A DNA stretch of 64,000 nt from a virus. The stretch lies in the IMG/VR virus record IMGVR_UViG_3300037493_004064, positions 23,737-87,736 of that record. One strand, written 5' to 3'. Numbering within the stretch: the stretch's first letter is position 1; each line of letters starts with the position of its first letter. The translations under genes were made by a program, and so were the position numbers. Shown piece after piece: positions 1 to 64,000 of this stretch. Under the pieces are notes generated by a model, which did no database searches, was not told the DNA's origin, and saw only the letters and a program-made list of their open reading frames with translations.

Positions 1-583
1 CGTGGTCTTTATTGAACACCCCACTTTCTAAATCACCCTGCCAGTGAGACTTGCCAACGCAGAAGAATGTGTTATTTTGGTCAATTTTATAGTGTTGAAA
101 CGGTGGGAAGTTTACCTTTACATGAACCATGTCATCTACTTCTGCTTTGGTCACGTTGTCTTCCAGATCAGCAAACTTCTCATCAGGGTCAGCCTCTTCA
201 AACTCAAATATGTCCTTGGCCGTTTTCTTTTTTACCGTTTTCCTGGGTTGTTTTGGTGCCACTGGGACATGGGTCCAAGTCATCACCCTAAATACTAAGT
301 CAGTCGTTAGAATATCTGCTGCCTTGACTGAATCTTTGACTCCGGCTTCCTGGCTCAGACGGATTGCCCGGTTTTCTTTGGCCAACTGAATACTTTCGGG
401 ACGAAACGCATACGCCAAACTTTCATCAAGTGGCGCCTGGGGCATATCCACAATCATATCATACCGATGGACTTCCGGGTCCGTGAAGTGACAGTAGGTG
501 TTTTTGCTGGTATGTATTTCTTTCAGAATATCACGATTATTCAGATAATTGACTGGTTTCCTTGGTGCTGGTAGTAGTGACAT
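1..583 (-). CDS. Unrecognised phage protein, 5' part only (runs off left edge)
   Basis: An open frame of 194 codons reads leftward from ATG at 583-581 to the window edge with no stop. An AAGGA ribosome-binding site precedes the start (587-593). The product begins MSLLPAPRKPVNYLNN; a charged Lys/Glu-rich stretch (KKKTAKDIFEFEEADPDEKF) lies about two thirds along, followed by VNFPPFQHYKI. I do not recognise a domain with confidence; it resembles conserved hypothetical proteins of T4-like marine phages as I remember them. It is the only minus-strand gene here and diverges from the tail block, so it probably belongs to a different transcription unit. Confidence 0.75.
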   Translation of the reverse strand, partial: MSLLPAPRKPVNYLNNRDILKEIHTSKNTYCHFTDPEVHRYDMIVDMPQAPLDESLAYAFRPESIQLAKENRAIRLSQEAGVKDSVKAADILTTDLVFRVMTWTHVPVAPKQPRKTVKKKTAKDIFEFEEADPDEKFADLEDNVTKAEVDDMVHVKVNFPPFQHYKIDQNNTFFCVGKSHWQGDLESGVFNKDH

Positions 584-609
584 AGTTTTCCTTATTATTA
601 TGCCATGTT

Positions 610-638
610 ATTATAGCATACTCCAAACCAGAAAGCAA
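610..638 (-). promoter_or_regulatory. Sigma70-like promoter for the minus-strand gene
   Basis: Reading leftward, TTGCTT (638-633) is followed after exactly 17 bases by TATAAT (615-610), a perfect -10 box. Transcription would begin near 603, about 20 bases before the ATG at 583. This resembles a host-type promoter, unlike the TATAAATA-type motifs on the other strand. No experimental support. Confidence 0.55.
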
Positions 639-669
639 GCCTTCAGTAAAAATAGTGGTATTTTCCGCT

Positions 670-678
670 GATAAATAC
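670..678 (+). promoter_or_regulatory. T4-late-type promoter motif GATAAATAC
   Basis: GATAAATAC differs from the T4 late consensus TATAAATA at the first base. It is followed by TAATAGGAA, which supplies the ribosome-binding site for the gene starting at 696. The expected leader would be very short, as is common for T4 late genes. Confidence 0.5.
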
Positions 679-695
679 TAATAGGAAACATTATC

Positions 696-2402
696 ATGGC
701 AACCGCACCGACAATCCAACTAACATCATTGCCGTTCCCGCAGCAAGTAGTCATAGCTACAAACGGCACTTTGACCACGTTCGGAGTAACGCCAACTGCT
801 AAGACTGCATTTATAAATGCCGCTATCGACCGGTTTAACGCAATGATATCTTCATTTTCAGTTCTCACCGCAGCCGGAATAAGTTTTGATTCCACTATAA
901 ACGCTGAAACAGCGGCATCAATCCTCAAGTATCTACCCCCGGGGTATTCGGTTAATACTGCTACTTATCGGCAGGTCCTTGAGGTATCACAACAAGTTTT
1001 GGTAAACCTACAGCAGTATAAGGCAAATCCGGCATCAATACCCAATCTGGTCACGGTCACTGCTGTGCCTGCTCCCACTTTCGTGGCAGTATCAGCGCCG
1101 GCGCCAGTATCATCTAACAACACTCTGTCAACCGTATTGGGAGTCGGAGCAGCAGCACTCGGCGCTATAGCATTAGTTAAAGCCTTTACCCCGCAGGCGG
1201 CGCCTGCAGAAGTTGCTCCAGCATCTGATCCGGCAGTTAATCAGTATATTCCGGTTGACAATGAAGATATACCAATAGATCAAGCACAAGCAGAAGATTT
1301 CGGCGGAACTGATGAAGCAATAGCGGAACAAGAGCGAATTCAATCTTTTGAACCAGCGCCCACAGACGAAGAAATACAAGCGGCAGATATAGCGATGGAT
1401 GAGGCAATTCAGGCCCAACAGGAAGCAGATCAAGATTATGCCTTCAGCACTGGATACGATAACGTCCAAGATCAAAAAGATGCCGAGAATCAACGGGCCC
1501 TTGACCAAATAGAAGCGGAACAGATTGCAGCGGATGAACAGGCTGTTAGAGAAGCCGATTCGGAATTGCTCAGAGAAAGTCGTCGTGGCCTAACATCTGA
1601 AAAGGCCGAAACTCAGGCAACTGCCAATGCACAAGATGCCACTAACTTCCAAGCAAAAGAAGACTGGCGAGTTCGGTTGAGTTTATCACCCGGCGCCAAC
1701 TATCTTTATAAGGCAAAGGGTGCCGAAGGAATTCTGTTACCGCTTGTTGCCACTGACGGTGTCATCTTCCCGTATACTCCTAATATTGTAGTGGTGTACG
1801 CCGCCCACTACGAGCCGACTACGCTGACTCACTCCAACTATAAGATATTCCAATATGGTTCAAGTAGTGTGGATAATGTGACGATCACTGCGGAATTTAC
1901 TGCTCAAGATACATTTGAGGCAAACTATCTACTGGCAGTCATTCACTTTTTCAGGTCAGTGACTAAGATGTTCTACGGTAATGATACGGATCCGCTGAAT
2001 GGCACACCACCTCCGCTTTGTTATCTATCAGGTTTAGGTGAATATCAATTTGATGCCCACCCGTTGGTCATTACATCTTTCAACTACACCCTGCCGACTG
2101 ACGTTGATTATGTAAGAGCGGGTGTTGGTAGTGCCGCATCGCCGGCTAAAGTCAACAATATATCAGCATCAACTACTCGCCTTGGTCCGAACCTAACTCC
2201 CGGTGGGCTTTCTGCCCCACCTGCATTTAGTTCATCAACTCCTTATACCAAGCCAACTTATGTCCCGACTAAAATGCAAATATCTATTTCGGCATACCCA
2301 GTCGTAACACGAAGCGACATCAGCAATAACTTTAGCCTGACGAAATATGCCACAGGCGAGTTGCTACAAGGAACAAAACGTAAAGGTGGAGGTATTTGGT
2401 AA
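696..2402 (+). CDS. Virion structural protein, probable tail/baseplate component
   Basis: The 568-residue protein has four visible parts: an N-terminal domain (1-125), a hydrophobic Ala/Gly/Leu stretch (about 143-164) that could be a membrane or packing helix, a long acidic Gln/Glu/Asp/Ala-rich segment likely to be helical (180-320), and a conserved C-terminal domain (325-568). The last contains HSNYKIFQYGSSS, a Phe-rich helix VIHFFRSVTKMFYG, and ISAYPVVTRSDISNNFS near the end. This C-terminal pattern is familiar from unnamed structural proteins of large myophages next to gp53. A tube-initiator or baseplate role is inferred from position. ATG 696 has AGGAA upstream; the stop overlaps the next start (TAATG). 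Confidence 0.7.
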   Translation: MATAPTIQLTSLPFPQQVVIATNGTLTTFGVTPTAKTAFINAAIDRFNAMISSFSVLTAAGISFDSTINAETAASILKYLPPGYSVNTATYRQVLEVSQQVLVNLQQYKANPASIPNLVTVTAVPAPTFVAVSAPAPVSSNNTLSTVLGVGAAALGAIALVKAFTPQAAPAEVAPASDPAVNQYIPVDNEDIPIDQAQAEDFGGTDEAIAEQERIQSFEPAPTDEEIQAADIAMDEAIQAQQEADQDYAFSTGYDNVQDQKDAENQRALDQIEAEQIAADEQAVREADSELLRESRRGLTSEKAETQATANAQDATNFQAKEDWRVRLSLSPGANYLYKAKGAEGILLPLVATDGVIFPYTPNIVVVYAAHYEPTTLTHSNYKIFQYGSSSVDNVTITAEFTAQDTFEANYLLAVIHFFRSVTKMFYGNDTDPLNGTPPPLCYLSGLGEYQFDAHPLVITSFNYTLPTDVDYVRAGVGSAASPAKVNNISASTTRLGPNLTPGGLSAPPAFSSSTPYTKPTYVPTKMQISISAYPVVTRSDISNNFSLTKYATGELLQGTKRKGGGIW

Positions 2403-2701
2403 TGTCATATCCAGCAACAAGCCCGTATTATCTCACTGATGTAACTAATGGCAACTATTTAGATGTCATGCAGAATCGTCCGATACCAAGTCAACCAGGA
2501 GATGTATACTGGGAGATTACTCCGGTTTATAATTTGCGTCCTGATCTGCTGGCATATGACCTATACACAGATTCCAGACTATGGTGGGTATTTGGAAGCA
2601 GAAATCCAAATAGACTTGCCGATCCGTTTTTTGATTTTGTCACTGGAGTTGGCATCTATCTACCAACCTCTACTACACTCCAGACTGCATTAGGATTCTA
2701 A
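2402..2701 (+). CDS. 53: Baseplate wedge subunit gp53-like
   Basis: The 99-residue protein matches the T4 gp53 wedge family, a small LysM-like baseplate protein. The diagnostic region is LRPDLLAYDLYTDSRLWWVF followed by NPN, DPFFDFVTG and a closing IYLP. Gp53 joins adjacent baseplate wedges in T4. I chose ATG 2402, which overlaps the previous stop as TAATG and has a strong GGTGGAGG site at 2386-2393; an in-frame TTG six bases upstream would add only two residues. Its place just before hub and gp5 genes matches T4-like order. Confidence 0.82.
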   Translation: MSYPATSPYYLTDVTNGNYLDVMQNRPIPSQPGDVYWEITPVYNLRPDLLAYDLYTDSRLWWVFGSRNPNRLADPFFDFVTGVGIYLPTSTTLQTALGF

Positions 2702-2702
2702 A

Positions 2703-4958
2703 ATGCCTGACCAACTTATCGGTGCAGCAGACGGAGATAAAGGTGGAGATAAAGGCGGAAGTGCATTTACCACCAATGTAACTCCTGTAACCAGCACAAC
2801 TACGTTTGCCCCGGTGACTATTGTAGGCAAGCGACTACCTAAACGACCTAATAATCCACTTAGTAATTTCTCAAGTTCAACGTATCACCTGACTTTATAC
2901 ATGGTGTCACCGGACGCATATAATGCCTTCGTTCAATCCGGCCGAAAGAATATAAATGCCAAGACGCCCGGGGCATATATCATTGCCCAGAGCGGTGGCA
3001 CACCAAAATCAGACCCATCAACTAGAGCATCCGGATTTGAATTAGATTTCTACCTGGACAACCTAAAAATAACCACAGTGCTTCCTGCAGCAAGCCCGAC
3101 TACAACCGCTCTATCATTCAGCATCACAGAACCGTATGGGTTCTCGTTCATCACCAAATTAAATCAGGCACTGGCCACGATACGAAATGTTTCAACAATA
3201 CCAGGATACAGCACATCAACTGCCACATTCAATCCGACTCGGCAGTTTTTCATCCTGACAGTTGGTTTCAGGGGATACAATTCCAATGGTAAGGTAATGA
3301 CCAATTCAGATATTGCCAGTCAAAACGCATTGACTACTGAATCAGGGGCTGTGTTCGATCACTTCTATGAGATAATTATTACTTCAATGAAGTTTAAGTT
3401 GGACGGCAAAGAGACAAAGTATGATATAACCGCAGCAACTCTGGCGCCTACAACATCGTTTGGTATCAACAGGGGAACAGTGGCCGAAGATATCACCGTT
3501 GTTGCCGAGTATGTTGCTGATGCCATTGGTGGGAATATAGATTCAGATAATGATCCACCAGGAATCCATGGGTTGCTGACACAGATCAATGATGCTCAGA
3601 AAAAACTGCTTAATCCACCAGTTGATGTGAAAAACAATAAGTCAGACGCCTCAAAACCTAAACTAACTTACCCTAATATTTACAAAGTTAAATGGGCCGG
3701 TAGCGACACTGATCAGGCAACATTCAAAAAAGCCACACTGAAAAGCCCAGCCGATACATCTAAAGAAAATTCACCCGGAGTCACAATTAGTAACTCATCG
3801 GGGTCAACTGAGAAAGCAGCACAAAAAGCCGCACTGAATGTCAATGTTAAGAACGTCATGATCAGAAGTGGAACCTCTATTATTGCTGCAATAACGCAGA
3901 TTATGAAGTTCAGTTCTTGGGTTGAAGATTCGTTAAAGATTATACAAGCAAGCAAGCCGGAACAAGATTCTGAAACTGAAAATGCCGAAACAATCACTGC
4001 AAAAGCAGAGTATAAGTGGTTTAACATAAGTTCCGACGTTGAAATAATCGGATGGAATGATCAGCAGAATGACTTCGCCTATAAAATAACTTACACCATC
4101 GGGCCGTACGCCATTCCAGCAACGGCGACATCATTCTCTAAAGCACCTAAAAAATATTACGGGGCCTACAAAAGATATGACTATTGGCTCACCGGAAAAA
4201 ATTCCGAAGTGATAAAAATTGAACAGCAATTTGACAATGCTTATTTTAACACTATGTTTATGGGCGAGGGTGGCAACGACGGTGTCAGTAATAATCCAAA
4301 CTTTAAAACTAATGTGGAGCAACAGGGACGAGAGGGAGTCGGAACCGTAAACGTAGATGCCACTATAACCAGGCTGAGAGACCCTAATGCCTACACCAAA
4401 ACAAAGATACAAATTCTTGGCGACCCTGATTATCTGATGCCTGATTCATCCCAGTCCTCTGGTTACTATACTGAGGATGGCTACACCCTAAACCCATCGG
4501 GTGGTCAGCAGTTCATTGAGATTTCGTATAAAGAGGCGCAAGATTATATGAACAGCACAGGAACTTTGAAAGTTAACGGCAATATTGAATTTTTCCCATA
4601 CTCAAAAGCCGTTCGTGATGAACTCAAAGGAGCAATGAGTTACATGTTAGTGAGTGTTGTAAGCACCTTTAGTAAAGGTTCTTTCACGCAGGATCTAACC
4701 ACCGCAATTAATACATTTCCTAACTACGCTTCTGCTGCCCTTACGACACCTGAACGCGGAGCAAGTTCTGAGGGGGACACTGGAGGAGAAGCAGCAGCAA
4801 AAGCCAACATGACCGGAACCACATTAAATAGTGCATTGACGAGTAATGTGCAAGCAGTAGTTGATAAAGTTTCCTCGGTGACAATACCTACACAGACTGG
4901 TCAGGTCGCGGACGATGATGCGGCCCCGTCACAGGCAGACAATGCCGGAGCATATTAA
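2703..4958 (+). CDS. Large baseplate hub / tail structural protein
   Basis: The 751-residue protein has a Gly/Asp/Lys-rich start (DGDKGGDKGG), then a conserved opening NPLSNFSSSTYHLTLYMVSP, AFVQSGRKNIN and FELDFYLDNL. A later segment (about 465-530) reads YKITYTIGPYAIP, then KKYYGAYKRYDYWLTGKN and VIKIEQQFDNAYFNTMF. These recur in large structural proteins of myophages encoded beside gp5, where a hub role (the gp27 position) is plausible. No enzymatic motif is visible. The C-terminal 70 residues are Ala/Thr/Ser/Asp-rich and probably flexible. It starts one base after the gp53-like stop and ends flush with the next start, so translation is probably coupled. Confidence 0.7.
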   Translation: MPDQLIGAADGDKGGDKGGSAFTTNVTPVTSTTTFAPVTIVGKRLPKRPNNPLSNFSSSTYHLTLYMVSPDAYNAFVQSGRKNINAKTPGAYIIAQSGGTPKSDPSTRASGFELDFYLDNLKITTVLPAASPTTTALSFSITEPYGFSFITKLNQALATIRNVSTIPGYSTSTATFNPTRQFFILTVGFRGYNSNGKVMTNSDIASQNALTTESGAVFDHFYEIIITSMKFKLDGKETKYDITAATLAPTTSFGINRGTVAEDITVVAEYVADAIGGNIDSDNDPPGIHGLLTQINDAQKKLLNPPVDVKNNKSDASKPKLTYPNIYKVKWAGSDTDQATFKKATLKSPADTSKENSPGVTISNSSGSTEKAAQKAALNVNVKNVMIRSGTSIIAAITQIMKFSSWVEDSLKIIQASKPEQDSETENAETITAKAEYKWFNISSDVEIIGWNDQQNDFAYKITYTIGPYAIPATATSFSKAPKKYYGAYKRYDYWLTGKNSEVIKIEQQFDNAYFNTMFMGEGGNDGVSNNPNFKTNVEQQGREGVGTVNVDATITRLRDPNAYTKTKIQILGDPDYLMPDSSQSSGYYTEDGYTLNPSGGQQFIEISYKEAQDYMNSTGTLKVNGNIEFFPYSKAVRDELKGAMSYMLVSVVSTFSKGSFTQDLTTAINTFPNYASAALTTPERGASSEGDTGGEAAAKANMTGTTLNSALTSNVQAVVDKVSSVTIPTQTGQVADDDAAPSQADNAGAY

Positions 4959-6461
4959 ATGGCAACTAACATAATTAAACCACAGGGCGTCCCAAAAGCC
5001 TTTACACCAGAAGCAGGCGGCGCCAACCCACGCATGGCCCCGTTGATCGGCATTGTAAAGGACAACATTGATCCTATACGCGCAGGAAGAATATGGGTTT
5101 ACCTATCTGAGTTCGGTGGCAAAGATCCAAACGACAGCAGGTCCTGGACTCCAGTAAGTTACATGAGTCCCTTCTACGGACTTACGAAGGCTACTGGCCC
5201 ATCCTCTCCGGAGTCATATGGAGACTACAAAAAGAATCCGGTGTCGTATGGTATGTGGACCAGCCCACCTGATATCGGAACTCAAGTAATTTGTCTTTTC
5301 ATCAAGGGCGACCCGAACTATGGCTACTACATTGGGTGTATTCCAGAGGCAGAGGCTCTACACATGGTTCCTGCTATTGGTGGCAGCACTAAAGTCACGA
5401 TGAATCCTGGTGAGGCAAAGAGTTACGGCGGCGCCACTGTGCTACCGGTGACTAATATGAATACAAATAACTTGACAAAGTCAAATTCATCTGAGTTCCT
5501 CAAGACACCAAAACCCGTTCATAGTTACGTTGCTGCTGCTCTTGCACAACAGGGACTAATAAGAGACCCTATCCGCGGCGTCATAGGAAGTTCATCTCAG
5601 CGAGAATCCCCATCGAGGGTGGGTTGGGGAGTTAGCACTCCTGGCAGACCAATTTATCAAGGTGGATTCACTGATGAATCAATTCTAAGTTCTGCTGCAA
5701 CCGCACAGGACACTGATCTTGCAGTCGTTTCTCGTCGGGCAGGACACACCCTGGTCATGGACGATGGTGACATTCAAGGAAGAGACCAACTCATCAGAAT
5801 ACGAACCTCACTTGGTCATCAGATATTGATGAGCGATGACGGTCAGTGCCTTTTCATTGCCCATGCCAATGGGCAGACATGGATTGAGTTAGGCAAAGAA
5901 GGCACCATTGATATGTATGCCAGCAACAGCGTAAACATCAGAACACAGGGTGATTTGAATCTTCATGCTGACAACAACATAAACATAAATGCCGCCAAAG
6001 GATTAAATGTATCGGCTGAAACAATCAGGGTTGAATCATCCAAAGAAACTACACAAAAAGTAGGAACAGATTTTAGTTTTTACTCCACTGGTAAATATAC
6101 CGTAAAGGTAGGAGCCGGAATGAGTATGGCCTCGTCCGGTGAGGCATCATATCTTAGTAACTCAACTACTTACATCAATGGCTCCAATGTCAATCTAAAT
6201 ACTGGCGCCGCCGGACTTGTCCCGCAAGATGTAAAACCCATAAAAATACTGGCACATACTGATACCCTATATGATGATGCCAAAGGATTTGCTGCGGCTC
6301 CTGGTAAACTAAAGAGCATTGTATCTCGGGCACCTGCTCATTCACCATGGGCAAGTGCAGGACAAGGGGTCGATGTTAAAGTTAACTTCAGTTCCGGTGA
6401 TTCTCTCCCTGGCGAACCATCTCCGGCGACAGTAGATGCGAATAAGGCGGCAGGACTATGA
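4959..6461 (+). CDS. 5: Baseplate hub spike gp5-like, without lysozyme domain
   Basis: The 500-residue protein has a gp5/VgrG-type OB-fold domain at about 26-135 (MAPLIGIVKDNIDPIRAGRI, then WTSPPDIGTQV and YYIGCI). A beta-helix-type needle domain lies at about 267-361, with G-Q-T-W-I-E-L-G-K-E-G followed by short repeats such as NIRTQGDLNLHADNNININA. In T4, gp5 forms the membrane-piercing spike with a lysozyme domain between these parts. Here the linker (about 135-265) shows no recognisable lysozyme residues, so this is probably a spike only. Start ATG 4959 directly abuts the previous stop and has GGAG at 4949-4952. Confidence 0.85.
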   Translation: MATNIIKPQGVPKAFTPEAGGANPRMAPLIGIVKDNIDPIRAGRIWVYLSEFGGKDPNDSRSWTPVSYMSPFYGLTKATGPSSPESYGDYKKNPVSYGMWTSPPDIGTQVICLFIKGDPNYGYYIGCIPEAEALHMVPAIGGSTKVTMNPGEAKSYGGATVLPVTNMNTNNLTKSNSSEFLKTPKPVHSYVAAALAQQGLIRDPIRGVIGSSSQRESPSRVGWGVSTPGRPIYQGGFTDESILSSAATAQDTDLAVVSRRAGHTLVMDDGDIQGRDQLIRIRTSLGHQILMSDDGQCLFIAHANGQTWIELGKEGTIDMYASNSVNIRTQGDLNLHADNNININAAKGLNVSAETIRVESSKETTQKVGTDFSFYSTGKYTVKVGAGMSMASSGEASYLSNSTTYINGSNVNLNTGAAGLVPQDVKPIKILAHTDTLYDDAKGFAAAPGKLKSIVSRAPAHSPWASAGQGVDVKVNFSSGDSLPGEPSPATVDANKAAGL

Positions 6462-7156
6462 CCCGTGTAACAACTGCTGTAATTGCCACTGCACCATCAT
6501 TGGAGCCGGTGAGTGACTCCATTGACCGAAATACCACCTCAGCATTAGTGGCGTCTGTATCTACTATCATCGGGCAAAATCCGCTCCTTACTACTCAATA
6601 TCCAAACTGGCAGAATCTTGGATATCAAACTATCTCTCTAAATGGATCGGGCAGTGCCCCATATACCGTAGTTGTTGGTAAGTTCGGACTGAGTCCGGCC
6701 CAACTTGAAAATGCCGGTATACTAAAGTTCGGGTCAGCCGCTCTTATTATAAAGTTGGTGAATGCCGGAAAAGCAGTTGACAAAGTAATGACACCCAACA
6801 TGTTCACTGGAAAGGGCGGGGTGCATTCCCTTCTGGCTCTGGTAAATAGTATATCAGCACAAACTATGGTTATGGTTGCAAACCTTAGACAGTCTCAGTC
6901 AGCACTCGCATCTGCTGGAGTATTAACTGGGGGAGAAGACCCGACTCAAATATCCGGTCTGGTAATGTCCGGTGCCACAGTTGGTGTTGCTGCCACAGTT
7001 GATTTCGTCAAGAACTCCACTAAACCATCTGCTCTTGCAACGATAACGCAGACACTCGGGCAGACGATTAATAGAAATCTACTCGCTACTTTTCCGAGCA
7101 CTGGGCGAGCATTTGGTGGAACATCTTCTACTGGAATAGGGAGTAACTCAGGATAA
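6458..7156 (+). CDS. Virion-associated protein with FGLSPAQLENAGIL motif
   Basis: The 232-residue protein is Ser/Thr/Ala-rich with no catalytic motif. The clearest conserved stretch is GKFGLSPAQLENAGILKFGS, followed by TPNMFTGKGGVHSLLALVN. Comparable elements occur, as I recall, in unnamed tail proteins of large myophages, and they look like a small helical peptidoglycan-binding-like or assembly motif. It lies between the gp5-like spike and the Pro-repeat protein, with ATGA and TAATG overlaps on both sides, so a baseplate-centre role is inferred. Function is not known. Confidence 0.6.
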   Translation: MTRVTTAVIATAPSLEPVSDSIDRNTTSALVASVSTIIGQNPLLTTQYPNWQNLGYQTISLNGSGSAPYTVVVGKFGLSPAQLENAGILKFGSAALIIKLVNAGKAVDKVMTPNMFTGKGGVHSLLALVNSISAQTMVMVANLRQSQSALASAGVLTGGEDPTQISGLVMSGATVGVAATVDFVKNSTKPSALATITQTLGQTINRNLLATFPSTGRAFGGTSSTGIGSNSG

Positions 7157-8358
7157 TGCCAACTATGCCCACACTTAACTCATTAGTCGGTAGCGCAGCC
7201 ACCGCAATCTCTTCTGGTTCATACGCAGGCGTCACGGCAGCGGTTGTCACAGGTGGAGTTGGTTCCATTGCCGCAGGCGTTGGTGCCCTTAGTTCTTCGC
7301 TGAAAATACCATCACTACCAGGATTACCGTCCATGCCAGGTTTGCCAACGCTGCCAGGATTACCATCTTTGCCGAGTATACCCGGCCTGCCATCTATGCC
7401 ATCTCTTGATCTAAAGCAGGGAGTAACCGGTGCTGCATTTTCATCAATTTTAACTAATTGGGGAGAGTTTAAACCTGGAGTAGTCCAAGATTTAGAGAAA
7501 ATTGCAGCCGATAAGACAGCGGCTATGACAAAAGCCGATGGGTCCCTCTCTGGTGCCGCAGGGGGATTGGTCGGATCAGTTACTGGTGCAGTCAGCGGTG
7601 CAGTTAAATCAGTGACAGGCGCCATTAGTGGAATTGCTTCTAAAGTAACAGGTGCCGCAACAGCATCTGGTTCGTTTGCGTCAGGTATTGCCAGTGGAAT
7701 AAATGCTATCCCTGGTGGTCAAAAAGCCATTTCAATCTCGGTAAACAATGCCGTGGGTGCTCTGAATAACATTCCTGGGACAGCCGGAATAACTGCTGCC
7801 ATTGGAAATCCTACTGCCACTGCTGACCTGTTGGCAAGTGTTAAGGCAAGCGGCAGCACATTATCAGCAGCGGCTCTAACTGGAAAATTTTCTTTACCAA
7901 CTCTTCCTAACCTATCGCAGGGTCTACCACAGGGCATGTCAGCATCAGCCATGACAGCATTAACGGCGTCTTTTGGTAGTTCAGGTTTAATTGGGTTGCC
8001 AAAGACTGCATTTGACACCGCCGCAACTAGAGGAGCCATAGCGGCCGCTATGGGAGGTCAGTTAGGACCGGGCATTCAAGTGCCTAACTACTCTGGCAAT
8101 CCAGCAACATTCATGAAAATGCCGTCCGATGAGGAAGCCAAGAAGTATAACGAGAACAAAGAACTCATTGCCCAGGCAACTGATGAGGCGTTTGCTCAGG
8201 CCGTGGTGATGCGTAATGCTCTTGCTGCATACGAAAAGGCAAAGAATGAACTCCCTCAGGGAGATGCACAAATTGATGCAGATAAGGCAACTTGGCTTGC
8301 GGAAATGGCAAAACTAACTGCCCTTGAGAAGAAGGTTGCTGATTTACGAGCAGCATAA
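7156..8358 (+). CDS. Pro/Gly-Leu repeat virion protein
   Basis: The 400-residue protein is mostly Ala/Gly/Ser/Thr. Residues 51-84 are a short tandem repeat built on P-G-L-P and P-S-M-P, starting IPSLPGLPSMPGLPTLPGLP. The rest is low-complexity (GAVSGAVKSVTGAISGIAS) until a charged C-terminal helix (about 335-400) rich in Lys, Glu and Ala that could form a coiled coil. It has no recognised family and is inferred to be structural from its position between gp5- and gp25-like genes. It starts at ATG 7156 in a TAATG overlap. Confidence 0.6.
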   Translation: MPTMPTLNSLVGSAATAISSGSYAGVTAAVVTGGVGSIAAGVGALSSSLKIPSLPGLPSMPGLPTLPGLPSLPSIPGLPSMPSLDLKQGVTGAAFSSILTNWGEFKPGVVQDLEKIAADKTAAMTKADGSLSGAAGGLVGSVTGAVSGAVKSVTGAISGIASKVTGAATASGSFASGIASGINAIPGGQKAISISVNNAVGALNNIPGTAGITAAIGNPTATADLLASVKASGSTLSAAALTGKFSLPTLPNLSQGLPQGMSASAMTALTASFGSSGLIGLPKTAFDTAATRGAIAAAMGGQLGPGIQVPNYSGNPATFMKMPSDEEAKKYNENKELIAQATDEAFAQAVVMRNALAAYEKAKNELPQGDAQIDADKATWLAEMAKLTALEKKVADLRAA

Positions 8359-8362
8359 ATAC
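8354..8362 (+). promoter_or_regulatory. T4-late-type promoter-like motif CATAAATAC
   Basis: CATAAATAC straddles the stop of the Pro-repeat gene and ends 4 bases before the gp25 ATG at 8366. The motif matches the others in the window, but the start codon is too close for a normal leader. It may therefore be chance or may serve only downstream genes. Confidence 0.3.
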
Positions 8363-8365
8363 CAT

Positions 8366-8815
8366 ATGCCTACATTCATTGGATTTTCTACTATCAACGC
8401 CAACAAACCGCGTTCAACATATCTTCAACCAGGTCCCGCTGGTGGTACTGGTAGTGTTGTGGCGCCAATAATCTATGGCAAAAAGACCACTCTGGTAGAT
8501 GAAAAACTAGTCATCCAAGATTTTGTAAATGCGCTAAATATACCTCAGGGACAAAAAGTAGGTAATCCTGCGTATGGAACCACTCTTTGGACGTTTGTGT
8601 TTGAACCCAATACCGCTGATGTTCAGTTTCAACTTGAGAACGAATTGCGCCGTGTGGCAAACCTTGACTCTCGGCTCATCTTAAATTCCATAAATGCTTA
8701 CACTCAGGAAAACGGTATTCTACTTGAAGTAGAACTTGCTGTGGCGCCCTTTAATAATGCTCAGTCAGTGAGTATTTTCTTCAACAATTTCGACAACACG
8801 GCCTCAATTCAATAA
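8366..8815 (+). CDS. 25: Baseplate wedge subunit gp25-like (GPW/gp25 family)
   Basis: The 149-residue protein carries the gp25 signature: a start-up loop, then NIPQGQKVGNPAYGTTLWTF, VFEP, and a helix plus strands ending in ILLEVELAVAPFNNAQSVSI. T4 gp25 is a core wedge component that nucleates sheath assembly. The usual EPR triplet reads EPN here. I chose ATG 8366 (MPTFIGFSTINANKPRS), seven bases after the upstream stop; an earlier in-frame ATG would prepend a 14-residue Arg-rich tail coded inside the previous gene. Confidence 0.85.
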   Translation: MPTFIGFSTINANKPRSTYLQPGPAGGTGSVVAPIIYGKKTTLVDEKLVIQDFVNALNIPQGQKVGNPAYGTTLWTFVFEPNTADVQFQLENELRRVANLDSRLILNSINAYTQENGILLEVELAVAPFNNAQSVSIFFNNFDNTASIQ

Positions 8816-8834
8816 CCAAACGGGGTTTTTGGTT
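8814..8834 (+). terminator. Possible terminator hairpin after gp25
   Basis: AACCAAA and TTTGGTT form a 7-bp stem around the 7-base loop CGGGGTT, directly at the gp25 stop and four bases before the late-promoter motif. There is no downstream T-run, so termination is uncertain. The hairpin could instead be an mRNA end or processing element. Confidence 0.3.
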
Positions 8835-8837
8835 TAG

Positions 8838-8846
8838 TATAAATAC
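8838..8846 (+). promoter_or_regulatory. T4-late-type promoter TATAAATAC (perfect core)
   Basis: This is an exact match to the T4 late consensus TATAAATA followed by C. It lies in the only sizeable gap of the baseplate block, 132 bases ahead of the gp6-like start, and immediately after a hairpin. It is the best promoter candidate in the window. Confidence 0.65.
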
Positions 8847-8849
8847 TCT

Positions 8850-8978
8850 ATTACAAGAGAAAACTTCAATATAGGACCACAATCATCCGCTATTTGTCCG
8901 TATTGTGAAAAAGAAGGTGGAGTATCAAACATGAAACGATATCATTTCAATAACTGCAAGCAGAAAGTAGGAGTATAA
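8850..8978 (+). pseudogene. Start-less fragment encoding a CxxC...HxxxC zinc-finger-like motif
   Basis: This frame is open from the stop at 8835-8837 to the TAA at 8976-8978, but it has no ATG/GTG/TTG before the motif. The translated end reads CPYC, then EKEGGVSN, then MKRYHFNNCK. That is C-x2-C-x12-H-x3-C, with the Gly-Gly and M-K-R-(Y/W)-H-F-(N/D)-N-C-K features seen in zinc-finger tails of phage homing endonucleases and related accessory proteins (from memory). The TAA overlaps the gp6 ATG, and the gp6 ribosome-binding site AGGAG (8969-8973) lies in its last codons. It is most likely the 3' remnant of a mobile endonuclease gene. A 15-residue peptide from ATG 8931, or use of ATT 8850, cannot be excluded. 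Confidence 0.55.
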
Positions 8979-11900
8979 TGGCGACCTCCAGCAGACAATC
9001 CTCATTATTCGGTGTAAATGACTGGAAGGCCATTTACCAGACGTTTCGTGAAGCAGATTTTCGTTCGTATGATTACGAAACGCTGCGTAAGAGTTTCATT
9101 GACTATCTTCGCGCTTATTATCCGGAGACATTCAACGACTATATTGAGAGTTCTGAGTTCATTGCCCTACTTGATGTCATGGCATTCATGGGTCAAGGGC
9201 TGGCATTTAGAAACGATCTGAACACCCGTGAAAATTTCATTGATACTGCGGAACGCCGAGATTCAGTTGTCAAGCTGGCCAATCTTGTAAGTTACACCTC
9301 CAAGAGAAATCTAGCCGGTCAAGGCTACCTAAAGGTCACCAGCATAAAGACCACACAGAACATCAATGACCTCAATGGATTGAACCTGTCAAATCTTCCT
9401 ATTCTATGGAACGATCCTGCTAACCCTAACTGGCTTGCACAATACAACACAGTTGTTAACGCCGCGCTGACAAATACTCAGCGTGTTGGTCACCCTGGTA
9501 ACTCGGCGCAACTTCTTGGAATTAAGACCGATGAGTATGCCATCAGCATCCCGTCAACTACACAACCAGTCGTCCCGTTCACATCCTCAATCAACGGCAC
9601 CACGATGAACTTTGAGTTATGTAGTGTGACCAGTGTAGGAACTGACTATGTGTATGAACTACCACCTGGACCAACCAGCCAGTTCAACATGCTCTATCGC
9701 AACGACAAGTTAGGATACGGCAGCCCTAACACCGGCTTCTTCTTCTACTTCAAGCAGGGTCAACTACAGAACTACACGTTCAATCTGGCCCAACAGATTT
9801 CCAACCAGGTTGTTGACATTGACATTCAGGGCATCAACAATACTGATACATGGCTATATCAACTTAGTTCTTCAAACGGTGCTCCGACTCTATGGAAGCA
9901 AGTTGAGAATGTATATGCCGATGCCTATCTCCAGACAGAATCAAGCATCCGGAGGATCTTCTCTGTAGTTTCCAGATTCAATGATCAGGTAAGTTACACA
10001 TTTGGTGACGGAGTATTCTCGGTCATCCCAGTTGGCACCTTCCGCGCGTATGTTCGTGCAGGTAATGCCCTGACGTACACCATTGACCCTACTGAGATGC
10101 AGGGCATCAGCGTCAATATTCCATACACAAGTCGCGTTGGTCGACAAGAAACGTTGACGATGACCTTGGCGCTTACGTCACCGGTTTCAAACGCCCTTGC
10201 CAGAGAATCTATTGCTGATATCAAGCAACGTGCCCCGACTCGTTACTATACACAGAACCGTATGGTCAACGGCGAAGATTACAACAACTTCCCGTATACC
10301 CTTTATAGTTCCATTATCAAGAGTAAGGCAGTGAACCGCAGTTCAGTTGGTGTCTCCAGGAACTTTGACTTATTGGATCCTACTGGTAAGTATTCCAGCA
10401 CCAACTCATTTGCCAATGACGGCGGCATATATCAGAACGGTGCTGACGGAACTGAACTGCTAAGAGTATCAAACAGTGGTGACATTCGCGCCTTCCTTTC
10501 AAATAAACTAACAGTTATCCTCGGTGGTAACAGAGCCACACAATACTATCTACAGAATTTTCCGAGATATAGCATCAACTCTGCATCCGGTGATGGCACC
10601 GTATATTGGCAAGGATGCACTGTGGACGCAAATAGTTTAACTGGATATTTCTATAACATCAATATAAGCGGAAACGTTCCAATTGCCACCGGTGTGTTCT
10701 CCACTCATAACATCAAGTATCTGACTAAGGGCGCCATGATAAAGTTTGAGGCGCCACCTGGCAAATACTTTGACAAGAATAACCGCCTTGTTTCAGGGAT
10801 TGCCTCCCCGTCAGACACCACGCTTATTTGGATTACCGTGTTAAATGTAATCGGAGATGGATACAATAATGGCGACGGGGCATTTACCAATGGCACCGGT
10901 CCGATCACTCTTAATGGATACGTGCCCACTGGTGCTGTCCTCACCCAAGTTATACCGTCGTTTGACAATACACTGCCGGATTCCTTGATTCAAGAATGTG
11001 TGACCAGAATGGAACTTCAACAGAACTTCTCTCTGTTATTCAACAACGCCCTGACCATTGCACAAGACCGTTGGAGCATAGATACATATGACGCCACTGG
11101 ATGGTTCGTAAACTTCCAGGCTAAGTCGGGTACCAATGAATACACCATATATTATCACAGCCTGGCATATTTCTTTGGTAGTGTCGCAGATACTCGATTC
11201 TCCTTTGAAACCGGTAAACTTGTGTTTGATCCGGTAAGCGGACGAATTCTTCAGGACTTTGTTAAGGTGCTTACCTCAAATACACAACCAACTTCTAACT
11301 ATCCACTGAGTGCTGATATCATGGCAAGTATCATTGGTCAGACTGTTGAGGCCGATGGATATGTAAATGACTTTCAAGTTGAGATTGCAAGCATCGATGT
11401 CAATGACAGAACCGTGGTGACCAATCCGGATTTCTTTAATGTAATCACCGGATATCAAGTTGGTAATACAAATATTGGTGTGTATGCCTTCTTCATAACA
11501 ATTGAAGATGCCATTAAACTCACCAGAGAACAACTGATTGCTTCTTCCTCAGTTAGTTATCAATACGCCACATCAAATCAAATAGAAGTGGTGAAATATG
11601 ATTACCCAGTGGGGCAGTTATTCTATGCCTATTCGGATAATAAGTTTTATGCATCAGTGCAGGATCATACCGTGCTTACTCCGTACTATACTTTAGTGGA
11701 GCAACCACAATACTCAATGAAGGCAGGTCGACAGGGTCTGGCTTTCCAGTATAGACATAACTCTAACAACACCACCCGTATTGACCCAGCGACTACGAAC
11801 ATCATTGATTTGTATGTGGTTACACAAGCATACTATACTGCTTATCGTAATTGGATTCAGGATACAACAAATACGGTGATCAAACCGAATCGACCAACAA

Positions 11901-12352
11901 TAAACGAGTTGAATCAGGCATATAGCAAAGTGCAGGACTATAAGATGTTGAGTGATTCAGTCATTCTAAATAGTGTGACGTTTAAGCCATTGTTCGGTAA
12001 TAAAGCGGATCCGGCTCTTCGCGCCACTATCAAAGTTATCAAGGCGCAAAAGACTGACGCCAGCGACAGCGAAATAAGAAGCGCCACACTGACAGCAATG
12101 AATACCTATTTTGACATCAATAACTGGAACTTCGGAGATACTTTTTACTTCTCCGAACTTAGCGCATACCTACACGATCAGGTGGGTGAACTCGTCAGTT
12201 CAGTTGTATTGGTACCAAACGATCCTACAATGTCGTTCGGTGATCTGTACGAAATAAAATCGTCTCCATATGAAATATTTGTTAACGGAGCCACAGCATC
12301 TAATATTGTTGTGATTGCAGCGTTGACACCGGTCGAACTACAAATAAGATGA
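8978..12352 (+). CDS. 6: Baseplate wedge subunit gp6-like
   Basis: The 1124-residue protein has the gp6/J-type N-terminus: YETLRKSFIDYLRAYYPETF, then EFIALLDVMAFMGQGLAFRN, LNTRENFIDTAERRDSV and LANLVSYTSKRNLAGQG. A later conserved block reads RAPTRYYTQNRMVNGEDYNN (about 415). T4 gp6 (660 aa) forms the iris-like ring that links wedges; this version is much longer, with extra domains in the second half. It sits right after gp25, as in T4. Start ATG 8978 has AGGAG four bases upstream. Confidence 0.85.
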   Translation: MATSSRQSSLFGVNDWKAIYQTFREADFRSYDYETLRKSFIDYLRAYYPETFNDYIESSEFIALLDVMAFMGQGLAFRNDLNTRENFIDTAERRDSVVKLANLVSYTSKRNLAGQGYLKVTSIKTTQNINDLNGLNLSNLPILWNDPANPNWLAQYNTVVNAALTNTQRVGHPGNSAQLLGIKTDEYAISIPSTTQPVVPFTSSINGTTMNFELCSVTSVGTDYVYELPPGPTSQFNMLYRNDKLGYGSPNTGFFFYFKQGQLQNYTFNLAQQISNQVVDIDIQGINNTDTWLYQLSSSNGAPTLWKQVENVYADAYLQTESSIRRIFSVVSRFNDQVSYTFGDGVFSVIPVGTFRAYVRAGNALTYTIDPTEMQGISVNIPYTSRVGRQETLTMTLALTSPVSNALARESIADIKQRAPTRYYTQNRMVNGEDYNNFPYTLYSSIIKSKAVNRSSVGVSRNFDLLDPTGKYSSTNSFANDGGIYQNGADGTELLRVSNSGDIRAFLSNKLTVILGGNRATQYYLQNFPRYSINSASGDGTVYWQGCTVDANSLTGYFYNINISGNVPIATGVFSTHNIKYLTKGAMIKFEAPPGKYFDKNNRLVSGIASPSDTTLIWITVLNVIGDGYNNGDGAFTNGTGPITLNGYVPTGAVLTQVIPSFDNTLPDSLIQECVTRMELQQNFSLLFNNALTIAQDRWSIDTYDATGWFVNFQAKSGTNEYTIYYHSLAYFFGSVADTRFSFETGKLVFDPVSGRILQDFVKVLTSNTQPTSNYPLSADIMASIIGQTVEADGYVNDFQVEIASIDVNDRTVVTNPDFFNVITGYQVGNTNIGVYAFFITIEDAIKLTREQLIASSSVSYQYATSNQIEVVKYDYPVGQLFYAYSDNKFYASVQDHTVLTPYYTLVEQPQYSMKAGRQGLAFQYRHNSNNTTRIDPATTNIIDLYVVTQAYYTAYRNWIQDTTNTVIKPNRPTINELNQAYSKVQDYKMLSDSVILNSVTFKPLFGNKADPALRATIKVIKAQKTDASDSEIRSATLTAMNTYFDINNWNFGDTFYFSELSAYLHDQVGELVSSVVLVPNDPTMSFGDLYEIKSSPYEIFVNGATASNIVVIAALTPVELQIR

Positions 12353-12359
12353 GATAAAC

Positions 12360-15300
12360 ATGGCACCAAGAATCAGGACATTAAACTTTCTTCCGGATAT
12401 TTTCAGAACACCGACGAACTCGCAATTCCTACGCGCAACATTGGATCAGGTTGTTGACCAACCTAACATTCAACGAGTTGAAGGATACATAGGTAGCAAG
12501 TTGGGATACGGTATTAATGCCAAGGACAAGTATGTAACGGAACCAACTAAGGTTCGCACAGATTATCAACTGGCACCTGGCGTCACCTTCCTGAAAAATA
12601 ACACTAGCACTGCTCAGGACTTCATCAGTTATCCTGGTATCATTGATGCAATCAAAGTGGAAGGAGGGCTAACCAATGACAACTCACGATTATTCACCGG
12701 TGAGTTTTATTCATGGGACTCTTTCACAAATCTTGACAAGATCATAAACTTCAATCAATATTACTGGTTGCCAACTGGTCCGCAGGCCGTGATCATTGAT
12801 GCTGCCACAGTATATTCCGCCACAGACTACATTGTTGACAGTGTGGTAAATGGGTATAACATTTATTCCGGTACTGGCTCGCATGGAGCAACAAATCCAA
12901 CTCTTACCCTGTTGCGCGGTGGCACTTACACTTTTGCTGTAAATCAGAATAGTCAGTTCTGGATTCAGGGCGAACCTGGTATTACTGGCTTCTCGCACAC
13001 ACAACCTAATATGCAGACAAGAGATGTATATGGTGTGTCAAACAATGGAGCCGAGACTGGTGTTGTCACCTTTACTGTCCCGAGTAAAACGGCTCAGGAC
13101 TACTACAACTTTCCAGGAAATAACCTTGTTGATGTGGTATCTACATTAGGATTTGGGCAGGTCAACGGTCGCCGTCTATCTGAGATAGGCGGGAGCATAG
13201 ACGGCATCACCTCATTGGATGGGCTGACATTGATGTTCTATAATGGTCTGTCAGACGAGATTGCTAATTTCGGTGCATACGATGTACAGGAATTTGATCA
13301 AAACAATATTTGGATGAATGTAAGTTTTGATGATGATGGAATGATTTACCAACCAGTGAGTAGTTGGTTCTTTCAAATTCACTTCCTGTCGAACCCAGAA
13401 AATCCAAGTGATCCAATTATTCAACTTGTTCCTGTGTCGTCTATTCCTACTGACGAAAAGATTACTGCAACGTATGGAACTCAATGGGTAAATAGGAACT
13501 TCTTCAGAGACACATACGGATACATTGAATTGATCCCTTATATCAGTGCTCCGTTGAACACACTCTACTACCAAGACGGCACCACCGGCAATAAGGTCGG
13601 TGTCATCAAATTGATTGAGAGCAACACCACAAATACTCTTAACATATTGGATATTATAGGTAAAAAGACCTACACTTCGCCGAGCGGCGTGGTGTTCACC
13701 AATGGACTAAAGGTTATGTTCCAAGGTGCCATATACCCGACCAGTTACAAGAACAATGAATACTATGTTGAGGGAGTTGGAACTGCCATTGAATTAATAC
13801 TGGTGAATGACCTTGTGGTCCCGGAATTGTTCTCTGCTGGATCGTATATTCCGTATGATTCAACTGCGTATGACATTGGTAACTTTGACAGTCAACTATA
13901 CGTGCCTGTTGACCAAGACTATATTACAATCTCACGAAACGCCATTAACAAGAATGCATGGTCCAGAAGCAACAGGTGGTTCCACATTGATGTGATTAAT
14001 GCCACAGCAGTTTACAACAATGATCCTGCTTTGGCAAATGTTGCCACACACGAAAACAAAGCGAAACGCCCGATCATCGAGTTCTATCCTAACCTTGCCA
14101 TGTTTGATGCCGGCACATTTGGAAAGAACCCAATTGATTTCTTTGACTTCAGAACAACGGATGCTCTCACTTATGTCTCCGGACAACAACAATACTATCC
14201 TGACGTTGAAGTATACACGGACTATACTGGTGTAATTGCAGCAGTTACTGGAACATCAACTACTATTACGTTGGATAATAGTGCAATTCACGGAACCTTA
14301 GTCATTGGGCAATATGTTGCCGATTCAGAATCTGTTCTTCCTGAAAATACGCAGATTTCTTTAGTCGAAGTGTTAGGCCCAACAACAACAATCACATTGG
14401 AATGGGAGACATCAACTACCGTTTTGACAACATCCGGTGTCTCTCTAATTGCGACCACTACCACGGTGGATAACTACGCTCTATTCGACGGAGCCCGAGT
14501 GGTGTTCGCCGCCGATACAAACTTGACAGTGAGAAATAAGATTTTCGTGGCAAACTTCTCAACTGTCTCCGGAACTACCCCAGTTATTACTTTGACTGAG
14601 GCAGAAGACGGTGCCGTGATCGCCAGTGAACAAACTGTGGCATATCGTGGATACAATTATGCCGGGGAAACGTTCTTCTTCAATGGCCTCTCTTGGGAAT
14701 ACGGTCAGCAGAAGATAAGCGTCAATCAACCACCATTGTTTGATGTGTTCGATGGGAATGACCTTAGTTTTTCCGATCAAACAATTTATCTTGGGTCGTC
14801 GTTCAAGGGTTCTAAGTTATTTTCTTATAGGCTTGGATCCGGACTCAACGACTCTGTATTGGGCTTCCCAGTAAGATATAGTTCAGTTGATAACATCGGT
14901 GATATAAGTTTTGATGTGAGCATCAATCTTGATTCCTTTTCGTATGTTGCCGGAACCACACCTGAAACAAAGAAAGTTAATACAGGGTATGTGTTTAACT
15001 ACTCATCACCATCTGCACATGTTCGCCAGTTAGGTTGGCATACTGCCATTGCACCGAGCGTTCAATATCAGGCGTTTGAGTTTGCTTACTCTGCCCAGAC
15101 ACCAACTACCACATACATTTGCGACATACCAATGACAGCACAGACTGCCAACTCGTGGCCGTCGATACAAGTATATCTGAACAATGTTTTCCAAGTTGAT
15201 TCGGCTTACTCGGTCGTGGTGACGGATGTTACCACTGTTACTTTTGTAAACCCTGAACCATTGATTGACAACGTAATCCAGATTCTGCTGCTGAGTGATC

Positions 15301-18300
15301 AAGTAAGTGCCAATGCCTACTACACTCTTCCTATCAATCTAAGCAACAATCCGCTGAACGCAGATGTTACCGTGGTAAACATCGGTGACATTCGTGGTCA
15401 ATATCAGAGTATCTTCTACAATGCCCCGGGCCTTACTGGCTTAGTATTCGGATCTAACAACTACCGAGACTCCGGAGATTTAGTTCCATACGGTTCCTCT
15501 ATTATTCAGAATAGCGCGTCACTGGTGCTCCCAGGAACGTTCCTTCGTAAGCAGAATCATAATCTATTCCATGCGTTGATGTTCAACAGCCGAGAGTATA
15601 TCACTTACAAAACACTATTAGTTGATACCATTAACAATACAGAATATTCTGTGTTCCAATCAGCGGCCGCGATGCTCGATGACGCATTTGATCAGATCAC
15701 CGCAGTTAAGTCCGGAACCGATACTTTCTTCTGGAGCGATATGCTTCCGGCGAAGGCATCCTATATATCAAACACTTATCTCTTTGCAAACTCACTTGAT
15801 GTAAGTATCTACCCTCTGAGCAGGATCTATGACTTTACCAAGGCCAACTACTACGGTGTTCTTGTCTACCTGAAAAGGACCATCGGCGGGTTCCTACAGA
15901 CAATTCAGTTAATTAAGGGGACTGATTATTCAGTGTCAACAGATACACCGTCATTAACTATAACTCTGGACCTGGCACCAGGTGACGAGATTGTAATCAA
16001 AGAATACACACAAACATATGGCAGTTATGTTCCTAATACTCCAACTAAGTTGGGGCTGTATCCTGCCACTATTCCGACAGTTTATTTGGATACCTCATAT
16101 ACCACGCCGACATACTTCATCGTCGGTCACGACGGATCTTACAATAAGTTATACGGTGACTATGACGAAAACACCGGTCGTCTGATTGATTTCAGAGACC
16201 AGGTTCTATTGGAGTTTGAGAAGCGCATCTATAACAACCTGAAACTGAGCAATGTCATACCTATTCAGGAATATGAGGTCTTGCCTGGATTCTTCCGTGA
16301 TACCGGATATAGTTACTCGGAAATCCTACAGATTTACTCAGAGAGTTTCCTAAACTGGGTCGGTCAAAACAGGATCGATTACAAAACTCAGCACTACATG
16401 GCCAACGATGAGTTCACGTATAACTACCGTAACTCCGGCAACAAGATAAACAATGCTCCGATTGAGCAAGGTTTTTGGCGCGGGGCTTATGAGTATTTTT
16501 ACGACACAAGTTCTCCTGAGTTAACTCCTTGGGAAATGCTCGGCTTCACCAGCCAACCATCATGGTGGGAAACTCGCTATGGCCCGATGCCATACACCAG
16601 CGACAATTTGGTTCTATGGGGCGACCTTGCCCAAGGTATAAACTGGAACAACGGCGACCCAGTAGTGATTCCTCAGGCAGTGCGTCCTGAGTTACTACAG
16701 GTTCTGCCAGTTGACACTGCTGGCAATCTTGTTTCTCCATTTGTCTCATTAGTTGGTAACTACACTAACCAGACGTTCATTCACGATTGGGCAGTTGGTG
16801 ATGTTGGGCCGGCAGAGTTTAGTTATCGCCGTAGTAGTTCATGGCCGTTTGATCTGATGCGTATTCTGGCCCTGACAAAACCGGCAGCGTTCTTCAATCT
16901 TGCTGTGGACGTTGACAACTACAAATACAATGCAGAATTCGACCAGTATCTGGTCAATGATCGTAGTCACCTTGTAATCAGTGACGTTGAAATATATGGA
17001 TCCGGTACACCAAAAACAAGTTATATCAACTGGGTCGTTGATTATGAGAAGCAACTTGGAATAGACGCCACTCAACAAATCACTGACCTGTTGAGCAATC
17101 TTGATGTCAGGTTGGTCTATCGTGTCGCCGGATTCAGTGATAAGAACATGTTGAAGTTCTATGTGGAGAAGGGAACACCGAATAGCAACAATAGTTCATT
17201 GTTGATCCCTGATGAAAGTTACGCTGTGCTGCTTTACGACAACCAACCGTTCAATCGGGTTGTTTACAGTAGCGTGGCCATCCAGATTATACCACGCGGT
17301 GGATACAAGATTTTTGGTAACTCCCAGACAAACGCATACTTCAGCGTGATCAAACCTAAGATCAATGGGAACTACGAACAGGTTCAGATTGACAATCTTA
17401 GTGTTCAAGTGGCAAACGACTATTATGACACAGAAATGGTAATACCTTACGGCACAGAGTTTTACTCTGTCCAAGAGGTTGCCCAGTTCCTTGCAAGTTA
17501 TGGACGATATCTCCAATCTCAGGGTATGGTCTTCGACAAGATTGAAAATGGACTGGAGATCACCTGGGTTCAGATGGTTTCCGAGTTTCTATACTGGGCA
17601 CAAACTGGTTGGGAAGCCGGCAGCATCATCAACGTCAATCCAGCTGCTAAACTTCTGACCATTAATAAGGACAGTAATATTGTTCAGCCGCTTACTCTGC
17701 AACAACAGAACTTTGTGTTGAATCAAAATCTGTATCCAATCCAGTCAATTGATCTGGCTGTGGTGCGAGACGGGACTCTGTTCTCTGCTGAACCATTGAA
17801 CGAGGGCGATACCATCTCCTATGGCACCTTCAACATCAGCAACATTGAACATGGCATTGTATTTGATAATGTAACAGTGTTTAATGATGTCATCTATAAT
17901 CTGACAACTGGACTGCGACAAGACCGAATCATAGTTCGTGGTAGCAAGACCGCCGACTGGACCGGTGTAATCGACGCCCAAGGCTTCATACTCAATCAGG
18001 ACAACATCGCTGATTGGAGCAATACAACTAAGTATACTACTGGATCTATTGTAAAATACAAGAACAAATACTGGATTGCCATTGAGATTGTTCAGGCACA
18101 AGAGAAGTTTGACGAAACGCAATGGAAGCGCACTGACTACAATGAGATTCAGAAGGGCCTGCTGCCTAACTCCAGCACACGCTCATATGAGAGCACCCTG
18201 TATTACAATATCAACGTTGCCAATCTGGAAAAAGATGCCGATTTACTGAGTTTCTCCCTCATTGGGTTCCGACCACGTGACTATCTGGCAGTGGCTGATC

Positions 18301-21300
18301 TAACTGATATTACACAGATCAATGTTTACAGAAACATGATCAAGAACAAGGGCACCAGAAATGCCGTGAATGCCTTTAAGGGTGCCACGCTGTCACAAGG
18401 TGGTATTGACTATAACATCTATGAAAACTGGGCCATTAAATCTGCTGAATACGGCGGCACCCTCAATAGCAACTTCATTGAACTACGATTGAATGAAGGT
18501 GACCTTACTGGTAATCCAAGTATTGTTGGGCTGACCCGTGGCACTCCAACTGTTGGTGTCCAACAAGAAGTTCAAACATATTCACTGTTCAACTACGGCA
18601 GAGCAATCACCTCCCCTGATGTTCTACCACTGCTTGATAGTAATACACCATCAACACTTTACCCGGACGCAGGATATGCCAACTTCAATGATGTGAAGAT
18701 GTCATCTTACTTCTACTCTGGTATGTCAACGGCGGTTGATTCCTCAGGAGTCATTGTTCCTTTGAACGAACTGTATGTCAGAGATTATGTGTGGATTGCC
18801 AATCAGTTAGGCACCTGGCAGACATATACTCCGGTATCACTGGGTCAGATTACGAATGCCGCTAACAATCGCAATGGCACAGTAACAATAACCTTCAATC
18901 AACTACATGGTTTGACCAAGTATCAGTCCCTGGCTATTACTAACTTCAATGCCGATGTTGACGGTTACTATATTGCCACAACTATCGTTGACCCGTTCAG
19001 AATCACTATCAATCTGATGCTGAATCCTACGATTGCTAATATCAGCGGTATCGGTATCGGGTTCCGTTTCCAATCTCAGCGGGTAGATCAACCAAGCGAC
19101 ATCATCAACCTGCCACTGCTTGATAGTGAATTCACCAAGAACACTGTATGGGTTGACACTAATACCGACGGTGAGTGGGCCGTATATCGCAAAGGCATCA
19201 ACTACACTCATGCCCCTGAAATCACAAAAGACGGTTCACTGTCCTTTGGATCAGCAGTGGCATACACCGACGCATTGGGCTATCTGATTGGTGATGCTGA
19301 CGCCGGAGTAGCATACAGATACATCTACAATGCTCTCAGTAAGGACTATGTGTTGAATCAGACCATCACCAATGGTGTATCGTTCGGCTCCACTATATCT
19401 CATGCCGATAACATCTTTGTTGTATCGCAACCAACTGGCACTTTTTACACAGACAGAAAAGTTTATGTGTATGAACTGGTCACTACTATTCTTACCAATG
19501 AACTTCAATTGATACAAACTATAGTGGCACCAAGTGATGGCATAACATCCTGGGCCAGCGCCACTACTATATCAGGTGATAAGAATTGGCTGTATGTATC
19601 TGATATTGCCAATAATATAGTTTATGTATATCAGTGGTCTCCTGTAACTTCTCAATATGAATACGCCACTATCATAAATGGTTGGGATTACATTGTCACT
19701 GGAGCCGACGATCACTTCAGTTACTCTCTGTCAACTGATTACTATGGTGATACGTTGGTTGTCGGCGCACCTGATCAAAACTATGGTCCGCTTGAGAATT
19801 GGGGTTATTCTTATGTATTCGTTCGAGGCACTCAAAACTGGGAAGCAACTTATACCAGCTTATCTGCACAACAACAGTTGTTCACTTCGGCATGGACTAT
19901 ATCTCCTGGCACATCTACTAACGTTGTGTCAACCTCAGCAATAACAAATTATCTGACAACCTTTGTGGGTGATGAGCCTTTGGATCCGGGACAAGTCGGA
20001 GATCCGGTAATATTCTCCGGTTCATTATTCGGTAACCTTTCTCCAAATGTCGTCTATTATATTCAGTCGGTAGTTGGCGATCATACTTTTACAATTTCTA
20101 CTTCTCGTGGCGGAGCAGTAATGCCTCTGCTAACTGGCTCCGGTTCAATGACATGTAACTTCCAAACTCCATTGTATGTAAGTGTAAACGGAACTCTTGT
20201 GGATGACAGCAACTATGCCGCGATCGGCACTTCTTTGGTGTATGTCGGTGGACTATCTGCTGGTGACATTGTAAACGTCGGATCGTCTGATTTTATTCTG
20301 GAACAGACACTAACCACTGAAACAACACCGAGAATCGGCGTGAAGTTTGGTAACTCAAATGACACCACAAGATATGCCAGCGAAATTATAGTTGGCGCTC
20401 CGTTTGAACTTGACACGCAACAGATTGAAGGTGCCGTGTTCAGATTCACTAATGCCGGATGCAAATACGGTATGATCATCGGAACCGAAGACTGCATCAT
20501 CGCTTCTCCTGTGACTATTCTGCTAAACGGGTATGCTGTCACTCTACCAGTCGGTGATGCCACAACAGCAGCGGCTGCAATAAATGGTGCCGGTATTACA
20601 AATATTCAGGCAGCAGCAGCCAGCAACAAACTGATCATTCAATTGATCAATCAGTCACTGGCTATTCCGAACAATAAACTTACGCTGACTGCAAATGACT
20701 CCGGAGTTCTACCTCAAACTGGTATTCAAGTATACACTCAAACTCAGTTGATCATGGCTCCTCATACAGAGAAAACATGTCAGTTCGGTTCCACAGTTAA
20801 GTTTAATGAATTCGGTTCATTTGTGGCGTCTGCACCGTCTGGAACCCGATATGAAGCAACAACGTTTGACTTCACTGATGATGAAAACGATAACGATACG
20901 GTGTTTGACAACAACACAACTCAGTGGGTTGACACATTTGCCAACGCCGGTGCTGTATACATGTTTGATTACCTTGGTAACTATGATGAAAGTCTGTCAA
21001 ATATTGGTAACTTTGTATATGCACAAAGCGTCAATGATACCAATGTTGAGTATGGTGCTCAGCCAATGTATGGGCATGCTCTTGCCTTTAACAACAATGT
21101 AGTCATAGTCGGCACTCCGGGATTCAATCCAGGCTTTGTGAACGGTCAAGTAACTAAATATACCACTACTCTCGGAACAGATTGGTCGGTTCATAGACAA
21201 TCAGGGCCTATAGTTGATGTGGATCGTATACAGGACATTCAGTTGTTCAGTGCGCTTACTAATACCACACTGGACAATCTTGACTTTATGGATCCGCTGC

Positions 21301-24300
21301 AGGGTAAGTTACTCGGTGCCATCAGAGAAAATATTGATGTCGTTTCAAATGTTGACCCTGCTGGATATTCACGTGGTGGATTGGTGTGGGGTTCAGACAA
21401 AGTTGGACAACTTTGGTTTGACACCACGAATACTCGCTTTGTGAACTATCACCAAGATGATGTAGTTTACGACAGTAGATATTGGGGAACATTGTTCCCT
21501 GGTAGCAATGTATCCATCTATAGCTGGGTTGTAAGTAATTATCTACCAAGTCAATATCCGGGACCTGGTGCGCCGTATGACATCAACTCATACACCACAG
21601 AACAGATTCTAAATCCTGCAGGCGTATTAGTGCCGCAATACTTCTATTGGGTGCGTAACACAAATGTGGTGTTCACCGCAATTGGAAAAACTCTTTCTGA
21701 TACCGTGCTTGAGTCATACATTACCTACCCACAGAACACCGGTATAAGTTACTTTGCTCCTGTGCGTCAGAATGTGTTTGCCATGTATAACTCCAGTGAG
21801 AATATAAACGCCAATGATTCGGTACTTCACATTGGGTATCTAACAGGAAGCAATGATGATGTATCACATTCATTATTCAACCTGATCAGAACTGATTATG
21901 CCGATGACTTCTTGCCAGGACTACCGAATACATCATCTATTGCTATACCAGAATCTTTGTATAATAAGATGCTTGATAGCATGTGTGGTGTTGATGATGC
22001 AGGCTCAGTAGTTCCTGATCCGTATCTGCCTTTGATGGTTCAAACCGGTATTCAATCGCGTCCTCGTCAAAGTTTCTTCTTCAACCGATTCGGTGCTTTG
22101 AAAAACTATCTGACGTATGCAAATGAAGTACTGGCACAGTATCCTATTGCTGAATCTCGCCCGGCATTCTTCCTTAAGACAGTCGGAGATGTGAACCCGT
22201 CTACTCTTAGCAATCCTGCATGGATTGGCGCTTCAGAGATATTCTTTGATACCATGAAATATTGGGAGTTCATCAACTGGTGGGCACCTGGGTATGATGA
22301 CAACACCAAGGCGGCAATCCAGGTTCCTGTGTATGCTGATTTATTTGCTATAAACGCAGCAGTCGGACTAATCGTATCTGTCCAGACTAATGGTGTTGGC
22401 AAGTCCGAGACATATGTGTATACTTCCCTTGGAACATGGGAAAGAATAGGTCTGCAAAGCGGGACGATTGCCTTCAAGGCTGCACTTTGGGATTATGAAA
22501 CATACCGTCTTGGTTTTGGAGATAACTTCTTTGATACTTCGGTGTTTGATCTTTACCCGTCAGAGGAAACCCGTCAAATTATTCGTGCGCTGAATGAAGA
22601 AATATATTCTAATGAATTGCTCATTCACCGTAATAAGAGCCTGGTCCTGTTGTTTGAGTATATTCAGAGTGAGACCGGTGAAACTCAAAACTATCTTCCA
22701 TGGTTGAACAAGACATCCTTAATTGATGTTGACCATACGATTCGTGAACTGCTTCCTATATCCGTTTTCCAATCAGATAATCAAGAATTCCTCACTGGGT
22801 ATCTCAATGAGACTAAACCATATCACGTGGTAATCAAGGAATTTGTGTTCAAGTACACTGGATCAGAAGTTTACGGTGGAAACATCTCCGACTTTGATAT
22901 CCCTGCTCAATGGACACCGTCTTTAAACCAGTTCATCTCTCCTGAATTAGTTTACTCAAACGCCAGTGGTGAAAGTGAGTATGTTCTCGGCGATCCAATC
23001 TGGCAAACGCAACCATATGCTGCCTGGTATCAAAACCGTGGCGTAAGTCTGACTGGTATTGACAATTATCAGATAACTTTCACCACTTCATATATTGCAT
23101 TGAATTCAACCTCATTCGCAGTCAACAATCCATTTGGTTTCCCAGTATCTGGTGTTGTCAGAATTGGTACAGAGTTGATTGGCTACTCAAACGTGAACAA
23201 GTCACTGAGTACCCTTAATGGTCTGACACGCGGCGCAAACGGTACTGACATTTCTACACATCTTCCGGATGAGCAGGTATACATTGATCTACCGGCGGTG
23301 TTGTTGCTTGATGCTGGAAGAGCGTATGGTAACCCACCAAGAATTACAGCAGTCATAGACACTACTCTTTATCCACCGCCTATTCGTGAGGCAGTATTAG
23401 TTCCGGTGATGAGCCTTGATACTATTCAGAGTGTCACTGTGGTTGATCCTGGTGAGGGATATATGGTTCTGCCTGATATCGTCATTGAACCATCTATTGT
23501 AGTTACATTTGCATCAACAAGTGTGAATACTCTGACAAGCACCATTGAACTTTCAATGCCATTGCTTGTCACTGGTGATCTAATCAAGTTCAACGCAGTA
23601 GTTGGCACCACGGTACCAGGTGGAATTGATGATAATCAATACTACTACGTTGGTGTATTACAAACAGTGCCAACTTTCATTGTGGCACTATACACAAACT
23701 ATTCAAACTCTCTCACTGATACCGACAGAGTATCCATTTACTCTACTGGCGCCGGTGATAGTTATCTTAATGTTACTGCCCGGGCATCATGTGTTTCTAC
23801 TGCTTCTCCGATAAGAGAAAATCAGATATCCATCAAGTTTGACCGTACGAGTTATGGGTCAAAGGTCGTAGACTGGAAAGAGTCAGCATTCTATGGGTCA
23901 TTCTTCGCAGGCGACTATGGTAGCGGACCGATACTGGCAAGTTCATCCCTGTTACTTGACAGTGAGTTCCCGGTCATTGATTCGGTATTGGCCAGTGCCA
24001 CTGGCGCTGCATTTGAGTTAGAATCCTTTCGCGGAACAGACACGCTGACATGGTCAGGCCGAACCAGAAACGTAATATCTACCTCCGCTACTGGAAACAC
24101 AGTAACTATTATCCCATCTGATGGCGGTGCAGAGGTGACGCCATTATTTGGACCAACCCTCGGGTTCTACGTTGGTATGCCAGTCCGTTTTGACGGGGCA
24201 GTTGGAACCTCGGGACTTGTGAACGAAACTATTTACTATGTAGATTCCATTATCAACGACACTGACTTCACTCTTGTAGATGGCAATGGTGTTCCAGTGG

Positions 24301-27300
24301 TGCTATCTGACTTGACAATAAGCGTGGCTGGATTGCTATGCTATATTGGCCAAGTTGTATACAGAACGTTCGTGACCATTGATTATCCTGGTATTTCAAC
24401 GGTAACTAACTCTGCTGCCATCACCAACTATCTTACAATCCCGATGACTCCGAGTGGTAACGCCGGAACCACTGGGTTCTATCCAGGACTACCGATCTTC
24501 TTTGTCGGAACAATGATAGGTGGCATCATTGAAAATGAGCCATACTATATTACAACGGTTGTTGATAATCAGACCATCACCGTCTCAAAGAGTGCTGCGC
24601 CAACAATACTTAACATTACCTCAGTTAACTCCGGTACAAGTCAGGTTACTGGTGACGGCACATGGGCACTGACAGTCGGTGATCCAGTCATCTTCAATGA
24701 TATGGTTTCATTCGGTGTTCCTGCGAATGTGTTCGGGAATATCGTTTCGGGTGTCACCTATTATATTCATTCCATTGATGATTACAATCTTTTCACCTTA
24801 ATGACCGTTCCTTACGGAGCAGTATTTGACCCGGGTAATGACACAGGATCATGTCACATGACTAATCAGAGAGATGTCGTTCAACTCACCACTGACAGTG
24901 GAGCCATGACAATTAATGTTGGTCTGCCGATTAGCCCAGGACAAGTCAACGGCCAGTTGGTCTCATTCTACCCAACATCAGCACAAAAACCAGGTCTGTC
25001 TCCATCATCAATAGGTAATCTGGTGACGAGTATTGTTCGTGCTGCTGTTTACCAGGATACTGACGGTAATGATGTAAATCAACTGTCTATCTGGGCTGAC
25101 AGCAGATGGTTATCAGACACGTATATCAATATGCCGGTGAGTTTATTGGATACTTACGGTGGATTGACAGCCGGTGTCACTTATTACGTTTCAGAGATTG
25201 GCACTGTAAACACAATAGTTACCGCAACTGGCCCAACTGGCTTCACCTGCAATAGTACCGCTGGGTTCTATGATGGGATGCCAGTCACCTTTAGCGGATC
25301 ATCATTGGGTGGCACTCAGTTAAATATTACCTATTACGTTGATACCACCATACCTCTTACTCAGACTACGTTCAACGTACTTGGGTTCACCCCGTCCGTT
25401 GCATCTGGACTGACAACTATGACGGCCACAGGAGAAGCATACATTAAGGTAACAGATTTAATCGGCAACCCTGTGCTGACTCTATCGGATGATACGGCGC
25501 AGACGACTGTTACGCAAGTTGCTGACCCAGCATCCGCAGCACGATTCGACGTAAGCTGGATTCGCGGTGGATATCGCACAATGATAACCAATGGTGGAAC
25601 AGGATTCGCTGTCGGCAATACCCTAACAATACCTGGCACTGACTTAGACGGCGTATCTCCTGATAATGATCTGGTGCTCACAGTAAATAACATAAGCGTC
25701 ATAGTAAATGCTACTGCGTCTACTGCTACTGGAAACATAATAACATGTAACACTACTACTGGGTTGGCCAATAATGATCCAGTGGTATTCAGCGGAACAT
25801 CATTCGGTACAATTGTACCAGGACAAATATACTACGTCACCGTAGTAAATGGAGTTTCTATAACCATATCAGAAACATATGGCGGGCTAACCCTTCCGTT
25901 GACAGATGATACAGGATATATGACTGTGACTGACACCGGTGTTGGTGAGTTGTACATGGCTGCTGCATCAGGAACACCAGACGAAATCGTCACCCAATAC
26001 TACTTAAAGGTAGTGGCAGCAACTGAGTGCGAAATTTTCACTGACCCATTGATGACACAACCAGTGAACGTGGCATCTTTCATATACAAGGGCATTACAT
26101 CTGCTACGTTAGTTAGCACTACGGCGCCATTTACCTTGTCCTTCACTGATCTTAGTGGATTCAGCGACAATGATCCGATCTTGTTTACAGGAGATGTATT
26201 CGGTGGAATAGAAGTCGGAAAAGTTTATTACATATACAACATAAACCATGGTCTGAACACCCTAAATATACTTACATCTATCAACACCCCTGGTTCAATA
26301 GTTGCGGTATCAGATGATATCGGCTCATGCACCATGGCTAAGGTAGGTGACTACATTGTTCTCCCTGAACCGTTCTACTTTGATCAGAGCATTGTCAGAT
26401 ATAATCATCAACTTTATCAATGTATCATCAGCAATAATGACCCGACGTTTGTCTTTGGTAAGTGGGAACTTCTACTGAGTGAGAACATAAAGATCAACGC
26501 CTTGGATCGTATATTTGGTTACTATCAGCCAACGGTGAATATGCCAGGGCTTGACTTCACACAACTGGTCAACGGTGTCACGTATCCTAACGGCACATAC
26601 TATGGTAATGCGTTTGATCCTAATGATGAATTTACTCTGGATACGATCCTGCAGGACCAACCGTTCACCACGTTGGGATCCGCTGAGTATGTTATTCAAG
26701 GCGACACGTTCACATCTGGTTATGGACCGGAAGAACTTGTTCCTGGGGTAATCAGTGATAACCTGTCTATGGTTGTGACTACACGACCAGGAACAAGTTG
26801 GTCTGCACAACAATATGCACATGTAGGGTACAACGTTGTATCCAATGAACTGGTTCCGACTACAGCATTGCAAACTTCATATAGTTTTGTTAATGTTGTT
26901 CAGGTTCCTGCTCAGGTTTCGCTTGCCATCATCAATCGTGCCACCGGTCTTGCAACCTCGCTCTACTCCATGGATTACTCAGTAGACTGGATCAATAAGA
27001 TCGTCGTGCTGAACACTCCATTGACGTATGGTGCAGAAAGTCTACGTCTTGATGTGTATGAAGTGGGCAACGGTGATCAACTTGAAAAGTCAAACACCCA
27101 GATTGATCCACTAATGATTAACACTCTAACTGGCTTCAATGAAGTTGTGCTGAACTGTAACTATTCTGCACCTATAGCCGCTGGGTCCGGAGTAATCATG
27201 CCGGGGTCAGATCCAATTCAAGTGTTGGCAACTGCGACTGATGCAAGCCCGGACAACACCATTACATGTACTGGCATTGAGAAGTTTATTCTAAACGGGC

Positions 27301-29792
27301 CTGTGACTTTCCAAGGCGCTGTGTTCGGGGGAGTTGCTGAGGATACCACGTATTATGTGAAGACCATTAGTTTGGTCACACACAAGATTACGATATCCGC
27401 TTCTCAAGTATCGGGCATAGCAGGATCAACATTTGTTCTGACTGCTGACATAGGAAGCATGAGCGTCATCATCCAAATAGGAGAAGGCACTCCATGGACG
27501 ACACCTATTGTCCATTGCAACGGAACACCATTGTTATTCGGCTCCTACAGCACAGTTACACAGACTAAGGCATCAAACAATGCCGTGACATGTAATACCA
27601 CCGCGGGTATGGTGGCTGGTTGCTCTGTGGTATTTGATGATAGTATATTCGGTGGTGTGATTGACCCACATACTGTTTATGCCGTGCTTAGTATATTTGA
27701 TGCCAATGAGTTCACTCTTGAGGATCCGCTTAACCCTGGCTTTGAATTGCCATTAACAAATGCATGGGGTGGTGCTCTGGTCATTGTGAATGATTACGCC
27801 TTCGGCATTGCCGACAATGGAATATCAGCCAAGATAATCTTTGCTGCTCCGTACGATCAAACAGATTATCTGACATACACTGTATTCGGTGAAACGACTC
27901 CGGCTCAGTATGGGTACACTCTACCAGATACTCAAACTTTCTATGGTGATAACGTGTCATTGGTATTCCCGATAAGCGGATACGTTGATGGGGATAACCC
28001 AACGAATGCCATAGTTGAAATGAACGGACTCCGATTGGAAAGTGGATATACCATTGATCCTGCACTTAATACAATCACGTTCTCGGGGGCACCGGCTGAT
28101 ACCGATCTGATTGCCATAACTACTTACAATCTGACTGATCGCCAGTATCTATATACTGACTATGGTATCGTTAGTAAGATTGTTGCAGGGCTTACCAATG
28201 TCAGCAATACTATTGCGCTGCCGATGGCCAGAACTAATGTAATCTCAACTGCCGTCGGTACCAATTTGATAACATGTGATAGCACCGCCGGATTCATTGC
28301 TGACCAAACAGTTATCTTCCAGGTGGTTGCTGGTGGACCGACTATAGGTAACATTGATGTCACTGGGACTGTTTATTACGTGAAGAACGTTGCATCCATT
28401 AACACGTTCACCATATCTGACACCTTGGGTGGTGCTGTGTTTGCATTATCAAATAGCGCAACACCAATGGTTGCCACAGTCGGCGGAACTCCTGCAGTAA
28501 GAATCACCACTGGTATCCCACACGGCTTTGCTGATAACGACAGTGTTATGATAGACGGTACCATTGGATCACTTCAACTGAATAACAATGTATTCTATGC
28601 CAAGAAAATTACTGATGTGTCGTTTGATCTGTATTCTGACTGGTATTACCCTGAGTTCGGCGCAACAAATTACCCGGTAACCGACGTTAACACATGGAGC
28701 GGCGGTGGATACACATGGCTCAACGAAACTTTCACCATGATAAACACACTCGTTACTAACACTTACTCCAGTGGTCTCATCAAGTGCAACAGTGTTGATG
28801 GATTGGTTGTTGACACCCCTATTGTATTCACTGGCAACACCATTGGTACAATAGAAGCCGGAGTAACTTACTACATTCTAGTGATCAGTACTGGAACATC
28901 TGAAATCACAATTTCTGAGACATACCAGGGTGCTGAGTTTGCCCCAACAACAGATTCTGGAAGCATGGGTCTTACGCAATGGGAACAGACGAATGTGGAT
29001 CGTCTATGGGTAACTGTGAATGGATATAGAGTATCGTCGTCCTCGCTCCGTATCAATCCTGCAAACAACCTAAGCATATTGACAGAGATTAACCCGTTAG
29101 ATACAGTGACCATCACCAGAATGATGCCAAGTGCAACACCAAGTGAACTTGTGTATATTCAGAATGTCACCAAGTCTGGTGTCGGGTCAGCATTTAGGGC
29201 AGGACCCGAGACACGGACCTGGTTAGTTGAACCACTTGCATTCACCAATGAAGTCATTTACGTAGATGATCTATCTAAGATCACCAACACCATTGTGCAA
29301 AATGTCACGGCACCTGCCATTGGTTTAGATGGTAATAGGGCTATTGGTTTACTTGCAGACAAGCGCATCATTTCCCAGGTCATCGTGTACAATAATACAA
29401 CCAGTGCAGCACTGGATCCGACAAGTTACTTCGTGGGAACTGTAGATACTGCCCCAGTCGTTAATATTACTGCTGAGGTGTCTACCGGCGACTCATTAAC
29501 CATCACAACGATTGAGGGAAATCTGATTTATGTGTTCGGTGAGCAAATCAGGTTCACCATAGTAGATTTCGGCGCAAATTCTATCAGCGGACTTCAAAGA
29601 GGCACCAATGGCACCGGTGTTCGCACCCTGATTCCTAAGTATACAGAAGTTTACGGTGTGCTTTCTGAGAATAGAATGGCAACTCCTATATACGACAGTG
29701 CATGGAACTTCGTATCCGGTGAGCCGGCGTTACCACTGCAAATCAGCGATACAACCGGAGCCGTTTTCCTAAGAACGAGTAATAACCAATGA
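12360..29792 (+). CDS. Giant baseplate/fibre protein, 5810 aa, in gp7 position
   Basis: One uninterrupted frame encodes 5810 residues (T4 gp7 is about 1030). The N-terminus (RTLNFLPDIFRTPTNSQFL and YGINAKDKYVTEPTKVRTDY) resembles large gp7-position wedge proteins of marine T4-like phages. Further parts are as follows. Residues 180-240: a YHYH/cupredoxin-like beta domain (LTLLRGGTYTF...FWIQG). About 1389-1411: TPWEMLGFTSQPSWWETRYG. About 1884-1927: a carbohydrate-binding-like Trp/Tyr module (GSIVKYKNKYWIAIE). About 2290-2940: FG-GAP-like propeller repeats (FGSAVAYTD, DDHFSYSLSTDYYGDTLVVG). About 2978-3030: DPLQGKLLGAIRENIDV. About 3900-5550: diverged beta modules. Two GLxRGxNGT elements lie near 23220 and 29600. 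The protein probably combines wedge, fibre and receptor contact. It starts seven bases after gp6. Confidence 0.8.
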   Translation: MAPRIRTLNFLPDIFRTPTNSQFLRATLDQVVDQPNIQRVEGYIGSKLGYGINAKDKYVTEPTKVRTDYQLAPGVTFLKNNTSTAQDFISYPGIIDAIKVEGGLTNDNSRLFTGEFYSWDSFTNLDKIINFNQYYWLPTGPQAVIIDAATVYSATDYIVDSVVNGYNIYSGTGSHGATNPTLTLLRGGTYTFAVNQNSQFWIQGEPGITGFSHTQPNMQTRDVYGVSNNGAETGVVTFTVPSKTAQDYYNFPGNNLVDVVSTLGFGQVNGRRLSEIGGSIDGITSLDGLTLMFYNGLSDEIANFGAYDVQEFDQNNIWMNVSFDDDGMIYQPVSSWFFQIHFLSNPENPSDPIIQLVPVSSIPTDEKITATYGTQWVNRNFFRDTYGYIELIPYISAPLNTLYYQDGTTGNKVGVIKLIESNTTNTLNILDIIGKKTYTSPSGVVFTNGLKVMFQGAIYPTSYKNNEYYVEGVGTAIELILVNDLVVPELFSAGSYIPYDSTAYDIGNFDSQLYVPVDQDYITISRNAINKNAWSRSNRWFHIDVINATAVYNNDPALANVATHENKAKRPIIEFYPNLAMFDAGTFGKNPIDFFDFRTTDALTYVSGQQQYYPDVEVYTDYTGVIAAVTGTSTTITLDNSAIHGTLVIGQYVADSESVLPENTQISLVEVLGPTTTITLEWETSTTVLTTSGVSLIATTTTVDNYALFDGARVVFAADTNLTVRNKIFVANFSTVSGTTPVITLTEAEDGAVIASEQTVAYRGYNYAGETFFFNGLSWEYGQQKISVNQPPLFDVFDGNDLSFSDQTIYLGSSFKGSKLFSYRLGSGLNDSVLGFPVRYSSVDNIGDISFDVSINLDSFSYVAGTTPETKKVNTGYVFNYSSPSAHVRQLGWHTAIAPSVQYQAFEFAYSAQTPTTTYICDIPMTAQTANSWPSIQVYLNNVFQVDSAYSVVVTDVTTVTFVNPEPLIDNVIQILLLSDQVSANAYYTLPINLSNNPLNADVTVVNIGDIRGQYQSIFYNAPGLTGLVFGSNNYRDSGDLVPYGSSIIQNSASLVLPGTFLRKQNHNLFHALMFNSREYITYKTLLVDTINNTEYSVFQSAAAMLDDAFDQITAVKSGTDTFFWSDMLPAKASYISNTYLFANSLDVSIYPLSRIYDFTKANYYGVLVYLKRTIGGFLQTIQLIKGTDYSVSTDTPSLTITLDLAPGDEIVIKEYTQTYGSYVPNTPTKLGLYPATIPTVYLDTSYTTPTYFIVGHDGSYNKLYGDYDENTGRLIDFRDQVLLEFEKRIYNNLKLSNVIPIQEYEVLPGFFRDTGYSYSEILQIYSESFLNWVGQNRIDYKTQHYMANDEFTYNYRNSGNKINNAPIEQGFWRGAYEYFYDTSSPELTPWEMLGFTSQPSWWETRYGPMPYTSDNLVLWGDLAQGINWNNGDPVVIPQAVRPELLQVLPVDTAGNLVSPFVSLVGNYTNQTFIHDWAVGDVGPAEFSYRRSSSWPFDLMRILALTKPAAFFNLAVDVDNYKYNAEFDQYLVNDRSHLVISDVEIYGSGTPKTSYINWVVDYEKQLGIDATQQITDLLSNLDVRLVYRVAGFSDKNMLKFYVEKGTPNSNNSSLLIPDESYAVLLYDNQPFNRVVYSSVAIQIIPRGGYKIFGNSQTNAYFSVIKPKINGNYEQVQIDNLSVQVANDYYDTEMVIPYGTEFYSVQEVAQFLASYGRYLQSQGMVFDKIENGLEITWVQMVSEFLYWAQTGWEAGSIINVNPAAKLLTINKDSNIVQPLTLQQQNFVLNQNLYPIQSIDLAVVRDGTLFSAEPLNEGDTISYGTFNISNIEHGIVFDNVTVFNDVIYNLTTGLRQDRIIVRGSKTADWTGVIDAQGFILNQDNIADWSNTTKYTTGSIVKYKNKYWIAIEIVQAQEKFDETQWKRTDYNEIQKGLLPNSSTRSYESTLYYNINVANLEKDADLLSFSLIGFRPRDYLAVADLTDITQINVYRNMIKNKGTRNAVNAFKGATLSQGGIDYNIYENWAIKSAEYGGTLNSNFIELRLNEGDLTGNPSIVGLTRGTPTVGVQQEVQTYSLFNYGRAITSPDVLPLLDSNTPSTLYPDAGYANFNDVKMSSYFYSGMSTAVDSSGVIVPLNELYVRDYVWIANQLGTWQTYTPVSLGQITNAANNRNGTVTITFNQLHGLTKYQSLAITNFNADVDGYYIATTIVDPFRITINLMLNPTIANISGIGIGFRFQSQRVDQPSDIINLPLLDSEFTKNTVWVDTNTDGEWAVYRKGINYTHAPEITKDGSLSFGSAVAYTDALGYLIGDADAGVAYRYIYNALSKDYVLNQTITNGVSFGSTISHADNIFVVSQPTGTFYTDRKVYVYELVTTILTNELQLIQTIVAPSDGITSWASATTISGDKNWLYVSDIANNIVYVYQWSPVTSQYEYATIINGWDYIVTGADDHFSYSLSTDYYGDTLVVGAPDQNYGPLENWGYSYVFVRGTQNWEATYTSLSAQQQLFTSAWTISPGTSTNVVSTSAITNYLTTFVGDEPLDPGQVGDPVIFSGSLFGNLSPNVVYYIQSVVGDHTFTISTSRGGAVMPLLTGSGSMTCNFQTPLYVSVNGTLVDDSNYAAIGTSLVYVGGLSAGDIVNVGSSDFILEQTLTTETTPRIGVKFGNSNDTTRYASEIIVGAPFELDTQQIEGAVFRFTNAGCKYGMIIGTEDCIIASPVTILLNGYAVTLPVGDATTAAAAINGAGITNIQAAAASNKLIIQLINQSLAIPNNKLTLTANDSGVLPQTGIQVYTQTQLIMAPHTEKTCQFGSTVKFNEFGSFVASAPSGTRYEATTFDFTDDENDNDTVFDNNTTQWVDTFANAGAVYMFDYLGNYDESLSNIGNFVYAQSVNDTNVEYGAQPMYGHALAFNNNVVIVGTPGFNPGFVNGQVTKYTTTLGTDWSVHRQSGPIVDVDRIQDIQLFSALTNTTLDNLDFMDPLQGKLLGAIRENIDVVSNVDPAGYSRGGLVWGSDKVGQLWFDTTNTRFVNYHQDDVVYDSRYWGTLFPGSNVSIYSWVVSNYLPSQYPGPGAPYDINSYTTEQILNPAGVLVPQYFYWVRNTNVVFTAIGKTLSDTVLESYITYPQNTGISYFAPVRQNVFAMYNSSENINANDSVLHIGYLTGSNDDVSHSLFNLIRTDYADDFLPGLPNTSSIAIPESLYNKMLDSMCGVDDAGSVVPDPYLPLMVQTGIQSRPRQSFFFNRFGALKNYLTYANEVLAQYPIAESRPAFFLKTVGDVNPSTLSNPAWIGASEIFFDTMKYWEFINWWAPGYDDNTKAAIQVPVYADLFAINAAVGLIVSVQTNGVGKSETYVYTSLGTWERIGLQSGTIAFKAALWDYETYRLGFGDNFFDTSVFDLYPSEETRQIIRALNEEIYSNELLIHRNKSLVLLFEYIQSETGETQNYLPWLNKTSLIDVDHTIRELLPISVFQSDNQEFLTGYLNETKPYHVVIKEFVFKYTGSEVYGGNISDFDIPAQWTPSLNQFISPELVYSNASGESEYVLGDPIWQTQPYAAWYQNRGVSLTGIDNYQITFTTSYIALNSTSFAVNNPFGFPVSGVVRIGTELIGYSNVNKSLSTLNGLTRGANGTDISTHLPDEQVYIDLPAVLLLDAGRAYGNPPRITAVIDTTLYPPPIREAVLVPVMSLDTIQSVTVVDPGEGYMVLPDIVIEPSIVVTFASTSVNTLTSTIELSMPLLVTGDLIKFNAVVGTTVPGGIDDNQYYYVGVLQTVPTFIVALYTNYSNSLTDTDRVSIYSTGAGDSYLNVTARASCVSTASPIRENQISIKFDRTSYGSKVVDWKESAFYGSFFAGDYGSGPILASSSLLLDSEFPVIDSVLASATGAAFELESFRGTDTLTWSGRTRNVISTSATGNTVTIIPSDGGAEVTPLFGPTLGFYVGMPVRFDGAVGTSGLVNETIYYVDSIINDTDFTLVDGNGVPVVLSDLTISVAGLLCYIGQVVYRTFVTIDYPGISTVTNSAAITNYLTIPMTPSGNAGTTGFYPGLPIFFVGTMIGGIIENEPYYITTVVDNQTITVSKSAAPTILNITSVNSGTSQVTGDGTWALTVGDPVIFNDMVSFGVPANVFGNIVSGVTYYIHSIDDYNLFTLMTVPYGAVFDPGNDTGSCHMTNQRDVVQLTTDSGAMTINVGLPISPGQVNGQLVSFYPTSAQKPGLSPSSIGNLVTSIVRAAVYQDTDGNDVNQLSIWADSRWLSDTYINMPVSLLDTYGGLTAGVTYYVSEIGTVNTIVTATGPTGFTCNSTAGFYDGMPVTFSGSSLGGTQLNITYYVDTTIPLTQTTFNVLGFTPSVASGLTTMTATGEAYIKVTDLIGNPVLTLSDDTAQTTVTQVADPASAARFDVSWIRGGYRTMITNGGTGFAVGNTLTIPGTDLDGVSPDNDLVLTVNNISVIVNATASTATGNIITCNTTTGLANNDPVVFSGTSFGTIVPGQIYYVTVVNGVSITISETYGGLTLPLTDDTGYMTVTDTGVGELYMAAASGTPDEIVTQYYLKVVAATECEIFTDPLMTQPVNVASFIYKGITSATLVSTTAPFTLSFTDLSGFSDNDPILFTGDVFGGIEVGKVYYIYNINHGLNTLNILTSINTPGSIVAVSDDIGSCTMAKVGDYIVLPEPFYFDQSIVRYNHQLYQCIISNNDPTFVFGKWELLLSENIKINALDRIFGYYQPTVNMPGLDFTQLVNGVTYPNGTYYGNAFDPNDEFTLDTILQDQPFTTLGSAEYVIQGDTFTSGYGPEELVPGVISDNLSMVVTTRPGTSWSAQQYAHVGYNVVSNELVPTTALQTSYSFVNVVQVPAQVSLAIINRATGLATSLYSMDYSVDWINKIVVLNTPLTYGAESLRLDVYEVGNGDQLEKSNTQIDPLMINTLTGFNEVVLNCNYSAPIAAGSGVIMPGSDPIQVLATATDASPDNTITCTGIEKFILNGPVTFQGAVFGGVAEDTTYYVKTISLVTHKITISASQVSGIAGSTFVLTADIGSMSVIIQIGEGTPWTTPIVHCNGTPLLFGSYSTVTQTKASNNAVTCNTTAGMVAGCSVVFDDSIFGGVIDPHTVYAVLSIFDANEFTLEDPLNPGFELPLTNAWGGALVIVNDYAFGIADNGISAKIIFAAPYDQTDYLTYTVFGETTPAQYGYTLPDTQTFYGDNVSLVFPISGYVDGDNPTNAIVEMNGLRLESGYTIDPALNTITFSGAPADTDLIAITTYNLTDRQYLYTDYGIVSKIVAGLTNVSNTIALPMARTNVISTAVGTNLITCDSTAGFIADQTVIFQVVAGGPTIGNIDVTGTVYYVKNVASINTFTISDTLGGAVFALSNSATPMVATVGGTPAVRITTGIPHGFADNDSVMIDGTIGSLQLNNNVFYAKKITDVSFDLYSDWYYPEFGATNYPVTDVNTWSGGGYTWLNETFTMINTLVTNTYSSGLIKCNSVDGLVVDTPIVFTGNTIGTIEAGVTYYILVISTGTSEITISETYQGAEFAPTTDSGSMGLTQWEQTNVDRLWVTVNGYRVSSSSLRINPANNLSILTEINPLDTVTITRMMPSATPSELVYIQNVTKSGVGSAFRAGPETRTWLVEPLAFTNEVIYVDDLSKITNTIVQNVTAPAIGLDGNRAIGLLADKRIISQVIVYNNTTSAALDPTSYFVGTVDTAPVVNITAEVSTGDSLTITTIEGNLIYVFGEQIRFTIVDFGANSISGLQRGTNGTGVRTLIPKYTEVYGVLSENRMATPIYDSAWNFVSGEPALPLQISDTTGAVFLRTSNNQ
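19917..28990 (+). repeat. About eleven diverged ~80-residue beta modules inside the giant protein
   Basis: A module recurs at approximately 19917, 24070, 24397, 24610, 25206, 25707, 26100, 27225, 27560, 28230 and 28745. Its pattern is: a short N/T-rich strand with ITCN or VTCN, then G-(F/L)-x-x-x-x-P-V-x-F-x-G, FG-x-I/V-x-x-G-x-x-Y-Y-V/I, a TIS or FTL strand, and GSM or GSC near the end. Copies are clearly related but well diverged and are read directly from the translation. The fold is unknown, probably a beta sandwich of fibre type. Confidence 0.7.
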
Positions 29793-29935
29793 TAAATAAA
29801 GATATGAACACGGATGAGCCTAAAGAGCAGCCAGAAGTGACCCCGGATGAATACGGCGGGTTTTACTTTTCGTCTTTTCTGAAGATAACTGATCCTGAAA
29901 CCAAAGAAATTTTAGTACAAACACGGGGCGATTAA
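29789..29935 (+). CDS. Small 48-aa protein with FLKITDPETKEI motif
   Basis: ATG 29789 overlaps the giant gene's stop (ATGA) and the frame ends in TAA overlapping the next ATG (TAATG), a strong coupling signature for so short a gene. The product is acidic at first (MNTDEPKEQPEVTPDEYGG) and ends FYFSSFLKITDPETKEI then LVQTRGD. Its F-(L/I)-K-I-x-D-P-x-T-x-E-(I/V) motif recurs at the N-terminus of the next gene (GFIKIYDPNTGEV). An in-frame ATG at 29804 is an alternative start. Function is unknown; it may be an assembly partner or a duplicated N-terminal tip of the neighbour. Confidence 0.65.
   Translation: MINKDMNTDEPKEQPEVTPDEYGGFYFSSFLKITDPETKEILVQTRGD
29791..29799 (+). promoter_or_regulatory. 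Late-promoter-like motif GATAAATAA
   Basis: GATAAATAA lies inside the first codons of the 48-aa gene, immediately after the giant gene. It could feed the 29935 gene. It overlaps coding sequence and differs from the others in the final base, so it is weak. Confidence 0.3.
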
Positions 29936-30549
29936 TGATAACTTTAACATATTCAATAGAAGGCTTTATTAAAATATATGACCCCAATACCGGTGAAGTT
30001 TTTGAGGAAAAGAAGAATGCCATCAACTACGAAACCATGTCTGAGGCTCTGGCAGATACACTTAGTAGCCGTGGTTACGGAGAAATCTATCAAATGGCAT
30101 TCGGTAACGGCGGAGCGTCAGTGGCAGAAACGGGCGTCATTACATATCTGCCCCCGAATACCACTGGCCAAAACGCCGCTCTTTACAATCAGACATATGA
30201 AAAAATCGTAGACGACACCAGCGTTTTCAACCTGGATCCTACTAGAAACAAAATGACAGTGACACACACCACAAGCAAGGTGTACACTGACATTCTGGTT
30301 CAATGTCTGTTAGATTATGGTGAACCGTCGGGACAGGCAGCGTTTGATAACAGCACCCAGACCGATTCCACGTATGTTTTTGATGAATTGGGGCTTCTGG
30401 CGAACTACGGCACAGATTCCAGCGGTAACATCATAACCCGGCTACTCACTCACGTTATTTTTCACCCTGTTCAAAAGAGTTTGAATAGACAAATCCAGAT
30501 AGATTATACTGTGCGTATCCAGGCGTTAACTAATATGGTTACTATCTAG
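29935..30549 (+). CDS. Conserved virion/tail protein (GFIKIYDPNTGEV family)
   Basis: The 204-residue protein begins with GFIKIYDPNTGEVFEEKKNA, then a helix (YETMSEALADTLSSRG), IYQMAFGNGG, TYLPPNTTGQNAALYNQTYE and a YVFDELGL block near residue 145. This pattern is familiar from conserved late proteins of T4-like marine phages downstream of gp7-position genes, where gp8-to-gp10-type proteins lie in T4. I cannot assign a specific T4 counterpart. ATG 29935 overlaps the preceding stop. Confidence 0.65.
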   Translation: MITLTYSIEGFIKIYDPNTGEVFEEKKNAINYETMSEALADTLSSRGYGEIYQMAFGNGGASVAETGVITYLPPNTTGQNAALYNQTYEKIVDDTSVFNLDPTRNKMTVTHTTSKVYTDILVQCLLDYGEPSGQAAFDNSTQTDSTYVFDELGLLANYGTDSSGNIITRLLTHVIFHPVQKSLNRQIQIDYTVRIQALTNMVTI

Positions 30550-30557
30550 ATAAATAC
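30549..30557 (+). promoter_or_regulatory. T4-late-type promoter GATAAATAC
   Basis: GATAAATAC overlaps the last base of the previous stop codon and is 18 bases before ATG 30576, with CGGAAAGA as the ribosome-binding site between them. It has the same core as at 670. Confidence 0.5.
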
Positions 30558-30575
30558 AATATCGGAAAGAATAAA

Positions 30576-31778
30576 ATGGCATATACAATTGTTAAAAGTG
30601 ACGGAACAGTACTGACTACTATCGCAGATGGTACTATTAACACCACTAGCACAACTCAGGGACTTCCGGGTAGAAATTATGCAGGTTACGGGGCTACATT
30701 GGACACGAACATTGTCCACCAACTTGAAAATTTTGCCTACACATCACCTCCGGCAAACCCAATTCGCGGTCAACTATGGTATAACACAAACGCCAATGCG
30801 CTATGTGTCTGCCCTGCTGACGGAACAACCAACCCGGCATCATGGTTGACTCTGGCTCAATCTGGCAGTTCAGGGACAACAACATTCGGTGCAGTTACAG
30901 TAACCGGTGATCTTCAGGCAAATAACGTCATTGCCACTAACAACGTATCTGGTGCCAATGGCACCTTTACTAATTTATCGGTGACCGCAGTAGCAACTAT
31001 TGCCACTGCAAATGTCACCACGCTCAACGTAGGAACTGCAAATACACGAATTATTACAACTGGCGCCGCAGGAACAACTGGGGCCATGACAGGAACATGG
31101 ACAGTCACAGGAACAGGAAATGCGTTTACTGTTGCCGGTGGTAACCTTAGCACAGTTGGTATCAGAACTGACAACTATTTCTATGCAAACGGAGACCCTG
31201 TGTCGTTCGCCGGAACGTATGATGATGCGAATGTGGGCGCGTATCTACCAACTTATACTGGTACAGTCGGTGCTGCATCGGGTGTAGTCATCTTCCGTGG
31301 AGGAAACTTAACATCTGGTGGCACAGCCAACGTGGGCGCCATTACTGGTAACTGGACATTAACTGCAGGCTCAAAATTTAATGCAACTTACGCTGACTTG
31401 GCTGAAAGATTTGCCGCTGATGCTGAATATGAAGCAGGAACCGTTGTGGAAATCGGTGGTTCAGCAGAGATTACCGCAGTGAAGGATGCATTGAGTGAAA
31501 ATGTGCTCGGTGTCATCAGTACAAATGCTGCATATCTAATGAACGCTGGGGCCGGTGATGACAAAACTCATCCGGCTGTGGCGATTGGTGGACGGGTGCC
31601 AGTTAAGGTATTGGGTCTGGTAAGAAAAGGTGACAGATTAGTAAGTGCCGGAGATGGTGTTGCGATGGCAGCCGGGCAAGGCGAGGCATCTGCGTTTAAT
31701 ACAATTGGACGATCACTTGAAGATAAGTATACAACTGATTTAGGCACTGTCGTAGCAATCGTAACAATTAAAGGATAA
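30576..31778 (+). CDS. Tail-fibre-type structural protein with conserved C-terminal domain
   Basis: The 400-residue protein has an N-terminal domain (1-90, ending PIRGQLWYNTNANALCV) and a Thr/Ala/Asn/Gly-rich middle (95-260) with repetitive beta-strand elements such as TGDLQANNVIATNNVSGANG. Its C-terminal domain begins YADLAERFAADAEYEAGTVV and continues VLGVISTNAAYLMNAG and GGRVPVKVLGLVRKGDRLVS. That C-terminal domain is common at the ends of phage fibre proteins and may be an intramolecular chaperone or beta-barrel tip. It probably makes a trimeric fibre. It has its own late-promoter-like motif and good ribosome-binding site. Confidence 0.7.
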   Translation: MAYTIVKSDGTVLTTIADGTINTTSTTQGLPGRNYAGYGATLDTNIVHQLENFAYTSPPANPIRGQLWYNTNANALCVCPADGTTNPASWLTLAQSGSSGTTTFGAVTVTGDLQANNVIATNNVSGANGTFTNLSVTAVATIATANVTTLNVGTANTRIITTGAAGTTGAMTGTWTVTGTGNAFTVAGGNLSTVGIRTDNYFYANGDPVSFAGTYDDANVGAYLPTYTGTVGAASGVVIFRGGNLTSGGTANVGAITGNWTLTAGSKFNATYADLAERFAADAEYEAGTVVEIGGSAEITAVKDALSENVLGVISTNAAYLMNAGAGDDKTHPAVAIGGRVPVKVLGLVRKGDRLVSAGDGVAMAAGQGEASAFNTIGRSLEDKYTTDLGTVVAIVTIKG

Positions 31779-31781
31779 AAA

Positions 31782-32735
31782 ATGACTTGGGCACAATATG
31801 GATTAGTACAATCTACCGACTTTAATACAATGGTTGGTGGTAACCCAACAACTACGGCCAACGTGCTAAACACAGTCTGGGCAACAGGTGGGACAAAGAA
31901 TGGTTACGGACAAACTGCAATCGCAAACGTGGCTGTTGGTCAATCAGTCGGTGCCACTGAGTGGAGCAACCTAACTGGTAAAACATCCAACTGTGGCTCA
32001 CACCAAGGTTCTTCGTTGAGCAGCATTACGACTCCGGTTGTCGGTGGGACAGTTACTTATCAGGCTAACATTCAGACCAACTTAAATACAATTTATTCCA
32101 ACAAATTAAACGCCGCCACACAAGGAACTACCTCTTCTAACACCGCAACATACGCAAGTACTTGGGTAAATGCAATTACTTTCGTTCATACAGCGACATT
32201 TGCCAACGGCGATGCTGCTCGGTATTTCTTTAATTCAGGTGGCCAACTCTCACTGACATGTTCACACCCAGCTGGTACCGGGATAAACCTGTTACTAAAT
32301 GGTTTGGCATCTAATATCGGCACACTTACTATGAGCGCACCCACTTCTGAAACTATCACTGTGGTTGGTGGCTCGTACACAGGCCTAACTAGAGTCGGCG
32401 GTGGTGGCACTTCTCCGACAGTGTATGTCACTGGATCCGGATACTTCGCTCAGACAATTACGAATGCCAACGTATACTTCCAGACGGCTTCGACTGGCCC
32501 TGGAGCATATCTCGGCACGTTCATTAACCTACTGACTAAGTCCAATGGTACCCAAGGTGGTAACGGAGATGCCGGAAGTATTATTACCTTCTATACTGTT
32601 TGGGATGAAATTCCAAACGGCCTTACTGTGTCAGCCGGCTCAGCGACAACCCTCACAGTGAAACCACCGGAACTAACATATCTGGCAAACACCTGGGGTA
32701 CAATTACCCTAGCTGGTTCAGTTTCGGGTAGTTAA
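31782..32735 (+). CDS. Probable tail fibre / receptor-contact protein
   Basis: The 317-residue protein starts MTWAQYGLVQSTDFNTMVGG and is rich in Thr, Ser, Gly, Asn and Ala, with aromatic residues typical of beta-structured fibre tips. It has no Lys/Arg-rich or catalytic region. It follows the preceding fibre gene by three bases and ends just before a late-promoter motif, so it is the last clearly structural gene before the glycan block. Adhesin function is inferred only. Confidence 0.6.
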   Translation: MTWAQYGLVQSTDFNTMVGGNPTTTANVLNTVWATGGTKNGYGQTAIANVAVGQSVGATEWSNLTGKTSNCGSHQGSSLSSITTPVVGGTVTYQANIQTNLNTIYSNKLNAATQGTTSSNTATYASTWVNAITFVHTATFANGDAARYFFNSGGQLSLTCSHPAGTGINLLLNGLASNIGTLTMSAPTSETITVVGGSYTGLTRVGGGGTSPTVYVTGSGYFAQTITNANVYFQTASTGPGAYLGTFINLLTKSNGTQGGNGDAGSIITFYTVWDEIPNGLTVSAGSATTLTVKPPELTYLANTWGTITLAGSVSGS

Positions 32736-32759
32736 TTAATTTCGCCCCCCTCAAATCCA

Positions 32760-32768
32760 TCTAAATAC
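32760..32768 (+). promoter_or_regulatory. Late-promoter-like motif TCTAAATAC heading the glycan block
   Basis: TCTAAATAC is one mismatch from TATAAATA plus C. It is followed by TCATAGGAG, giving a good ribosome-binding site for ATG 32784. The arrangement TAAATACT-x-ATAGGA is the same as upstream of the gene at 696. It lies in a 48-base gap, and the genes from here to 61493 have no larger gap than about ten bases. Confidence 0.5.
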
Positions 32769-32783
32769 TCATAGGAGTGATAG

Positions 32784-33101
32784 ATGGATACCACACAATT
32801 AATCGCCGATGTGAAGGCGCGTTTCGCCCACAACTCAGCCAAAGCCTATCTCAAAGACAAATACGCCAGCAAACTAATAGTTGCCGAACAGGGTGGTCTT
32901 TGGACTGCTGGCCCCGAGTTAATAGCATTTCTTGCCGCCCAGAGTGACTTCACCATAGACGACACCGTAATTCTTATTGACAATTTTGATAATCCGGTAC
33001 AGGTTAATGGCCCATCTCTATTGGCCATTCTTCAGAAAACGTATAACACGGTGATGAACGCCTGGTACGCCGAGTGGAAAGAACTTGAGAGCAAGAGATG
33101 A
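32784..33101 (+). CDS. Small conserved phage protein, function unknown
   Basis: The 105-residue, mainly helical and charged protein starts DTTQLIADVKARFAHNSAKA and continues LKDKYASKL and GGLWTAGPELIAFL. It resembles a conserved hypothetical of T4-like marine phages found near fibre genes (from memory). No cysteine or catalytic motif is present. It has a strong ribosome-binding site (AGGAG) and an ATGA overlap with the following transferase gene, linking the structural and glycan sections. Confidence 0.6.
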   Translation: MDTTQLIADVKARFAHNSAKAYLKDKYASKLIVAEQGGLWTAGPELIAFLAAQSDFTIDDTVILIDNFDNPVQVNGPSLLAILQKTYNTVMNAWYAEWKELESKR

Positions 33102-33895
33102 GTCGAGGAGTACTGCTTTTTGCGTTTAACAACGAAAAGTTCAACTACTATGACATGGCCGTGGCAACGGCGAAGCGTGTAAATCACTTTCTTAATCTGC
33201 CTGTTACCATAGTAACGGATACAGAGTCATCGCGCCGGTGCATTCCGGTTTTTGATCAGACATTATTGGTACCGGCCGACAAGAGTAACCGACGAGACTA
33301 TTCAACCTGGATTAATAAGGGTCGCTATCGTGCATATGCTCTTAGTCCGTATGATGAAACGATCCTGTTGGATACTGACTACATGATCAACTCCGATACT
33401 CTGTTGAAAACATTTGACTTCTGTGATGATTTCTGTTGCCACGATACCACCAGTTTTTTGATGCACCCGGGTGTTCCTCAGGAAGTTCTCAGTGCCTATT
33501 CCCTTAACACTCTGTGGGCAACTGTGGTAACCTTTAGGAAAACAAGAAGGGCCGAACAAATATTTGGTTGTCTGGAAATGGTTCAGAAGAACTACGACCA
33601 TTACGCAAACATTCATAACTTCGTCGGCGGGGTATTTCGTAATGACTATGCCCTGACTCTGGCCCTACGGATAGTTAACGGACACTCCGAAAATAAGCAA
33701 GATATCATCCCTTGGAATCTTGTTCATGTTGGCAAGAACACTTCAATATTTAGAAATTCCGATGATGAACTCAACACTGAATATACTGTTATTTTTGACA
33801 GCTGGAAACGAGCCAAGATAAAGAAGGAGTATATCACTCTGAAGGATATGGACTTTCATTGTATGAACAAGGCTAACTTTATGGAGTTGATATGA
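33098..33895 (+). CDS. GT-A-like glycosyltransferase
   Basis: The 265-residue protein has an N-terminal nucleotide-binding pattern (GVLLFAFNNEKFNYYDMA), VTIVTDTESSRRC, and an acidic D-T-D motif in ETILLDTDYMINS, as expected for metal and UDP-sugar binding in GT-A folds of the GT8 type. The context of many sugar genes supports a transferase. Substrate and acceptor cannot be inferred. It overlaps its neighbours by ATGA on both sides. Confidence 0.65.
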   Translation: MSRGVLLFAFNNEKFNYYDMAVATAKRVNHFLNLPVTIVTDTESSRRCIPVFDQTLLVPADKSNRRDYSTWINKGRYRAYALSPYDETILLDTDYMINSDTLLKTFDFCDDFCCHDTTSFLMHPGVPQEVLSAYSLNTLWATVVTFRKTRRAEQIFGCLEMVQKNYDHYANIHNFVGGVFRNDYALTLALRIVNGHSENKQDIIPWNLVHVGKNTSIFRNSDDELNTEYTVIFDSWKRAKIKKEYITLKDMDFHCMNKANFMELI

Positions 33896-34677
33896 CCCGC
33901 GGCTTTGTAATCCTGGCAGTTGATGCCGGCGGCACTGACTATCTGAAGTGCGCCCGAACGTTGGCCAAGTCAATTAGAACTTGTATGCCGAATGAATCTA
34001 TTACTCTCATATCTGATCATACTGAACCCGATGAATTGTTTGATACCGTTGTCCAATTACCACATGGTGACCTTGCCCCAAAGAGCGCATGGAAACTCAT
34101 CAACGATTGGCAAGTGTATGAAGCCAGCCCGTATGATTACACCATAAAACTTGAAGCCGACATGATTATCCCACGGTCCATTGAATACTGGTGGGACGTT
34201 TTATGTGGGCGTGACCTTGTTGTGAGTTCCACCATTAGAAACTTCAAAGGAGAGATATCAGATTGCAGGGTATACAGACGATTCATTGATGACAATAAGT
34301 TACCTGATGCATATAACTCCATAACCTATTTTAAAAAATCAGATGTGGCCAAGAAGTTCTTTGAAATTGTCCGTGATATATTTGAAAACTGGACGGACTA
34401 TCGCGCCTTGATGAAATGTTCCTCACAGGAAGAAGCCACTACTGACTGGGTGTATGCCATTGCCTGCCACATAATGGGCATGGAGAAAACAATGTTACCA
34501 ACCTTCACAGAAATGAGCATGGTTCATATGAAGCAATATGTTAACGGACTGCCACACGAAGACTGGACTAAGGTGTTGGTCACTGAGTTTCGCCCTATGC
34601 GTGTCAACTCATACATTCAGTTGCACCCGTTCCACTATCATCAGAAGTCATTTTCTGATACAATAGATCATGGATGA
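33892..34677 (+). CDS. GT-A-like glycosyltransferase
   Basis: The 261-residue protein has a similar plan to the preceding gene: GFVILAVDAGGTDYLKCART at the start, SITLISDHTEP, then E-A-D in YTIKLEADMIIP in the position of the DXD motif. A His-rich end (LHPFHYHQKSF) is notable. It overlaps its upstream partner by four bases. The two may form a pair or act sequentially. The acceptor is unknown. Confidence 0.6.
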   Translation: MTRGFVILAVDAGGTDYLKCARTLAKSIRTCMPNESITLISDHTEPDELFDTVVQLPHGDLAPKSAWKLINDWQVYEASPYDYTIKLEADMIIPRSIEYWWDVLCGRDLVVSSTIRNFKGEISDCRVYRRFIDDNKLPDAYNSITYFKKSDVAKKFFEIVRDIFENWTDYRALMKCSSQEEATTDWVYAIACHIMGMEKTMLPTFTEMSMVHMKQYVNGLPHEDWTKVLVTEFRPMRVNSYIQLHPFHYHQKSFSDTIDHG

Positions 34678-35008
34678 AAATAACTTTACTATAATCTGGG
34701 AAGCACCTAAAATCGTAAAACCCGAGTTTCGTTTATACTACGATGAAGCCGGTAAGGTGATTTGTTATACATGCGACACCACGTTGCCCGGTAACTTTGT
34801 CGTGGTAGATTCCTCAACTTTTGCCCAAAGTCGCCCTGATCTAAGAGTAGTCAATGGTAAACTAGTAGAGGGCATCTCGGCAGTTGTCGTCTCCAGATTA
34901 GTTCCGGGCCCGGGTATTAGGTGTGCCGCAGAAGATTTTAACATCGTCGTTGGTGATGATTACCAAGGCGAAACAATAACATGGAAATTACAAACGTATG
35001 AACTCTGA
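34670..35008 (+). CDS. Small protein of unknown function (SRPDLRVVNGKL)
   Basis: The 112-residue, beta-rich protein contains EFRLYYDEAGKVICYTCDT, PGNFVVVDSSTFAQSRPDLR and VVNGKL. It resembles short conserved phage proteins that sit among glycosyltransferase genes (from memory); no catalytic motif is evident. It overlaps the upstream transferase by eight bases and the downstream one by eleven. It may be a scaffold or virion protein, but its role is unknown. Confidence 0.55.
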   Translation: MDENNFTIIWEAPKIVKPEFRLYYDEAGKVICYTCDTTLPGNFVVVDSSTFAQSRPDLRVVNGKLVEGISAVVVSRLVPGPGIRCAAEDFNIVVGDDYQGETITWKLQTYEL

Positions 35009-35951
35009 TATAGTTGATGTTGCTGATTTAGATTGCGTATACCTAAGTTATGACGAGCCGCAGAAAGAAGAATTCTGGCTGAGAATTAAGAATATGGTGC
35101 CGTGGGCAAAGAGAGTTGATAATGTCAAAGGCTCTGATGCAGCACACAAGGCAGCAGGGGAAGCAAGCGACACAGAACGATTCATCCTGATCGACGGTGA
35201 CAACATGCCCGACGAGTCCTTCTTCAACATTCAACTGGATTTCACTGGTAAGGATGACACGTTTAAACTTGGGCAATTCCGTTGGAAAGCCATCAATAGC
35301 ATCAACGGGCTGCGTTACGGCAACGGGGGCATGTCCTCTTGGACAAAGACGTATGTACGCGAGATGAAAACTCACGAACATCAGGATGAGGGTGATGTAT
35401 CCAGGATTGCTGATTTCTGTCTGGACAGCAAAGACAATCTTTACTGGGCCATGAACGACTGCTACTCCACAACATACCCGAACCACACCCCGTTTCAGGC
35501 ATGGCGTGCCGGCTTCAGAGAAGGTGTCAAGATGTGTCTGGTCAAAGGCGCCCGTCCTACAGTAGACGAATTTAAGGATAACGTGGCCAGTCGCAACCTG
35601 AACAATTTGACTATTTGGCATAACGTCGGTGCAGATGTGGAGAACGGTTACTATGCGATGTACGGGGCACAGTATGGGACATACATGACTTTGCTCACCA
35701 ATTGGAATCCGCATGATGTGCAATGGTTTGATAATTACCCCATACTATGGGAAGATTTCCAGAAAACCAAATACAACGATGAATTTTTGTATCAGATGAG
35801 TGAGTCACTGAAAGATAAACTTGGACTGCCCATATGCACTTTGAATCCGGAGCAAAGCAAATTCTTTAAGCGACACTATAATGCTGATAAGTACAACATG
35901 GGTCCTCTGGTCAGAGAGATGGACGTAATAAGAAAGCACGAAGGTTGGTAA
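34998..35951 (+). CDS. GT-A-like transferase (phage type)
   Basis: The 317-residue protein has CVYLSYDEPQKEEFWLRIKN near the start, then PWAKRVDNVKGSDAAHKAAG and a D-G-D acidic triad in RFILIDGDNMPD. The last fits the DXD of GT-A enzymes. The remainder is aromatic-rich (WNPHDVQWFDNYPILWEDF). It is the third GT-A-like gene in 3 kb. The stop overlaps the next start as TAATG. Confidence 0.6.
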   Translation: MNSDIVDVADLDCVYLSYDEPQKEEFWLRIKNMVPWAKRVDNVKGSDAAHKAAGEASDTERFILIDGDNMPDESFFNIQLDFTGKDDTFKLGQFRWKAINSINGLRYGNGGMSSWTKTYVREMKTHEHQDEGDVSRIADFCLDSKDNLYWAMNDCYSTTYPNHTPFQAWRAGFREGVKMCLVKGARPTVDEFKDNVASRNLNNLTIWHNVGADVENGYYAMYGAQYGTYMTLLTNWNPHDVQWFDNYPILWEDFQKTKYNDEFLYQMSESLKDKLGLPICTLNPEQSKFFKRHYNADKYNMGPLVREMDVIRKHEGW

Positions 35952-37534
35952 TGCAAAAACAAGTAAAAGACATAATTTGGTTAACAGATATCGGGTCAGA
36001 TAGGATTCAGAATAACCCGGTAAATATTGACAAGGCAAAAGACCTACTGAATAGCACCGGCCCTGGATTTTGTCTGGCAAAGTTTACACAGGTAACGATG
36101 CACCTGGGCACTGGTATGACTCATGCGTGTCACCATCCTAGTCCACATGCTATTCCTCTTGAAGAAATAGAAAATAACCCTGCGGCTTTGTTTAACACGA
36201 AGCATTTGAAACAAGCAAGGAAGGAAATGCTTGCTGGTGGGAAACCGGCAGAGTGTGATTACTGTTGGCGGATTGAAAATAATAAGAGCCCTAGTGACCG
36301 ATACTTTAAAAGTCTGGAGCCATGGGCACTGTCAAAGCACGACGAGATTCAAGCCAGTGACCCTGAATCGGACTTTTTCCCAACGTATCTTGAGGTAGAT
36401 TTCAGTAATGTATGTAACTTCAAATGTGTGTACTGTGGACCTGAGTATAGCACCAAGTGGGTTGAGGATCTGAAACAGCATGGTCCAATAAAGTTGTTGG
36501 AGAACACACACCATGTTCAATGGGCACAGGGTTACCAAAAAAATCTTGATGATCTTGCATATAAGAACAGCGAGTTTAATCCTTACCTTGATGCATTCTG
36601 GAAATGGTTTCCTGAGGCATATAAACATCTCAAGGTGTATCGTATAACTGGTGGAGAACCGCTGCTGACTAAAGAAACATTTAGGAGTATGGATTGGTTC
36701 ATTGAGAACCCTAATAAGGATCTGGAATTCAACATCAATACTAACCTAAGCGCCCCTGATAAACTATGGGATGCATTTGTCAGCAAGATAAAGGTGATAT
36801 CAAGTAACCAATGTGTAAAGAAATTTACTGTTTTCACTAGTGTAGATGGATGGGGGAAGCGCGCCGAATATGCCAGACCCGGGTTAGATTTTGGGGTGTT
36901 GCAGGACCGCGTCGAGCAACTGTTGAAAATCGGTAACATTCGCGTTACCATAATGTGTACGTTTAACATTTTTAGCATTTCCAGTATTAAGGAATTATTG
37001 GAATGGCAAGTAGGACTAAAGAGACAATACAACAACAATGCACAGGGCGCAGATTGGGAAGTGGAAATGGGATTCAATTTAAATGGCACCGGTGATCCCT
37101 TTGCCATACGAAAGATGAAAAATCCTGACCATTACGCAACTGTTGGTATAGACACACCATACTTACGTAGCCCGACATGCCTTGATGCCCAGTACATCGA
37201 CCACAGTATCATACAAAAGTATCTGATACCGGCAATGAATTATGTAGCTGAAAACACAGCAACGCATACATGGAATAGCCATCAAGGATTTGAAGATTAC
37301 GAACTGGAAAAGTTCAAACGAATATGCCTACAGATAATGGGACACGATAAAAATAATGTGCAGAACGGAGACACCCGGGACACCATAGTAAACCGTGCTA
37401 AGTTCTTTGACTTCGTAAACGAGATTGACCGTCGCCACGGCACTGATTTCTTAGTGACTTTTCCTGAAATGACAGACTTCTATGAGTTGTGTGAACGAAT
37501 GAACAAAGAAGTCCGGGAAGGAAAACATGTCTGA
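35951..37534 (+). CDS. Twitch-type radical SAM protein with N-terminal four-Cys domain
   Basis: The 527-residue protein has the radical SAM cluster motif C155-x3-C159-x2-C162 (CNFKCVYCGPEYS) and RITGGEPLL at about 228-236, the usual GGE strand. Before the core there is a four-Cys set, C41, C60, C102 and C105, with CHHPSPH around C60 and AECDYCWRIE around C102/C105. Radical SAM enzymes make a 5'-deoxyadenosyl radical; twitch-type members often bind a further Fe-S cluster. The substrate is unknown, probably a sugar, lipid or peptide. I chose ATG 35951 (TAATG overlap) rather than TTG 35945. Confidence 0.78.
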   Translation: MQKQVKDIIWLTDIGSDRIQNNPVNIDKAKDLLNSTGPGFCLAKFTQVTMHLGTGMTHACHHPSPHAIPLEEIENNPAALFNTKHLKQARKEMLAGGKPAECDYCWRIENNKSPSDRYFKSLEPWALSKHDEIQASDPESDFFPTYLEVDFSNVCNFKCVYCGPEYSTKWVEDLKQHGPIKLLENTHHVQWAQGYQKNLDDLAYKNSEFNPYLDAFWKWFPEAYKHLKVYRITGGEPLLTKETFRSMDWFIENPNKDLEFNINTNLSAPDKLWDAFVSKIKVISSNQCVKKFTVFTSVDGWGKRAEYARPGLDFGVLQDRVEQLLKIGNIRVTIMCTFNIFSISSIKELLEWQVGLKRQYNNNAQGADWEVEMGFNLNGTGDPFAIRKMKNPDHYATVGIDTPYLRSPTCLDAQYIDHSIIQKYLIPAMNYVAENTATHTWNSHQGFEDYELEKFKRICLQIMGHDKNNVQNGDTRDTIVNRAKFFDFVNEIDRRHGTDFLVTFPEMTDFYELCERMNKEVREGKHV

Positions 37535-38960
37535 ACATCTAATAACCTGGAGAGATGAGCAACTTAACACCATAAGCAAAAGTTTCTGTCCGGCTAAATG
37601 GTATAATGCAAGTATCTACTTGGGTTTTGGATACACTGGCTCATGCCACCATCCCCTGCCACACCCAATTAACAAGGAAGAAATTTTAATCAATCCCAAG
37701 GCCATTCACAATACTGCACACAAGAAGGAAGTCAGAAAGATGATGCTTGAGGGTATCCGGCCCGCAGAATGCGCCTATTGCTGGAAAGTAGAAGGCATGG
37801 GAAGAAATAACGTCAGTGACCGAGTGTACAAGAGCATAATTTATGATAACAATGATATAAAGGCCATTAAGGATATGCCATGGGATGCCGACGTTGAACT
37901 TAAAACGTTGGAGATTAGTTTTGATCGCCAATGCAACTTTGCATGTAGCTATTGCAATGCCGGCTATAGTTCAACATGGTCTCAGGACTTACAGACAAAT
38001 GGAGCATATCAAAACTTCATTGCTCCTGGTGGCGGTGGCGGTGCATATCAAACTGATGGAAGCTGGGCAGAAGCAAATGGTAGACATCTTGACGATAATC
38101 CATACACAGATGCCTTTTTTAAATGGTGGCCTGAGTTGTCAAAGAGTTTAGATGAAATCCGGATTACCGGCGGTGAAGCCACTGTCAGTCAAAACTTCTG
38201 GCGGTTCGTTGATATTATGCACCAATCCGAGTCACCAAATATGCGCTTTGCTGTCAATTCTAATTTAGGGATGAGTGAAAAGGCCCTTGAGAAACTTATT
38301 AAAATTACCCACACCTTACCAGTAAAGGAGTTTGACTTATTTACCAGCAATGAATGTTACGGGGCACATGCTGAATATGTGCGAGATGGTCTTAATTACA
38401 AGCAGTGGAGAACCAATATGGTGACCTTCATGGATAATGCCAAATTTAGATCACTGACTATTATGATGACTATAAACAATCTTACGCTGTTCAGTTTAAC
38501 TGATTTCATTGATGATATGATTGAGTTAAAGAAGAAATACGGAGTAGGTAGGCCTCTGATGGATTTGAACATTCTGCGATGGCCCAATTATATGAGCGTC
38601 CTTGTTCTCCCTGATGACATTAAGAGTGAATGCCATGCACAGATTAAGAATTGGTTTGCCGATGAGCAAAATACCAAGTACCTGGAGCCGAACGAAAGGG
38701 CCAGTATTCAACGATTAATCGATTATATTGAGGTAGTCGATAAGGCACACATAAATACCACTGATGACAAGTCTCTGTTATTTCATGATTTTAAAAGTTT
38801 TTATACCCAGTATGACACCCGCAGAAGTAAAAATCTAATGGAGACTTTTCCTAGGTTAGCCGATTGGTATGAGAAAATAGAACTGAAAAAGATATTTGAA
38901 ATAAAACCGTTAAACCAGACTGGAATAACACAGTATGAATTAGGAGAGTACAAGGGATGA
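37527..38960 (+). CDS. Second twitch-type radical SAM protein
   Basis: The 477-residue paralogue of the preceding gene has C136-x3-C140-x2-C143 (CNFACSYCNAGYSSTW) and RITGGEATVS. Its N-terminal cysteines C21, C40, C82 and C85 have exactly the same spacing as in the upstream gene (x18, x41, x2), and CHHPLPHPI and AECAYCWKVE align. It differs by a Gly-rich loop (APGGGGGAY). It overlaps the upstream gene by eight bases, so the two proteins are probably made together and may form a heterodimer or act in sequence. Confidence 0.77.
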   Translation: MSEHLITWRDEQLNTISKSFCPAKWYNASIYLGFGYTGSCHHPLPHPINKEEILINPKAIHNTAHKKEVRKMMLEGIRPAECAYCWKVEGMGRNNVSDRVYKSIIYDNNDIKAIKDMPWDADVELKTLEISFDRQCNFACSYCNAGYSSTWSQDLQTNGAYQNFIAPGGGGGAYQTDGSWAEANGRHLDDNPYTDAFFKWWPELSKSLDEIRITGGEATVSQNFWRFVDIMHQSESPNMRFAVNSNLGMSEKALEKLIKITHTLPVKEFDLFTSNECYGAHAEYVRDGLNYKQWRTNMVTFMDNAKFRSLTIMMTINNLTLFSLTDFIDDMIELKKKYGVGRPLMDLNILRWPNYMSVLVLPDDIKSECHAQIKNWFADEQNTKYLEPNERASIQRLIDYIEVVDKAHINTTDDKSLLFHDFKSFYTQYDTRRSKNLMETFPRLADWYEKIELKKIFEIKPLNQTGITQYELGEYKG

Positions 38961-39616
38961 TTGAAAAAGTAGTTGGATATGGGTGCAGTTTTATGCAAGG
39001 AGACTCAGTTGCTCCGGAACTGACATGGGCTGCATTACTGGCAAAGAAATTTAAAGTCCCATTGCGGAATAGAGGCCAAAATGCAGGGTCAAACAAATTG
39101 GCCATGATTTACCTATTTGAGGATATATGCAAGGGCGATTACAGCAATACTCTGGTATTGTTTTCATGGACAGGAATACAACGGTCTACTTTTTGGTGCG
39201 AACAAAAAGATTACAAGAAATGGATTCCGGTATTACCGGGGCATGAATCACCTGACAAGATCATTGCAAACATGAACTCGGCATACTATGCTGATCTGTA
39301 TTCGGATTATGAGGCGCTGCACACCTCTTATATGCAAAAGTTGTCAGTTCAGGCTTTGCTGAAGGCAAAGAACATACCATATATGTTTGTAAATTCATTT
39401 ACCGAAGATTTTATCCTTTACAATGATGATACCATGAAATCCTTTGCTGAAAACTTAGACACAGACAACTTTTTATTTGGGTACGAGGATTCGATTTACC
39501 AGCACGTTTGTTTAAATCTGAAGATGGTTGCTGAGGATAATTTCCATCCAAGTATTATGGGCCATGAATATGTGGCAGATGCAGCGCATAAGTTCCTACT
39601 TAGGAAAAAAAGATGA
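38957..39616 (+). CDS. SGNH-hydrolase-like protein
   Basis: The 219-residue protein has the block I motif GYGCSFMQGD (nucleophile Ser), GSNKLAM (block III-like Asn) and DNFHPSIMGHEYVAD at the end (catalytic Asp/His). These are the hallmarks of SGNH/GDSL esterases, which add or remove acyl groups on sugars and lipids. The first member of a run of three SGNH-like genes, it overlaps the radical SAM gene by four bases. The substrate is not predictable. Confidence 0.68.
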   Translation: MIEKVVGYGCSFMQGDSVAPELTWAALLAKKFKVPLRNRGQNAGSNKLAMIYLFEDICKGDYSNTLVLFSWTGIQRSTFWCEQKDYKKWIPVLPGHESPDKIIANMNSAYYADLYSDYEALHTSYMQKLSVQALLKAKNIPYMFVNSFTEDFILYNDDTMKSFAENLDTDNFLFGYEDSIYQHVCLNLKMVAEDNFHPSIMGHEYVADAAHKFLLRKKR

Positions 39617-40428
39617 AACGATTTTTTGCTTTCGGGTGCAGTCTGACCAGGTATGCTTATGCAACTTGGGCAGATTTGGCCGCCGCCAACTTTGACGAGT
39701 ACTATAATTACGCCAAGGGCGGTGGTTCTAATACATTGATGATGGGCAGGCTGATAGAGGCTGATAATTATTTTGATTTTAATAAAGATACTGATACTGT
39801 TTACGTGATGCTCTCCGGAATAGGAAGATATAGTTATTACACATACGATAGGGGATGGATTACCAATGGTGATTTATATTCTTACCTGAGCAAAAACAAC
39901 AATAAGGATATGGAATTTTTAGTAAAAAATATCTATAACGATAAGGGGGCAATTTACCAATCCTGGTTAGCGGCACACCTAATGAAGAAGTTGCTTGTCT
40001 CAAAAGGTATACCACATAAGATATTATATGGAATTAATAACAGTAACTATTTGGTTCAGAATGAATTCAACGATGAAGAATCTATTAGGAAAGTTATGGA
40101 CATTGAGTCAATAGTAGATATAAAAACACCATTCAATGATTGGTTTAGATGTCCCGAGAACCTAAGGGCCGGGCCAGTTACTCCTAATTACACCGATGCT
40201 AATACTTTTGACGGGCACCCTTCACAGTTATTGCACTATAAGTTTCTGAAGAATTTTCTGCCTGAGTTTGACACTGAAATTACCAACAAGTTATTCACGT
40301 ATGTTGAATCTATTTTTGATGGTAGGAGTCAACATAAGCAGGAAACAACCTATAGGAATAAATTCTATAAAAAATTCAACAGGGCATTTACACACCCGCT
40401 TTTCGGACAGGAACATGAATTATGGTAA
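39613..40428 (+). CDS. SGNH-hydrolase-like protein
   Basis: The 271-residue protein has FAFGCSLTRYAYATWADLAA (block I Ser), AKGGGSNTLMM (Gly-Ser-Asn) and TFDGHPSQLLHYKF (Asp-Gly-His). It is more diverged from its neighbours than the 54-58 kb group, with a long insertion between blocks and a basic C-terminus. It overlaps both neighbours. An acyl-sugar esterase or acyltransferase role is a family-level inference. Confidence 0.62.
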   Translation: MKRFFAFGCSLTRYAYATWADLAAANFDEYYNYAKGGGSNTLMMGRLIEADNYFDFNKDTDTVYVMLSGIGRYSYYTYDRGWITNGDLYSYLSKNNNKDMEFLVKNIYNDKGAIYQSWLAAHLMKKLLVSKGIPHKILYGINNSNYLVQNEFNDEESIRKVMDIESIVDIKTPFNDWFRCPENLRAGPVTPNYTDANTFDGHPSQLLHYKFLKNFLPEFDTEITNKLFTYVESIFDGRSQHKQETTYRNKFYKKFNRAFTHPLFGQEHELW

Positions 40429-42725
40429 AACATTTAATAACAGGTGGATGTAGTTTCAGCAACGGAGGAGAATTCGGTGGTTGGACTGGTTACCTCTCTA
40501 ATTACCTAAAAACGCTTAACCCCGAGATGACGTGTGACCATACCGGATTTCTGAGTCAAGGCCAAGAGTTGATCCAAAAGAAAGTTATGCTGGCTATCTC
40601 TGAGGCATTGGCGCGTGGTTGTTCCAATGAAGATATTCTTGTAGTGGTTATGTGGAGTGGTACTTATAGAAAAGCATGGTACATCGACAACCCCGACATA
40701 GTAGATGATATCGTTAAGGGGATGCCAAACTTTAATGGTGGAATGTGCAAGGAGTTTCTAGATTTAAAAGACCAAATACCAGGGGAGCCTGCCTTCTTTG
40801 AGACTGCCAATGGAAGTAGATTTGAGTATAACCCCAATGGGGGATGGTACTTCACAGTTAATGGCAGTGAATGTAAGTTAGATTTTGTGAAGCAACATTA
40901 TCTGCTGGATAGGGTACTGTCTGGTGTTGGTAAGGTCAGCACCAGTTTGGAAAATATTATTACTCTACAGAATTTCTGTGCCCTAAATAAAGTTCAACTG
41001 ATACAGCAGTTTTTTATGGATTCAGTCTATCAAGACATTGATGATAACAAAAACCACCAGATTATCAATTATCTATATAAGCAGTTGGATTTTCCTAATA
41101 TCATAAAAGATGGCATGTTTGAGTATATGCATAAACCACTAGGAGTTAGCAGGGCCGACGCCATTAATTTATCTCATACTGAGCGACTACGGTTACAGGG
41201 GGACTCCAAATACTTCTATGTCGATGGATTCCATCCAGGTGAACTAGGGGTCAATCACTGGTGTGAAGAAGTATTGATTCCTTTTGTAGAGCCCAGAATT
41301 AAAAAAGTGAAATTTCAGCTACCGTTATTGTATGATGTTATTTTGCCCAATTACATCATGCCTAATGCCATTCTGACAGAATTGGGTATGGTGAATTACC
41401 TTCATAGCCTTCACTCAACCAGATGTGAAAGAGGTAATTCATTCTTTGAGCAGCAGTTAAATGCTGAAAATGATTTATATACTCCGATGACTTTTATTTT
41501 TGATAGAAGTATGGGTACCTTCCCCAACTCAGTTGGCGGCGGTGGAAACCTTAATACCGGAATGTATGACCAGTTAGCAGATCGTAACGTGAATTCGTTA
41601 TGTATTGGTCGTCGTGCCGGAAAGAAGTACATTTATCCCATTACTATTTCTCCACATATTGATGAGTTTTCGGGGCTGACACGAAAGGGCAGTAAGTTAA
41701 ATGGTGAGTATTTTTGGAAGCACATGTCTGCCCAAGCCCTAGCTGATGTTAAGTCCCGTCGCGCCCTAATATTTTTGGACTATGCCCAAGAAAACTACAT
41801 TGAAAAGAGTATGTATGAACGGCTGCATTATGGCATTGAAATTAGCGGTATACCCAGAGAACAGATCGTCCTGGCATTCAATAGTTTCAACGCGCAAGAA
41901 CTGTATGAGTCCTGGTTTCCCATTGAACAACGGAGGCTTGAAGTTAAGAATTGGCCATATGTTTTGGCAAATACTTCATACTATTACAACTCAGTACCAG
42001 ATTCCAGAATTGAACCTCTCAAAATTATTTCCACCAGGACCAAAATTAGAAAAAACTATTTTGTTTTCAAGATCCGCAGACCAAGACCCCATAGACAGGC
42101 CCTGTTATTTAAACTTTGCACGGATGATTTATTAAACAAGGGCGATTGGTCCTGGTTAGAAAACACCACGTATGATGATGCATGGATGTACGGACTCGCT
42201 CAACAATTTAATTTTGAGTTTAATACAGAGAAAATAAAGAAACTACATGAACAGTTCCCGCACTCGTTACAAGATGAACAAGGGACGTTCACCAGCATAA
42301 GTTCCTGGACAGATAATAAAACTGTGACTTATGAGAATGCATATTTTTATATTTGCACAGAAACATATACCCATGGTGAGCATAAGTCAATCACTGAAAA
42401 AGTGTGTAAGCCAATGGTTAATTTTCTGCCATTTTTGTTTGTGTCCTTTCCAGGAGCACTCGCGTTGCTACGGCACCTTGGTTTTAAAACGTTCTCACCA
42501 TTTATTGACGAAAGATACGATGATGAGCCGGACGAGGGTAAACGAGTTTCCATGGTGTACAATGAGATAAAAAGAATGTGTTCAATGTCCAAGCGAGAAC
42601 TACATGATTGGTATTGGCAAATGGAAGATATCCTGCATCATAACAGAAAACATTTTTTAAATTACTACAAAGACGACAGCCACGCAATTAAATTAATTGA
42701 ATACCTCCACGATAGGGTAAAATAA
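40422..42725 (+). CDS. Fusion: SGNH-like domain plus glycosyltransferase-like domain
   Basis: The 767-residue protein. Residues 1-300 form an SGNH-like domain (ITGGCSFSNGGEFGGW ... YVDGFHPGELGVNHW). Residues about 310-767 are a second domain of glycosyltransferase type: a RRPRPHRQALLF basic helix near 555 and a C-terminal block ITEKVCKPMVNFLPFLFVSF followed by GFKTFSPFIDERYD. That C-terminal block recurs at 45109-46545 and, more distantly, at 51460-52566. The pairing of an acyl-type domain with a transferase suggests one protein that builds and modifies the same sugar (inference). It overlaps the upstream gene by seven bases. Confidence 0.6.
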   Translation: MVKHLITGGCSFSNGGEFGGWTGYLSNYLKTLNPEMTCDHTGFLSQGQELIQKKVMLAISEALARGCSNEDILVVVMWSGTYRKAWYIDNPDIVDDIVKGMPNFNGGMCKEFLDLKDQIPGEPAFFETANGSRFEYNPNGGWYFTVNGSECKLDFVKQHYLLDRVLSGVGKVSTSLENIITLQNFCALNKVQLIQQFFMDSVYQDIDDNKNHQIINYLYKQLDFPNIIKDGMFEYMHKPLGVSRADAINLSHTERLRLQGDSKYFYVDGFHPGELGVNHWCEEVLIPFVEPRIKKVKFQLPLLYDVILPNYIMPNAILTELGMVNYLHSLHSTRCERGNSFFEQQLNAENDLYTPMTFIFDRSMGTFPNSVGGGGNLNTGMYDQLADRNVNSLCIGRRAGKKYIYPITISPHIDEFSGLTRKGSKLNGEYFWKHMSAQALADVKSRRALIFLDYAQENYIEKSMYERLHYGIEISGIPREQIVLAFNSFNAQELYESWFPIEQRRLEVKNWPYVLANTSYYYNSVPDSRIEPLKIISTRTKIRKNYFVFKIRRPRPHRQALLFKLCTDDLLNKGDWSWLENTTYDDAWMYGLAQQFNFEFNTEKIKKLHEQFPHSLQDEQGTFTSISSWTDNKTVTYENAYFYICTETYTHGEHKSITEKVCKPMVNFLPFLFVSFPGALALLRHLGFKTFSPFIDERYDDEPDEGKRVSMVYNEIKRMCSMSKRELHDWYWQMEDILHHNRKHFLNYYKDDSHAIKLIEYLHDRVK

Positions 42726-43330
42726 TGTACGATAAATCCATTTTAGGATTCATGAAAGAATCTGAATTAAAGATCATAGAACAGTTGGCGACCGAGGTAC
42801 CAAAAAATGGCGTCATAGTTGAGATAGGGTCTTGCTTTGGCAGAAGTTCTGTTTGTTGGGCAAAGTCAGCACCTACGGCAACAGTATACTGCATTGACAC
42901 TTTTTCTGATCAAGATTGGGTGTGTGATGCCCAATATACTAACGGGTATGATGTTGAGCATGGGTGCCCGCGTTCAGGCGTAACTTATAACACAAAATCT
43001 GAATTTATTCGTAACACCAAGAGTATTTCAAATATTGTTATGATAGAGGGCAACAGCCCTCATGTCATCTATCCTGGTGGTGACATTGACTTATTCTTCA
43101 TTGATGCCCTGCATATGAATCCGAATGATTGGGAAAATCTATGCCATTGGATCCCGCAATGCAAACCAAATGCAGTTGTTTGTGGTCATGATATGGTAGA
43201 TGATTTCCCTGATGTACAACAAAATGTAAGACGACTAGAAAAGATACTAAATAAAGCAGTTACGTTGTACCCAAGTGGAACAATATGGAGTTTTAAACTA
43301 GATCGTGGTGTTTCAAGGAATGAGTTATGA
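42725..43330 (+). CDS. Class I SAM methyltransferase (Methyltransf_24-like)
   Basis: The 201-residue protein has GVIVEIGSCFGRSSVCWAKS (SAM motif I), VYCIDTFSDQD (acidic residue binding the ribose), DLFFIDALHMNP and VVCGHDMVDDF. These fit the Methyltransf_24/cephalosporin-hydroxylase-like group often found in sugar gene clusters. The likely product is an O- or N-methylated sugar. Its start overlaps the previous stop (TAATG). Confidence 0.7.
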   Translation: MYDKSILGFMKESELKIIEQLATEVPKNGVIVEIGSCFGRSSVCWAKSAPTATVYCIDTFSDQDWVCDAQYTNGYDVEHGCPRSGVTYNTKSEFIRNTKSISNIVMIEGNSPHVIYPGGDIDLFFIDALHMNPNDWENLCHWIPQCKPNAVVCGHDMVDDFPDVQQNVRRLEKILNKAVTLYPSGTIWSFKLDRGVSRNEL

Positions 43331-43959
43331 GTGATATTAACCTACAGTGGGTAAACAAAGTATTTAACTTTGACCCTATAACTATGTTTGACATAGGCTG
43401 TGCCGACATGCAGGACACCATTAACTTTAAGCATATCAGTGCCGACTCCTTGATCTACGCATTTGACTGTAATGATTTCTGGTTTAAACAAAATACAAAA
43501 CTGGCCATTGACAATGGTATCCATTATTTTCACTGTGCGTTTGCTGACAGAGATGGTGAGATAGAATTTACGCCGTCTTTGATGCAAGGAAAACTGCTGC
43601 ATCCATTCTCTGGTAGCATCTATGCCCCTATTAATCTACATGGAAAAGTATATGGCGAACCAATGAAGGTTCAATGTACAACATTTGATACCTTTTGTAA
43701 GAATTTTAACATCAGCCCTGATTTCCTGCATATTGATACCGAGGGCGCCGAGTTTATCATTTTTCAGCATATGAAAGAATTTAAGCCCAAATTGATATGG
43801 TCCGAAACATGCGGAATGTATGAGTATGACACAAAGAAAACAGGGCATGAGTTATCTGCGCTGATTGTGTCACTTGGGTACACTGAAATTTATACCGGAC
43901 CGGGCGACTCCTTGTTTCGGAGAAATGATTTCGAAACTATCCCATACGTACCGTTATGA
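43327..43959 (+). CDS. FkbM-type methyltransferase
   Basis: The 210-residue protein has MFDIGCADMQDT (motif I), a short acidic loop IYAFDCNDFW, TTFDTFCKN, and the FkbM signature DFLHIDTEGAEFIIFQHMKE. FkbM enzymes methylate hydroxyls on sugars or polyketides. It sits directly after another methyltransferase with an ATGA overlap, and immediately before an rmlC-type epimerase, fitting a modified deoxy-sugar route. Confidence 0.75.
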   Translation: MSDINLQWVNKVFNFDPITMFDIGCADMQDTINFKHISADSLIYAFDCNDFWFKQNTKLAIDNGIHYFHCAFADRDGEIEFTPSLMQGKLLHPFSGSIYAPINLHGKVYGEPMKVQCTTFDTFCKNFNISPDFLHIDTEGAEFIIFQHMKEFKPKLIWSETCGMYEYDTKKTGHELSALIVSLGYTEIYTGPGDSLFRRNDFETIPYVPL

Positions 43960-44501
43960 ACTATAAAAACCAGTCTTGGGAAAGCGTAAACGTTTCCTTC
44001 CTGAAAACATTCGGGCAGTCTATCCCTGTTTACTCCCCGTCGGTGTTCCGAGAATTCAGAGGAGAGATATTTACTACATACCACTCTGATACGCATCCAG
44101 TTAACACCTTGCTACCAGCAGGGTGCGTAGTACATAGCAGATTTTCTAAGTCATATAAGAATGTGCTGCGCGGCCTTCATTACGATGACAAGACCTATAA
44201 ACTGGTCCAGGCATTAGTCGGTGAAATTTACTTAGTTGTACTTGATGTACGCGAGGGTTCTGATACGTTTGGTAAATGGGAATCCTATCTTCTCTCAGAG
44301 AAAACTAGAGACCAGATTTTAATTCCACCGGGGTTCGCCAATGGTCATTACGCTTTGACTGACTGCATTTTCCATTACAACTTATTTTACTGCGGTGGGT
44401 ACGTCGATGAAAACAAGCAAGGCGTAATTAAATGGAATGACCCAAAATTCAATATGGAATGGCCAACCGCAACCCCAACATTACAACAAAGAGACCGATG
44501 A
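43956..44501 (+). CDS. rfbC: dTDP-4-dehydrorhamnose 3,5-epimerase family protein
   Basis: The 181-residue protein has the rmlC/rfbC signature: SYKNVLRGLHYD (catalytic His in RGLHY), KLVQALVGEIYLVVLDVREG, FGKWESYLLSE and PPGFANGHYALTD. Canonical members convert dTDP-4-keto-6-deoxyglucose to the L-rhamno keto form. The other rhamnose genes (rmlA, rmlB, rmlD) are not recognisable as a set here, so the sugar could be a different 6-deoxyhexose or the other steps could be from the host. ATGA overlaps are on both sides. Confidence 0.83.
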   Translation: MNYKNQSWESVNVSFLKTFGQSIPVYSPSVFREFRGEIFTTYHSDTHPVNTLLPAGCVVHSRFSKSYKNVLRGLHYDDKTYKLVQALVGEIYLVVLDVREGSDTFGKWESYLLSEKTRDQILIPPGFANGHYALTDCIFHYNLFYCGGYVDENKQGVIKWNDPKFNMEWPTATPTLQQRDR

Positions 44502-45124
44502 TTAACTTAGAACAATATAGTAAGGTACGGGAAATAGATTTTTCGCCCCAGGACCTAATCGATTTTGAACAAAAGATCGTTGACCACTGGGAAAATGCAA
44601 AAATTACTGGACCAGTGCATTTGTCAAATGGGAACGAAGAGCCACTGATTGAAGTATTCAAACGAATTAAAACAACAGACTGGGTATTCAGCACGTGGCG
44701 ATCACACTATCATGCCTTACTTAAAGGAATCGATCCGATGTTTATTGAGAACGAAATACTAGCAGGAAGATCGATAACTATTTGCAACCTGGACCAGAGA
44801 TTTTATTCGTCCGCCATCGTAGGTGGGACACTATCCATTGCTTTGGGTGTGGCACAAGCAATCAAACGAGATGGTAGCCCCGACAGAGTGTGGTGCTTTA
44901 TAGGCGACATGAGTTTTGAGAGTGGTTTATTCTATGAAATCCATAAGTACGCCAGGAACTTTGATTTGCCATTACACTTCATAGTTGAGGATAATGGAAA
45001 GTCCACATACACTCCAACTACTGCTACATGGGGGGTCAAAAGAGAAATACCCGACGATGTAGTATATTACGCATATACGTCTAAATTTCCACATTATGGG
45101 ACAGGTAAATGGATCGCATTTTAA
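44498..45124 (+). CDS. TPP-dependent enzyme, E1-alpha-like subunit
   Basis: The 208-residue protein has STWRSHYHALLKGIDPMFIE (E1-alpha-type approach to the active site), GGTLSIALGVAQAIK, and the thiamine-diphosphate motif G-D-M-S-F-E-S-G with Asn 29 residues after the Asp (HFIVEDNG), matching GDG-x(25-30)-N. It is shorter than pyruvate dehydrogenase E1-alpha (about 330-400). I take ATG 44498 (ATGA overlap) over an upstream ATG at 44459 that would add 13 residues inside rfbC. Its probable partner is the E1-beta-like protein at 59380. The reaction is unknown; keto-sugar or two-carbon transfer chemistry is a guess. Confidence 0.72.
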   Translation: MINLEQYSKVREIDFSPQDLIDFEQKIVDHWENAKITGPVHLSNGNEEPLIEVFKRIKTTDWVFSTWRSHYHALLKGIDPMFIENEILAGRSITICNLDQRFYSSAIVGGTLSIALGVAQAIKRDGSPDRVWCFIGDMSFESGLFYEIHKYARNFDLPLHFIVEDNGKSTYTPTTATWGVKREIPDDVVYYAYTSKFPHYGTGKWIAF

Positions 45125-46545
45125 AACTAGTTTATTCTCATCAGTACGAAAAATTTGAAAAACCGCAGTTCGTACACAACGGCATTCACCCGGCGTTTTC
45201 AAATTATCTTGTGTCAAAATCACAGGAAATGGGCAATCAGTTCAATCTTGACCAAGAAATAAATAAGGTAGTTCAGACTAACACAGCCCAAGATTGGTGC
45301 TTTACAACCCACAGTAATTTTATCTTTTACATCATCAGGTATTATGGTGGGAGTTACGGGGACTCAACTAACACAATCCACATGAATGACATCATTGACG
45401 ATGATGCCATTTACTTGTATCCAGTTGAAATTCGAACGACAATTAACGAATTTACAAAAGACCTCACCTTCCAATTGGAGGGGAAAACATATGAGTATAC
45501 GTTTCTTGATACAATCCCGAATCAGGTCTTGCAACACCTGAGGACCGGTAAAGTCAAGTTGATCATAAATGTAATTCATGACCCCGGTGCTCATTCGCTT
45601 CAGATGAGGAAGATTGAAAAAATGCTGAACTCCATTGGAATAGATGGCAGCAACATAATCTTTATTTGGGGGAATAATTACCAAAAATACTATGAGGAGC
45701 AACCCGAGAGCAAAATTAAGTTGACGTACGGGCTGCTTCCGTTGCAGCAAGTTGCTGCCAGTTCCAAACAATATCCGAGAGTAACGTCACTTGGGTATAC
45801 CTCTGACCTGGTCCGAGAAGAAGACTTGGAAAGAAATAAAACCACATATCGGAAAAGATTTCTATGTTACAACAGAACTCTGAAAAAACACCGATATATG
45901 CTGGCTTATCTGGCACTAAAACATGACCTGCTGCAGGACAATGTCTTTAGTTTTCTGAATTTAGTCGGAGACGAACAGCACGTTGTCCACTCAATTTATG
46001 AGTACACAAACGACCTGCCAGAATCTAAGATATGTGCCAAGAAAATAGTGGATATGATTCCGTATGAGATTGACACTCAACACCTGGATTCCGAGGCAAT
46101 TCGCTCATTTGGATCAGATAACAATCTTAAAGAAGTATTTCTTGGTACCTATATCCATTTAATATCAGAAACTCTGTTTGAAGAGGGAGACCCCAAGAAC
46201 CCATTCTTCTCTGAAAAGACGTTCAGACCAATACAAAATCTACAGCCATTCTTGTTCGCGGGGAACGCATACTCACTCAAGTTACTAAAAGAGTTAGGTT
46301 TTAAAACTTTTGCGCCCTTTATTGATGAACGATACGATGAGGTAGAGGACCATGTCCAGAGAATGAAAATGCTTGAGGGTGAGATATTACGATTAAAAAA
46401 TATGGATTTGGCCGAGATACACGCCTGGTATTATTCAATTACGGATATCCTACTTTGGAACCAGAACCATCTTTTGACCTTTGCAAAGAGTAATCCTTTT
46501 GATCAGGTTGTTTCCGACATAAATAAGTTCTATGAAATTCAATAA
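45109..46545 (+). CDS. Putative glycosyltransferase with C-terminal EKT module
   Basis: The 478-residue protein has no strong N-terminal match. In the second half, RKRFLCYNRTLKKHRYMLAY is followed by EYTNDL, and then FFSEKTFRPIQNLQPFLFAG, LLKELGFKTFAPFIDERYDE. The latter matches the C-terminal block of the 40422 fusion protein closely, including GFKTF-x-PFIDERYD. A glycosyltransferase role is inferred from context and from the E-K-T/P-F pattern seen in sugar transferases. The first 16 bases overlap the TPP gene. Confidence 0.55.
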   Translation: MDRILKLVYSHQYEKFEKPQFVHNGIHPAFSNYLVSKSQEMGNQFNLDQEINKVVQTNTAQDWCFTTHSNFIFYIIRYYGGSYGDSTNTIHMNDIIDDDAIYLYPVEIRTTINEFTKDLTFQLEGKTYEYTFLDTIPNQVLQHLRTGKVKLIINVIHDPGAHSLQMRKIEKMLNSIGIDGSNIIFIWGNNYQKYYEEQPESKIKLTYGLLPLQQVAASSKQYPRVTSLGYTSDLVREEDLERNKTTYRKRFLCYNRTLKKHRYMLAYLALKHDLLQDNVFSFLNLVGDEQHVVHSIYEYTNDLPESKICAKKIVDMIPYEIDTQHLDSEAIRSFGSDNNLKEVFLGTYIHLISETLFEEGDPKNPFFSEKTFRPIQNLQPFLFAGNAYSLKLLKELGFKTFAPFIDERYDEVEDHVQRMKMLEGEILRLKNMDLAEIHAWYYSITDILLWNQNHLLTFAKSNPFDQVVSDINKFYEIQ

Positions 46546-47524
46546 CAAAACCGTGCTAGTTACAGGGGCCAATGGCCTAGTTGGTTTACCAACAGTTGAG
46601 AAATGTGTCTTAGAGGGCGCCACGAAAGTGTATGCAGTTGACATCGTGTTAGGTGATAAACTTGTCAACCTTCAGCACAAATACCCGGATAACATTGTCC
46701 TTCTGAAGGTTGACCTTACTTACTTGCATAACTGTGAGGCCATTTTCGCAGAAAATGAAATTAATATTGTCTTGCATATCGCAGGAATTAAAGGTTCTCC
46801 GGCAAGATCAAGCAAGCGACCGTGTGATTACTTATTTCCAATGCTGATGTTCAACACTAATATGATTAAGGCGGCATTTGATGCCAAGGTTGACTGGTTT
46901 GTTTATCTGAGCAGCGTTGGTGTATATCAACCAGCAGAGATGATGCACGAAGATGATGTATGGAAAACTACGCCTAGTCAGAATGACTGGTACCCCGGGT
47001 GGTCTAAGCGAATGGGCGAAGCCACTCTGGAATCATTGCAGGTACAGTATGGTTGGGATAATTGGACAGTTATCAGACCATCAAATATCTATGGCTTAAA
47101 CGATAATTTTGCCCAAGACGCCACCGTAGTCAGTTCGAACATTTGGAAGTTACTCAACGTAGAAGGCGATGATATTGTTTGTTGGGGGAATGGATCAGCC
47201 AGACGAGATTTTGTGTTCGGTGATGACGTTGCTCAGGCAAGCATTGATGTTGTCAAAAAGGAAGTCAAGGACATTATAAACTTTGGGTGTGGAGTTGCAG
47301 TTTCAATTAAGGAAACGATTGAGGCTATCGTTGACTCGTATGAGGAAATTTCAGGAATCAGAAAGAATATAGTATGGGATGAGTCCAAAACAAATGGTGA
47401 TCCGGTCCGATGCCTAAATTCCGACAGACAAACTAAGTATCAAATTCTACCATCAACTTCTTTGAAAGATGGTATAAAGCAGACAATAATATCTTATCAA
47501 TCAGACCATGTAAATGTCAAATGA
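46532..47524 (+). CDS. NAD-dependent sugar-nucleotide epimerase/dehydratase (SDR)
   Basis: The 330-residue protein has a Rossmann motif T-G-A-N-G-L-V-G (11-18), VLHIAGIKGS, FVYLSSVGVYQP, RPSNIYGLNDNF and RRDFVFGDDVAQA, all typical of extended SDR sugar-nucleotide enzymes. The catalytic region reads WYPGWSKRMGE, so Tyr is five, not four, residues before Lys. The 3' end (about 47468-47502) has a diverged copy at 51407-51440 inside another gene. It overlaps the upstream gene by 14 bases. Confidence 0.8.
   Translation: MKFNNKTVLVTGANGLVGLPTVEKCVLEGATKVYAVDIVLGDKLVNLQHKYPDNIVLLKVDLTYLHNCEAIFAENEINIVLHIAGIKGSPARSSKRPCDYLFPMLMFNTNMIKAAFDAKVDWFVYLSSVGVYQPAEMMHEDDVWKTTPSQNDWYPGWSKRMGEATLESLQVQYGWDNWTVIRPSNIYGLNDNFAQDATVVSSNIWKLLNVEGDDIVCWGNGSARRDFVFGDDVAQASIDVVKKEVKDIINFGCGVAVSIKETIEAIVDSYEEISGIRKNIVWDESKTNGDPVRCLNSDRQTKYQILPSTSLKDGIKQTIISYQSDHVNVK
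47468..47502 (+). repeat. Direct repeat, left copy (end of epimerase gene)
   Basis: The blocks GATGGTATAAA, CAGACAATA and TCTTATCAATC occur in this order with one extra base between the first two. The same three blocks, without that base and with two substitutions, occur at 51407-51440. The last block plus flanks also occurs at 48646-48659. Confidence 0.75.
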
Positions 47525-48662
47525 TGCACTTAAACGGTTTGCTGCGAAGCGTTACCCTAATCCTAATAGTGGTATAGAGTCTGATGGTTTCATAAGACCA
47601 CCCGACATCCATATACCTGAGCAGGAAGAGCCGACGGCGAAACTGGCTCCAAGTTCTCCCCCGTCACAAAAAAACGTGAGAATTGCCGTATGTTTCCATG
47701 GGCAATTGCGTAATGCGTGTCATGCCGCACCTGCCATTAAGGCTTATTTAGGTGATTTATGGGAAAATTGCGATTTTTTCATACATACTTGGAATATTAA
47801 CACGTACACCAGTCCCTGTGAATCATTTAAAGATTATATCTATGCATTAACTGGCACAGAAATAGATTTAAATCTTACTGGTCCCCCTGTCAAAAAATCG
47901 GTTACCTATGATGAGGTAGAATTTGTAAAATTTTTTTATCAACCTAAATTTTTTAAAGTTGAATCATATGAAAAATGGGCCGAAGAACATTCCTCGTCAA
48001 TAAAGAAAGCCCTGGAATTAATAATTCCAGCACATTGTCCACCCTATTATTACAGTTTTTTTTCTAGTATACAGGGTAAAAAGTCTTTTGAAAATGAAAA
48101 CGGATTTATTTATGATGCTGTTGTAAAATTACGACCTGATGTTTCTTTTTTAGTAAATAAAATGCCTATCTATAAAGATAAGAAATGTCATCTGTCTAGT
48201 AAATGCACAACTGATGTTTATACGTCTTATTTGTGTCATGACCTAATAACTTTTTATAAAGACACAACTTCTTTTTATAAAGTAGGCGAAGAATTGTGGA
48301 TTTCTACTAGTTTGTTAATGGATAGAGTTAGCAATATTTGGCAAGATTTTAAATTTGGAAATACAGAAAATCTATCCATAGCAGAATATCTTACAAAACA
48401 TCATATCCAGCAAAAAACGACCCACACAGTGAACGTTGCTTTTCATCGGGCTATCTGTCAGATTGTGCCGTCAACTGATTGGCCGTTAGTTCATTTATTG
48501 TCAGTTTTAACTGATCAAGTGGGTCTAACTAATATAGTTGTTATCATTGAGGATGATGTGAAAAATCGGTTAATCAATTATATTAAAAGTGACGACTTTT
48601 TAGATATGTTGCAACAAACATATGAGTCATACAATAGAAGAAAATTATCTTATCAATCATGA
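47514..48662 (+). CDS. Putative glycosyltransferase, GQLR/LRPDV family (copy 1)
   Basis: The 382-residue protein has a Pro-rich N-terminal extension (1-55) and then RIAVCFHGQLRNACHAAPAI, LGDLWENCDFFIHTW, and later YDAVVKLRPDVSF, which takes the place of a DXD motif. The next gene starts with the same VCFxGQLR-AIKxxxGDLWxNCDFFxHTW plan, so the two are tandem paralogues. From about 47760 the DNA becomes strikingly AT-rich (14 G/C in 48121-48180). A transferase role is inferred from family resemblance. It overlaps the epimerase gene by eleven bases. Confidence 0.6.
   Translation: MSNDALKRFAAKRYPNPNSGIESDGFIRPPDIHIPEQEEPTAKLAPSSPPSQKNVRIAVCFHGQLRNACHAAPAIKAYLGDLWENCDFFIHTWNINTYTSPCESFKDYIYALTGTEIDLNLTGPPVKKSVTYDEVEFVKFFYQPKFFKVESYEKWAEEHSSSIKKALELIIPAHCPPYYYSFFSSIQGKKSFENENGFIYDAVVKLRPDVSFLVNKMPIYKDKKCHLSSKCTTDVYTSYLCHDLITFYKDTTSFYKVGEELWISTSLLMDRVSNIWQDFKFGNTENLSIAEYLTKHHIQQKTTHTVNVAFHRAICQIVPSTDWPLVHLLSVLTDQVGLTNIVVIIEDDVKNRLINYIKSDDFLDMLQQTYESYNRRKLSYQS
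48646..48659 (+). repeat. Short direct repeat between the tandem GQLR genes
   Basis: TATCTTATCAATCA is identical to 47490-47503. It is the end of the first GQLR gene and abuts the ATG of the second (48659). Its 11-base core also occurs at 51430-51440. Confidence 0.6.
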
Positions 48663-49612
48663 GAATTGCTGTATGTTTTAGTGGACAATTAAGAACCGGT
48701 GTATGGGCAATACCCGCTATAAAATCGTTTATAGGTGATCTTTGGGGAAATTGTGATTTCTTTTTGCATACCTGGGATTCTCAAAATAATAAAAATTATA
48801 GCAACGAAGTGATAAAAAAGTTAAATAGTTTAATGTCAATTGACATTAACTATACAAATCCAAATCGTCCAATTTATGGTCCTATAGGAAACGAGGATCT
48901 TAATAGATTTTTAACCATTTATAATCCAAAATTATTTTTGATTGAAAACTACAAAACTACACACAACAATATAGTAAATTATCGTGATAGTGTTGCTGCA
49001 CAACAAAATTTATCATATAATCCTGCAGATTTTCCCCCGGAACTGTATTATTCATATTATCGTAGTGTAGAGATGGTAAAACAATATGAACAACAATGGG
49101 GGTTTACTTATGATATTATAATTAAATTACGACCTGATGTTATTTTTCCCATGCATGATGGGCATCCAATATACCGTCATAAACGGGCTGATTTAAAAAA
49201 TGACATTGAAAAAGTATTAAATAATACAAATACTTTGTATAAATCTGACGATGTGTATTGGATATCAACCGGCGACATAATTAAAAAGGTAAATTTATTT
49301 TGGGAAGAAAGTTTAAAAACACCCAAAATAACATTGTGGAATTATGCTTCTACCCTGGGTATTGATATAGAATCATCAGAGAATAATAAGTATACCTTGT
49401 TGAGAAATTTGTGGAAACGGTTGCTAATTGACGATTTTTTTATGATAAACGCCCTCGAACGGTTGTTTGTGGATTTGCCAATTGAAACTGAGGCTGTTTT
49501 AAGCCCTCGTGTAGATTTTTATATACAGCATTCTAACGAATTAAAATCGTACATACGCAACTATAGTATTATCAAGGAGTTATGCGATGAAACAAATTGC
49601 ACAATCAACTAA
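48659..49612 (+). CDS. Putative glycosyltransferase, GQLR/LRPDV family (copy 2)
   Basis: The 317-residue paralogue of the preceding gene, without its N-terminal extension, starts RIAVCFSGQLRTGVWAIPAI, then GDLWGNCDFFLHTW and YDIIIKLRPDVIF. Later parts (ELYYSYYRSVEMVKQYEQQWG) match the spacing of copy 1 (YYYSFFSSIQGKKSFENENG). The whole gene is AT-rich. It starts immediately at a repeat shared with the end of the epimerase gene. Substrate unknown. Confidence 0.6.
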   Translation: MRIAVCFSGQLRTGVWAIPAIKSFIGDLWGNCDFFLHTWDSQNNKNYSNEVIKKLNSLMSIDINYTNPNRPIYGPIGNEDLNRFLTIYNPKLFLIENYKTTHNNIVNYRDSVAAQQNLSYNPADFPPELYYSYYRSVEMVKQYEQQWGFTYDIIIKLRPDVIFPMHDGHPIYRHKRADLKNDIEKVLNNTNTLYKSDDVYWISTGDIIKKVNLFWEESLKTPKITLWNYASTLGIDIESSENNKYTLLRNLWKRLLIDDFFMINALERLFVDLPIETEAVLSPRVDFYIQHSNELKSYIRNYSIIKELCDETNCTIN

Positions 49613-50981
49613 CAAATTAGTGATATTTGATTTAGATGGAGTACTTATTGAAAGTAGAGAACTTCATTACCATAGTCTTAATGATTCATTACGCAGTATT
49701 GATGCAAAATATGTTATTGATAGGGACGAGCACTTGTCAATATATGATGGATTAAATACAACCCGTAAATTAGAATTGTTATCTGAAACAAAAGGATTAC
49801 CCACCGAGTTTCACGATATAGTATGGCAACGTAAACAATTGGCAACTTTTAATCTTATTAAACAGTTTACAGTTGATACTAAGTTAGTTGATATATTTCT
49901 AAAACTTAAATCTTCCGGATATATGATTGCCGTTGCAAGTAACAGTATTAGAGAAACGGTTAAACTTAGTTTATTAAAAATTGGAGTAATGGAATATGTG
50001 GATTATTATGTAAGTAATCAAGATGTACAACGCCCCAAACCGTATCCAGAAATGTATTGGAAATGCATGTCTGCCCTAAGGGCATTACCACACGATACAT
50101 TAATTATTGAAGATAGTCATATCGGAAGGCGTGGCGCATTAGATAGTGGCGCTGTATTATTAGCAGTTGAAGATTCGCATGATATTACTTGGGATAAAAT
50201 TAATACACGATTACAACAAATGAACTCACAGATGACAACAAACAACATACCTTGGAAAGACAGCAGACTTAACGTATTAGTACCCATGGCAGGTGCAGGC
50301 AGTAGATTTGCACAGCAAGGATACACTTTCCCTAAACCGTTAATCGAAGTAAACGGTAAGCCTATGATCCAGGTCGTTGTGGAAAACTTAAACATCGAAG
50401 CACATTACATCTTCATCGTACAACAAGAACACTACGAAAAATACAATCTAAAATATTTGCTCAATCTAATTGCTCCGGGCTGTGACATCGTTCAAGTCAG
50501 CGGCGTCACTGAAGGCGCCGCTTGTTCTACGTTGCTTGCTAAAGATTACATCAACAATGATTCTCCGTTAGTTATGGCTAACAGTGATCAGTATGTTGAA
50601 TGGAATAGCAATGAGTGTATGTATGCGTTCACTGCTGATAGCATAGACGGTGCCATTCTAACGTTCGAATCAAGCCACCCTAAATGGAGTTATGCAAAGA
50701 TCGGCAACAACGGATTTGTAAGTGAAGTAGCAGAAAAGAAAGTTATCAGCAATGAAGCCACTGTGGGTGTTTACTACTGGAAGAAAGGTAGTGACTACGT
50801 TAAGTATGCTGAAGAAATGATTGCTAAGAATATTCGTGTTAATAATGAATTTTATGTATGTCCAGTGTTTAACCAAGCAATTGCGGACGGCAAGAAAATA
50901 AAAGTTAAGCGCGTCAATAATATGTGGGGGATAGGCACACCCGAAGATTTAAATCAATTCTTATTGAATTACAAACTATGA
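49587..50981 (+). CDS. Fusion: HAD phosphatase plus sugar nucleotidyltransferase
   Basis: The 464-residue protein. Residues 1-215 are a HAD-superfamily domain: F-D-L-D-G-V at 14-19 (nucleophile D15, D17), VASNS, RPKPYPEMY (Lys of motif III) and IIEDSHIG (motif IV), as in beta-phosphoglucomutase-type enzymes. From about 228, NVLVPMAGAGSRFAQQGYTF followed by PKPLIEVNGKPM is the nucleotidyltransferase signature, ending GIGTPEDL. It probably processes a sugar phosphate and then activates it with a nucleotide. The HAD part is AT-rich and the other part is not, with a change near 50230. It overlaps the upstream gene by 26 bases. Confidence 0.8.
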   Translation: MKQIAQSTNKLVIFDLDGVLIESRELHYHSLNDSLRSIDAKYVIDRDEHLSIYDGLNTTRKLELLSETKGLPTEFHDIVWQRKQLATFNLIKQFTVDTKLVDIFLKLKSSGYMIAVASNSIRETVKLSLLKIGVMEYVDYYVSNQDVQRPKPYPEMYWKCMSALRALPHDTLIIEDSHIGRRGALDSGAVLLAVEDSHDITWDKINTRLQQMNSQMTTNNIPWKDSRLNVLVPMAGAGSRFAQQGYTFPKPLIEVNGKPMIQVVVENLNIEAHYIFIVQQEHYEKYNLKYLLNLIAPGCDIVQVSGVTEGAACSTLLAKDYINNDSPLVMANSDQYVEWNSNECMYAFTADSIDGAILTFESSHPKWSYAKIGNNGFVSEVAEKKVISNEATVGVYYWKKGSDYVKYAEEMIAKNIRVNNEFYVCPVFNQAIADGKKIKVKRVNNMWGIGTPEDLNQFLLNYKL

Positions 50982-51463
50982 AATTAATTGCACACCGAGG
51001 ACTAGTTAATGGCCCTGATAGTAATTTAGAAAATCTACCTGGGCAAATATTGTTAAGTTTACAAGCAGGATATGATTGTGAAATTGATGTTAGGTATATT
51101 AATGGCAAATGGATGCTAGGACACGACGATCCAGATTTTGAAGTACCGTTTGAATTTCTCAAACAACCTGGATTGTGGATACATGCTAAAAATTTAGAAG
51201 CACTTTATGTACTGGGTGCTGAAAAAAGTTTAAATTATTTTTGGCATCAAGAAGATGATTTCACATTAACTAGTCATGGATATATTTGGACATATCCGGG
51301 AAAAGAATTAACTCATAATAGCATCATGGTATTACCCGAATTGAATGATCCTAAGTTTGAAAACTTACCAATAAATTGTTATGGTGTGTGTACTGCCTAT
51401 ATAGAAGATGGTATAAACAGACAATATTGTCTTATCAATCCAACCGCGCAGGGGGTCAAATGA
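50978..51463 (+). CDS. GDPD-like phosphodiesterase
   Basis: The 161-residue protein has KLIAHRGLVNGPD, EN, then CEIDVRYINGKWMLGHDDPD. These are the His-Arg, Glu-x-Asp and His features of glycerophosphodiester phosphodiesterases, shorter than the usual 240-280. It could act on glycerol-phosphate substituents. Its last codons (51407-51440) copy the end of the epimerase gene at 47468 in a different reading frame, so the tail after about residue 143 is recombinant. Start ATG 50978 overlaps the previous stop. Confidence 0.68.
   Translation: MKLIAHRGLVNGPDSNLENLPGQILLSLQAGYDCEIDVRYINGKWMLGHDDPDFEVPFEFLKQPGLWIHAKNLEALYVLGAEKSLNYFWHQEDDFTLTSHGYIWTYPGKELTHNSIMVLPELNDPKFENLPINCYGVCTAYIEDGINRQYCLINPTAQGVK
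51407..51440 (+). repeat. Direct repeat, right copy (inside GDPD-like gene)
   Basis: GATGGTATAAA and CAGACAATA are contiguous here, then three bases, then TCTTATCAATC, against 47468-47502 where one G separates the first two blocks. Apart from that gap, 32 of 34 bases match. Both copies are followed by GTCAAATGA a short way downstream, near the next gene start. Confidence 0.75.
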
Positions 51464-52566
51464 AGATCGGCATAAAATATAAAACTGATTTGGAAGAGAT
51501 TGCTGTTCTAGTGTGGTCATTGAGAGATTCAGCAATCAAAGCCGATCTTCGTGCCGATGGAATCTTTGAAGAAAGGTATAACGGTAAGGTATTTGAACTC
51601 ACTCTCGGTGAAAACTGCTTTCGGTTCTCAACGGTTGATGAGGCTTTATTGGAATGTGATAAAAAGGTTAGAGTTTCTCACCATTCTTTTGACGATGTTG
51701 ATCCTCGGTATGATAAAGAAATTTGTATACTGCATGACGCAATACGGGACGAATTTACTGAGGATCTTATAAGGGAATTTTTAGATAAAGGTAACATTCT
51801 CATATCGGTGTCAACCGCGAATTTCTCACATGAGAACTTGATTTATGATCCTTTACTTGGTCTAGTGACTATTTACTTAGACTTGGGTCTACACTTCCTT
51901 AATTATTATCAAGCACCTAAGAATTTTAAGAGACTATTGGGTGTCTACCACAAACCACTTCATATAGGTGGTGCACCAAACAACCGGCGTAATGAACTTT
52001 ACGATAAGGTGAGGGCTCAGTTGGGCGACGACTTCGGCGCATATAAATCATGTGATTCATCTTTCTTTGACCTGATAAATTCGTATAGATATTTTGGGCG
52101 ATGGGGGAATAATCATATTACTGGTTATACTGATTACGTCACTAGTGTATGCAATATAGTTTTTGAGACATACGATTCTGTGGGCTCAAACGTTTTTCAG
52201 GGCAGAACACTTTTAACGGAAAAAACAACAAAGGCGATAATTTTCTGCGAGGAGAATATCTTCTTTATTTGGTATGGTCGGGAAGATTTTTATAAAGTGT
52301 TGCGAGAGTATGGGTTTTGGTTTCTTAACTCGGAATTTTATGATGCGACTACGGAAATACAGGACCAAACTGCAATGTGTCAGTCAGTATTTAATGCCAC
52401 GACTTACCTACAAAAACTCAAGCACTCACTTGGCACAAACGAGAGAGTATACTCCCATTTAATGGAGAAGTATGGTCACCATCTGAAAGAGAATGTGAGA
52501 TTATTCAAGCACTTGGAACAAAATTGTCCAGTGAAGGATACACTCATAAATACAATTTTAAAATAA
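51460..52566 (+). CDS. Putative glycosyltransferase with EKT module
   Basis: The 368-residue protein has an unfamiliar N-terminus. Its second half has LLTEKTTKAIIFCEENIFFI followed by GREDFYKVLREYGFWFL and NSEFYD, a diverged version of the EKT-GF-F module in the genes at 40422 and 45109. Start ATG 51460 has GGGGG at 51451-51455; the upstream in-frame ATG at 51376 is rejected because it lies in the GDPD-like gene. Transferase activity is inferred. Confidence 0.5.
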   Translation: MKIGIKYKTDLEEIAVLVWSLRDSAIKADLRADGIFEERYNGKVFELTLGENCFRFSTVDEALLECDKKVRVSHHSFDDVDPRYDKEICILHDAIRDEFTEDLIREFLDKGNILISVSTANFSHENLIYDPLLGLVTIYLDLGLHFLNYYQAPKNFKRLLGVYHKPLHIGGAPNNRRNELYDKVRAQLGDDFGAYKSCDSSFFDLINSYRYFGRWGNNHITGYTDYVTSVCNIVFETYDSVGSNVFQGRTLLTEKTTKAIIFCEENIFFIWYGREDFYKVLREYGFWFLNSEFYDATTEIQDQTAMCQSVFNATTYLQKLKHSLGTNERVYSHLMEKYGHHLKENVRLFKHLEQNCPVKDTLINTILK

Positions 52567-52574
52567 AGGTCAGT

Positions 52575-53567
52575 ATGAAAAAAACAGATAGAATCTTAGT
52601 TACCGGAGCCAGTGGCTTCATCGGCTCGCACGTTTTGCGTACTCTTTTTGAAAAGGGCTACAAGAATCTTCGCTCCACTACTTACAGTAGAACTCTCCGT
52701 AAGGACTTTTATGGATGGGAAACAGTGGAGAATCATCATGGTGATCTTCGTACTGCTGAGTTTTGTGAGAAAATTACGCGAGAAGTGGATGTGGTGATTC
52801 ATTGCGCCGCCAATACATCAAACGCTCTGGATACCAAGTTCAATCCTCTGCTGCATGTGACACCTAACGTTGAGATGAACACTAATCTTATGGAACAGAG
52901 TTGGAAGAACAAGGTGACAAAATTTATGTTCATCTCGTCCAATACCGTTTACCCGGATATGGGCTTGGATTATTGTCGTGAAGAGGCGGATGTGCAGGGC
53001 ACCCCGTTAATTCCGGTGTATAAGGCAGTTGGTGGAATGAAACGATACACCGAAAGTTTATGCGATTTCTTCTCAAATCAGATTCATGAACCGATGCAGT
53101 GTATTATGATTCGCCCAAGCAATGCTTTTGGTCCTAATGATAAGTTTGACTATGAAAAATGTCATGTGACTCCGGCGAGTATTCGCAAGGTTGCCGACGG
53201 GCTGAACCCCATCCCTGTCTGGGGTGATGGTTCAGATGTCCGTGATCTACTTTATGTAGAAGACATGGCCGATGGTATTGTGTTTCTGACTGAGAATGTT
53301 GACACCTACGACAAGTTCAATGTCTGCTATGGGCAAGGCTTCACTGTGAACGAGGTGCTTGCCATGCTCAAAGAAATCGACCACAATGACAACCCTATTG
53401 AGTATGTAAACAACAAGGCATTTATGATTTCAGTTCGCCTGCTGAGTTCTGAGAAAATCAATCAACTCGGCTGGAAACCAAAGTATCAGTTAAGGGAAGC
53501 ATTAGAGAAGGCCATGAATTGGTATAAGGCGAACAAGGGTCAATACAATCCCGAATCAAAGCCCTAA
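52575..53567 (+). CDS. NAD-dependent sugar-nucleotide epimerase/dehydratase (SDR)
   Basis: The 330-residue protein has RILVTGASGFIGSHVLRTLF (Rossmann), VIHCAANTSNAL, FMFISSNTVYPDMGLDY, MIRPSNAFGPNDKF and VRDLLYVEDMADG. Catalytic-region residues read VYKAVGGMKRYTES; Tyr is seven residues before Lys, not the canonical four, which appears to be a trait of a phage/marine SDR subgroup (from memory). ATG 52575 follows the preceding stop by eight bases. It most likely makes a deoxy or epimerised GDP/UDP sugar. Confidence 0.8.
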   Translation: MKKTDRILVTGASGFIGSHVLRTLFEKGYKNLRSTTYSRTLRKDFYGWETVENHHGDLRTAEFCEKITREVDVVIHCAANTSNALDTKFNPLLHVTPNVEMNTNLMEQSWKNKVTKFMFISSNTVYPDMGLDYCREEADVQGTPLIPVYKAVGGMKRYTESLCDFFSNQIHEPMQCIMIRPSNAFGPNDKFDYEKCHVTPASIRKVADGLNPIPVWGDGSDVRDLLYVEDMADGIVFLTENVDTYDKFNVCYGQGFTVNEVLAMLKEIDHNDNPIEYVNNKAFMISVRLLSSEKINQLGWKPKYQLREALEKAMNWYKANKGQYNPESKP

Positions 53568-54607
53568 TGGAAAAATTTGTCGTGGTAAACCCCTTTGCTG
53601 CGGGGTTTACCAATGTGCAGATGAGTTATGAAATTGCTTTTGCAGTGGCGCATATCACTGGTAGATCCATCGTTCTACCACCAACTTCCTGGTGTGTACT
53701 CATTGACGAGAAGGACTCTCCCAAAGAGACATGGCAGGATATTTGGCAAATCTGCGACAGGGAAAAAGCCAACCAGGAATTCAAGATTTATGACTTATTA
53801 GAGTTTGAAGAACTGGCTCCTTACATTGACAAAAACTCACCCGGTTATTCCTGGTTCTCCGACGACGTTTTGCCTAATTCAAGAACTATTCCGTCGTTCG
53901 CTGACTCGCCCATATGCTTGCACTCCGAACCCACTGACATGCAAGATTTCCTAAAGTTCGTCGGAGACAGGCCGCTCTGTAATATGGAATGCACTGAGAA
54001 GTTTCTGTTGGTCTCAGGGTTTGGAAACTACTGGGCAAACGTTTATGCCAATGGAATCTCAGACCGAAACGAAATGAAGAAGCGCGTTAACGCCGCGTTT
54101 CAGTACCAATCTAAATTTTACGAACTTGCCAGTTCAATGATTACTGGTACCTACAACGCCATTCACGTTAGAAATCCGAAACAACTTATGTTTGACCAGT
54201 ATGCAGATGTGGTGAGTTTTGTCGACAGACCGGATTTACTTTTGCAGCAGGTGAAAAAGTTTTATCCAACGCAAACGCCATTGTACGTGGCAACTGACAT
54301 TCCGCACCGGGGACTCTTTGAAAAGTTAGCATCTGAATATCAACTGATTTTCTACGACGATCTATTTCAGACACCATTTCACCCGCTGGAGAAAATAGCA
54401 ATTGACCAGATTATTTGCAGCCGGGCCGAACTGTTTTATGGAAGTTATTACAGCACCTTCAGCAAGAGAATAAATATCATGCGAGGCTTAGAAGGAAGAC
54501 AGTCAAACGACAATATGGGATTTAATAAAATAATGGATCAATCACCGAACCCGGAGTCATGGCTCTGGTATGCCGACGCATCCCCTCAATGGACCATTGG
54601 AATATGA
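53567..54607 (+). CDS. O-fucosyltransferase-like glycosyltransferase
   Basis: The 346-residue protein starts VVVNPFAAGFTNVQMSYEIA (a fold opening shared with the GDP-fucose protein O-fucosyltransferase group), has YNAIHVRNPKQL as a degenerate H-x-R, PLYVATDIPHRG, and IDQIICSRAELFYGSYYSTF followed by SKRIN, which is the typical C-terminal nucleotide-binding block. It suggests transfer from a GDP-sugar, possibly GDP-fucose made by the neighbouring SDR. The start overlaps the SDR stop (TAATG). Confidence 0.68.
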   Translation: MEKFVVVNPFAAGFTNVQMSYEIAFAVAHITGRSIVLPPTSWCVLIDEKDSPKETWQDIWQICDREKANQEFKIYDLLEFEELAPYIDKNSPGYSWFSDDVLPNSRTIPSFADSPICLHSEPTDMQDFLKFVGDRPLCNMECTEKFLLVSGFGNYWANVYANGISDRNEMKKRVNAAFQYQSKFYELASSMITGTYNAIHVRNPKQLMFDQYADVVSFVDRPDLLLQQVKKFYPTQTPLYVATDIPHRGLFEKLASEYQLIFYDDLFQTPFHPLEKIAIDQIICSRAELFYGSYYSTFSKRINIMRGLEGRQSNDNMGFNKIMDQSPNPESWLWYADASPQWTIGI

Positions 54608-55434
54608 AACCTAAACAACCTACTCAACAACGGAAGGGAATCGCGTTCGGCGGGTGTTCTTTTACATGGGGTCAGGGCCTGCATTATTACAGTAACCTAT
54701 CCACATTAATCTTACCAGAAAATGAGAATATGTATGATGAGGAGTTAGTAAGTTATGCCCATTTTAAGTTCATTGAGACCGTCAGGTATCCAAGATTAGT
54801 AGCACAACACTTTAACACATTTGAATTGGTGCAACCATTTAATGGGGGAGCAACGAGAACTACTGTTGATTTTTGGACCGCTGCCATCAACTCAGAAAAG
54901 AACAGCTTTTCAAAGATAAATTGGAATGTCCCATCATGTGACATCTCAACCTTTGTTTGCCAACTTACTCAATGGAGCAGAATGCAGGTAACAATTGAGG
55001 TTGGTGGTGAAGTTATCGGTCCTGTACAGGTAATGGACTTGGTCAGTGACCGCCGGTTTTCAGAGTGGTTAACTGTCAGCGGGACTACATTTGATGAGGT
55101 CCTTAGTAAGTTTCGTGCCGCCGACCTTAGTTCAATAAAAACTTTCTTGGAAGAACAAGAGAATAAAGGAATTCGTGTAGTAATCGTTTCGTGGCCTGAT
55201 GATTTAGTTAACTTGATTAAATCAGATGACTGGTTAAGCAGACGATTTGTTAATCTTAAATATAAAGGGGCTACTGTTGGTAGCATAGAAGCATTACTAG
55301 ATCTCCACAACCTAAAAATCTCTGCCGATTTTGAATTTTTTAGTGAACCTCCTAAGGACCATCACCCTTCATTAGAATGCCATAAAATAATAGCAGAAAA
55401 TATAATAAGTTTTTTAGAAAGTAGTTATGAATAA
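54604..55434 (+). CDS. SGNH-hydrolase-like protein, GCSFTWGQG subgroup (copy 1)
   Basis: The 276-residue protein has GIAFGGCSFTWGQGLHYYSN (Ser at 19) and DHHPSLECHKIIAEN near the end (252-266). The Gly-Asn block III reads GGATRT, so the Asn typical of block III is not present. It is the first of three close paralogues (with 56774 and 57600). It uses ATG 54604 (ATGA overlap); an earlier ATG at 54559 lies in the O-fucosyltransferase gene. Likely acts on acyl groups of the glycan. Confidence 0.66.
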   Translation: MKPKQPTQQRKGIAFGGCSFTWGQGLHYYSNLSTLILPENENMYDEELVSYAHFKFIETVRYPRLVAQHFNTFELVQPFNGGATRTTVDFWTAAINSEKNSFSKINWNVPSCDISTFVCQLTQWSRMQVTIEVGGEVIGPVQVMDLVSDRRFSEWLTVSGTTFDEVLSKFRAADLSSIKTFLEEQENKGIRVVIVSWPDDLVNLIKSDDWLSRRFVNLKYKGATVGSIEALLDLHNLKISADFEFFSEPPKDHHPSLECHKIIAENIISFLESSYE

Positions 55435-56365
55435 AGTTCTTATCACCGGCGGAGCCGGATACCTAGGCTCTACTATGGCAGAGCACCTGCTATCTGAGGG
55501 ATATGCCGTGACGGTGCTTGATAACCTGTTATACAAGCAACTCTCTGTTCTACATCTGTTCAAGAAGGAAAACTTCAGATTTGTAAACGGTGATGTCAGA
55601 AACACTGAGTTGTTAACCAAGTTAGTCAACGACCATGATGTAATTATCCCACTGGCAGCAATAGTTGGGATGCCGGCATGCAAGGCGAACCCGCAGTTAA
55701 CAATTGATGTAAACTTTAAGCACATTGAAACTATCGTTAGCCTGCTGAGACCTGACCAGAAGGTAATTCTGCCAAATACCAACAGTCAGTATGGTTCATC
55801 TGATACCATTATCACAGAAGAAAGCCCATTTAAGCCGCTGTCTCTGTATGCCCAAACAAAATGTGATGCCGAAGACCAAGTATTGAAGAATGGCAAGGGC
55901 GTTGTACTGCGACTGGCCACAGTATTCGGTGTTTCGCCTCGTATGCGTCAGGATCTATTAGTCAATGACTTTGTATACCGGTCACTCGTTGATGGATTTT
56001 TGGTTTTGTTTGAGGGCCACTTCAAACGTAACTACATTCATGTACAAGACATTGCCCGCACTTTCCAGTTCATCATAGAACATTACGATCAGTGCCGGGG
56101 ACAGGCATATAACGCCGGACTGTCAACAGCAAACATAAGCAAACTTGAGTTGGCACAGAAAATCAAGGAATATATTCCAGGACTTGTCATCGTCCAGGAT
56201 GAGTTTAAGGAAGATTTTGACAAGAGGAATTACATCGTGTCAAACGAGAAATTGGAAAAGATAGGATGGCGCCCAATTTATGACCTGGATTACGGCATCA
56301 CGCAGTTAATCGAGGCATATCCATTAGTCATAACCCACAACCACAGGAACTTTACAAATTTATGA
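55427..56365 (+). CDS. NAD-dependent sugar-nucleotide epimerase/dehydratase (SDR)
   Basis: The 312-residue protein has KVLITGGAGYLGSTMAEHLL (Rossmann), PLAAIVGMPAC, ILPNTNSQYGSS and a canonical Y-A-Q-T-K (LSLYAQTKCDAED), RLATVFGVSPRMR, and RNYIHVQDIARTF. It is the only one of the three SDRs in the window with the standard YxxxK. It could be a UDP/GDP-hexose 4-epimerase or dehydratase. It overlaps the upstream gene by eight bases. Confidence 0.83.
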   Translation: MNKVLITGGAGYLGSTMAEHLLSEGYAVTVLDNLLYKQLSVLHLFKKENFRFVNGDVRNTELLTKLVNDHDVIIPLAAIVGMPACKANPQLTIDVNFKHIETIVSLLRPDQKVILPNTNSQYGSSDTIITEESPFKPLSLYAQTKCDAEDQVLKNGKGVVLRLATVFGVSPRMRQDLLVNDFVYRSLVDGFLVLFEGHFKRNYIHVQDIARTFQFIIEHYDQCRGQAYNAGLSTANISKLELAQKIKEYIPGLVIVQDEFKEDFDKRNYIVSNEKLEKIGWRPIYDLDYGITQLIEAYPLVITHNHRNFTNL

Positions 56366-56790
56366 AACAACGTAGATATATTCAAACCCTCTCAGAATTA
56401 ATTGACCGTCTTAGCATTGTTCAATTAAAAGAGGTATTCATCACTGAATTTAAGGATGAATATGCCAAAGAAATTAATGACATTGTGCATGACATTCAGT
56501 TAATCCTAGAGGAATCAAACGGGAAGTTGACCGCAGAAACTATTCGTGCCATCGTAGTAGTTAGTCAAATTAATCTTCACATTTGGCACAACGAGTCCAA
56601 CTATCGCAAGGGTATCAAGGATGGTAACAATCTTGAGCTAACCCATGGGTTAAATGGCATTCGCAACACTGCCAAGAATATTATTCAAGAGGCAGTTGGT
56701 GGCCGAAAGGATTACAAGGTAGATTGTTTAGCTGCCGATTTCTCCTCATGGGAAATTAGTTGGGGTGGAAAAGATGAAGATAAGGAATGA
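56362..56790 (+). CDS. Small helical conserved protein, function unknown
   Basis: The 142-residue, mainly helical protein reads TLSELIDRLSIVQLKEVFIT, INDIVHDIQLILEE, LHIWHNESNYRKG and GLNGIRNTAKNIIQEAVGG. I recognise the LSELIDRLSIVQLK and NGIRNxAKN pattern from proteins adjacent to sugar gene clusters but not a function. It may be a regulator or partner of the neighbouring SGNH proteins. It overlaps both neighbours. Confidence 0.55.
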   Translation: MKQRRYIQTLSELIDRLSIVQLKEVFITEFKDEYAKEINDIVHDIQLILEESNGKLTAETIRAIVVVSQINLHIWHNESNYRKGIKDGNNLELTHGLNGIRNTAKNIIQEAVGGRKDYKVDCLAADFSSWEISWGGKDEDKE

Positions 56791-57616
56791 CATCCAGATT
56801 AGGGGAATAGCCTTTGCTGGATGCTCATTCACTTGGGGTCAAGGACTCTACTACTACAGTAATCTGCCAACTCTTAGTGAGCCTGGCAAGTTTAAGTTCC
56901 AGCCTGAACTATTAACTGCCCCGCAAATAAAGTACATGGAATCGGTGCGCTGGCCAAGGCTAGTTGCCACACATTTTAATTCATTTGAGTTGACCCAGCC
57001 GTTCAACGGTGGAGCAGTTTATACTATTCTTGGTTGGTGGAATACCTGCTTTAAAAATTTTCTGGATGGAGGTTCTCCGAAAAACCCCGAAGTTAGGTGT
57101 GATTATTCTGAGATTTCTCATTTGGTGTTTCAAATGACTCAGTGGCACAGAAGCCAAAAAGTTGTTCAGTTCAACAGCGGCGAACTTCAATGTTCTCATT
57201 TCGAACTATGGACTACCTACAAGGATGAGTTCTTTGTCTGGTTAGATAAGAATGGAATAACGTTAGATGAGTACGTTGATCAGGCCAAGAAAAGAGATGT
57301 GCGAGAAGTATCTACCTGGTTACAGAGTTTAGAACAGCGTGGCATTAAAATCTCAATATTGACTTGGCCCGCCGACCTGGTCCAGTATATTCTGGATGAT
57401 CCATGGTTAGCAGACCGATTTATTAGTTTTGACTACAATGGGTCGTCGTTCGATAGCATAGAAGGAATGATAGAACAAAATAAACACCTGGAAATAATCA
57501 ATGATTATGAATTTTTTGAAGTACCACCAATAGATCATCACCCATCGTTGGCATGCCAGCCGGTGATCGCCGCTGCTGTAATAAAACATATTGAAAAAAA
57601 TGAAATCAAAAAGTAA
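56774..57616 (+). CDS. SGNH-hydrolase-like protein, GCSFTWGQG subgroup (copy 2)
   Basis: The 280-residue paralogue of 54604 has GIAFAGCSFTWGQGLYYYSN (Ser at 18), PFNGGAVYT, and DHHPSLACQPVIAAA. The central sequence YSEISHLVFQMTQWHR aligns with CDISTFVCQLTQWSR. I prefer ATG 56774 with a GGTGGA site; GTG 56765 would add three residues. The gene starts inside the previous one. Same likely role, possibly with a different acyl or sugar specificity. Confidence 0.66.
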   Translation: MKIRNDIQIRGIAFAGCSFTWGQGLYYYSNLPTLSEPGKFKFQPELLTAPQIKYMESVRWPRLVATHFNSFELTQPFNGGAVYTILGWWNTCFKNFLDGGSPKNPEVRCDYSEISHLVFQMTQWHRSQKVVQFNSGELQCSHFELWTTYKDEFFVWLDKNGITLDEYVDQAKKRDVREVSTWLQSLEQRGIKISILTWPADLVQYILDDPWLADRFISFDYNGSSFDSIEGMIEQNKHLEIINDYEFFEVPPIDHHPSLACQPVIAAAVIKHIEKNEIKK

Positions 57617-58469
57617 CTGTTGTGTATCCAAGGCCATGGTGTTTGCCGGTTGTTCCTTTACATGGGGTCAGGGGCTGCACTATTATAGCAACCTACCAAA
57701 CATTCAGGAGCCACTACCGTGGCACTACGATTCTAACCTTGTATCTTTTGTTAACTACGAGTTTATAAAATCAGTTAGGTTTCCGAGAATAGTTGCAAAT
57801 CATTTTGGTTCGGTTGAGTTAACCCAACCGTTTAACGGAGGAAGCAACGCATCGATAATGGCCTGGTGGAACTCCTGCTTTGATAATATTGACTCGTATC
57901 AACAAAATGAACTAAGCATAAATTCATCAACTGGTTTGCCTCGGTACAAGTTTGATGAGGTATCACATCTGATCTTTCAGTTAACACAGTGGGACCGGGA
58001 CTTTACTACTATAGAGGTGGATGGTAAGGTATACGGGCCAATATCTTATGCTAATCTCATGTACGACCATCGGGAAGTCTTTCTCCGTTATTTAGAAAAA
58101 AATAACATGACTTTAGACGAGTACGTAGATAATGCAAATCAAAAAAATATGCAGGCTGTGAAAACCTTTTTACAGAAATTTGAAGACCATGGGGTCAAGA
58201 CCTATGTAATATGCTGGCCATTGGAAAGTGTAAAGTATGTCATGGAAGATCATTGGTTGAGCAAAAGATTAATTACACTGCACTTTAAGGAGTTAGAGTT
58301 TCCATCTATTGCCCACCTTATGGGAGCATCGGATCAATACCCAGTGCCTTTCCCGGAGATGAGCATTATGCGGGACGCCAGCAGTTTTGAGGTTACGCCA
58401 TCTGATATGCACCCATCACTTTCTTGCCACAAAGTGATAGCCGAAAGTGTTATTAAGCGGTTACAATGA
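57600..58469 (+). CDS. SGNH-hydrolase-like protein, GCSFTWGQG subgroup (copy 3)
   Basis: The 289-residue paralogue has VFAGCSFTWGQGLHYYSNLP (Ser at 19), PFNGGSNASI (a complete Gly-Ser-Asn block III, unlike copies 1 and 2) and DMHPSLSCHKVIAES. The N-terminus is Lys/Ser/Cys-rich (KSKSNCC). ATG 57600 starts inside the previous gene; TTG 57591 is an alternative. Confidence 0.66.
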   Translation: MKSKSNCCVSKAMVFAGCSFTWGQGLHYYSNLPNIQEPLPWHYDSNLVSFVNYEFIKSVRFPRIVANHFGSVELTQPFNGGSNASIMAWWNSCFDNIDSYQQNELSINSSTGLPRYKFDEVSHLIFQLTQWDRDFTTIEVDGKVYGPISYANLMYDHREVFLRYLEKNNMTLDEYVDNANQKNMQAVKTFLQKFEDHGVKTYVICWPLESVKYVMEDHWLSKRLITLHFKELEFPSIAHLMGASDQYPVPFPEMSIMRDASSFEVTPSDMHPSLSCHKVIAESVIKRLQ

Positions 58470-59383
58470 AAAAAGTATCAATTTCCGATATTGAATCATT
58501 GGTGAATTTTGAAATCAGTGAGGAATGCAAAAAAGCAATCATTGACTATAATTTAGTTTATGAAGATTTATCTTTGCCTGAGCGTGATTCAGTCATATTA
58601 AGCATAATTAATTATCTTCACGGAGAGGTAGAATTCTCAGGACCACATCGGTTAAAACAGTGGGAAAGGGGATGGGAACACTCTCTTGCCTCCTTCAACA
58701 ATAAGAACGACATTGAACAATTAAAACCTGATTACTTCGGTAAATCAAGTATAGTTAGATGGGGCGGAGAATTTGTTCGCGCCAGAACCGAAGGTTTTGA
58801 TTTTAAACTTCTTACTATCTTCGTAGATTCGTATCTTCATAAGTTCGTCGGTTCTTCCTATGATAATCTGATTGAGTTTGGATGCGGCTCATCTTACCAT
58901 TTAGTTCGCTTCGGCGAAAGAAACAGAAATATAAATCTAATCGGCCTTGATTGGGCAAAGGCGTCCCAAGATATTATTAGTAAGATACAACTTACTGGGT
59001 TAAATAACAGATTAACAGGACATAATTTTGATTTTTACTCCCCTTCGTCGGACTTCAATATTCCAGCAGAGAGTGCCATATTTACGTGTGACGCCCTTGA
59101 GCAAGTAGGAGCAAACTTTAAACCATTTATTGATTTTCTACTGGTGCATAAACCCAAACTTTGTATTAATTTTGAACCAATTACTGAACTACTGAATAAA
59201 GATATTTTGGTTGATAAACTGTCATTGATGCATACTGAAAAGAGAAAATACTTAACTGGATATCTGACTTACCTAGAGCAATTGGAACACGAAAATAAAA
59301 TTGAAATTTTAATAAAACGGCGGTTATATTGTGGATCACTTTACTTGGAGCCACATTCTGTTGTAATTTGGAAAATAAAATGA
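58466..59383 (+). CDS. SAM-dependent methyltransferase-like protein
   Basis: The 305-residue protein has a helical N-terminal domain (1-115) followed by a Rossmann-type SAM fold: DNLIEFGCGSSYHLVRFGER (motif I) and NLIGLDWAKASQDI (ribose-binding acid), then AIFTCDALEQVGANF. It would methylate a sugar, lipid or peptide. ATGA overlap with the SGNH gene upstream and the E1-beta-like gene downstream. Confidence 0.65.
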   Translation: MKKVSISDIESLVNFEISEECKKAIIDYNLVYEDLSLPERDSVILSIINYLHGEVEFSGPHRLKQWERGWEHSLASFNNKNDIEQLKPDYFGKSSIVRWGGEFVRARTEGFDFKLLTIFVDSYLHKFVGSSYDNLIEFGCGSSYHLVRFGERNRNINLIGLDWAKASQDIISKIQLTGLNNRLTGHNFDFYSPSSDFNIPAESAIFTCDALEQVGANFKPFIDFLLVHKPKLCINFEPITELLNKDILVDKLSLMHTEKRKYLTGYLTYLEQLEHENKIEILIKRRLYCGSLYLEPHSVVIWKIK

Positions 59384-59904
59384 GTACATATAAAGATTCA
59401 CTAATTGGAGCCATGACGTTTCTTGGCAGCAAAGATGATACTATTTTCGTTGGTCAACAGATCATCTTCGCCGGTAACCCGATGAGCACCACCTTAGAAA
59501 ATGTTTCCAAGGATAAGATGATAGAACTACCTGTTATGGAAGAAACTCAAATGGGGATGAGCCTAGGGCTGGCAATTGCGGGCAACACGGTAATTACATT
59601 TTATCCACGTTGGGATTTTATACTCTCTGCGACTAATCAATTAGTAAATCATGTAAACACTTTCAGCCTGATGACCGGAAAGAAAGTTAACATGATTATC
59701 AGATTAGGTAAGGGCTCCGATAAGCCACTTGATCCTGGACACCAGCATAAAGGAAACTATCTTTCGGAATTTAAAACCCTTTGCCCAAATATAAAATTTC
59801 ATGATTTGACCAATGGTGCAATGATCGTGGATAGTTACGTCAACGCCTACACGGATGGTGGAGTCCATGTCATGGTTGAATACCCGGAATTGTACTCATC
59901 ATAA
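59380..59904 (+). CDS. TPP-dependent enzyme, E1-beta-like (Pyr) subunit
   Basis: The 174-residue protein has IFVGQQIIFAGNP, then PVMEETQMGMSLGLAIAGNT, whose Glu fits the catalytic E1-beta glutamate that activates thiamine, and ITFYPRWDFILSATNQLVNH, a typical E1-beta transition. It lacks the C-terminal transketolase-like domain of ordinary E1-beta (about 320-340 residues). ATG 59380 overlaps the methyltransferase stop. Its probable partner is the E1-alpha-like gene at 44498, 14 kb upstream. Confidence 0.7.
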   Translation: MSTYKDSLIGAMTFLGSKDDTIFVGQQIIFAGNPMSTTLENVSKDKMIELPVMEETQMGMSLGLAIAGNTVITFYPRWDFILSATNQLVNHVNTFSLMTGKKVNMIIRLGKGSDKPLDPGHQHKGNYLSEFKTLCPNIKFHDLTNGAMIVDSYVNAYTDGGVHVMVEYPELYSS

Positions 59905-59913
59905 GGAGAGAGC

Positions 59914-60012
59914 ATGTTTATTACAAAGTTTATTAAAAAAATGATACGAGAATACAAGTATCGTAAGCGCCTAAAGGAGATGCGAAAGCGCGACCCCTTT
60001 ATTTACAAATGA
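59914..60012 (+). CDS. Very small basic peptide (32 aa) before the carbamoyltransferase
   Basis: ATG 59914 has a perfect-looking AAGGAG ribosome-binding site (59903-59908) and ends TGA overlapping the next start (ATGA), so it is very likely translated. The peptide is strongly basic (FIKKMIREYKYRKRLKEMRK) and ends RDPFIYK. I believe a similar peptide precedes carbamoyltransferase genes in cyanophages (from memory, not checked). The role is unknown; it could bind RNA or the membrane, or serve only to couple translation. Confidence 0.6.
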   Translation: MFITKFIKKMIREYKYRKRLKEMRKRDPFIYK

Positions 60013-61493
60013 ACTACATCGGCATCTCCTCAGGGTTCCATGACGCAGCAGTGAGCGTTATCGACCAATCCGGCAATATTCTCTTTGCCGGACACTCCGA
60101 ACGCTACTCAAAGCAGAAGCACGACAAGGAGTTAACTCAGTTGGCCGTGTGTAACGCCCTGGACTACATCACTGATGACTATGAAGTTCATTACTATGAG
60201 AAGCCTTGGTTAAAGTTCCTGCGACAGATACGAGCAGGCGAACCGCTAGATATGCGTACTCTATCCGCACGAAACATGATCGGGCGACTAAATTGGGTAA
60301 CTCTTGATAAACAGCCGATTCACACCCACAGTCATCACCTAAGTCATGCCGCAGCGGGGTTTCAGACAAGCCCGTTCACTGAGGCAACAGTGGTGATCAT
60401 TGACGCCATTGGTGAGTTTGAAACTATCACTATCTGGGATGCATCGTATGATGATCGTGGTCAGGCTCGTTACGAGAAACTCTGGAGCAAGACTTACCCA
60501 GATAGCATTGGTCTATTCTACTCAGCAATGACTAAGCGAGTAGGACTGCGCCCTCTGGACGAGGAATACATTCTGATGGGTATGGCAGCATACGGCACCC
60601 CGGTACATTACGCTGAATTACATGATGAACTTATGGAAGACAGCAGTGATTTATCGTTTGTTCATAATCTTCATACAGGTGTACCTGATTATTTCCTCCA
60701 AGGTGCCAATGACATGGACATTGCTGCATCAAGTCAATTGCTTGTGGAACATCTTATACAGAACGTGATGACCAGAGCCAAAATACTTGGCAGATCAGAC
60801 AATCTGGTATATGGCGGCGGCGTTGCACTGAACTGTCTGGCCAATAGAAACCTACATCAGAAATTCAAAAACATCTGGATCATGCCGAACCCAGGTGATG
60901 CAGGGTCAAGTCTCGGCGCCGCCGCGTTGGGACATGGTGGTAAAATCAACTGGCAGAACGCCTATCTTGGTTTTAACATTGACCGACCGTATCCTGTGAA
61001 CGCCCTACTTAGAGAACTGCTACACGGGAACATCGTTGGTGTAGCCAGCGGCCGGGCAGAGTTCGGTCCAAGAGCACTGGGCAACAGATCATTACTGGCA
61101 GACCCTAGAGGACCCTTGATCAAGGACAAAGTAAATGAAATCAAACGTAGACAGCAGTTCAGACCTTTCGCGCCAGTTATACTGGAGGAATTTGCTGATC
61201 AGTTTTTTGATATGTCTTGCGGCAGCAGTGATAACAGGTACATGCAGTTCATCGCTACTTGTCGGCGTCCTGACTTATTTCCTGCTATCGTTCATCACGA
61301 CGGAACTAGTCGTGTACAGACTGTACCCAAAGATGGCAGCGGAATCAGAGAACTACTTGAAAAATGGTACCTGATGACTGAATGCCCGATGTTGCTGAAC
61401 ACCTCGCTGAACATCCGCGGCGAACCAATGGTCAACACCGTCTCGGATGCTGAACGATTCTCAAAACTTTATGGGGTGCATGTATTCTCTTAA
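60009..61493 (+). CDS. NodU/CmcH-family carbamoyltransferase
   Basis: The 494-residue protein starts NYIGISSGFHDAAVSVIDQS with HSERYSKQKHD (the GxHDAA, SERxxxxKHD signature), then HSHHLSHAAAGFQ (metal-binding His), VYGGGVALNCLANRNL, MPNPGDAGSSLGAAALGHGG, and the C-terminal RAEFGPRALGNRSLLADPRG and FRPFAPVILEEF. These are complete hallmarks of the family. It transfers a carbamoyl group from carbamoyl phosphate to a sugar hydroxyl. It is the last gene of the gapless glycan block. Confidence 0.88.
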   Translation: MNYIGISSGFHDAAVSVIDQSGNILFAGHSERYSKQKHDKELTQLAVCNALDYITDDYEVHYYEKPWLKFLRQIRAGEPLDMRTLSARNMIGRLNWVTLDKQPIHTHSHHLSHAAAGFQTSPFTEATVVIIDAIGEFETITIWDASYDDRGQARYEKLWSKTYPDSIGLFYSAMTKRVGLRPLDEEYILMGMAAYGTPVHYAELHDELMEDSSDLSFVHNLHTGVPDYFLQGANDMDIAASSQLLVEHLIQNVMTRAKILGRSDNLVYGGGVALNCLANRNLHQKFKNIWIMPNPGDAGSSLGAAALGHGGKINWQNAYLGFNIDRPYPVNALLRELLHGNIVGVASGRAEFGPRALGNRSLLADPRGPLIKDKVNEIKRRQQFRPFAPVILEEFADQFFDMSCGSSDNRYMQFIATCRRPDLFPAIVHHDGTSRVQTVPKDGSGIRELLEKWYLMTECPMLLNTSLNIRGEPMVNTVSDAERFSKLYGVHVFS

Positions 61494-61500
61494 ATAGAGG

Positions 61501-64000
61501 ATGCGAGATGTATTCTATTTCAACAAAAAACCAAACGTTCACCCCCGAGAAAAACCAGCTAAGGATTTAACAGATGCTCGGCAACAGGCTGGCACGGAGC
61601 ATTTCTGGATAATTAACGAACTATGTGATTATTCCGGATTTGACTGGGAATGGGACTTTGAGTTTTTACCGGACGAAGAAGTATGGGCCCAAGAACATAA
61701 CAATGTATGGCCGAGTCAACATCAAAAGGATAGTGGTACTTGGTTATGCCCAAAAGAACTAAGTGAAGTTATTATCTATAGGGCAGACGTTCAGCCTATC
61801 ATCAGAAAAAACCATGAGAATGACAATTGGATTCTGACTGACACAATTGACAAGTTTGCGTTTGATTTTAGTTGGCACCCTGATCCAACTGACCCGCCAT
61901 TCATATACGTATGGGGTAACGCATGGTTTCCCGCTGAACTTGGCTCAGTCATTGAGTATCACGTACCAGGTGCCACAGAACGAAAGTACATGACTGAGGT
62001 TGTTAAACTACTTCCAGGAGAAAACTGGATAGAGCAGATACTCATTGACAAATCATTCTTTGATCTTAGTTGGCGTCCTGATCCACGCGAACCGCCGTTT
62101 ATCTATGTGTGGGGTAATAAATGGATATCCGCCGAAGCATTCACCACGTTAGAATATCATTGCCCCGGGGCAACAGAGCGTAAGTACGTAGAATGGAATA
62201 TACCGCTTCTACATCAGATGGATAAGTGGAGAATCACCCAGCCGATTGACAGAACGAAATTCGACCTCACGTGGAGACCCGATCCGAGAGAACCGCCGTT
62301 TATCTATGTATGGGGAAACAAATGGGTATCCGCTGAGTTACAACCGACTCTGGAGTACCACGTACCTGGTGCCATAGAACGCAAGTACATGGACGAACTG
62401 GTAGAAGTGCTACCTGATGGCAACTGGAATGAGGTCCAGCCGATTGACCAGTCATCTTTTGATTTGTCATGGAGACCCGATCCGAGAGAACCGCCGTTTA
62501 TCTATGTATGGGGAAATGTATTTGTCCCTGGTGAAAGAGAAGCAACACTTGAACATCGCGTGCCAGGTGCCACGGAGCGCAAGTACATGGGGATAGTTGA
62601 TCTGGCACCTGAATGGGACCGATGGAAAGAACTTCAACCTGTTGATAAAAAATCATTTGATTTCAGATGGCGACCGGATCCTAATCTTGAGGAACCACCA
62701 TATATTTACGTGTGGGGTAATAAATGGATATCCGCTGAACTACAACCGACACTAGAGTATCACGTACCAGGTGCCACTGAACGCAAGTACATGGAAGAAC
62801 TACCTGTTGTACTAATGGAGTCAGATCGGTGGGTGGAGAGACAGCCGATCGTCCGGTCATTTGATTTAAGTTGGAGACCTGATCCGAGAGAACCACCGTT
62901 TATCTATGTATGGGGAAACAAATGGGTATCCGCTGAACTACAACCGACGCTAGAATATCATACACCCGGCGCCACTGAACGCAAGTACATGGAAGAGATA
63001 GTGGAAGTAGTACAGGATGCCAACTGGAATGAATCTCAGCCGATTGACCAGTCATCTTTTGATCTGTCATGGAGACCTGATCCACGTGAGCCACCATTCA
63101 TCTACGTATGGGGAAACGTATTTGTTCCTGGTGAAAGAGAAGCAACACTAGAATACACGGTGCCAGGTGCCACGGAGCGCAAGTACATGGGGATAGTTGA
63201 TCTGGCACCTGAATGGGACCGATGGAAAGAACTTCAACCTGTTGATAAAAAATCATTTGATTTCAGATGGCGCCCCGATCCTAATCTGGAAGAGCCACCT
63301 TACGTTTATGTATGGGGTAACAAGTGGATACCTGCTGAACTACAACCGACACTAGAGTATCACGTACCAGGTGCTACAGAGCGCAAGTACATGGAAGAAC
63401 TACCTGTTGTACTAATGGAGTCAGATCGGTGGGTGGAGAGACAGCCGATTGACAAGTCATCATTTGACCTCTCATGGAGACCCGATCCGAGAGAACCGCC
63501 GTACATCTATGTATGGGGAAACAAATGGGTATCCGCTGAACTACAACCGACACTAGAGTATCACGTACCAGGTGCCACTGAACGCAAGTACATGGACGAA
63601 CTGGTAGAAGTGCTACCTGATGGCAACTGGAATGAGGTCCAGCCGATCGTCCGGTCATTTGATTTAAGTTGGAGACCTGATCCGAGAGAACCACCGTTTA
63701 TCTATGTATGGGGAAACAAATGGGTATCCGCTGAACTACAACCGACACTAGAGTATCACGTACCAGGTGCCACTGAACGCAAGTACATGGAAGAGATAGT
63801 GGAAGTAGTACAGGATGCCAACTGGAATGAATCTCAGCCGATTGACCAGTCATCTTTTGATCTGTCATGGAGACCTGATCCGAGAGAACCGCCGTACATC
63901 TACGTATGGGGAAATGTATTTGTCCCTGGTGAAAGAGAAGCAACACTAGAATACACGGTGCCAGGTGCCTCTGAACGCAAGTACATGGGGATAGTTGATC
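61501..64000 (+). CDS. Tandem-repeat protein, partial (runs off right edge)
   Basis: The frame is open from ATG 61501 to the window end (833 complete codons, no stop). A stop (61495-61497) precedes the ATG in the same frame and no other early start exists; AGAGG directly abuts the ATG, an unusual spacing. Residues 1-120 form a distinct N-terminal domain: DARQQAGTEHFWIINELCDY, EVWAQEHNNVWPSQHQKDSG. From residue 121, eleven ~66-residue repeats follow with core F-D-L-S-W-R-P-D-P, then PPFIYVWGNKW, LEYHVPGATERKYM. I recall similar repeat proteins beside carbamoyltransferase genes in marine phages; their function is not established. Confidence 0.75.
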   Translation, partial: MRDVFYFNKKPNVHPREKPAKDLTDARQQAGTEHFWIINELCDYSGFDWEWDFEFLPDEEVWAQEHNNVWPSQHQKDSGTWLCPKELSEVIIYRADVQPIIRKNHENDNWILTDTIDKFAFDFSWHPDPTDPPFIYVWGNAWFPAELGSVIEYHVPGATERKYMTEVVKLLPGENWIEQILIDKSFFDLSWRPDPREPPFIYVWGNKWISAEAFTTLEYHCPGATERKYVEWNIPLLHQMDKWRITQPIDRTKFDLTWRPDPREPPFIYVWGNKWVSAELQPTLEYHVPGAIERKYMDELVEVLPDGNWNEVQPIDQSSFDLSWRPDPREPPFIYVWGNVFVPGEREATLEHRVPGATERKYMGIVDLAPEWDRWKELQPVDKKSFDFRWRPDPNLEEPPYIYVWGNKWISAELQPTLEYHVPGATERKYMEELPVVLMESDRWVERQPIVRSFDLSWRPDPREPPFIYVWGNKWVSAELQPTLEYHTPGATERKYMEEIVEVVQDANWNESQPIDQSSFDLSWRPDPREPPFIYVWGNVFVPGEREATLEYTVPGATERKYMGIVDLAPEWDRWKELQPVDKKSFDFRWRPDPNLEEPPYVYVWGNKWIPAELQPTLEYHVPGATERKYMEELPVVLMESDRWVERQPIDKSSFDLSWRPDPREPPYIYVWGNKWVSAELQPTLEYHVPGATERKYMDELVEVLPDGNWNEVQPIVRSFDLSWRPDPREPPFIYVWGNKWVSAELQPTLEYHVPGATERKYMEEIVEVVQDANWNESQPIDQSSFDLSWRPDPREPPYIYVWGNVFVPGEREATLEYTVPGASERKYMGIVD
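61861..64000 (+). repeat. In-frame tandem repeats with a ~600-bp higher-order period
   Basis: Unit starts (TTT or TTC of the FD-x-x-W motif) are 61861, 62059, 62260, 62458, 62656, 62860, 63058, 63256, 63463, 63658 and 63856, spaced 195-207 bases. Three unit types alternate: NKWVSAELQPT, VFVPGEREAT and a PNLEEPP type. Stretches such as 62578-62660 and 63178-63260 look essentially identical 600 bases apart, so a trimer of units has been duplicated recently. Confidence 0.85.

Follow-up and report, generated by a model that had tools for sequence, protein, structure and literature searches.

The 64,000-nucleotide window analysed here belongs to an 87.7-kb contig, a fragment of a giant lake-type virus of bacteria that is a RAK2-like jumbo myovirus; related contigs reach up to 525 kb. 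Upstream of the island lie genes for a baseplate hub, baseplate wedges and virion proteins (Table 1), and a long baseplate wedge protein is followed by a giant virion protein in the same order as in Phosso and CBB, which is the arrangement of the RAK2-like lineage. The wedge protein matched 72 of 88 phage records over at least 80%, with RAK2-like jumbo phages as the best matches. The ORF listing gave 30 consecutive plus-strand ORFs spanning 33098-61493. With refined starts, 99.6% of this span is coding and 28 of the 29 junctions overlap or are spaced by 8 bp or less, as claimed in a preliminary description of about thirty tightly packed genes on one strand; the sole real gap between island genes (104 bp) lies 5' of the carbamoyltransferase gene. 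The transcription unit probably starts at 32784, not 33098, and past 61493 the locus continues into a repeat protein gene that runs off the contig. Since a nucleotide search of the island DNA against phage records gave no match, the analysis turned to protein searches. Scans for terminators and sigma-70 promoters gave chance level only.

Table 1. Features of the locus and its left flank, with the evidence for each assignment.
Position	Strand	Feature	Evidence or occurrence
8978..12352	+	Baseplate wedge subunit, RAK2-like jumbo phage	phrog_10646, E 1e-258; 33% identity to CBB, RaK2, Munch, Phosso
12360..29792	+	Virion structural protein (5810 aa), encoded between the wedge gene and the island	Large virion structural gene adjoins wedge in Phosso
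29935..32735	+	Three tail/virion genes (29935, 30576, 31782), constant left border	phrog_11259; 29935 and 31782 in 77/77, 30576 in 74/77 relatives with upstream sequence
32760..32767	+	TCTAAATA, late-promoter-like motif ahead of transcription unit	Conservation among relatives
32784..33101	+	Small first gene of unit	77/77 relatives
33098..33895	+	Glycosyltransferase-like, constant border	Inspection and paralogy (paralogue of 33892); 77/77, median 69% identity; no Pfam hit
33892..34677	+	Glycosyltransferase-like, constant border	Inspection and paralogy; 77/77; phrog_1903 (unknown function)
34670..35008	+	Small constant-border protein	77/77
34998..35951	+	GT-A-like glycosyltransferase, last gene of constant left border	Predicted structure
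35951..37534	+	Twitch-domain radical SAM protein	NF033640, E 3e-89; CxxxCxxC at residue 157 of TTG-started ORF
37527..38960	+	Twitch-domain radical SAM protein, paralogue	NF033640, E 5e-86; 30% identity to 35951
38957..39616	+	SGNH-like/DUF6071 esterase or acyltransferase	Pfam
39613..40428	+	SGNH-like protein	GCSxT motif by inspection; homologues in other cassettes
40422..42725	+	SGNH-like N-terminus fused to 45109-like glycosyltransferase domain	Weak DUF6071 (Pfam)
42725..43330	+	Methyltransferase (Methyltransf_24)	Pfam
43327..43959	+	FkbM-type methyltransferase	Homology
43956..44501	+	Core: 3(5)-epimerase	Closest solved relatives C. jejuni GDP-4-keto-heptose epimerases; 27/27 cassettes
44459..45124	+	Core: truncated E1-alpha-like ThDP subunit	PDH E1 alpha, E 1e-16 and E 1e-22; 27/27 cassettes
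45109..46545	+	Core: glycosyltransferase-like, GT-B-like fold	Predicted structure; 26/27 cassettes
46532..47524	+	SDR, GDP-fucose-synthase (GFS) family	25/27 cassettes
47514..49612	+	Two paralogous glycosyltransferase-like genes (47514, 48659)	34% mutual identity; phrog_13607 (unknown function); GC 31% (low)
49587..50981	+	HAD phosphatase/mutase-like and sugar nucleotidyltransferase fusion	PF13419, PF00483; rare in relatives
50978..51463	+	Small protein, phosphodiesterase-like	Sequence inspection only; no Pfam hit; accompanies the fusion above in L055, L056, L196
51460..52566	+	ORF with one 32% relative	No Pfam hit
52575..53567	+	SDR, GDP-fucose-synthase/GDP-mannose-3,5-epimerase-like	24/27 cassettes
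53567..54607	+	O-FucT-like protein	PF10250, E 2e-16; 0 homologues among relatives fetched
54559..55434	+	SGNH-like paralogue 1	GCSFTWG and DHHPS motifs; 38-42% identity to paralogues 2 and 3
55427..56365	+	Core: C4-dehydrogenase	Close to PDB 6vo6; 27/27 cassettes
56362..56790	+	Conserved 142-aa protein, function unknown, directly after C4-dehydrogenase	76-84% identity; 10/27 cassettes
56774..58469	+	SGNH-like paralogues 2 and 3 (56774-57616, 57600-58469)	Motif and paralogy
58466..59383	+	Methyltransferase-like by inspection	No Pfam hit; 27-29% relatives in three SAR11 loci
59380..59904	+	Core: truncated ThDP subunit, E1-beta-like, reduced to the pyrimidine domain	E1 beta family; 23/27 cassettes (other four copies may fall outside fetched DNA)
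60009..61493	+	O-carbamoyltransferase, right-border gene	TobZ/GdmN/novobiocin family; 27/35 islands
61508..64000	+	Repeat protein, open to contig end, right border	Relatives 912-3084 aa

The motif ahead of the unit was described as a late promoter, and the comparison of relatives agrees. All 85 relatives have NNTAAATA ahead of their 32784 homologue, as exactly TCTAAATA in 72 and exactly TATAAATA in 8, and by its letters the motif resembles a T4-type late promoter, in which a TATAAATA-like -10 box precedes structural genes. Because TATAAATA is found over the whole window at chance frequency (84 observed, 91 expected), the assignment rests on conservation and not on counts.

Profile, motif and paralogy evidence upheld the functions named earlier for the radical SAM, SGNH-like, methyltransferase, SDR (three), HAD fusion, O-FucT and carbamoyltransferase genes, and supported the glycan chemistry of the set. 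GT-A-like transferases stood in part: the AlphaFold model of 34998 (pLDDT 80) gave GT-A matches in Foldseek to WrtF (a fucosyltransferase), SunS and a PBCV-1 capsid glycosyltransferase, weak ones at E 5e-4 or weaker and low TM. The 45109 model (pLDDT 88) matched GtfA, SdgB and BshA at E 4e-5 and weaker with TM about 0.3. The second half of 40422 is 27% identical to 45109 over 370 residues and is free-standing in most relatives, and the C-terminal region of the repeat protein resembles 34998. Searches of PHROG, Pfam and NCBIfam gave no or weak matches for 34998, 45109, 56362, the repeat protein and most SGNH proteins.

The core enzymes were assigned more closely. The 55427 protein matched 6vo6, which we take to be Cj1427 of the C. 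jejuni Cj1427 family, at E 2e-117 (next family 2e-24), and keeps YxxxK with Y141 and K145 invariant. The 43956 protein, formerly called rfbC, is an RmlC-type epimerase that lies nearer to GDP-4-keto-heptose epimerases of the MlghB/DdahB type (E 2.5e-38; 7AN4, 7ANG, 7ANI and 7ANJ were checked to be MlghB/DdahB structures) than to dTDP-rhamnose RmlC (E 5e-25), and its reading as the latter was rejected on these values. In the other two SDRs the catalytic Tyr of YxxxK is replaced, by Pro/Ala in 46532 and by Val in 52575; row L022 of alignment A4 is out of frame, and the conclusions are independent of that row. Both were therefore rejected as ordinary GDP-fucose-synthase-type C4-reductases, and the pathway does not simply repeat one already known. 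The preliminary description had overlooked a split thiamine-diphosphate (ThDP) enzyme encoded by 44459 and 59380. Its two subunits are homologous to PDH E1 alpha and beta, as in E1-like branching enzymes. The 44459 protein contains the ThDP motif GD-x28-N, and E54 and Q122-H123 are invariant in 59380, presumably including the catalytic Glu and His, roles that we assign from PDH E1. The putative subunits are short, 221 and 174 aa against 325 and 345 aa for Pau11/Pau12 (roughly two thirds and half their length), and 59380 is without the C-terminal domain of full-length E1-type beta subunits.

Comparison with related contigs shows the island to be a single allele at a hypervariable locus. Among 35 islands, 112 gene families were found between the borders, three of them in half or more; both borders lie on one strand in 31 contigs, so that constant borders in the structural region enclose a variable interior. 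The core cassette recurs in two phage lineages and, measured from the baseplate wedge gene (8978..12352 in this contig), always lies on the same strand 23-41 kb downstream (13 of 13 records, both lineages), which bears out the earlier placement next to tail genes; in the second lineage a tail-fibre gene is directly upstream of the cassette. The very high gene turnover between islands would suit genes that are neutral cargo or headful stuffer DNA, an idea once raised for the LPS clusters of cyanophages (PMC3037559). The island is nevertheless under functional constraint: pN/pS was 0.10-0.28 for the enzymes (0.10-0.22 for core sugar enzymes) and 0.42 for the glycosyltransferase 45109, with synonymous sites saturated, overlapping ORFs are intact and the core gene set is conserved. 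Since synonymous changes dominate, neutral stuffer was rejected on the substitution pattern and cargo of this kind is scarcely credible.

We propose that this is a late-transcribed glycan locus whose core makes an unusual nucleotide sugar that is put on a soluble virion protein in the cytoplasm, and we give this explanation an even chance of being right. The island would be transcribed late along with the tail genes. The C4-dehydrogenase would oxidise a sugar nucleotide from the host at C4, the probable substrate being of the GDP-heptose or GDP-mannose type, and the epimerase would set C3/C5. E1-like alpha/beta enzymes are known to attach C2 branches to keto sugars (PMC12247030, PMC4425429); by homology the core product would be a C4-branched nucleotide sugar. 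The glycosyltransferases 45109, 34998 and the C-terminal part of 40422 may then attach the sugar, and its decoration would involve radical SAM chemistry as well as methyl, acyl and carbamoyl groups; the acceptor would most likely be a soluble tail or fibre protein in the cytoplasm. The 'self-contained' route described earlier was not borne out, as the search turned up no complete nucleotide-sugar supply and few relatives have the HAD/nucleotidyltransferase fusion; the precursor therefore probably comes from the host. The weak points of the explanation are the short ThDP subunits, the loss of the catalytic Tyr in two SDRs of the cassette and the weak glycosyltransferase fold matches (TM about 0.3).

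It is also conceivable, though rather unlikely, that a virion or other soluble target is glycosylated while the ThDP pair yields a small aldehyde or lengthens a carbon chain, giving a linear heptose-type product. The truncated subunits agree with this, and the fused ThDP protein of S-SM2 and P-TIM68 adjoins genes annotated as kinase, nucleotidyltransferase and phosphoheptose isomerase. However, the C4 ketone maker is present in every cassette and the GFS-like SDRs are dispensable, which fits use of the ketone by C-C bond formation and not by reduction. That the sugar is placed on phage DNA as hypermodification against restriction is highly improbable: DNA hypermodification by phage glycosyltransferases is known (cited in PMC12619734), but the island, on an incomplete contig, contains no recognised base-modifying gene, and one would not expect a genome modification to be hypervariable or coupled to tail genes.

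The preliminary description left a choice between the phage's own fibres and late remodelling of the host surface. The latter, a change of O-chain or capsule that blocks superinfection or aids release, accords with the published view of glycosyltransferases in pelagimyophage host-recognition clusters (PMC7029224); homologous enzymes act in bacterial surface polysaccharides, and the same ThDP-SDR-epimerase module is present in SAR11, gammaproteobacterial and Chloroflexi loci. Those bacterial loci often encode membrane exporters, yet among 484 island proteins none had three or more hydrophobic segments, and no flippase, polymerase, initiating membrane transferase or other multi-pass membrane protein was found. 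ORFs with at least four hydrophobic segments numbered 5 of 858 in viral cassette loci, against 20 of 312 in bacterial DNA flanking the module; L133 and L134, apparently phage contigs binned into MAGs, were left out of the bacterial set. Expression also appears tied to virion genes. The lack of membrane proteins in the island favours, as far as gene content can indicate, an acceptor in solution, for instance a virion protein, and makes the first option the likelier of the two; we consider host-surface remodelling fairly unlikely. Against our proposal, host membrane exporters could carry a phage-made glycan outside.

The claim that the set is not a described system did not hold, since close kinds have been published (PMC7029224, PMC3037559, PMC2853527), and the island belongs with the known host-recognition/LPS islands of marine myoviruses in a differing form. 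The host-recognition clusters of pelagimyophages and cyanomyophages (PMC7029224) are likewise hypervariable structural-region islands that place glycosyltransferases, LPS-type genes and radical SAM cassettes close to tail fibres. By description the present locus is set apart by its RAK2-like jumbo phages, borders that appear to differ from VrlC and gp14, a conserved promoter-like motif and documented absence of membrane proteins; no recognised fibre family occurs among its frequent interior families, whereas those clusters contain tail fibres and that paper favours host O-chain change. The LPS clusters of cyanophages S-SM2, S-SSM7 and P-SSM2 (PMC3037559) share nucleotide-sugar enzymes and a carbamoyltransferase but lie near hli03/phoH and tRNAs, not behind tail genes; S-SM2 and P-TIM68 carry a fused homologue (phrog_34187) of the ThDP pair that is split here, at only 42-45% identity. 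Campylobacter phages CP220/CPt10 have a central module that is interchangeable and contains many radical SAM proteins, and which in the available portion of that paper (PMC2853527) is called metabolic and not linked to tail genes or sugars. AviB1/B2, Pau11/12 and KbDH (PMC12247030, PMC4425429) also combine PDH-E1-like alpha and beta subunits with neighbouring keto-sugar enzymes. The C. jejuni capsule heptose pathway (Cj1427, MlghB/DdahB, MlghC/DdahC; PMC10680097, PMC7949155) provides the closest solved relatives of the C4-dehydrogenase and C3/C5-epimerase; unlike it, the island has no recognised heptose-1-phosphate supply genes, its GFS-like SDRs are without the catalytic Tyr and the ThDP enzyme is extra. 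Serotype conversion of the gtrABC kind employs a membrane flippase and a membrane transferase, which the island does not encode. A precedent for phage-encoded virion glycosylation, set beside our locus by description, is given by the glycosylated virions of mycobacteriophages (Freeman 2023, cited in PMC12619734).

Whether the sugar clusters of large aquatic phages have a function at all, and whether they act on host or virion, has been open since the cyanophage genomes (PMC3037559). The island data disfavour neutral cargo, and give as a clue to the target the missing membrane export genes and the tail-gene linkage in two lineages. More tentatively, and with the odds somewhat against it, RAK2-like jumbo phages may possess a serotype-like system in which the site behind the tail genes swaps sugar pathways between fixed glycosyltransferase borders and the tail of each lineage bears a different rare sugar, here a C4-branched one from a minimal, previously undescribed E1-type ThDP enzyme. 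Related viruses may then wear differing sugar coats, much like bacterial surface sugars, and the predicted branching enzyme would be unusually small within its class. The cultured relative Sinorhizobium phage Phosso carries a radical SAM cluster at the same site, and the question is thereby testable by mass spectrometry.

The 30 plus-strand genes of the island (33098-61493; genes are named by their start coordinates) were as compact as the preliminary description had held, being 99.6% coding on a single strand without large gaps, and 28 of the 29 junctions overlap or lie within 8 bp. The window comes from an IMG/VR contig of 87.7 kb, in which baseplate hub, baseplate wedge and virion protein genes were found upstream of the island. 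Since one wedge protein resembles those of RAK2-like jumbo phages (~33% identity over almost its full length), the window is a piece of a jumbo phage genome. The large virion protein downstream of it has 5810 aa, with a high share of Ser+Thr (18.5%) and little Lys+Arg (4.5%). A segment across two paralogous GT-like genes has a GC content of 31%, vs 38-45% in the flanks, and is possibly a recent insertion.

Positions of features in and around the island
Feature	Position	Remark
Wedge protein	8978-12352	
Virion protein	12360-29792	one protein
TCTAAATA	32760	ahead of 32784; late-promoter-like motif
Low-GC segment	48001-50000	
142-aa protein	56362-56790	
Repeat protein	61508-64000	open to contig end; units like FDLSWRPDPREPPFIYVWGNKWVSAELQPTLEYHVPGATERKYM; constant right border of locus

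The island is a single allele of a hypervariable locus. The GT-A-like gene 34998 was used as a query against viral contigs and gave 433 relatives, of which the best 80 were taken. In all 77 of these 80 with enough upstream DNA, homologues of 29935, 31782, 32784, 33098, 33892 and 34670 stood upstream on the same strand, as did 30576 in 74 of the 77. A second contig set was collected with the repeat protein after 61500 as query. Both borders, with order and strand kept, were found in 31 contigs at a distance of 7.4-29 kb from each other. Together with L104, L004, L018 and the window these gave 35 islands, including the near-identical L209 and L211. Their interiors held 484 ORFs in 112 families (single linkage; the longest interiors were covered without their middle part), and 39 families were confined to one island. 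Only three occurred in at least half of the islands, namely the carbamoyltransferase (27/35) and two radical SAM protein groups. Further alleles carried B12-binding and other radical SAM proteins and UDP-glucose-dehydrogenase-like, nucleotidyltransferase and aldolase-like genes. Across the 35 islands (L093, L104, L171-L242 and others), genes for radical SAM proteins of several families recur most, often several per island, with B12-binding ones in 15 of the 35. Relatives of the repeat protein are 912-3084 aa long, and their C-terminal region is similar to glycosyltransferase 34998.

The T4 late promoter consensus is TATAAATA. Counts of TCTAAATA-type motifs across the window were uninformative, and the case for a promoter is one of conservation. 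A NNTAAATA box was present upstream of the 32784 homologue in 85/85 relatives, which are not independent; 72 carry TCTAAATA and 8 match the T4 consensus exactly. Because the box is kept while the surrounding bases vary, late expression of the island is likely.

The island allele contains a putative sugar cassette. PDB 6vo6 represents the family of the dehydrogenase 55427 (E 2e-117, against 2e-24 for the next family); this structure is Cj1427, the GDP-heptose C4-dehydrogenase of C. jejuni. Cj1427 acts as a C4-dehydrogenase on the GDP-heptose of that organism (PMC10680097), and 43956 was closest to C. jejuni GDP-4-keto-heptose epimerases of the MlghB/DdahB type (PMC7949155). Homology makes 44459 the alpha and 59380 the beta subunit of a PDH-E1-like enzyme; the ThDP motif and the catalytic Glu and His are kept, but both are shorter than known E1-like members. 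Such pairs add a C2 unit from pyruvate onto a sugar ketone (PMC12247030, PMC4425429). A ketone made by 55427 and extended by the ThDP enzyme would give a C4-branched sugar, and such a product fits the cassette because it has both a ketone maker and a C2-transferring enzyme, while the GFS-like SDRs 46532 and 52575 lack the catalytic Tyr and are dispensable. The island carbamoyltransferase is of the TobZ/GdmN/novobiocin family. Fold prediction gave weak support for glycosyltransferase folds, GT-B-like for 45109 and GT-A-like for 34998. SAR11, gammaproteobacterial and Chloroflexi loci also contain this module of ThDP enzyme, SDR and epimerase, but there alpha and beta are adjacent; cyanophages S-SM2 and P-TIM68 have a fused version of the pair.

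Viral contigs contained 49 relatives of 44459, mostly at 63-77% identity. Among 27 non-redundant viral loci, all with 9 kb or more of flanking DNA on each side, 55427, 43956 and 44459 were each present in 27, 45109 in 26, 46532 in 25, 52575 in 24 and the beta subunit in 23, and all 206 core hits lay on one strand. As 52575 was not found anywhere in the whole contigs G001 and G016, the indispensable set is the dehydrogenase, the epimerase and the ThDP pair. The cassette is present in two distinct phage lineages. It lies 23-41 kb downstream of the baseplate wedge on the same strand in 13/13 records with a wedge found, including the nearly identical G018 and G019. In lineage 2, a tail-fibre protein of 1844 aa directly precedes the sugar genes. 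This lineage (G007, G008, G016-G019, G038) consists of large phages with a 670-aa wedge protein, and since their cassette occupies the equivalent site, transfer between lineages is implied. A 76-84% conserved 142-aa protein directly follows the C4-dehydrogenase in most cassettes having it, and has a 50% relative in the archaeal MAG locus L144. L133 and L134, labelled SAR11 and Saccharibacteria MAGs, carry phage-type cassettes (70-73% identity, phage gene order) and are probably mis-binned phage contigs.

Between the window and its relatives, pN was 0.085-0.23 for enzymes and 0.36 for 45109, while pS was saturated (0.76-0.97), and the enzymes resembled a tail gene in this pattern. Low pN beside saturated pS indicates that the island enzymes are under purifying selection.

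Membrane proteins are needed both for bacterial surface glycans and for phage seroconversion systems. Each protein of the window island had at most one strongly hydrophobic segment of 19 residues, and none of the 484 proteins of the 35 islands had three or more. ORFs with four or more hydrophobic segments numbered 5/858 in viral cassette loci, four of them the same gene, vs 20/312 around the bacterial module. Because these membrane proteins are missing, a soluble acceptor is favoured, although a phage-made glycan could be handled by host exporters. Linkage of the island to tail genes suggests a virion protein as the candidate soluble acceptor.

In pelagimyophages, hypervariable islands near tail fibres combine glycosyltransferases with radical SAM cassettes and were interpreted as host O-chain modification (PMC7029224), and cyanophage LPS clusters were described with function left open (PMC3037559). 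Campylobacter phages carry an interchangeable radical SAM module (PMC2853527). As far as the literature searched shows, a RAK2-like phage locus with defined borders and a conserved promoter-like motif, a cassette that joins a miniature, split E1-like enzyme to a C4-dehydrogenase, and alleles consistently without membrane proteins are new. At the corresponding site, Pectobacterium phage CBB and Vibrio phage 2.275.O lack such an island. The cultured jumbo Sinorhizobium phage Phosso (L324, 165000-213000) carries a cluster of radical SAM genes at the equivalent site on the same strand, behind tail genes and after homologues of 29935 and 30576; four proteins located there or close by are annotated as radical SAM, and the phage offers a laboratory model for the locus.

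Follow-up and report, generated by a model that had tools for sequence, protein, structure and literature searches.

A variable sugar-gene slot in a large tailed phage, with copies of an epimerase gene end inside other genes

Phages readily swap the genes for their surface sugars, and the joints left by such swaps are usually erased. Islands of the integrase type integrate at the 3' end of a gene, whose end is restored. The locus described here, part of a 64,000-nt stretch of viral DNA (the window), shares with such islands an intact target gene—an epimerase gene, epi—and, beyond the insert, a copy of that gene's 3' end. It differs in that no integrase was found among the scanned cassette and flanking proteins, the two copies (A and B) have diverged with two indels, and the far one now forms part of a different gene.

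Recombination between diverged phage genes has been documented (PMC2327257, PMC3945230), and the locus has much in common with the homology-driven mosaicism of those studies, which arises by relaxed homologous or homeologous recombination: foreign genes lie between shared genes, the two sides differ in ancestry, and traces of homology persist at a border. Those phages are temperate and lambdoid, whereas the window comes from a large tailed phage; unlike them, it keeps a gene-end scar inside other reading frames, apparently from two events at one border. The lipopolysaccharide clusters and mobile cassettes of T4-like cyanophages (PMC3037559) are likewise sugar-gene clusters of variable content, and the likeness extends to a gene, HAD-NT, common to the window and Synechococcus phages; in contrast to the cyanophage cassettes, no tRNA or endonuclease was found beside the window's slot. 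PeSL modules—promoter/stem-loop modules by which genes of T4-type phages are shuffled, as summarized in a passage of PMC4503421 that cites Arbiol 2010 and Comeau 2014—resemble the locus, as far as that passage goes, in placing short repeats at gene boundaries adjoining shuffled genes; the window's repeat differs from the modules outlined there in being gene-end coding sequence and in having neither a significant stem-loop nor a promoter shared by the copies. The locus is ordinary phage mosaicism, of a known kind and unusually legible, and not a new kind of system.

A variable slot between two epimerase genes

The genes of the locus and the repeat copies discussed below are listed in Table 1. 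In a family of large tailed phages, the interval between epi and a second epimerase gene, epi2, is a variable slot. Among 70 related viral loci fetched with epi (61–87% identical there), epi2 follows epi directly, with a gap of at most 90 bases, in 23; other inserts of about 0.7–4 kb occupy the interval in 45, and two contigs end before the slot can be read. The slots of two loci (L013 and L014) hold only a GQLR2-like gene (64%) and HAD-NT (83%), without GQLR1; that of L052 holds an oxygenase-like gene and a K396-like gene, the latter before epi2; and SGNH-like genes, recognized by eye from the sequences at their starts, occur in several others. The original prediction had taken the interval for a sugar cassette that entered by insertion or exchange at a homologous gene end, and had proposed looking in relatives for an empty site or a different cassette: both occur, as does a subset of the cassette itself, and the relatives do not share the window's gene order. 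Together with composition and a repeat that exceeds chance, these empty and alternative sites support the proposed insertion or swap. The DNA of the region gave no match to cultured phage records.

Table 1. Features of the slot and its borders (window positions)
Feature	Positions	Strand	Description	Basis
epi	46532..47524	+	NAD-dependent nucleotide-sugar epimerase/dehydratase, complete; left slot border	Pfam Epimerase 4.5e-33
Copy A	47468..47524	+	3' end of epi	Sequence alignment
GQLR1	47514..48662	+	Probable glycosyltransferase	33.6% identical to GQLR2; PHROG 13607, unknown function
Copy C	48641..48660	+	Partial epi tail ending GQLR1; overlaps GQLR2 start	Gene-end comparison
GQLR2	48659..49612	+	Probable GT-A-like glycosyltransferase	64% identical, same slot, L013/L014
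HAD-NT	49587..50981	+	HAD hydrolase fused to sugar nucleotidyltransferase	Pfam HAD_2 8e-24, NTP_transferase 1e-10
GDPD-like gene	50978..51463	+		Alignments with most relatives end at residue 142-143
Copy B	51407..51463	+	epi 3'-end relic with -1 and +1 indel; abuts K396 start	
K396 (368 aa)	51460..52566	+	Possible glycosyltransferase, conserved MKIG start	32% relative adjoining epi2, L052
epi2	52575..53567	+	Second epimerase; right slot border	Pfam Epimerase 1e-42

To judge from its genes, the cassette would carry out steps of sugar transfer in building a glycan of the surface or the virion. The GQLR, GDPD-like and K396 proteins have no convincing sequence match to any solved structure, the GDPD-like protein matches nothing in Pfam or the PDB (its name marks a resemblance only), and a single-sequence search of viral contigs and cultured phages confirmed no relatives of GQLR1. 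A structural model of GQLR2 (pLDDT 73) comes closest, weakly, to GT-A glycosyltransferases, and a low-confidence model of K396, whose relatives elsewhere are 38–42% identical, gives a weak match to a fucosyltransferase-like fold. HAD-NT is up to 88% identical in other viral contigs and 62–65% identical in isolated Synechococcus phages; its tree neither supports nor rejects one acquisition common to the window and L013. In other phages HAD-NT, GQLR-type and GDPD-like genes travel together: within 5 kb of HAD-NT, a GQLR gene lies in 105 of 130 loci, a GDPD-like gene in 116 and both in 95, counts that are inflated because the loci were fetched with HAD-NT or GDPD queries and include overlapping records.

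Several features of these families and of the surrounding DNA may be recorded here. The GQLR domain of GQLR1 begins at 47673, after a 53-aa N-terminal extension; the stretch encoding this extension (47514-47672) has a higher GC content (0.47) and no homologue among the fetched loci, and may be a fragment of another gene. A different arrangement is seen in three other phages (L242, L244, L245), where a K396-like gene follows two or three consecutive GQLR-type genes near relatives of g271/g767. In L074, a K396-bearing phage, two SGNH-like genes with diverged bodies have the final 60 nt (58/60) and the stretch beyond in common—a second, independent gene-end duplication (4259-4451 and 5066-5258). 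Elsewhere in the window, one uninterrupted open frame (12348-29792), some 17.4 kb or roughly 5,800 codons long, lies downstream of baseplate-type genes; three related GCSFTWGQGL-type genes (54634-57695), with 66-nt 5' segments 71–82% identical, suggest local gene amplification; and a Nol-like carbamoyltransferase gene (59970-61490), a further sugar-modification gene, stands on the far side of the island.

The cassette had been described as AT-rich, which is real and only moderate: its genes have GC contents of 0.31–0.37 and third-position values (GC3) of 0.22–0.32 (0.26 in GQLR1), against 0.41–0.44 and 0.41–0.49 for epi and epi2. Set against the window's long frames (mean GC3 0.40), the four inserted genes deviate in the direction that was expected. 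Codon-usage likelihood departs mildly (z of 2.1–2.7 for three of the four), so that composition alone is no proof of foreign origin.

The two sides of the slot also have different closest relatives. In trees, epi and the rfbC-like gene upstream of it are sister to those of L001 (supports 100/99 and 99/92), epi2 clusters with L002 and related loci (97/96), and a third epimerase with L002 (98/94). Forcing the opposite groupings was rejected by AU tests (epi with L002, p 0.0016; epi2 with L001, p 1e-61), with p values that are somewhat optimistic since the groups were picked after the trees had been viewed. The discordant trees place a change of ancestry between epi and epi2, in the window phage or in one of the relatives; the switch may have taken place in L001 or L002 instead of the window phage. 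Sliding identity of epi to L001 is uneven, without a clear breakpoint.

Copies of the epimerase gene end

The repeat first noted between 47468-47502 and 51407-51440, with 32 of 34 aligned bases equal and one base deleted, holds at exactly those positions. Since the homology reaches the stop codons of both genes, the repeat is longer than this, at 57 nt: copy A is the final 57 nt of epi, from codon 313 to the stop, and copy B the final 57 nt of the GDPD-like gene. The two agree almost completely over their first 34 positions and in full over the last nine bases (GTCAAATGA); between these stretches they have diverged. The local alignment score of 57 counters a chance match: 1000 third-order Markov simulations of the 5-kb region reached 35 at most. 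Copy B is also the window's strongest match to the epi tail, that tail itself excepted.

Copy B was thought to be read in another frame than epi. This is so for the middle of the repeat; its start is in the epi frame, GDPD-like codon 144 corresponding to epi codon 313 (EDGI/KDGI). The shared frame is then lost at a missing base (AAAGCAG to AAACAG) and regained at an extra base within a run of G; because the deletion is offset by the insertion, epi and the GDPD-like gene stop at a homologous TGA.

Relatives of the GDPD-like protein point to the origin of this tail. A search found 410 related viral stretches, of which the best 80 were kept; in most of these the alignment ends at residue 142-143, and the relatives' own tails (for example, SDYVEKIK) are unrelated to that of the window. 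The homology of most relatives ends one codon before the onset of copy B, which marks copy B as an epi 3'-end relic serving as the tail of the GDPD-like protein: by sequence comparison, residues 1-143 are native and an epimerase gene end supplies the codons of the last 18 (144-161). Copy B meets the start codon of K396 (51460), just as the end of epi meets the following gene in many relatives; the simplest reading is that an epimerase gene would once have directly preceded K396.

A third copy, C, lies at the end of GQLR1, where LSYQS is in the same frame as the epi tail TIISYQS. Copy C is short, and its score was reached by 9 of 1000 simulated regions. In a comparison of 1914 gene ends, taken from the window and the fetched loci, its score of 31 was matched by copy B and by epimerase ends alone; the best of the unrelated ends reached 25. 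This third relic implies two insertions. Neither it, nor the origin of the GDPD tail as an epi relic, nor the differing closest relatives to the left and right of the slot had been anticipated by the original prediction.

Such scars are not general in the slot, since no other relative has an epi-tail relic: a search of the other filled slots gave nothing convincing, with scores mostly within the control range, and a degenerate search for further epi tails like A or B found none. Relic candidates in three loci (L017, L020, L021) were rejected as gappy, AT-rich and away from gene ends.

How the slot may have been filled

Probably, successive recombination events filled the slot behind epi and stranded scars of the epi tail. 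On the best reading, there were at least two insertions behind epi, each with its own scar, by a mechanism that we infer. The starting order would have been epi, K396, epi2. A block of GQLR2, HAD-NT and the GDPD-like gene would first have entered between epi and K396, leaving relic B; GQLR1 would later have entered between epi and GQLR2, leaving relic C. At the left joint, recombination with a related phage probably took place inside or near epi, present in both partners; the right joint would have formed through short homology, at the final ~57 nt of the epi already in place, and the 57-nt epi tail repeated at the insert's right border is homology at an exchange border. The outcome would be a complete epi (tail A), then the incoming genes, then an epi-tail copy at the right end of the insert, the GDPD-like gene and GQLR1 now using relics B and C as their C-terminal codons. 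Among the searched relatives there was none of the predicted intermediates, in which an epi gene would lead straight into K396 or, with an ILSYQS-type tail, into GQLR2, nor did a K396 profile search find epi and K396 as neighbours; the order of events, like the one-sided homology, is accordingly one that we infer.

A single exchange may instead have brought GQLR1 to GDPD whole and left only relic B, copy C being a chance or convergent gene end. We regard this as possible though doubtful: the simulated regions that reach the score of copy C speak for it, and arrays of GQLR genes elsewhere make a joint arrival of GQLR1 and GQLR2 possible, but copy C matches in frame at a gene end and stands above the best unrelated of the 1914 ends (31 vs 25), and the L013/L014 slot has GQLR2 and HAD-NT without GQLR1.

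Successive insertion could be taken further, with the 3' end of epi as a preferred landing point, directly behind which sugar genes are repeatedly added, each stranding a copy of the tail; we think this extension unlikely. Were it true, the tail copy would form the C-terminus of the last incoming gene, and the order of relics would record the order of acquisition.

Quite improbable, in our judgement, is the reading that the epi end was duplicated in tandem and that genes were then gained between its two copies, with no epi end coming in from another phage. Over the first 34 nt copy A is indeed closer to copy B than to any relative listed, but the last 23 nt of the two are strongly diverged, each scar would need two separate events, and the flanks show exchange with other lineages.

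We give very little credence to a dedicated mobile element—an integrase target, an integron-type site, a homing endonuclease or a PeSL module—recombining at the repeat. Within a variable slot, several gene boundaries do carry copies of one short sequence, and cyanophage carbon-metabolism cassettes are linked with endonucleases and tRNAs (PMC3037559); against this, no recombinase or endonuclease domain was found in the cassette and no tRNA in the window, the repeat copies fold no better than shuffles, a promoter-like match in copy A is absent from copy B, and the repeated stretch, conserved coding sequence of the epimerase, has no second copy in other filled slots. An assembly artefact, joining reads of two phages in the slot and so making both repeat and lineage switch, is extremely improbable: the record is an uncultured virus contig (87,736 bases) whose flanks differ in their nearest relatives, but assemblers make their joins where words are identical, A and B are separated by 3.9 kb and show substitutions and indels relative to each other, and the open frames are intact through every junction.

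Meaning for phage sugar genes

Successive recombination behind epi, as preferred here, leaves joints that can still be read: a gene end kept as the tail of another protein suggests the order in which genes were inserted. The scar also illustrates how a neighbouring protein can be lengthened by accident when genes are inserted, and the locus marks a natural slot where related phages carry different sugar genes.

Follow-up and report, generated by a model that had tools for sequence, protein, structure and literature searches.

A phage repeat gene cut by its contig end probably encodes part of a giant glycosyltransferase-like protein that closes a conserved glycan island

The DXD motif is the general metal-binding motif of glycosyltransferases with the GT-A fold, although exceptions are known. 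Metal-independent GT-A enzymes without DXD include BoGT6a (GT6, NXN) and C2GnT-L (GT14), and in enzymes of this type basic residues replace the metal (PMC3961637). GT-A domains may also stand in tandem in one chain, as in K4CP, the polymerase of Escherichia coli K4 (2z86). Among viruses, the A111/114R protein of the chlorovirus PBCV-1 carries three glycosyltransferase domains in a single protein and belongs to a system in which virion glycans are made without host machinery (PMC7826918), and moraphages, a group of large aquatic phages, have four core glycosyltransferase groups (PMC12619734). A search of the literature found no description of the protein family treated here.

In this study, a stretch of 64,000 nucleotides of phage DNA, referred to as the window (G000:C1:23737-87736, from the IMG/VR virus record IMGVR_UViG_3300037493_004064), was analyzed computationally together with its relatives. 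A repeat gene runs to the end of the window, which is also the end of the 87,736-base virus contig; the gene is thus cut by the contig end. What it encodes is probably a giant glycosyltransferase-like protein of GT-A type, of which the N-terminus and the middle are present here; the gene closes a conserved glycan island in a clade of large tailed phages. Like A111/114R, the family appears to combine several glycosyltransferase domains in one viral protein, with three GT-A-like stretches in the model of one relative; this is a likeness in working, kinship is not claimed, and A111/114R differs in having no half-domain array, in coming from a eukaryotic virus and in its measured hydrolytic activity (PMC7826918). 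K4CP shares the tandem GT-A domains, but its polymerase function is known, it has no unit array and it matches the phage family by single domains only. BoGT6a and C2GnT-L resemble the phage proteins in having a GT-A fold without DXD, and here too only a likeness is claimed (PMC3961637), and by analogy with them a lysine of the phage proteins would lie at the active-site position. Two UniProt proteins of uncultured Caudovirales phages present in BFVD, A0A6J5L5L5 and A0A6J5LK21, match the model of the relative L034 in fold over the full length (32% identity, E below 1e-83); both are without function or description and look like members of the same family.

The repeat gene comprises the following parts, with the units placed by a unit HMM and the highest pairwise DNA identities between units given in brackets.

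61501..63999, plus strand: repeat gene, 833 codons, ATG at 61501, stop-free to the contig end, related open reading frames known
61501..61860, plus strand: N-terminal region, residues 1-120, of which residues 1 to about 104 are a predicted small GT-A-like domain
61861..62058, plus strand: unit 1
62059..62259, plus strand: unit 2
62260..62457, plus strand: unit 3 (92% to unit 9)
62458..62655, plus strand: unit 4 (91% to unit 7, 90% to unit 11)
62656..62859, plus strand: unit 5 (90% to unit 8)
62860..63057, plus strand: unit 6 (96% to unit 10)
63058..63255, plus strand: unit 7 (91% to unit 4, 92% to unit 11)
63256..63462, plus strand: unit 8 (90% to unit 5)
63463..63657, plus strand: unit 9
63658..63855, plus strand: unit 10
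63856..63999, plus strand: unit 11, cut by the contig end

The first-pass annotation, made from the letters of the window, had counted eleven in-frame units before the edge. The array is real, and the count is more precisely ten complete units and an eleventh that is cut, each of 65-69 amino acids, over residues 121-833. The complete units score 94-104 bits each, and TRF reports 8.6 copies with a 198-bp period. Across 270 units, of which nearly all belong to relatives, the consensus reads FDfsWrPDP.ePpyIYvwGnk....e..pt.eYhvpgATe.KYm, after which comes a conserved Trp; the array as a whole is rich in conserved Trp, Tyr and Phe. The protein begins MRDVFYFNKKPNVHPREK, a start that, judged by eye, is neither signal-peptide-like nor hydrophobic. 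The C-terminal part lies outside the window, and we infer its presence in the window gene from the relatives.

The fold of that C-terminal part was approached through L034, a compact relative of 949 amino acids modelled from 26 aligned sequences (pLDDT 83.8). The best solved match of this model in Foldseek is the chondroitin polymerase K4CP (2z86; E 1.8e-6), and another of its matches is 2p72, a glycosyltransferase structure from PBCV-1; whole-chain TM-scores to solved structures are low (0.11-0.19), because only single domains match. Taken separately with VIA-align, residues 361-486 match Helicobacter pylori IspDF (Z 10.1, 120 residues, 3.2 Å), residues 489-627 match TarI/IspD (Z 9.4, 133-134 residues) and residues 721-862 match B4GALNT1, ThuS and SpsA (Z up to 11.5, 139 residues, 2.8 Å), all of these being GT-A proteins or GT-A-like nucleotidyltransferase proteins. 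Full-length relatives are therefore predicted from the model to end in about 700 residues that form three GT-A domains. The first-pass annotation had suggested that the array might be secreted or exposed on the surface, or might itself be acted on by the glycan enzymes. Neither the N-terminus, as judged by eye, nor these three predicted domains lend support to that suggestion, and since full-length relatives end in this way the protein seems rather to belong to the glycan machinery itself.

The portion encoded in the window was modelled as the N-terminal region with three units (pLDDT 92.6), and this model gave no Foldseek match in the PDB below E 0.001. Residues 1-104 superpose weakly on GT-A proteins, the best match (Z 6.5, 97 residues, 2.7 Å) being of a kind that may mean only a common arrangement. 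In profile-profile comparison against the C-terminal core, the unit profile gives three matches, with scores of 65, 38 and 32, and the N-terminal profile also gives three, with scores of 50, 44 and 41, compared with maxima of 20 (unit) and 22 (N-terminal) in 30 column shuffles and of 11 and 20 against the reversed core. The motif shared in these matches, W-I-x-N/S-x-x-x-D-Y-x-x-F-D-F-x-W-x-P...I-x-V-F-G, belongs to the GT-A segment that follows the central strand of the fold, and in the models of L034 and of the window protein the strands of the units run in an order that agrees with the profile matches. From these alignments, which are short (18 to about 50 columns), the units may be read as amplified second halves of a GT-A domain. 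A relationship between the N-terminal domain and the C-terminal GT-A domains of the relatives is supported by the same comparison. The earlier suggestion that this domain is a separate functional unit thus stands in so far as the domain is distinct and conserved among relatives, but not in so far as it was set apart from the rest of the protein.

The DXD motif bears on the catalytic standing of these domains, and here a second gene of the same block becomes relevant. A search of the rest of the 87.7-kb contig for the C-terminal part of the repeat gene yielded only one homologue, a stand-alone protein that matches the last GT-A domain found in the repeat proteins (HMM E 7e-15; hhalign probability 98.3, 28% identity). 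Its place among the genes of the block is as follows.

8978..12352, plus strand: baseplate wedge gp6-like protein, first gene of the conserved order
12360..29792, plus strand: giant open reading frame of 5,810 amino acids, directly after gp6
34998..35951, plus strand: stand-alone protein of 317 amino acids, homologous to the repeat proteins' last GT-A domain, with DXD (DGD)
35945..37534, plus strand: twitch-domain radical SAM protein (NF033640, 300 bits)
37527..38960, plus strand: twitch-domain radical SAM protein, adjacent second copy (NF033640, 289 bits)
42725..59904, plus strand: variable glycan island
60009..61493, plus strand: NodU/Nol-type carbamoyltransferase (Pfam Carbam_trans_N and _C, PHROG 1601)

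Relatives of the stand-alone homologue are encoded in 433 IMG/VR stretches, and it accompanies the repeat protein in 23 of 28 records, at 72-82% or 56-57% identity. All 80 stand-alone relatives keep DXD as DGD or DKD, whereas all 73 repeat proteins have [FNP][AGC]K, with Lys in place of the second Asp. At the corresponding place the other GT-A-like domains of the repeat proteins also lack the motif, with INE in the N-terminal domain, NSE or SSE in the first of the C-terminal domains and SS[IVL] in the second. The missing DXD lowers the claim of ordinary metal-dependent catalysis and leaves the fold assignment intact. As no GT-A-like domain keeps DXD at the aligned place, the repeat protein may be non-catalytic. 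If so, all of its GT-A-like domains would form a scaffold that binds glycans or nucleotide sugars and gathers the true enzymes of the island, namely the stand-alone DXD glycosyltransferase, the carbamoyltransferase and the radical SAM enzymes. This account draws on the uniform replacement in the repeat proteins and on the retention of the DXD homologue nearby in 22 of 22 ordered relatives. However, the last domain has many invariant polar residues (K785, Q797, D799, R800, K805, H806, H822, D842, R870, R874 and E875 in L034 numbering), more than a binding scaffold would be expected to need, and the loss of DXD does not prove inactivity because metal-independent GT-A enzymes exist (PMC3961637). 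We consider a purely binding role doubtful, with perhaps one chance in a few of being correct, and prefer the reading of the protein as a glycosyltransferase-like member of the island.

The gene order is consistent with the preferred reading. In all 22 relatives that hold the three genes, gp6, the stand-alone DXD homologue and the repeat gene follow one another on one strand, with the variable island between the last two; the distance from gp6 to the glycosyltransferase is 17.0-25.3 kb and that from the glycosyltransferase to the repeat gene is 4.7-26.6 kb. The gp6-like protein is nearest, at 33% identity, to those of phages of 340-470 kb such as Pectobacterium phage CBB. A homologous giant open reading frame of 4,009-6,656 amino acids follows gp6 in 21 of 21 relatives tested, and the first 3,547 amino acids of the giant open reading frame in the window have no Pfam match. 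When 12 islands were compared (three of the 12 stretches omit the glycosyltransferase end), half of the 46 clusters of open reading frames were seen in a single island only, and the twitch radical SAM family was present in every one, with 42 open reading frames or about 3.5 per island.

In the window, the island carries methyltransferases, an rmlC-like epimerase, three SDR epimerase/dehydratases, an O-fucosyltransferase-like protein, a HAD plus nucleotidyltransferase fusion, pieces of a TPP enzyme and unassigned open reading frames. The segments 44459-45124 and 59329-59904, about 14 kb apart, resemble two halves of a thiamine-diphosphate enzyme (E1_dh and Transket_pyr). Three open reading frames without a Pfam match (54559-55434, 56765-57616 and 57591-58469) all match the same open reading frame of L006 (1024-1911) and therefore look like paralogues of one family. 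The proteins encoded at 40422-42725 and 45109-46545 are related to each other, having shared matches in the same relatives and a common C-terminal motif around LGFKTF.PFIDERYD, and belong to no Pfam or NCBIfam family.

The carbamoyltransferase, which the first-pass annotation had correctly placed upstream, is a separate protein whose stop lies 7 bases before the ATG of the repeat gene. Of the 72 related loci with more than 1.8 kb of upstream sequence, 34 have it immediately upstream of the repeat gene, and it occurs in 19 of 28 records and in 8 of 12 islands; some large relatives (e.g. G020, G022 and G023) are without it.

The beginning of the gene block at a baseplate gp6 and a giant open reading frame, the aromatic-rich units and a length as variable as that of adhesins might instead suggest an array on the virion surface or in a tail fibre, in which GT-A folds are reused to bind host glycans. 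This is improbable given that the C-terminus of the relatives consists of three predicted GT-A domains and that the repeat gene closes an island of glycan enzymes; moreover, no structural PHROG match to the repeat protein was found.

The history of the array was examined at the DNA level. The first-pass annotation had described three-unit blocks recurring at 600 bases with near-identical DNA. At this lag a block does recur, with units 4-5 and 7-8 identical at 90.2% over 399 bp, but it spans two units, as the third comparison (unit 6 with unit 9) gives only 83%; a second block appears at a lag of 798, where units 6-7 and 10-11 are 94.5% identical. The closest unit pairs have dS of 0.13-0.50 and dN of 0.013-0.034 (dN/dS about 0.06-0.1), which indicates that most units were not copied very recently and that purifying selection acts on them. 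A recent near-identical duplication, as had been claimed, was rejected on the dS of 0.33-0.50 between most of the close copies. The exact tracts between units, the longest of which is 113 bp, form a mosaic pattern; the lag-600 tract exceeds the codon-permuted expectation with P 1.5e-4, and the other two comparisons give P 0.017 and 0.028. This pattern suggests patchy recombination between units.

The relatives bear out the prediction that the array changes length through gain or loss of units. Searching IMG/VR with the window protein gave 36 loci, and their contigs measure up to 267 kb. Complete relatives have 841 to 2,313 amino acids and 2 to 23 units, at least 27 units occur in open reading frames truncated at the border of the stretch analyzed, and one record has an open reading frame of 2,713 amino acids. 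When the last 600 amino acids were used to judge relatedness, one pair at 92% identity had 6 and 10 units, and two further pairs had 9 and 10 (95.5%) and 7 and 8 (94.7%). Unit by unit, near relatives are broadly colinear with units missing, although cells of this comparison with short overlap are unreliable. A repeat number fixed in all relatives, together with an unrelated function of the N-terminal domain, had been named beforehand as the outcome that would count against such an array; the number found varies from relative to relative. The contigs of L028, L029 and L031 likewise end inside the unit array, and as assemblies break there the true copy numbers may be higher. Such contig ends would also be expected if the array or its copy number were produced by short-read collapse or a chimera in an otherwise ordinary gene, an explanation that is extremely improbable in view of complete arrays of diverged units in dozens of independent contigs, a longest exact tract of 113 bp and a unit dN far below dS.

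An alignment of the C-terminal part found a relative encoded in 544 IMG/VR stretches, and the C-terminal parts of close relatives are under purifying selection (dN/dS about 0.06-0.1). The same alignment found no relative in GTDB, where a single genome per species was scanned for 84,980 species of bacteria and archaea. Searches by tblastn of the 50,697 phage records of INPHARED were likewise empty, whether the query was the repeat part, the C-terminal part or a full-length relative. No match was obtained in a sequence search of the PDB with the repeat protein. In Pfam, PHROG and NCBIfam no named family was recognized above its curated cut-off or on a single stretch of the repeat protein; the matches that were returned (best E 7.5e-7) were dismissed as artefacts of summing over repeats.

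If the repeat protein is an enzyme of the island, its last GT-A domain would transfer a sugar without a DXD-bound metal, by means of the invariant Lys, and the stand-alone DXD enzyme would make a different linkage. The half-domain array would hold the growing glycan or an acceptor protein, with its length setting reach or avidity. The target would be either the host surface or a virion protein, for which the product of the giant tail-proximal open reading frame in this gene block is a possible candidate. A bolder possibility, which we put forward only tentatively, is that half of a GT-A domain was loosed and amplified to between 2 and about 30 copies between the terminal GT-A domains, and that the array serves as a protein ruler whose length, altered by in-frame gain and loss of units, tunes the glycan of the virion or the host surface.

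The repeat protein belongs to an undescribed family found on hundreds of phage contigs and recognized by none of the domain libraries searched. It points to a putative glycan-modification island of large phages in which a fixed core, consisting of the DXD glycosyltransferase, the twitch radical SAM enzymes, often the carbamoyltransferase and the repeat protein, surrounds sugar genes that change from phage to phage. Should the units prove to be halves of a GT-A domain, the family would represent an unusual fragmentation and amplification of an enzyme fold, and the natural length series of the array makes the role of length testable.
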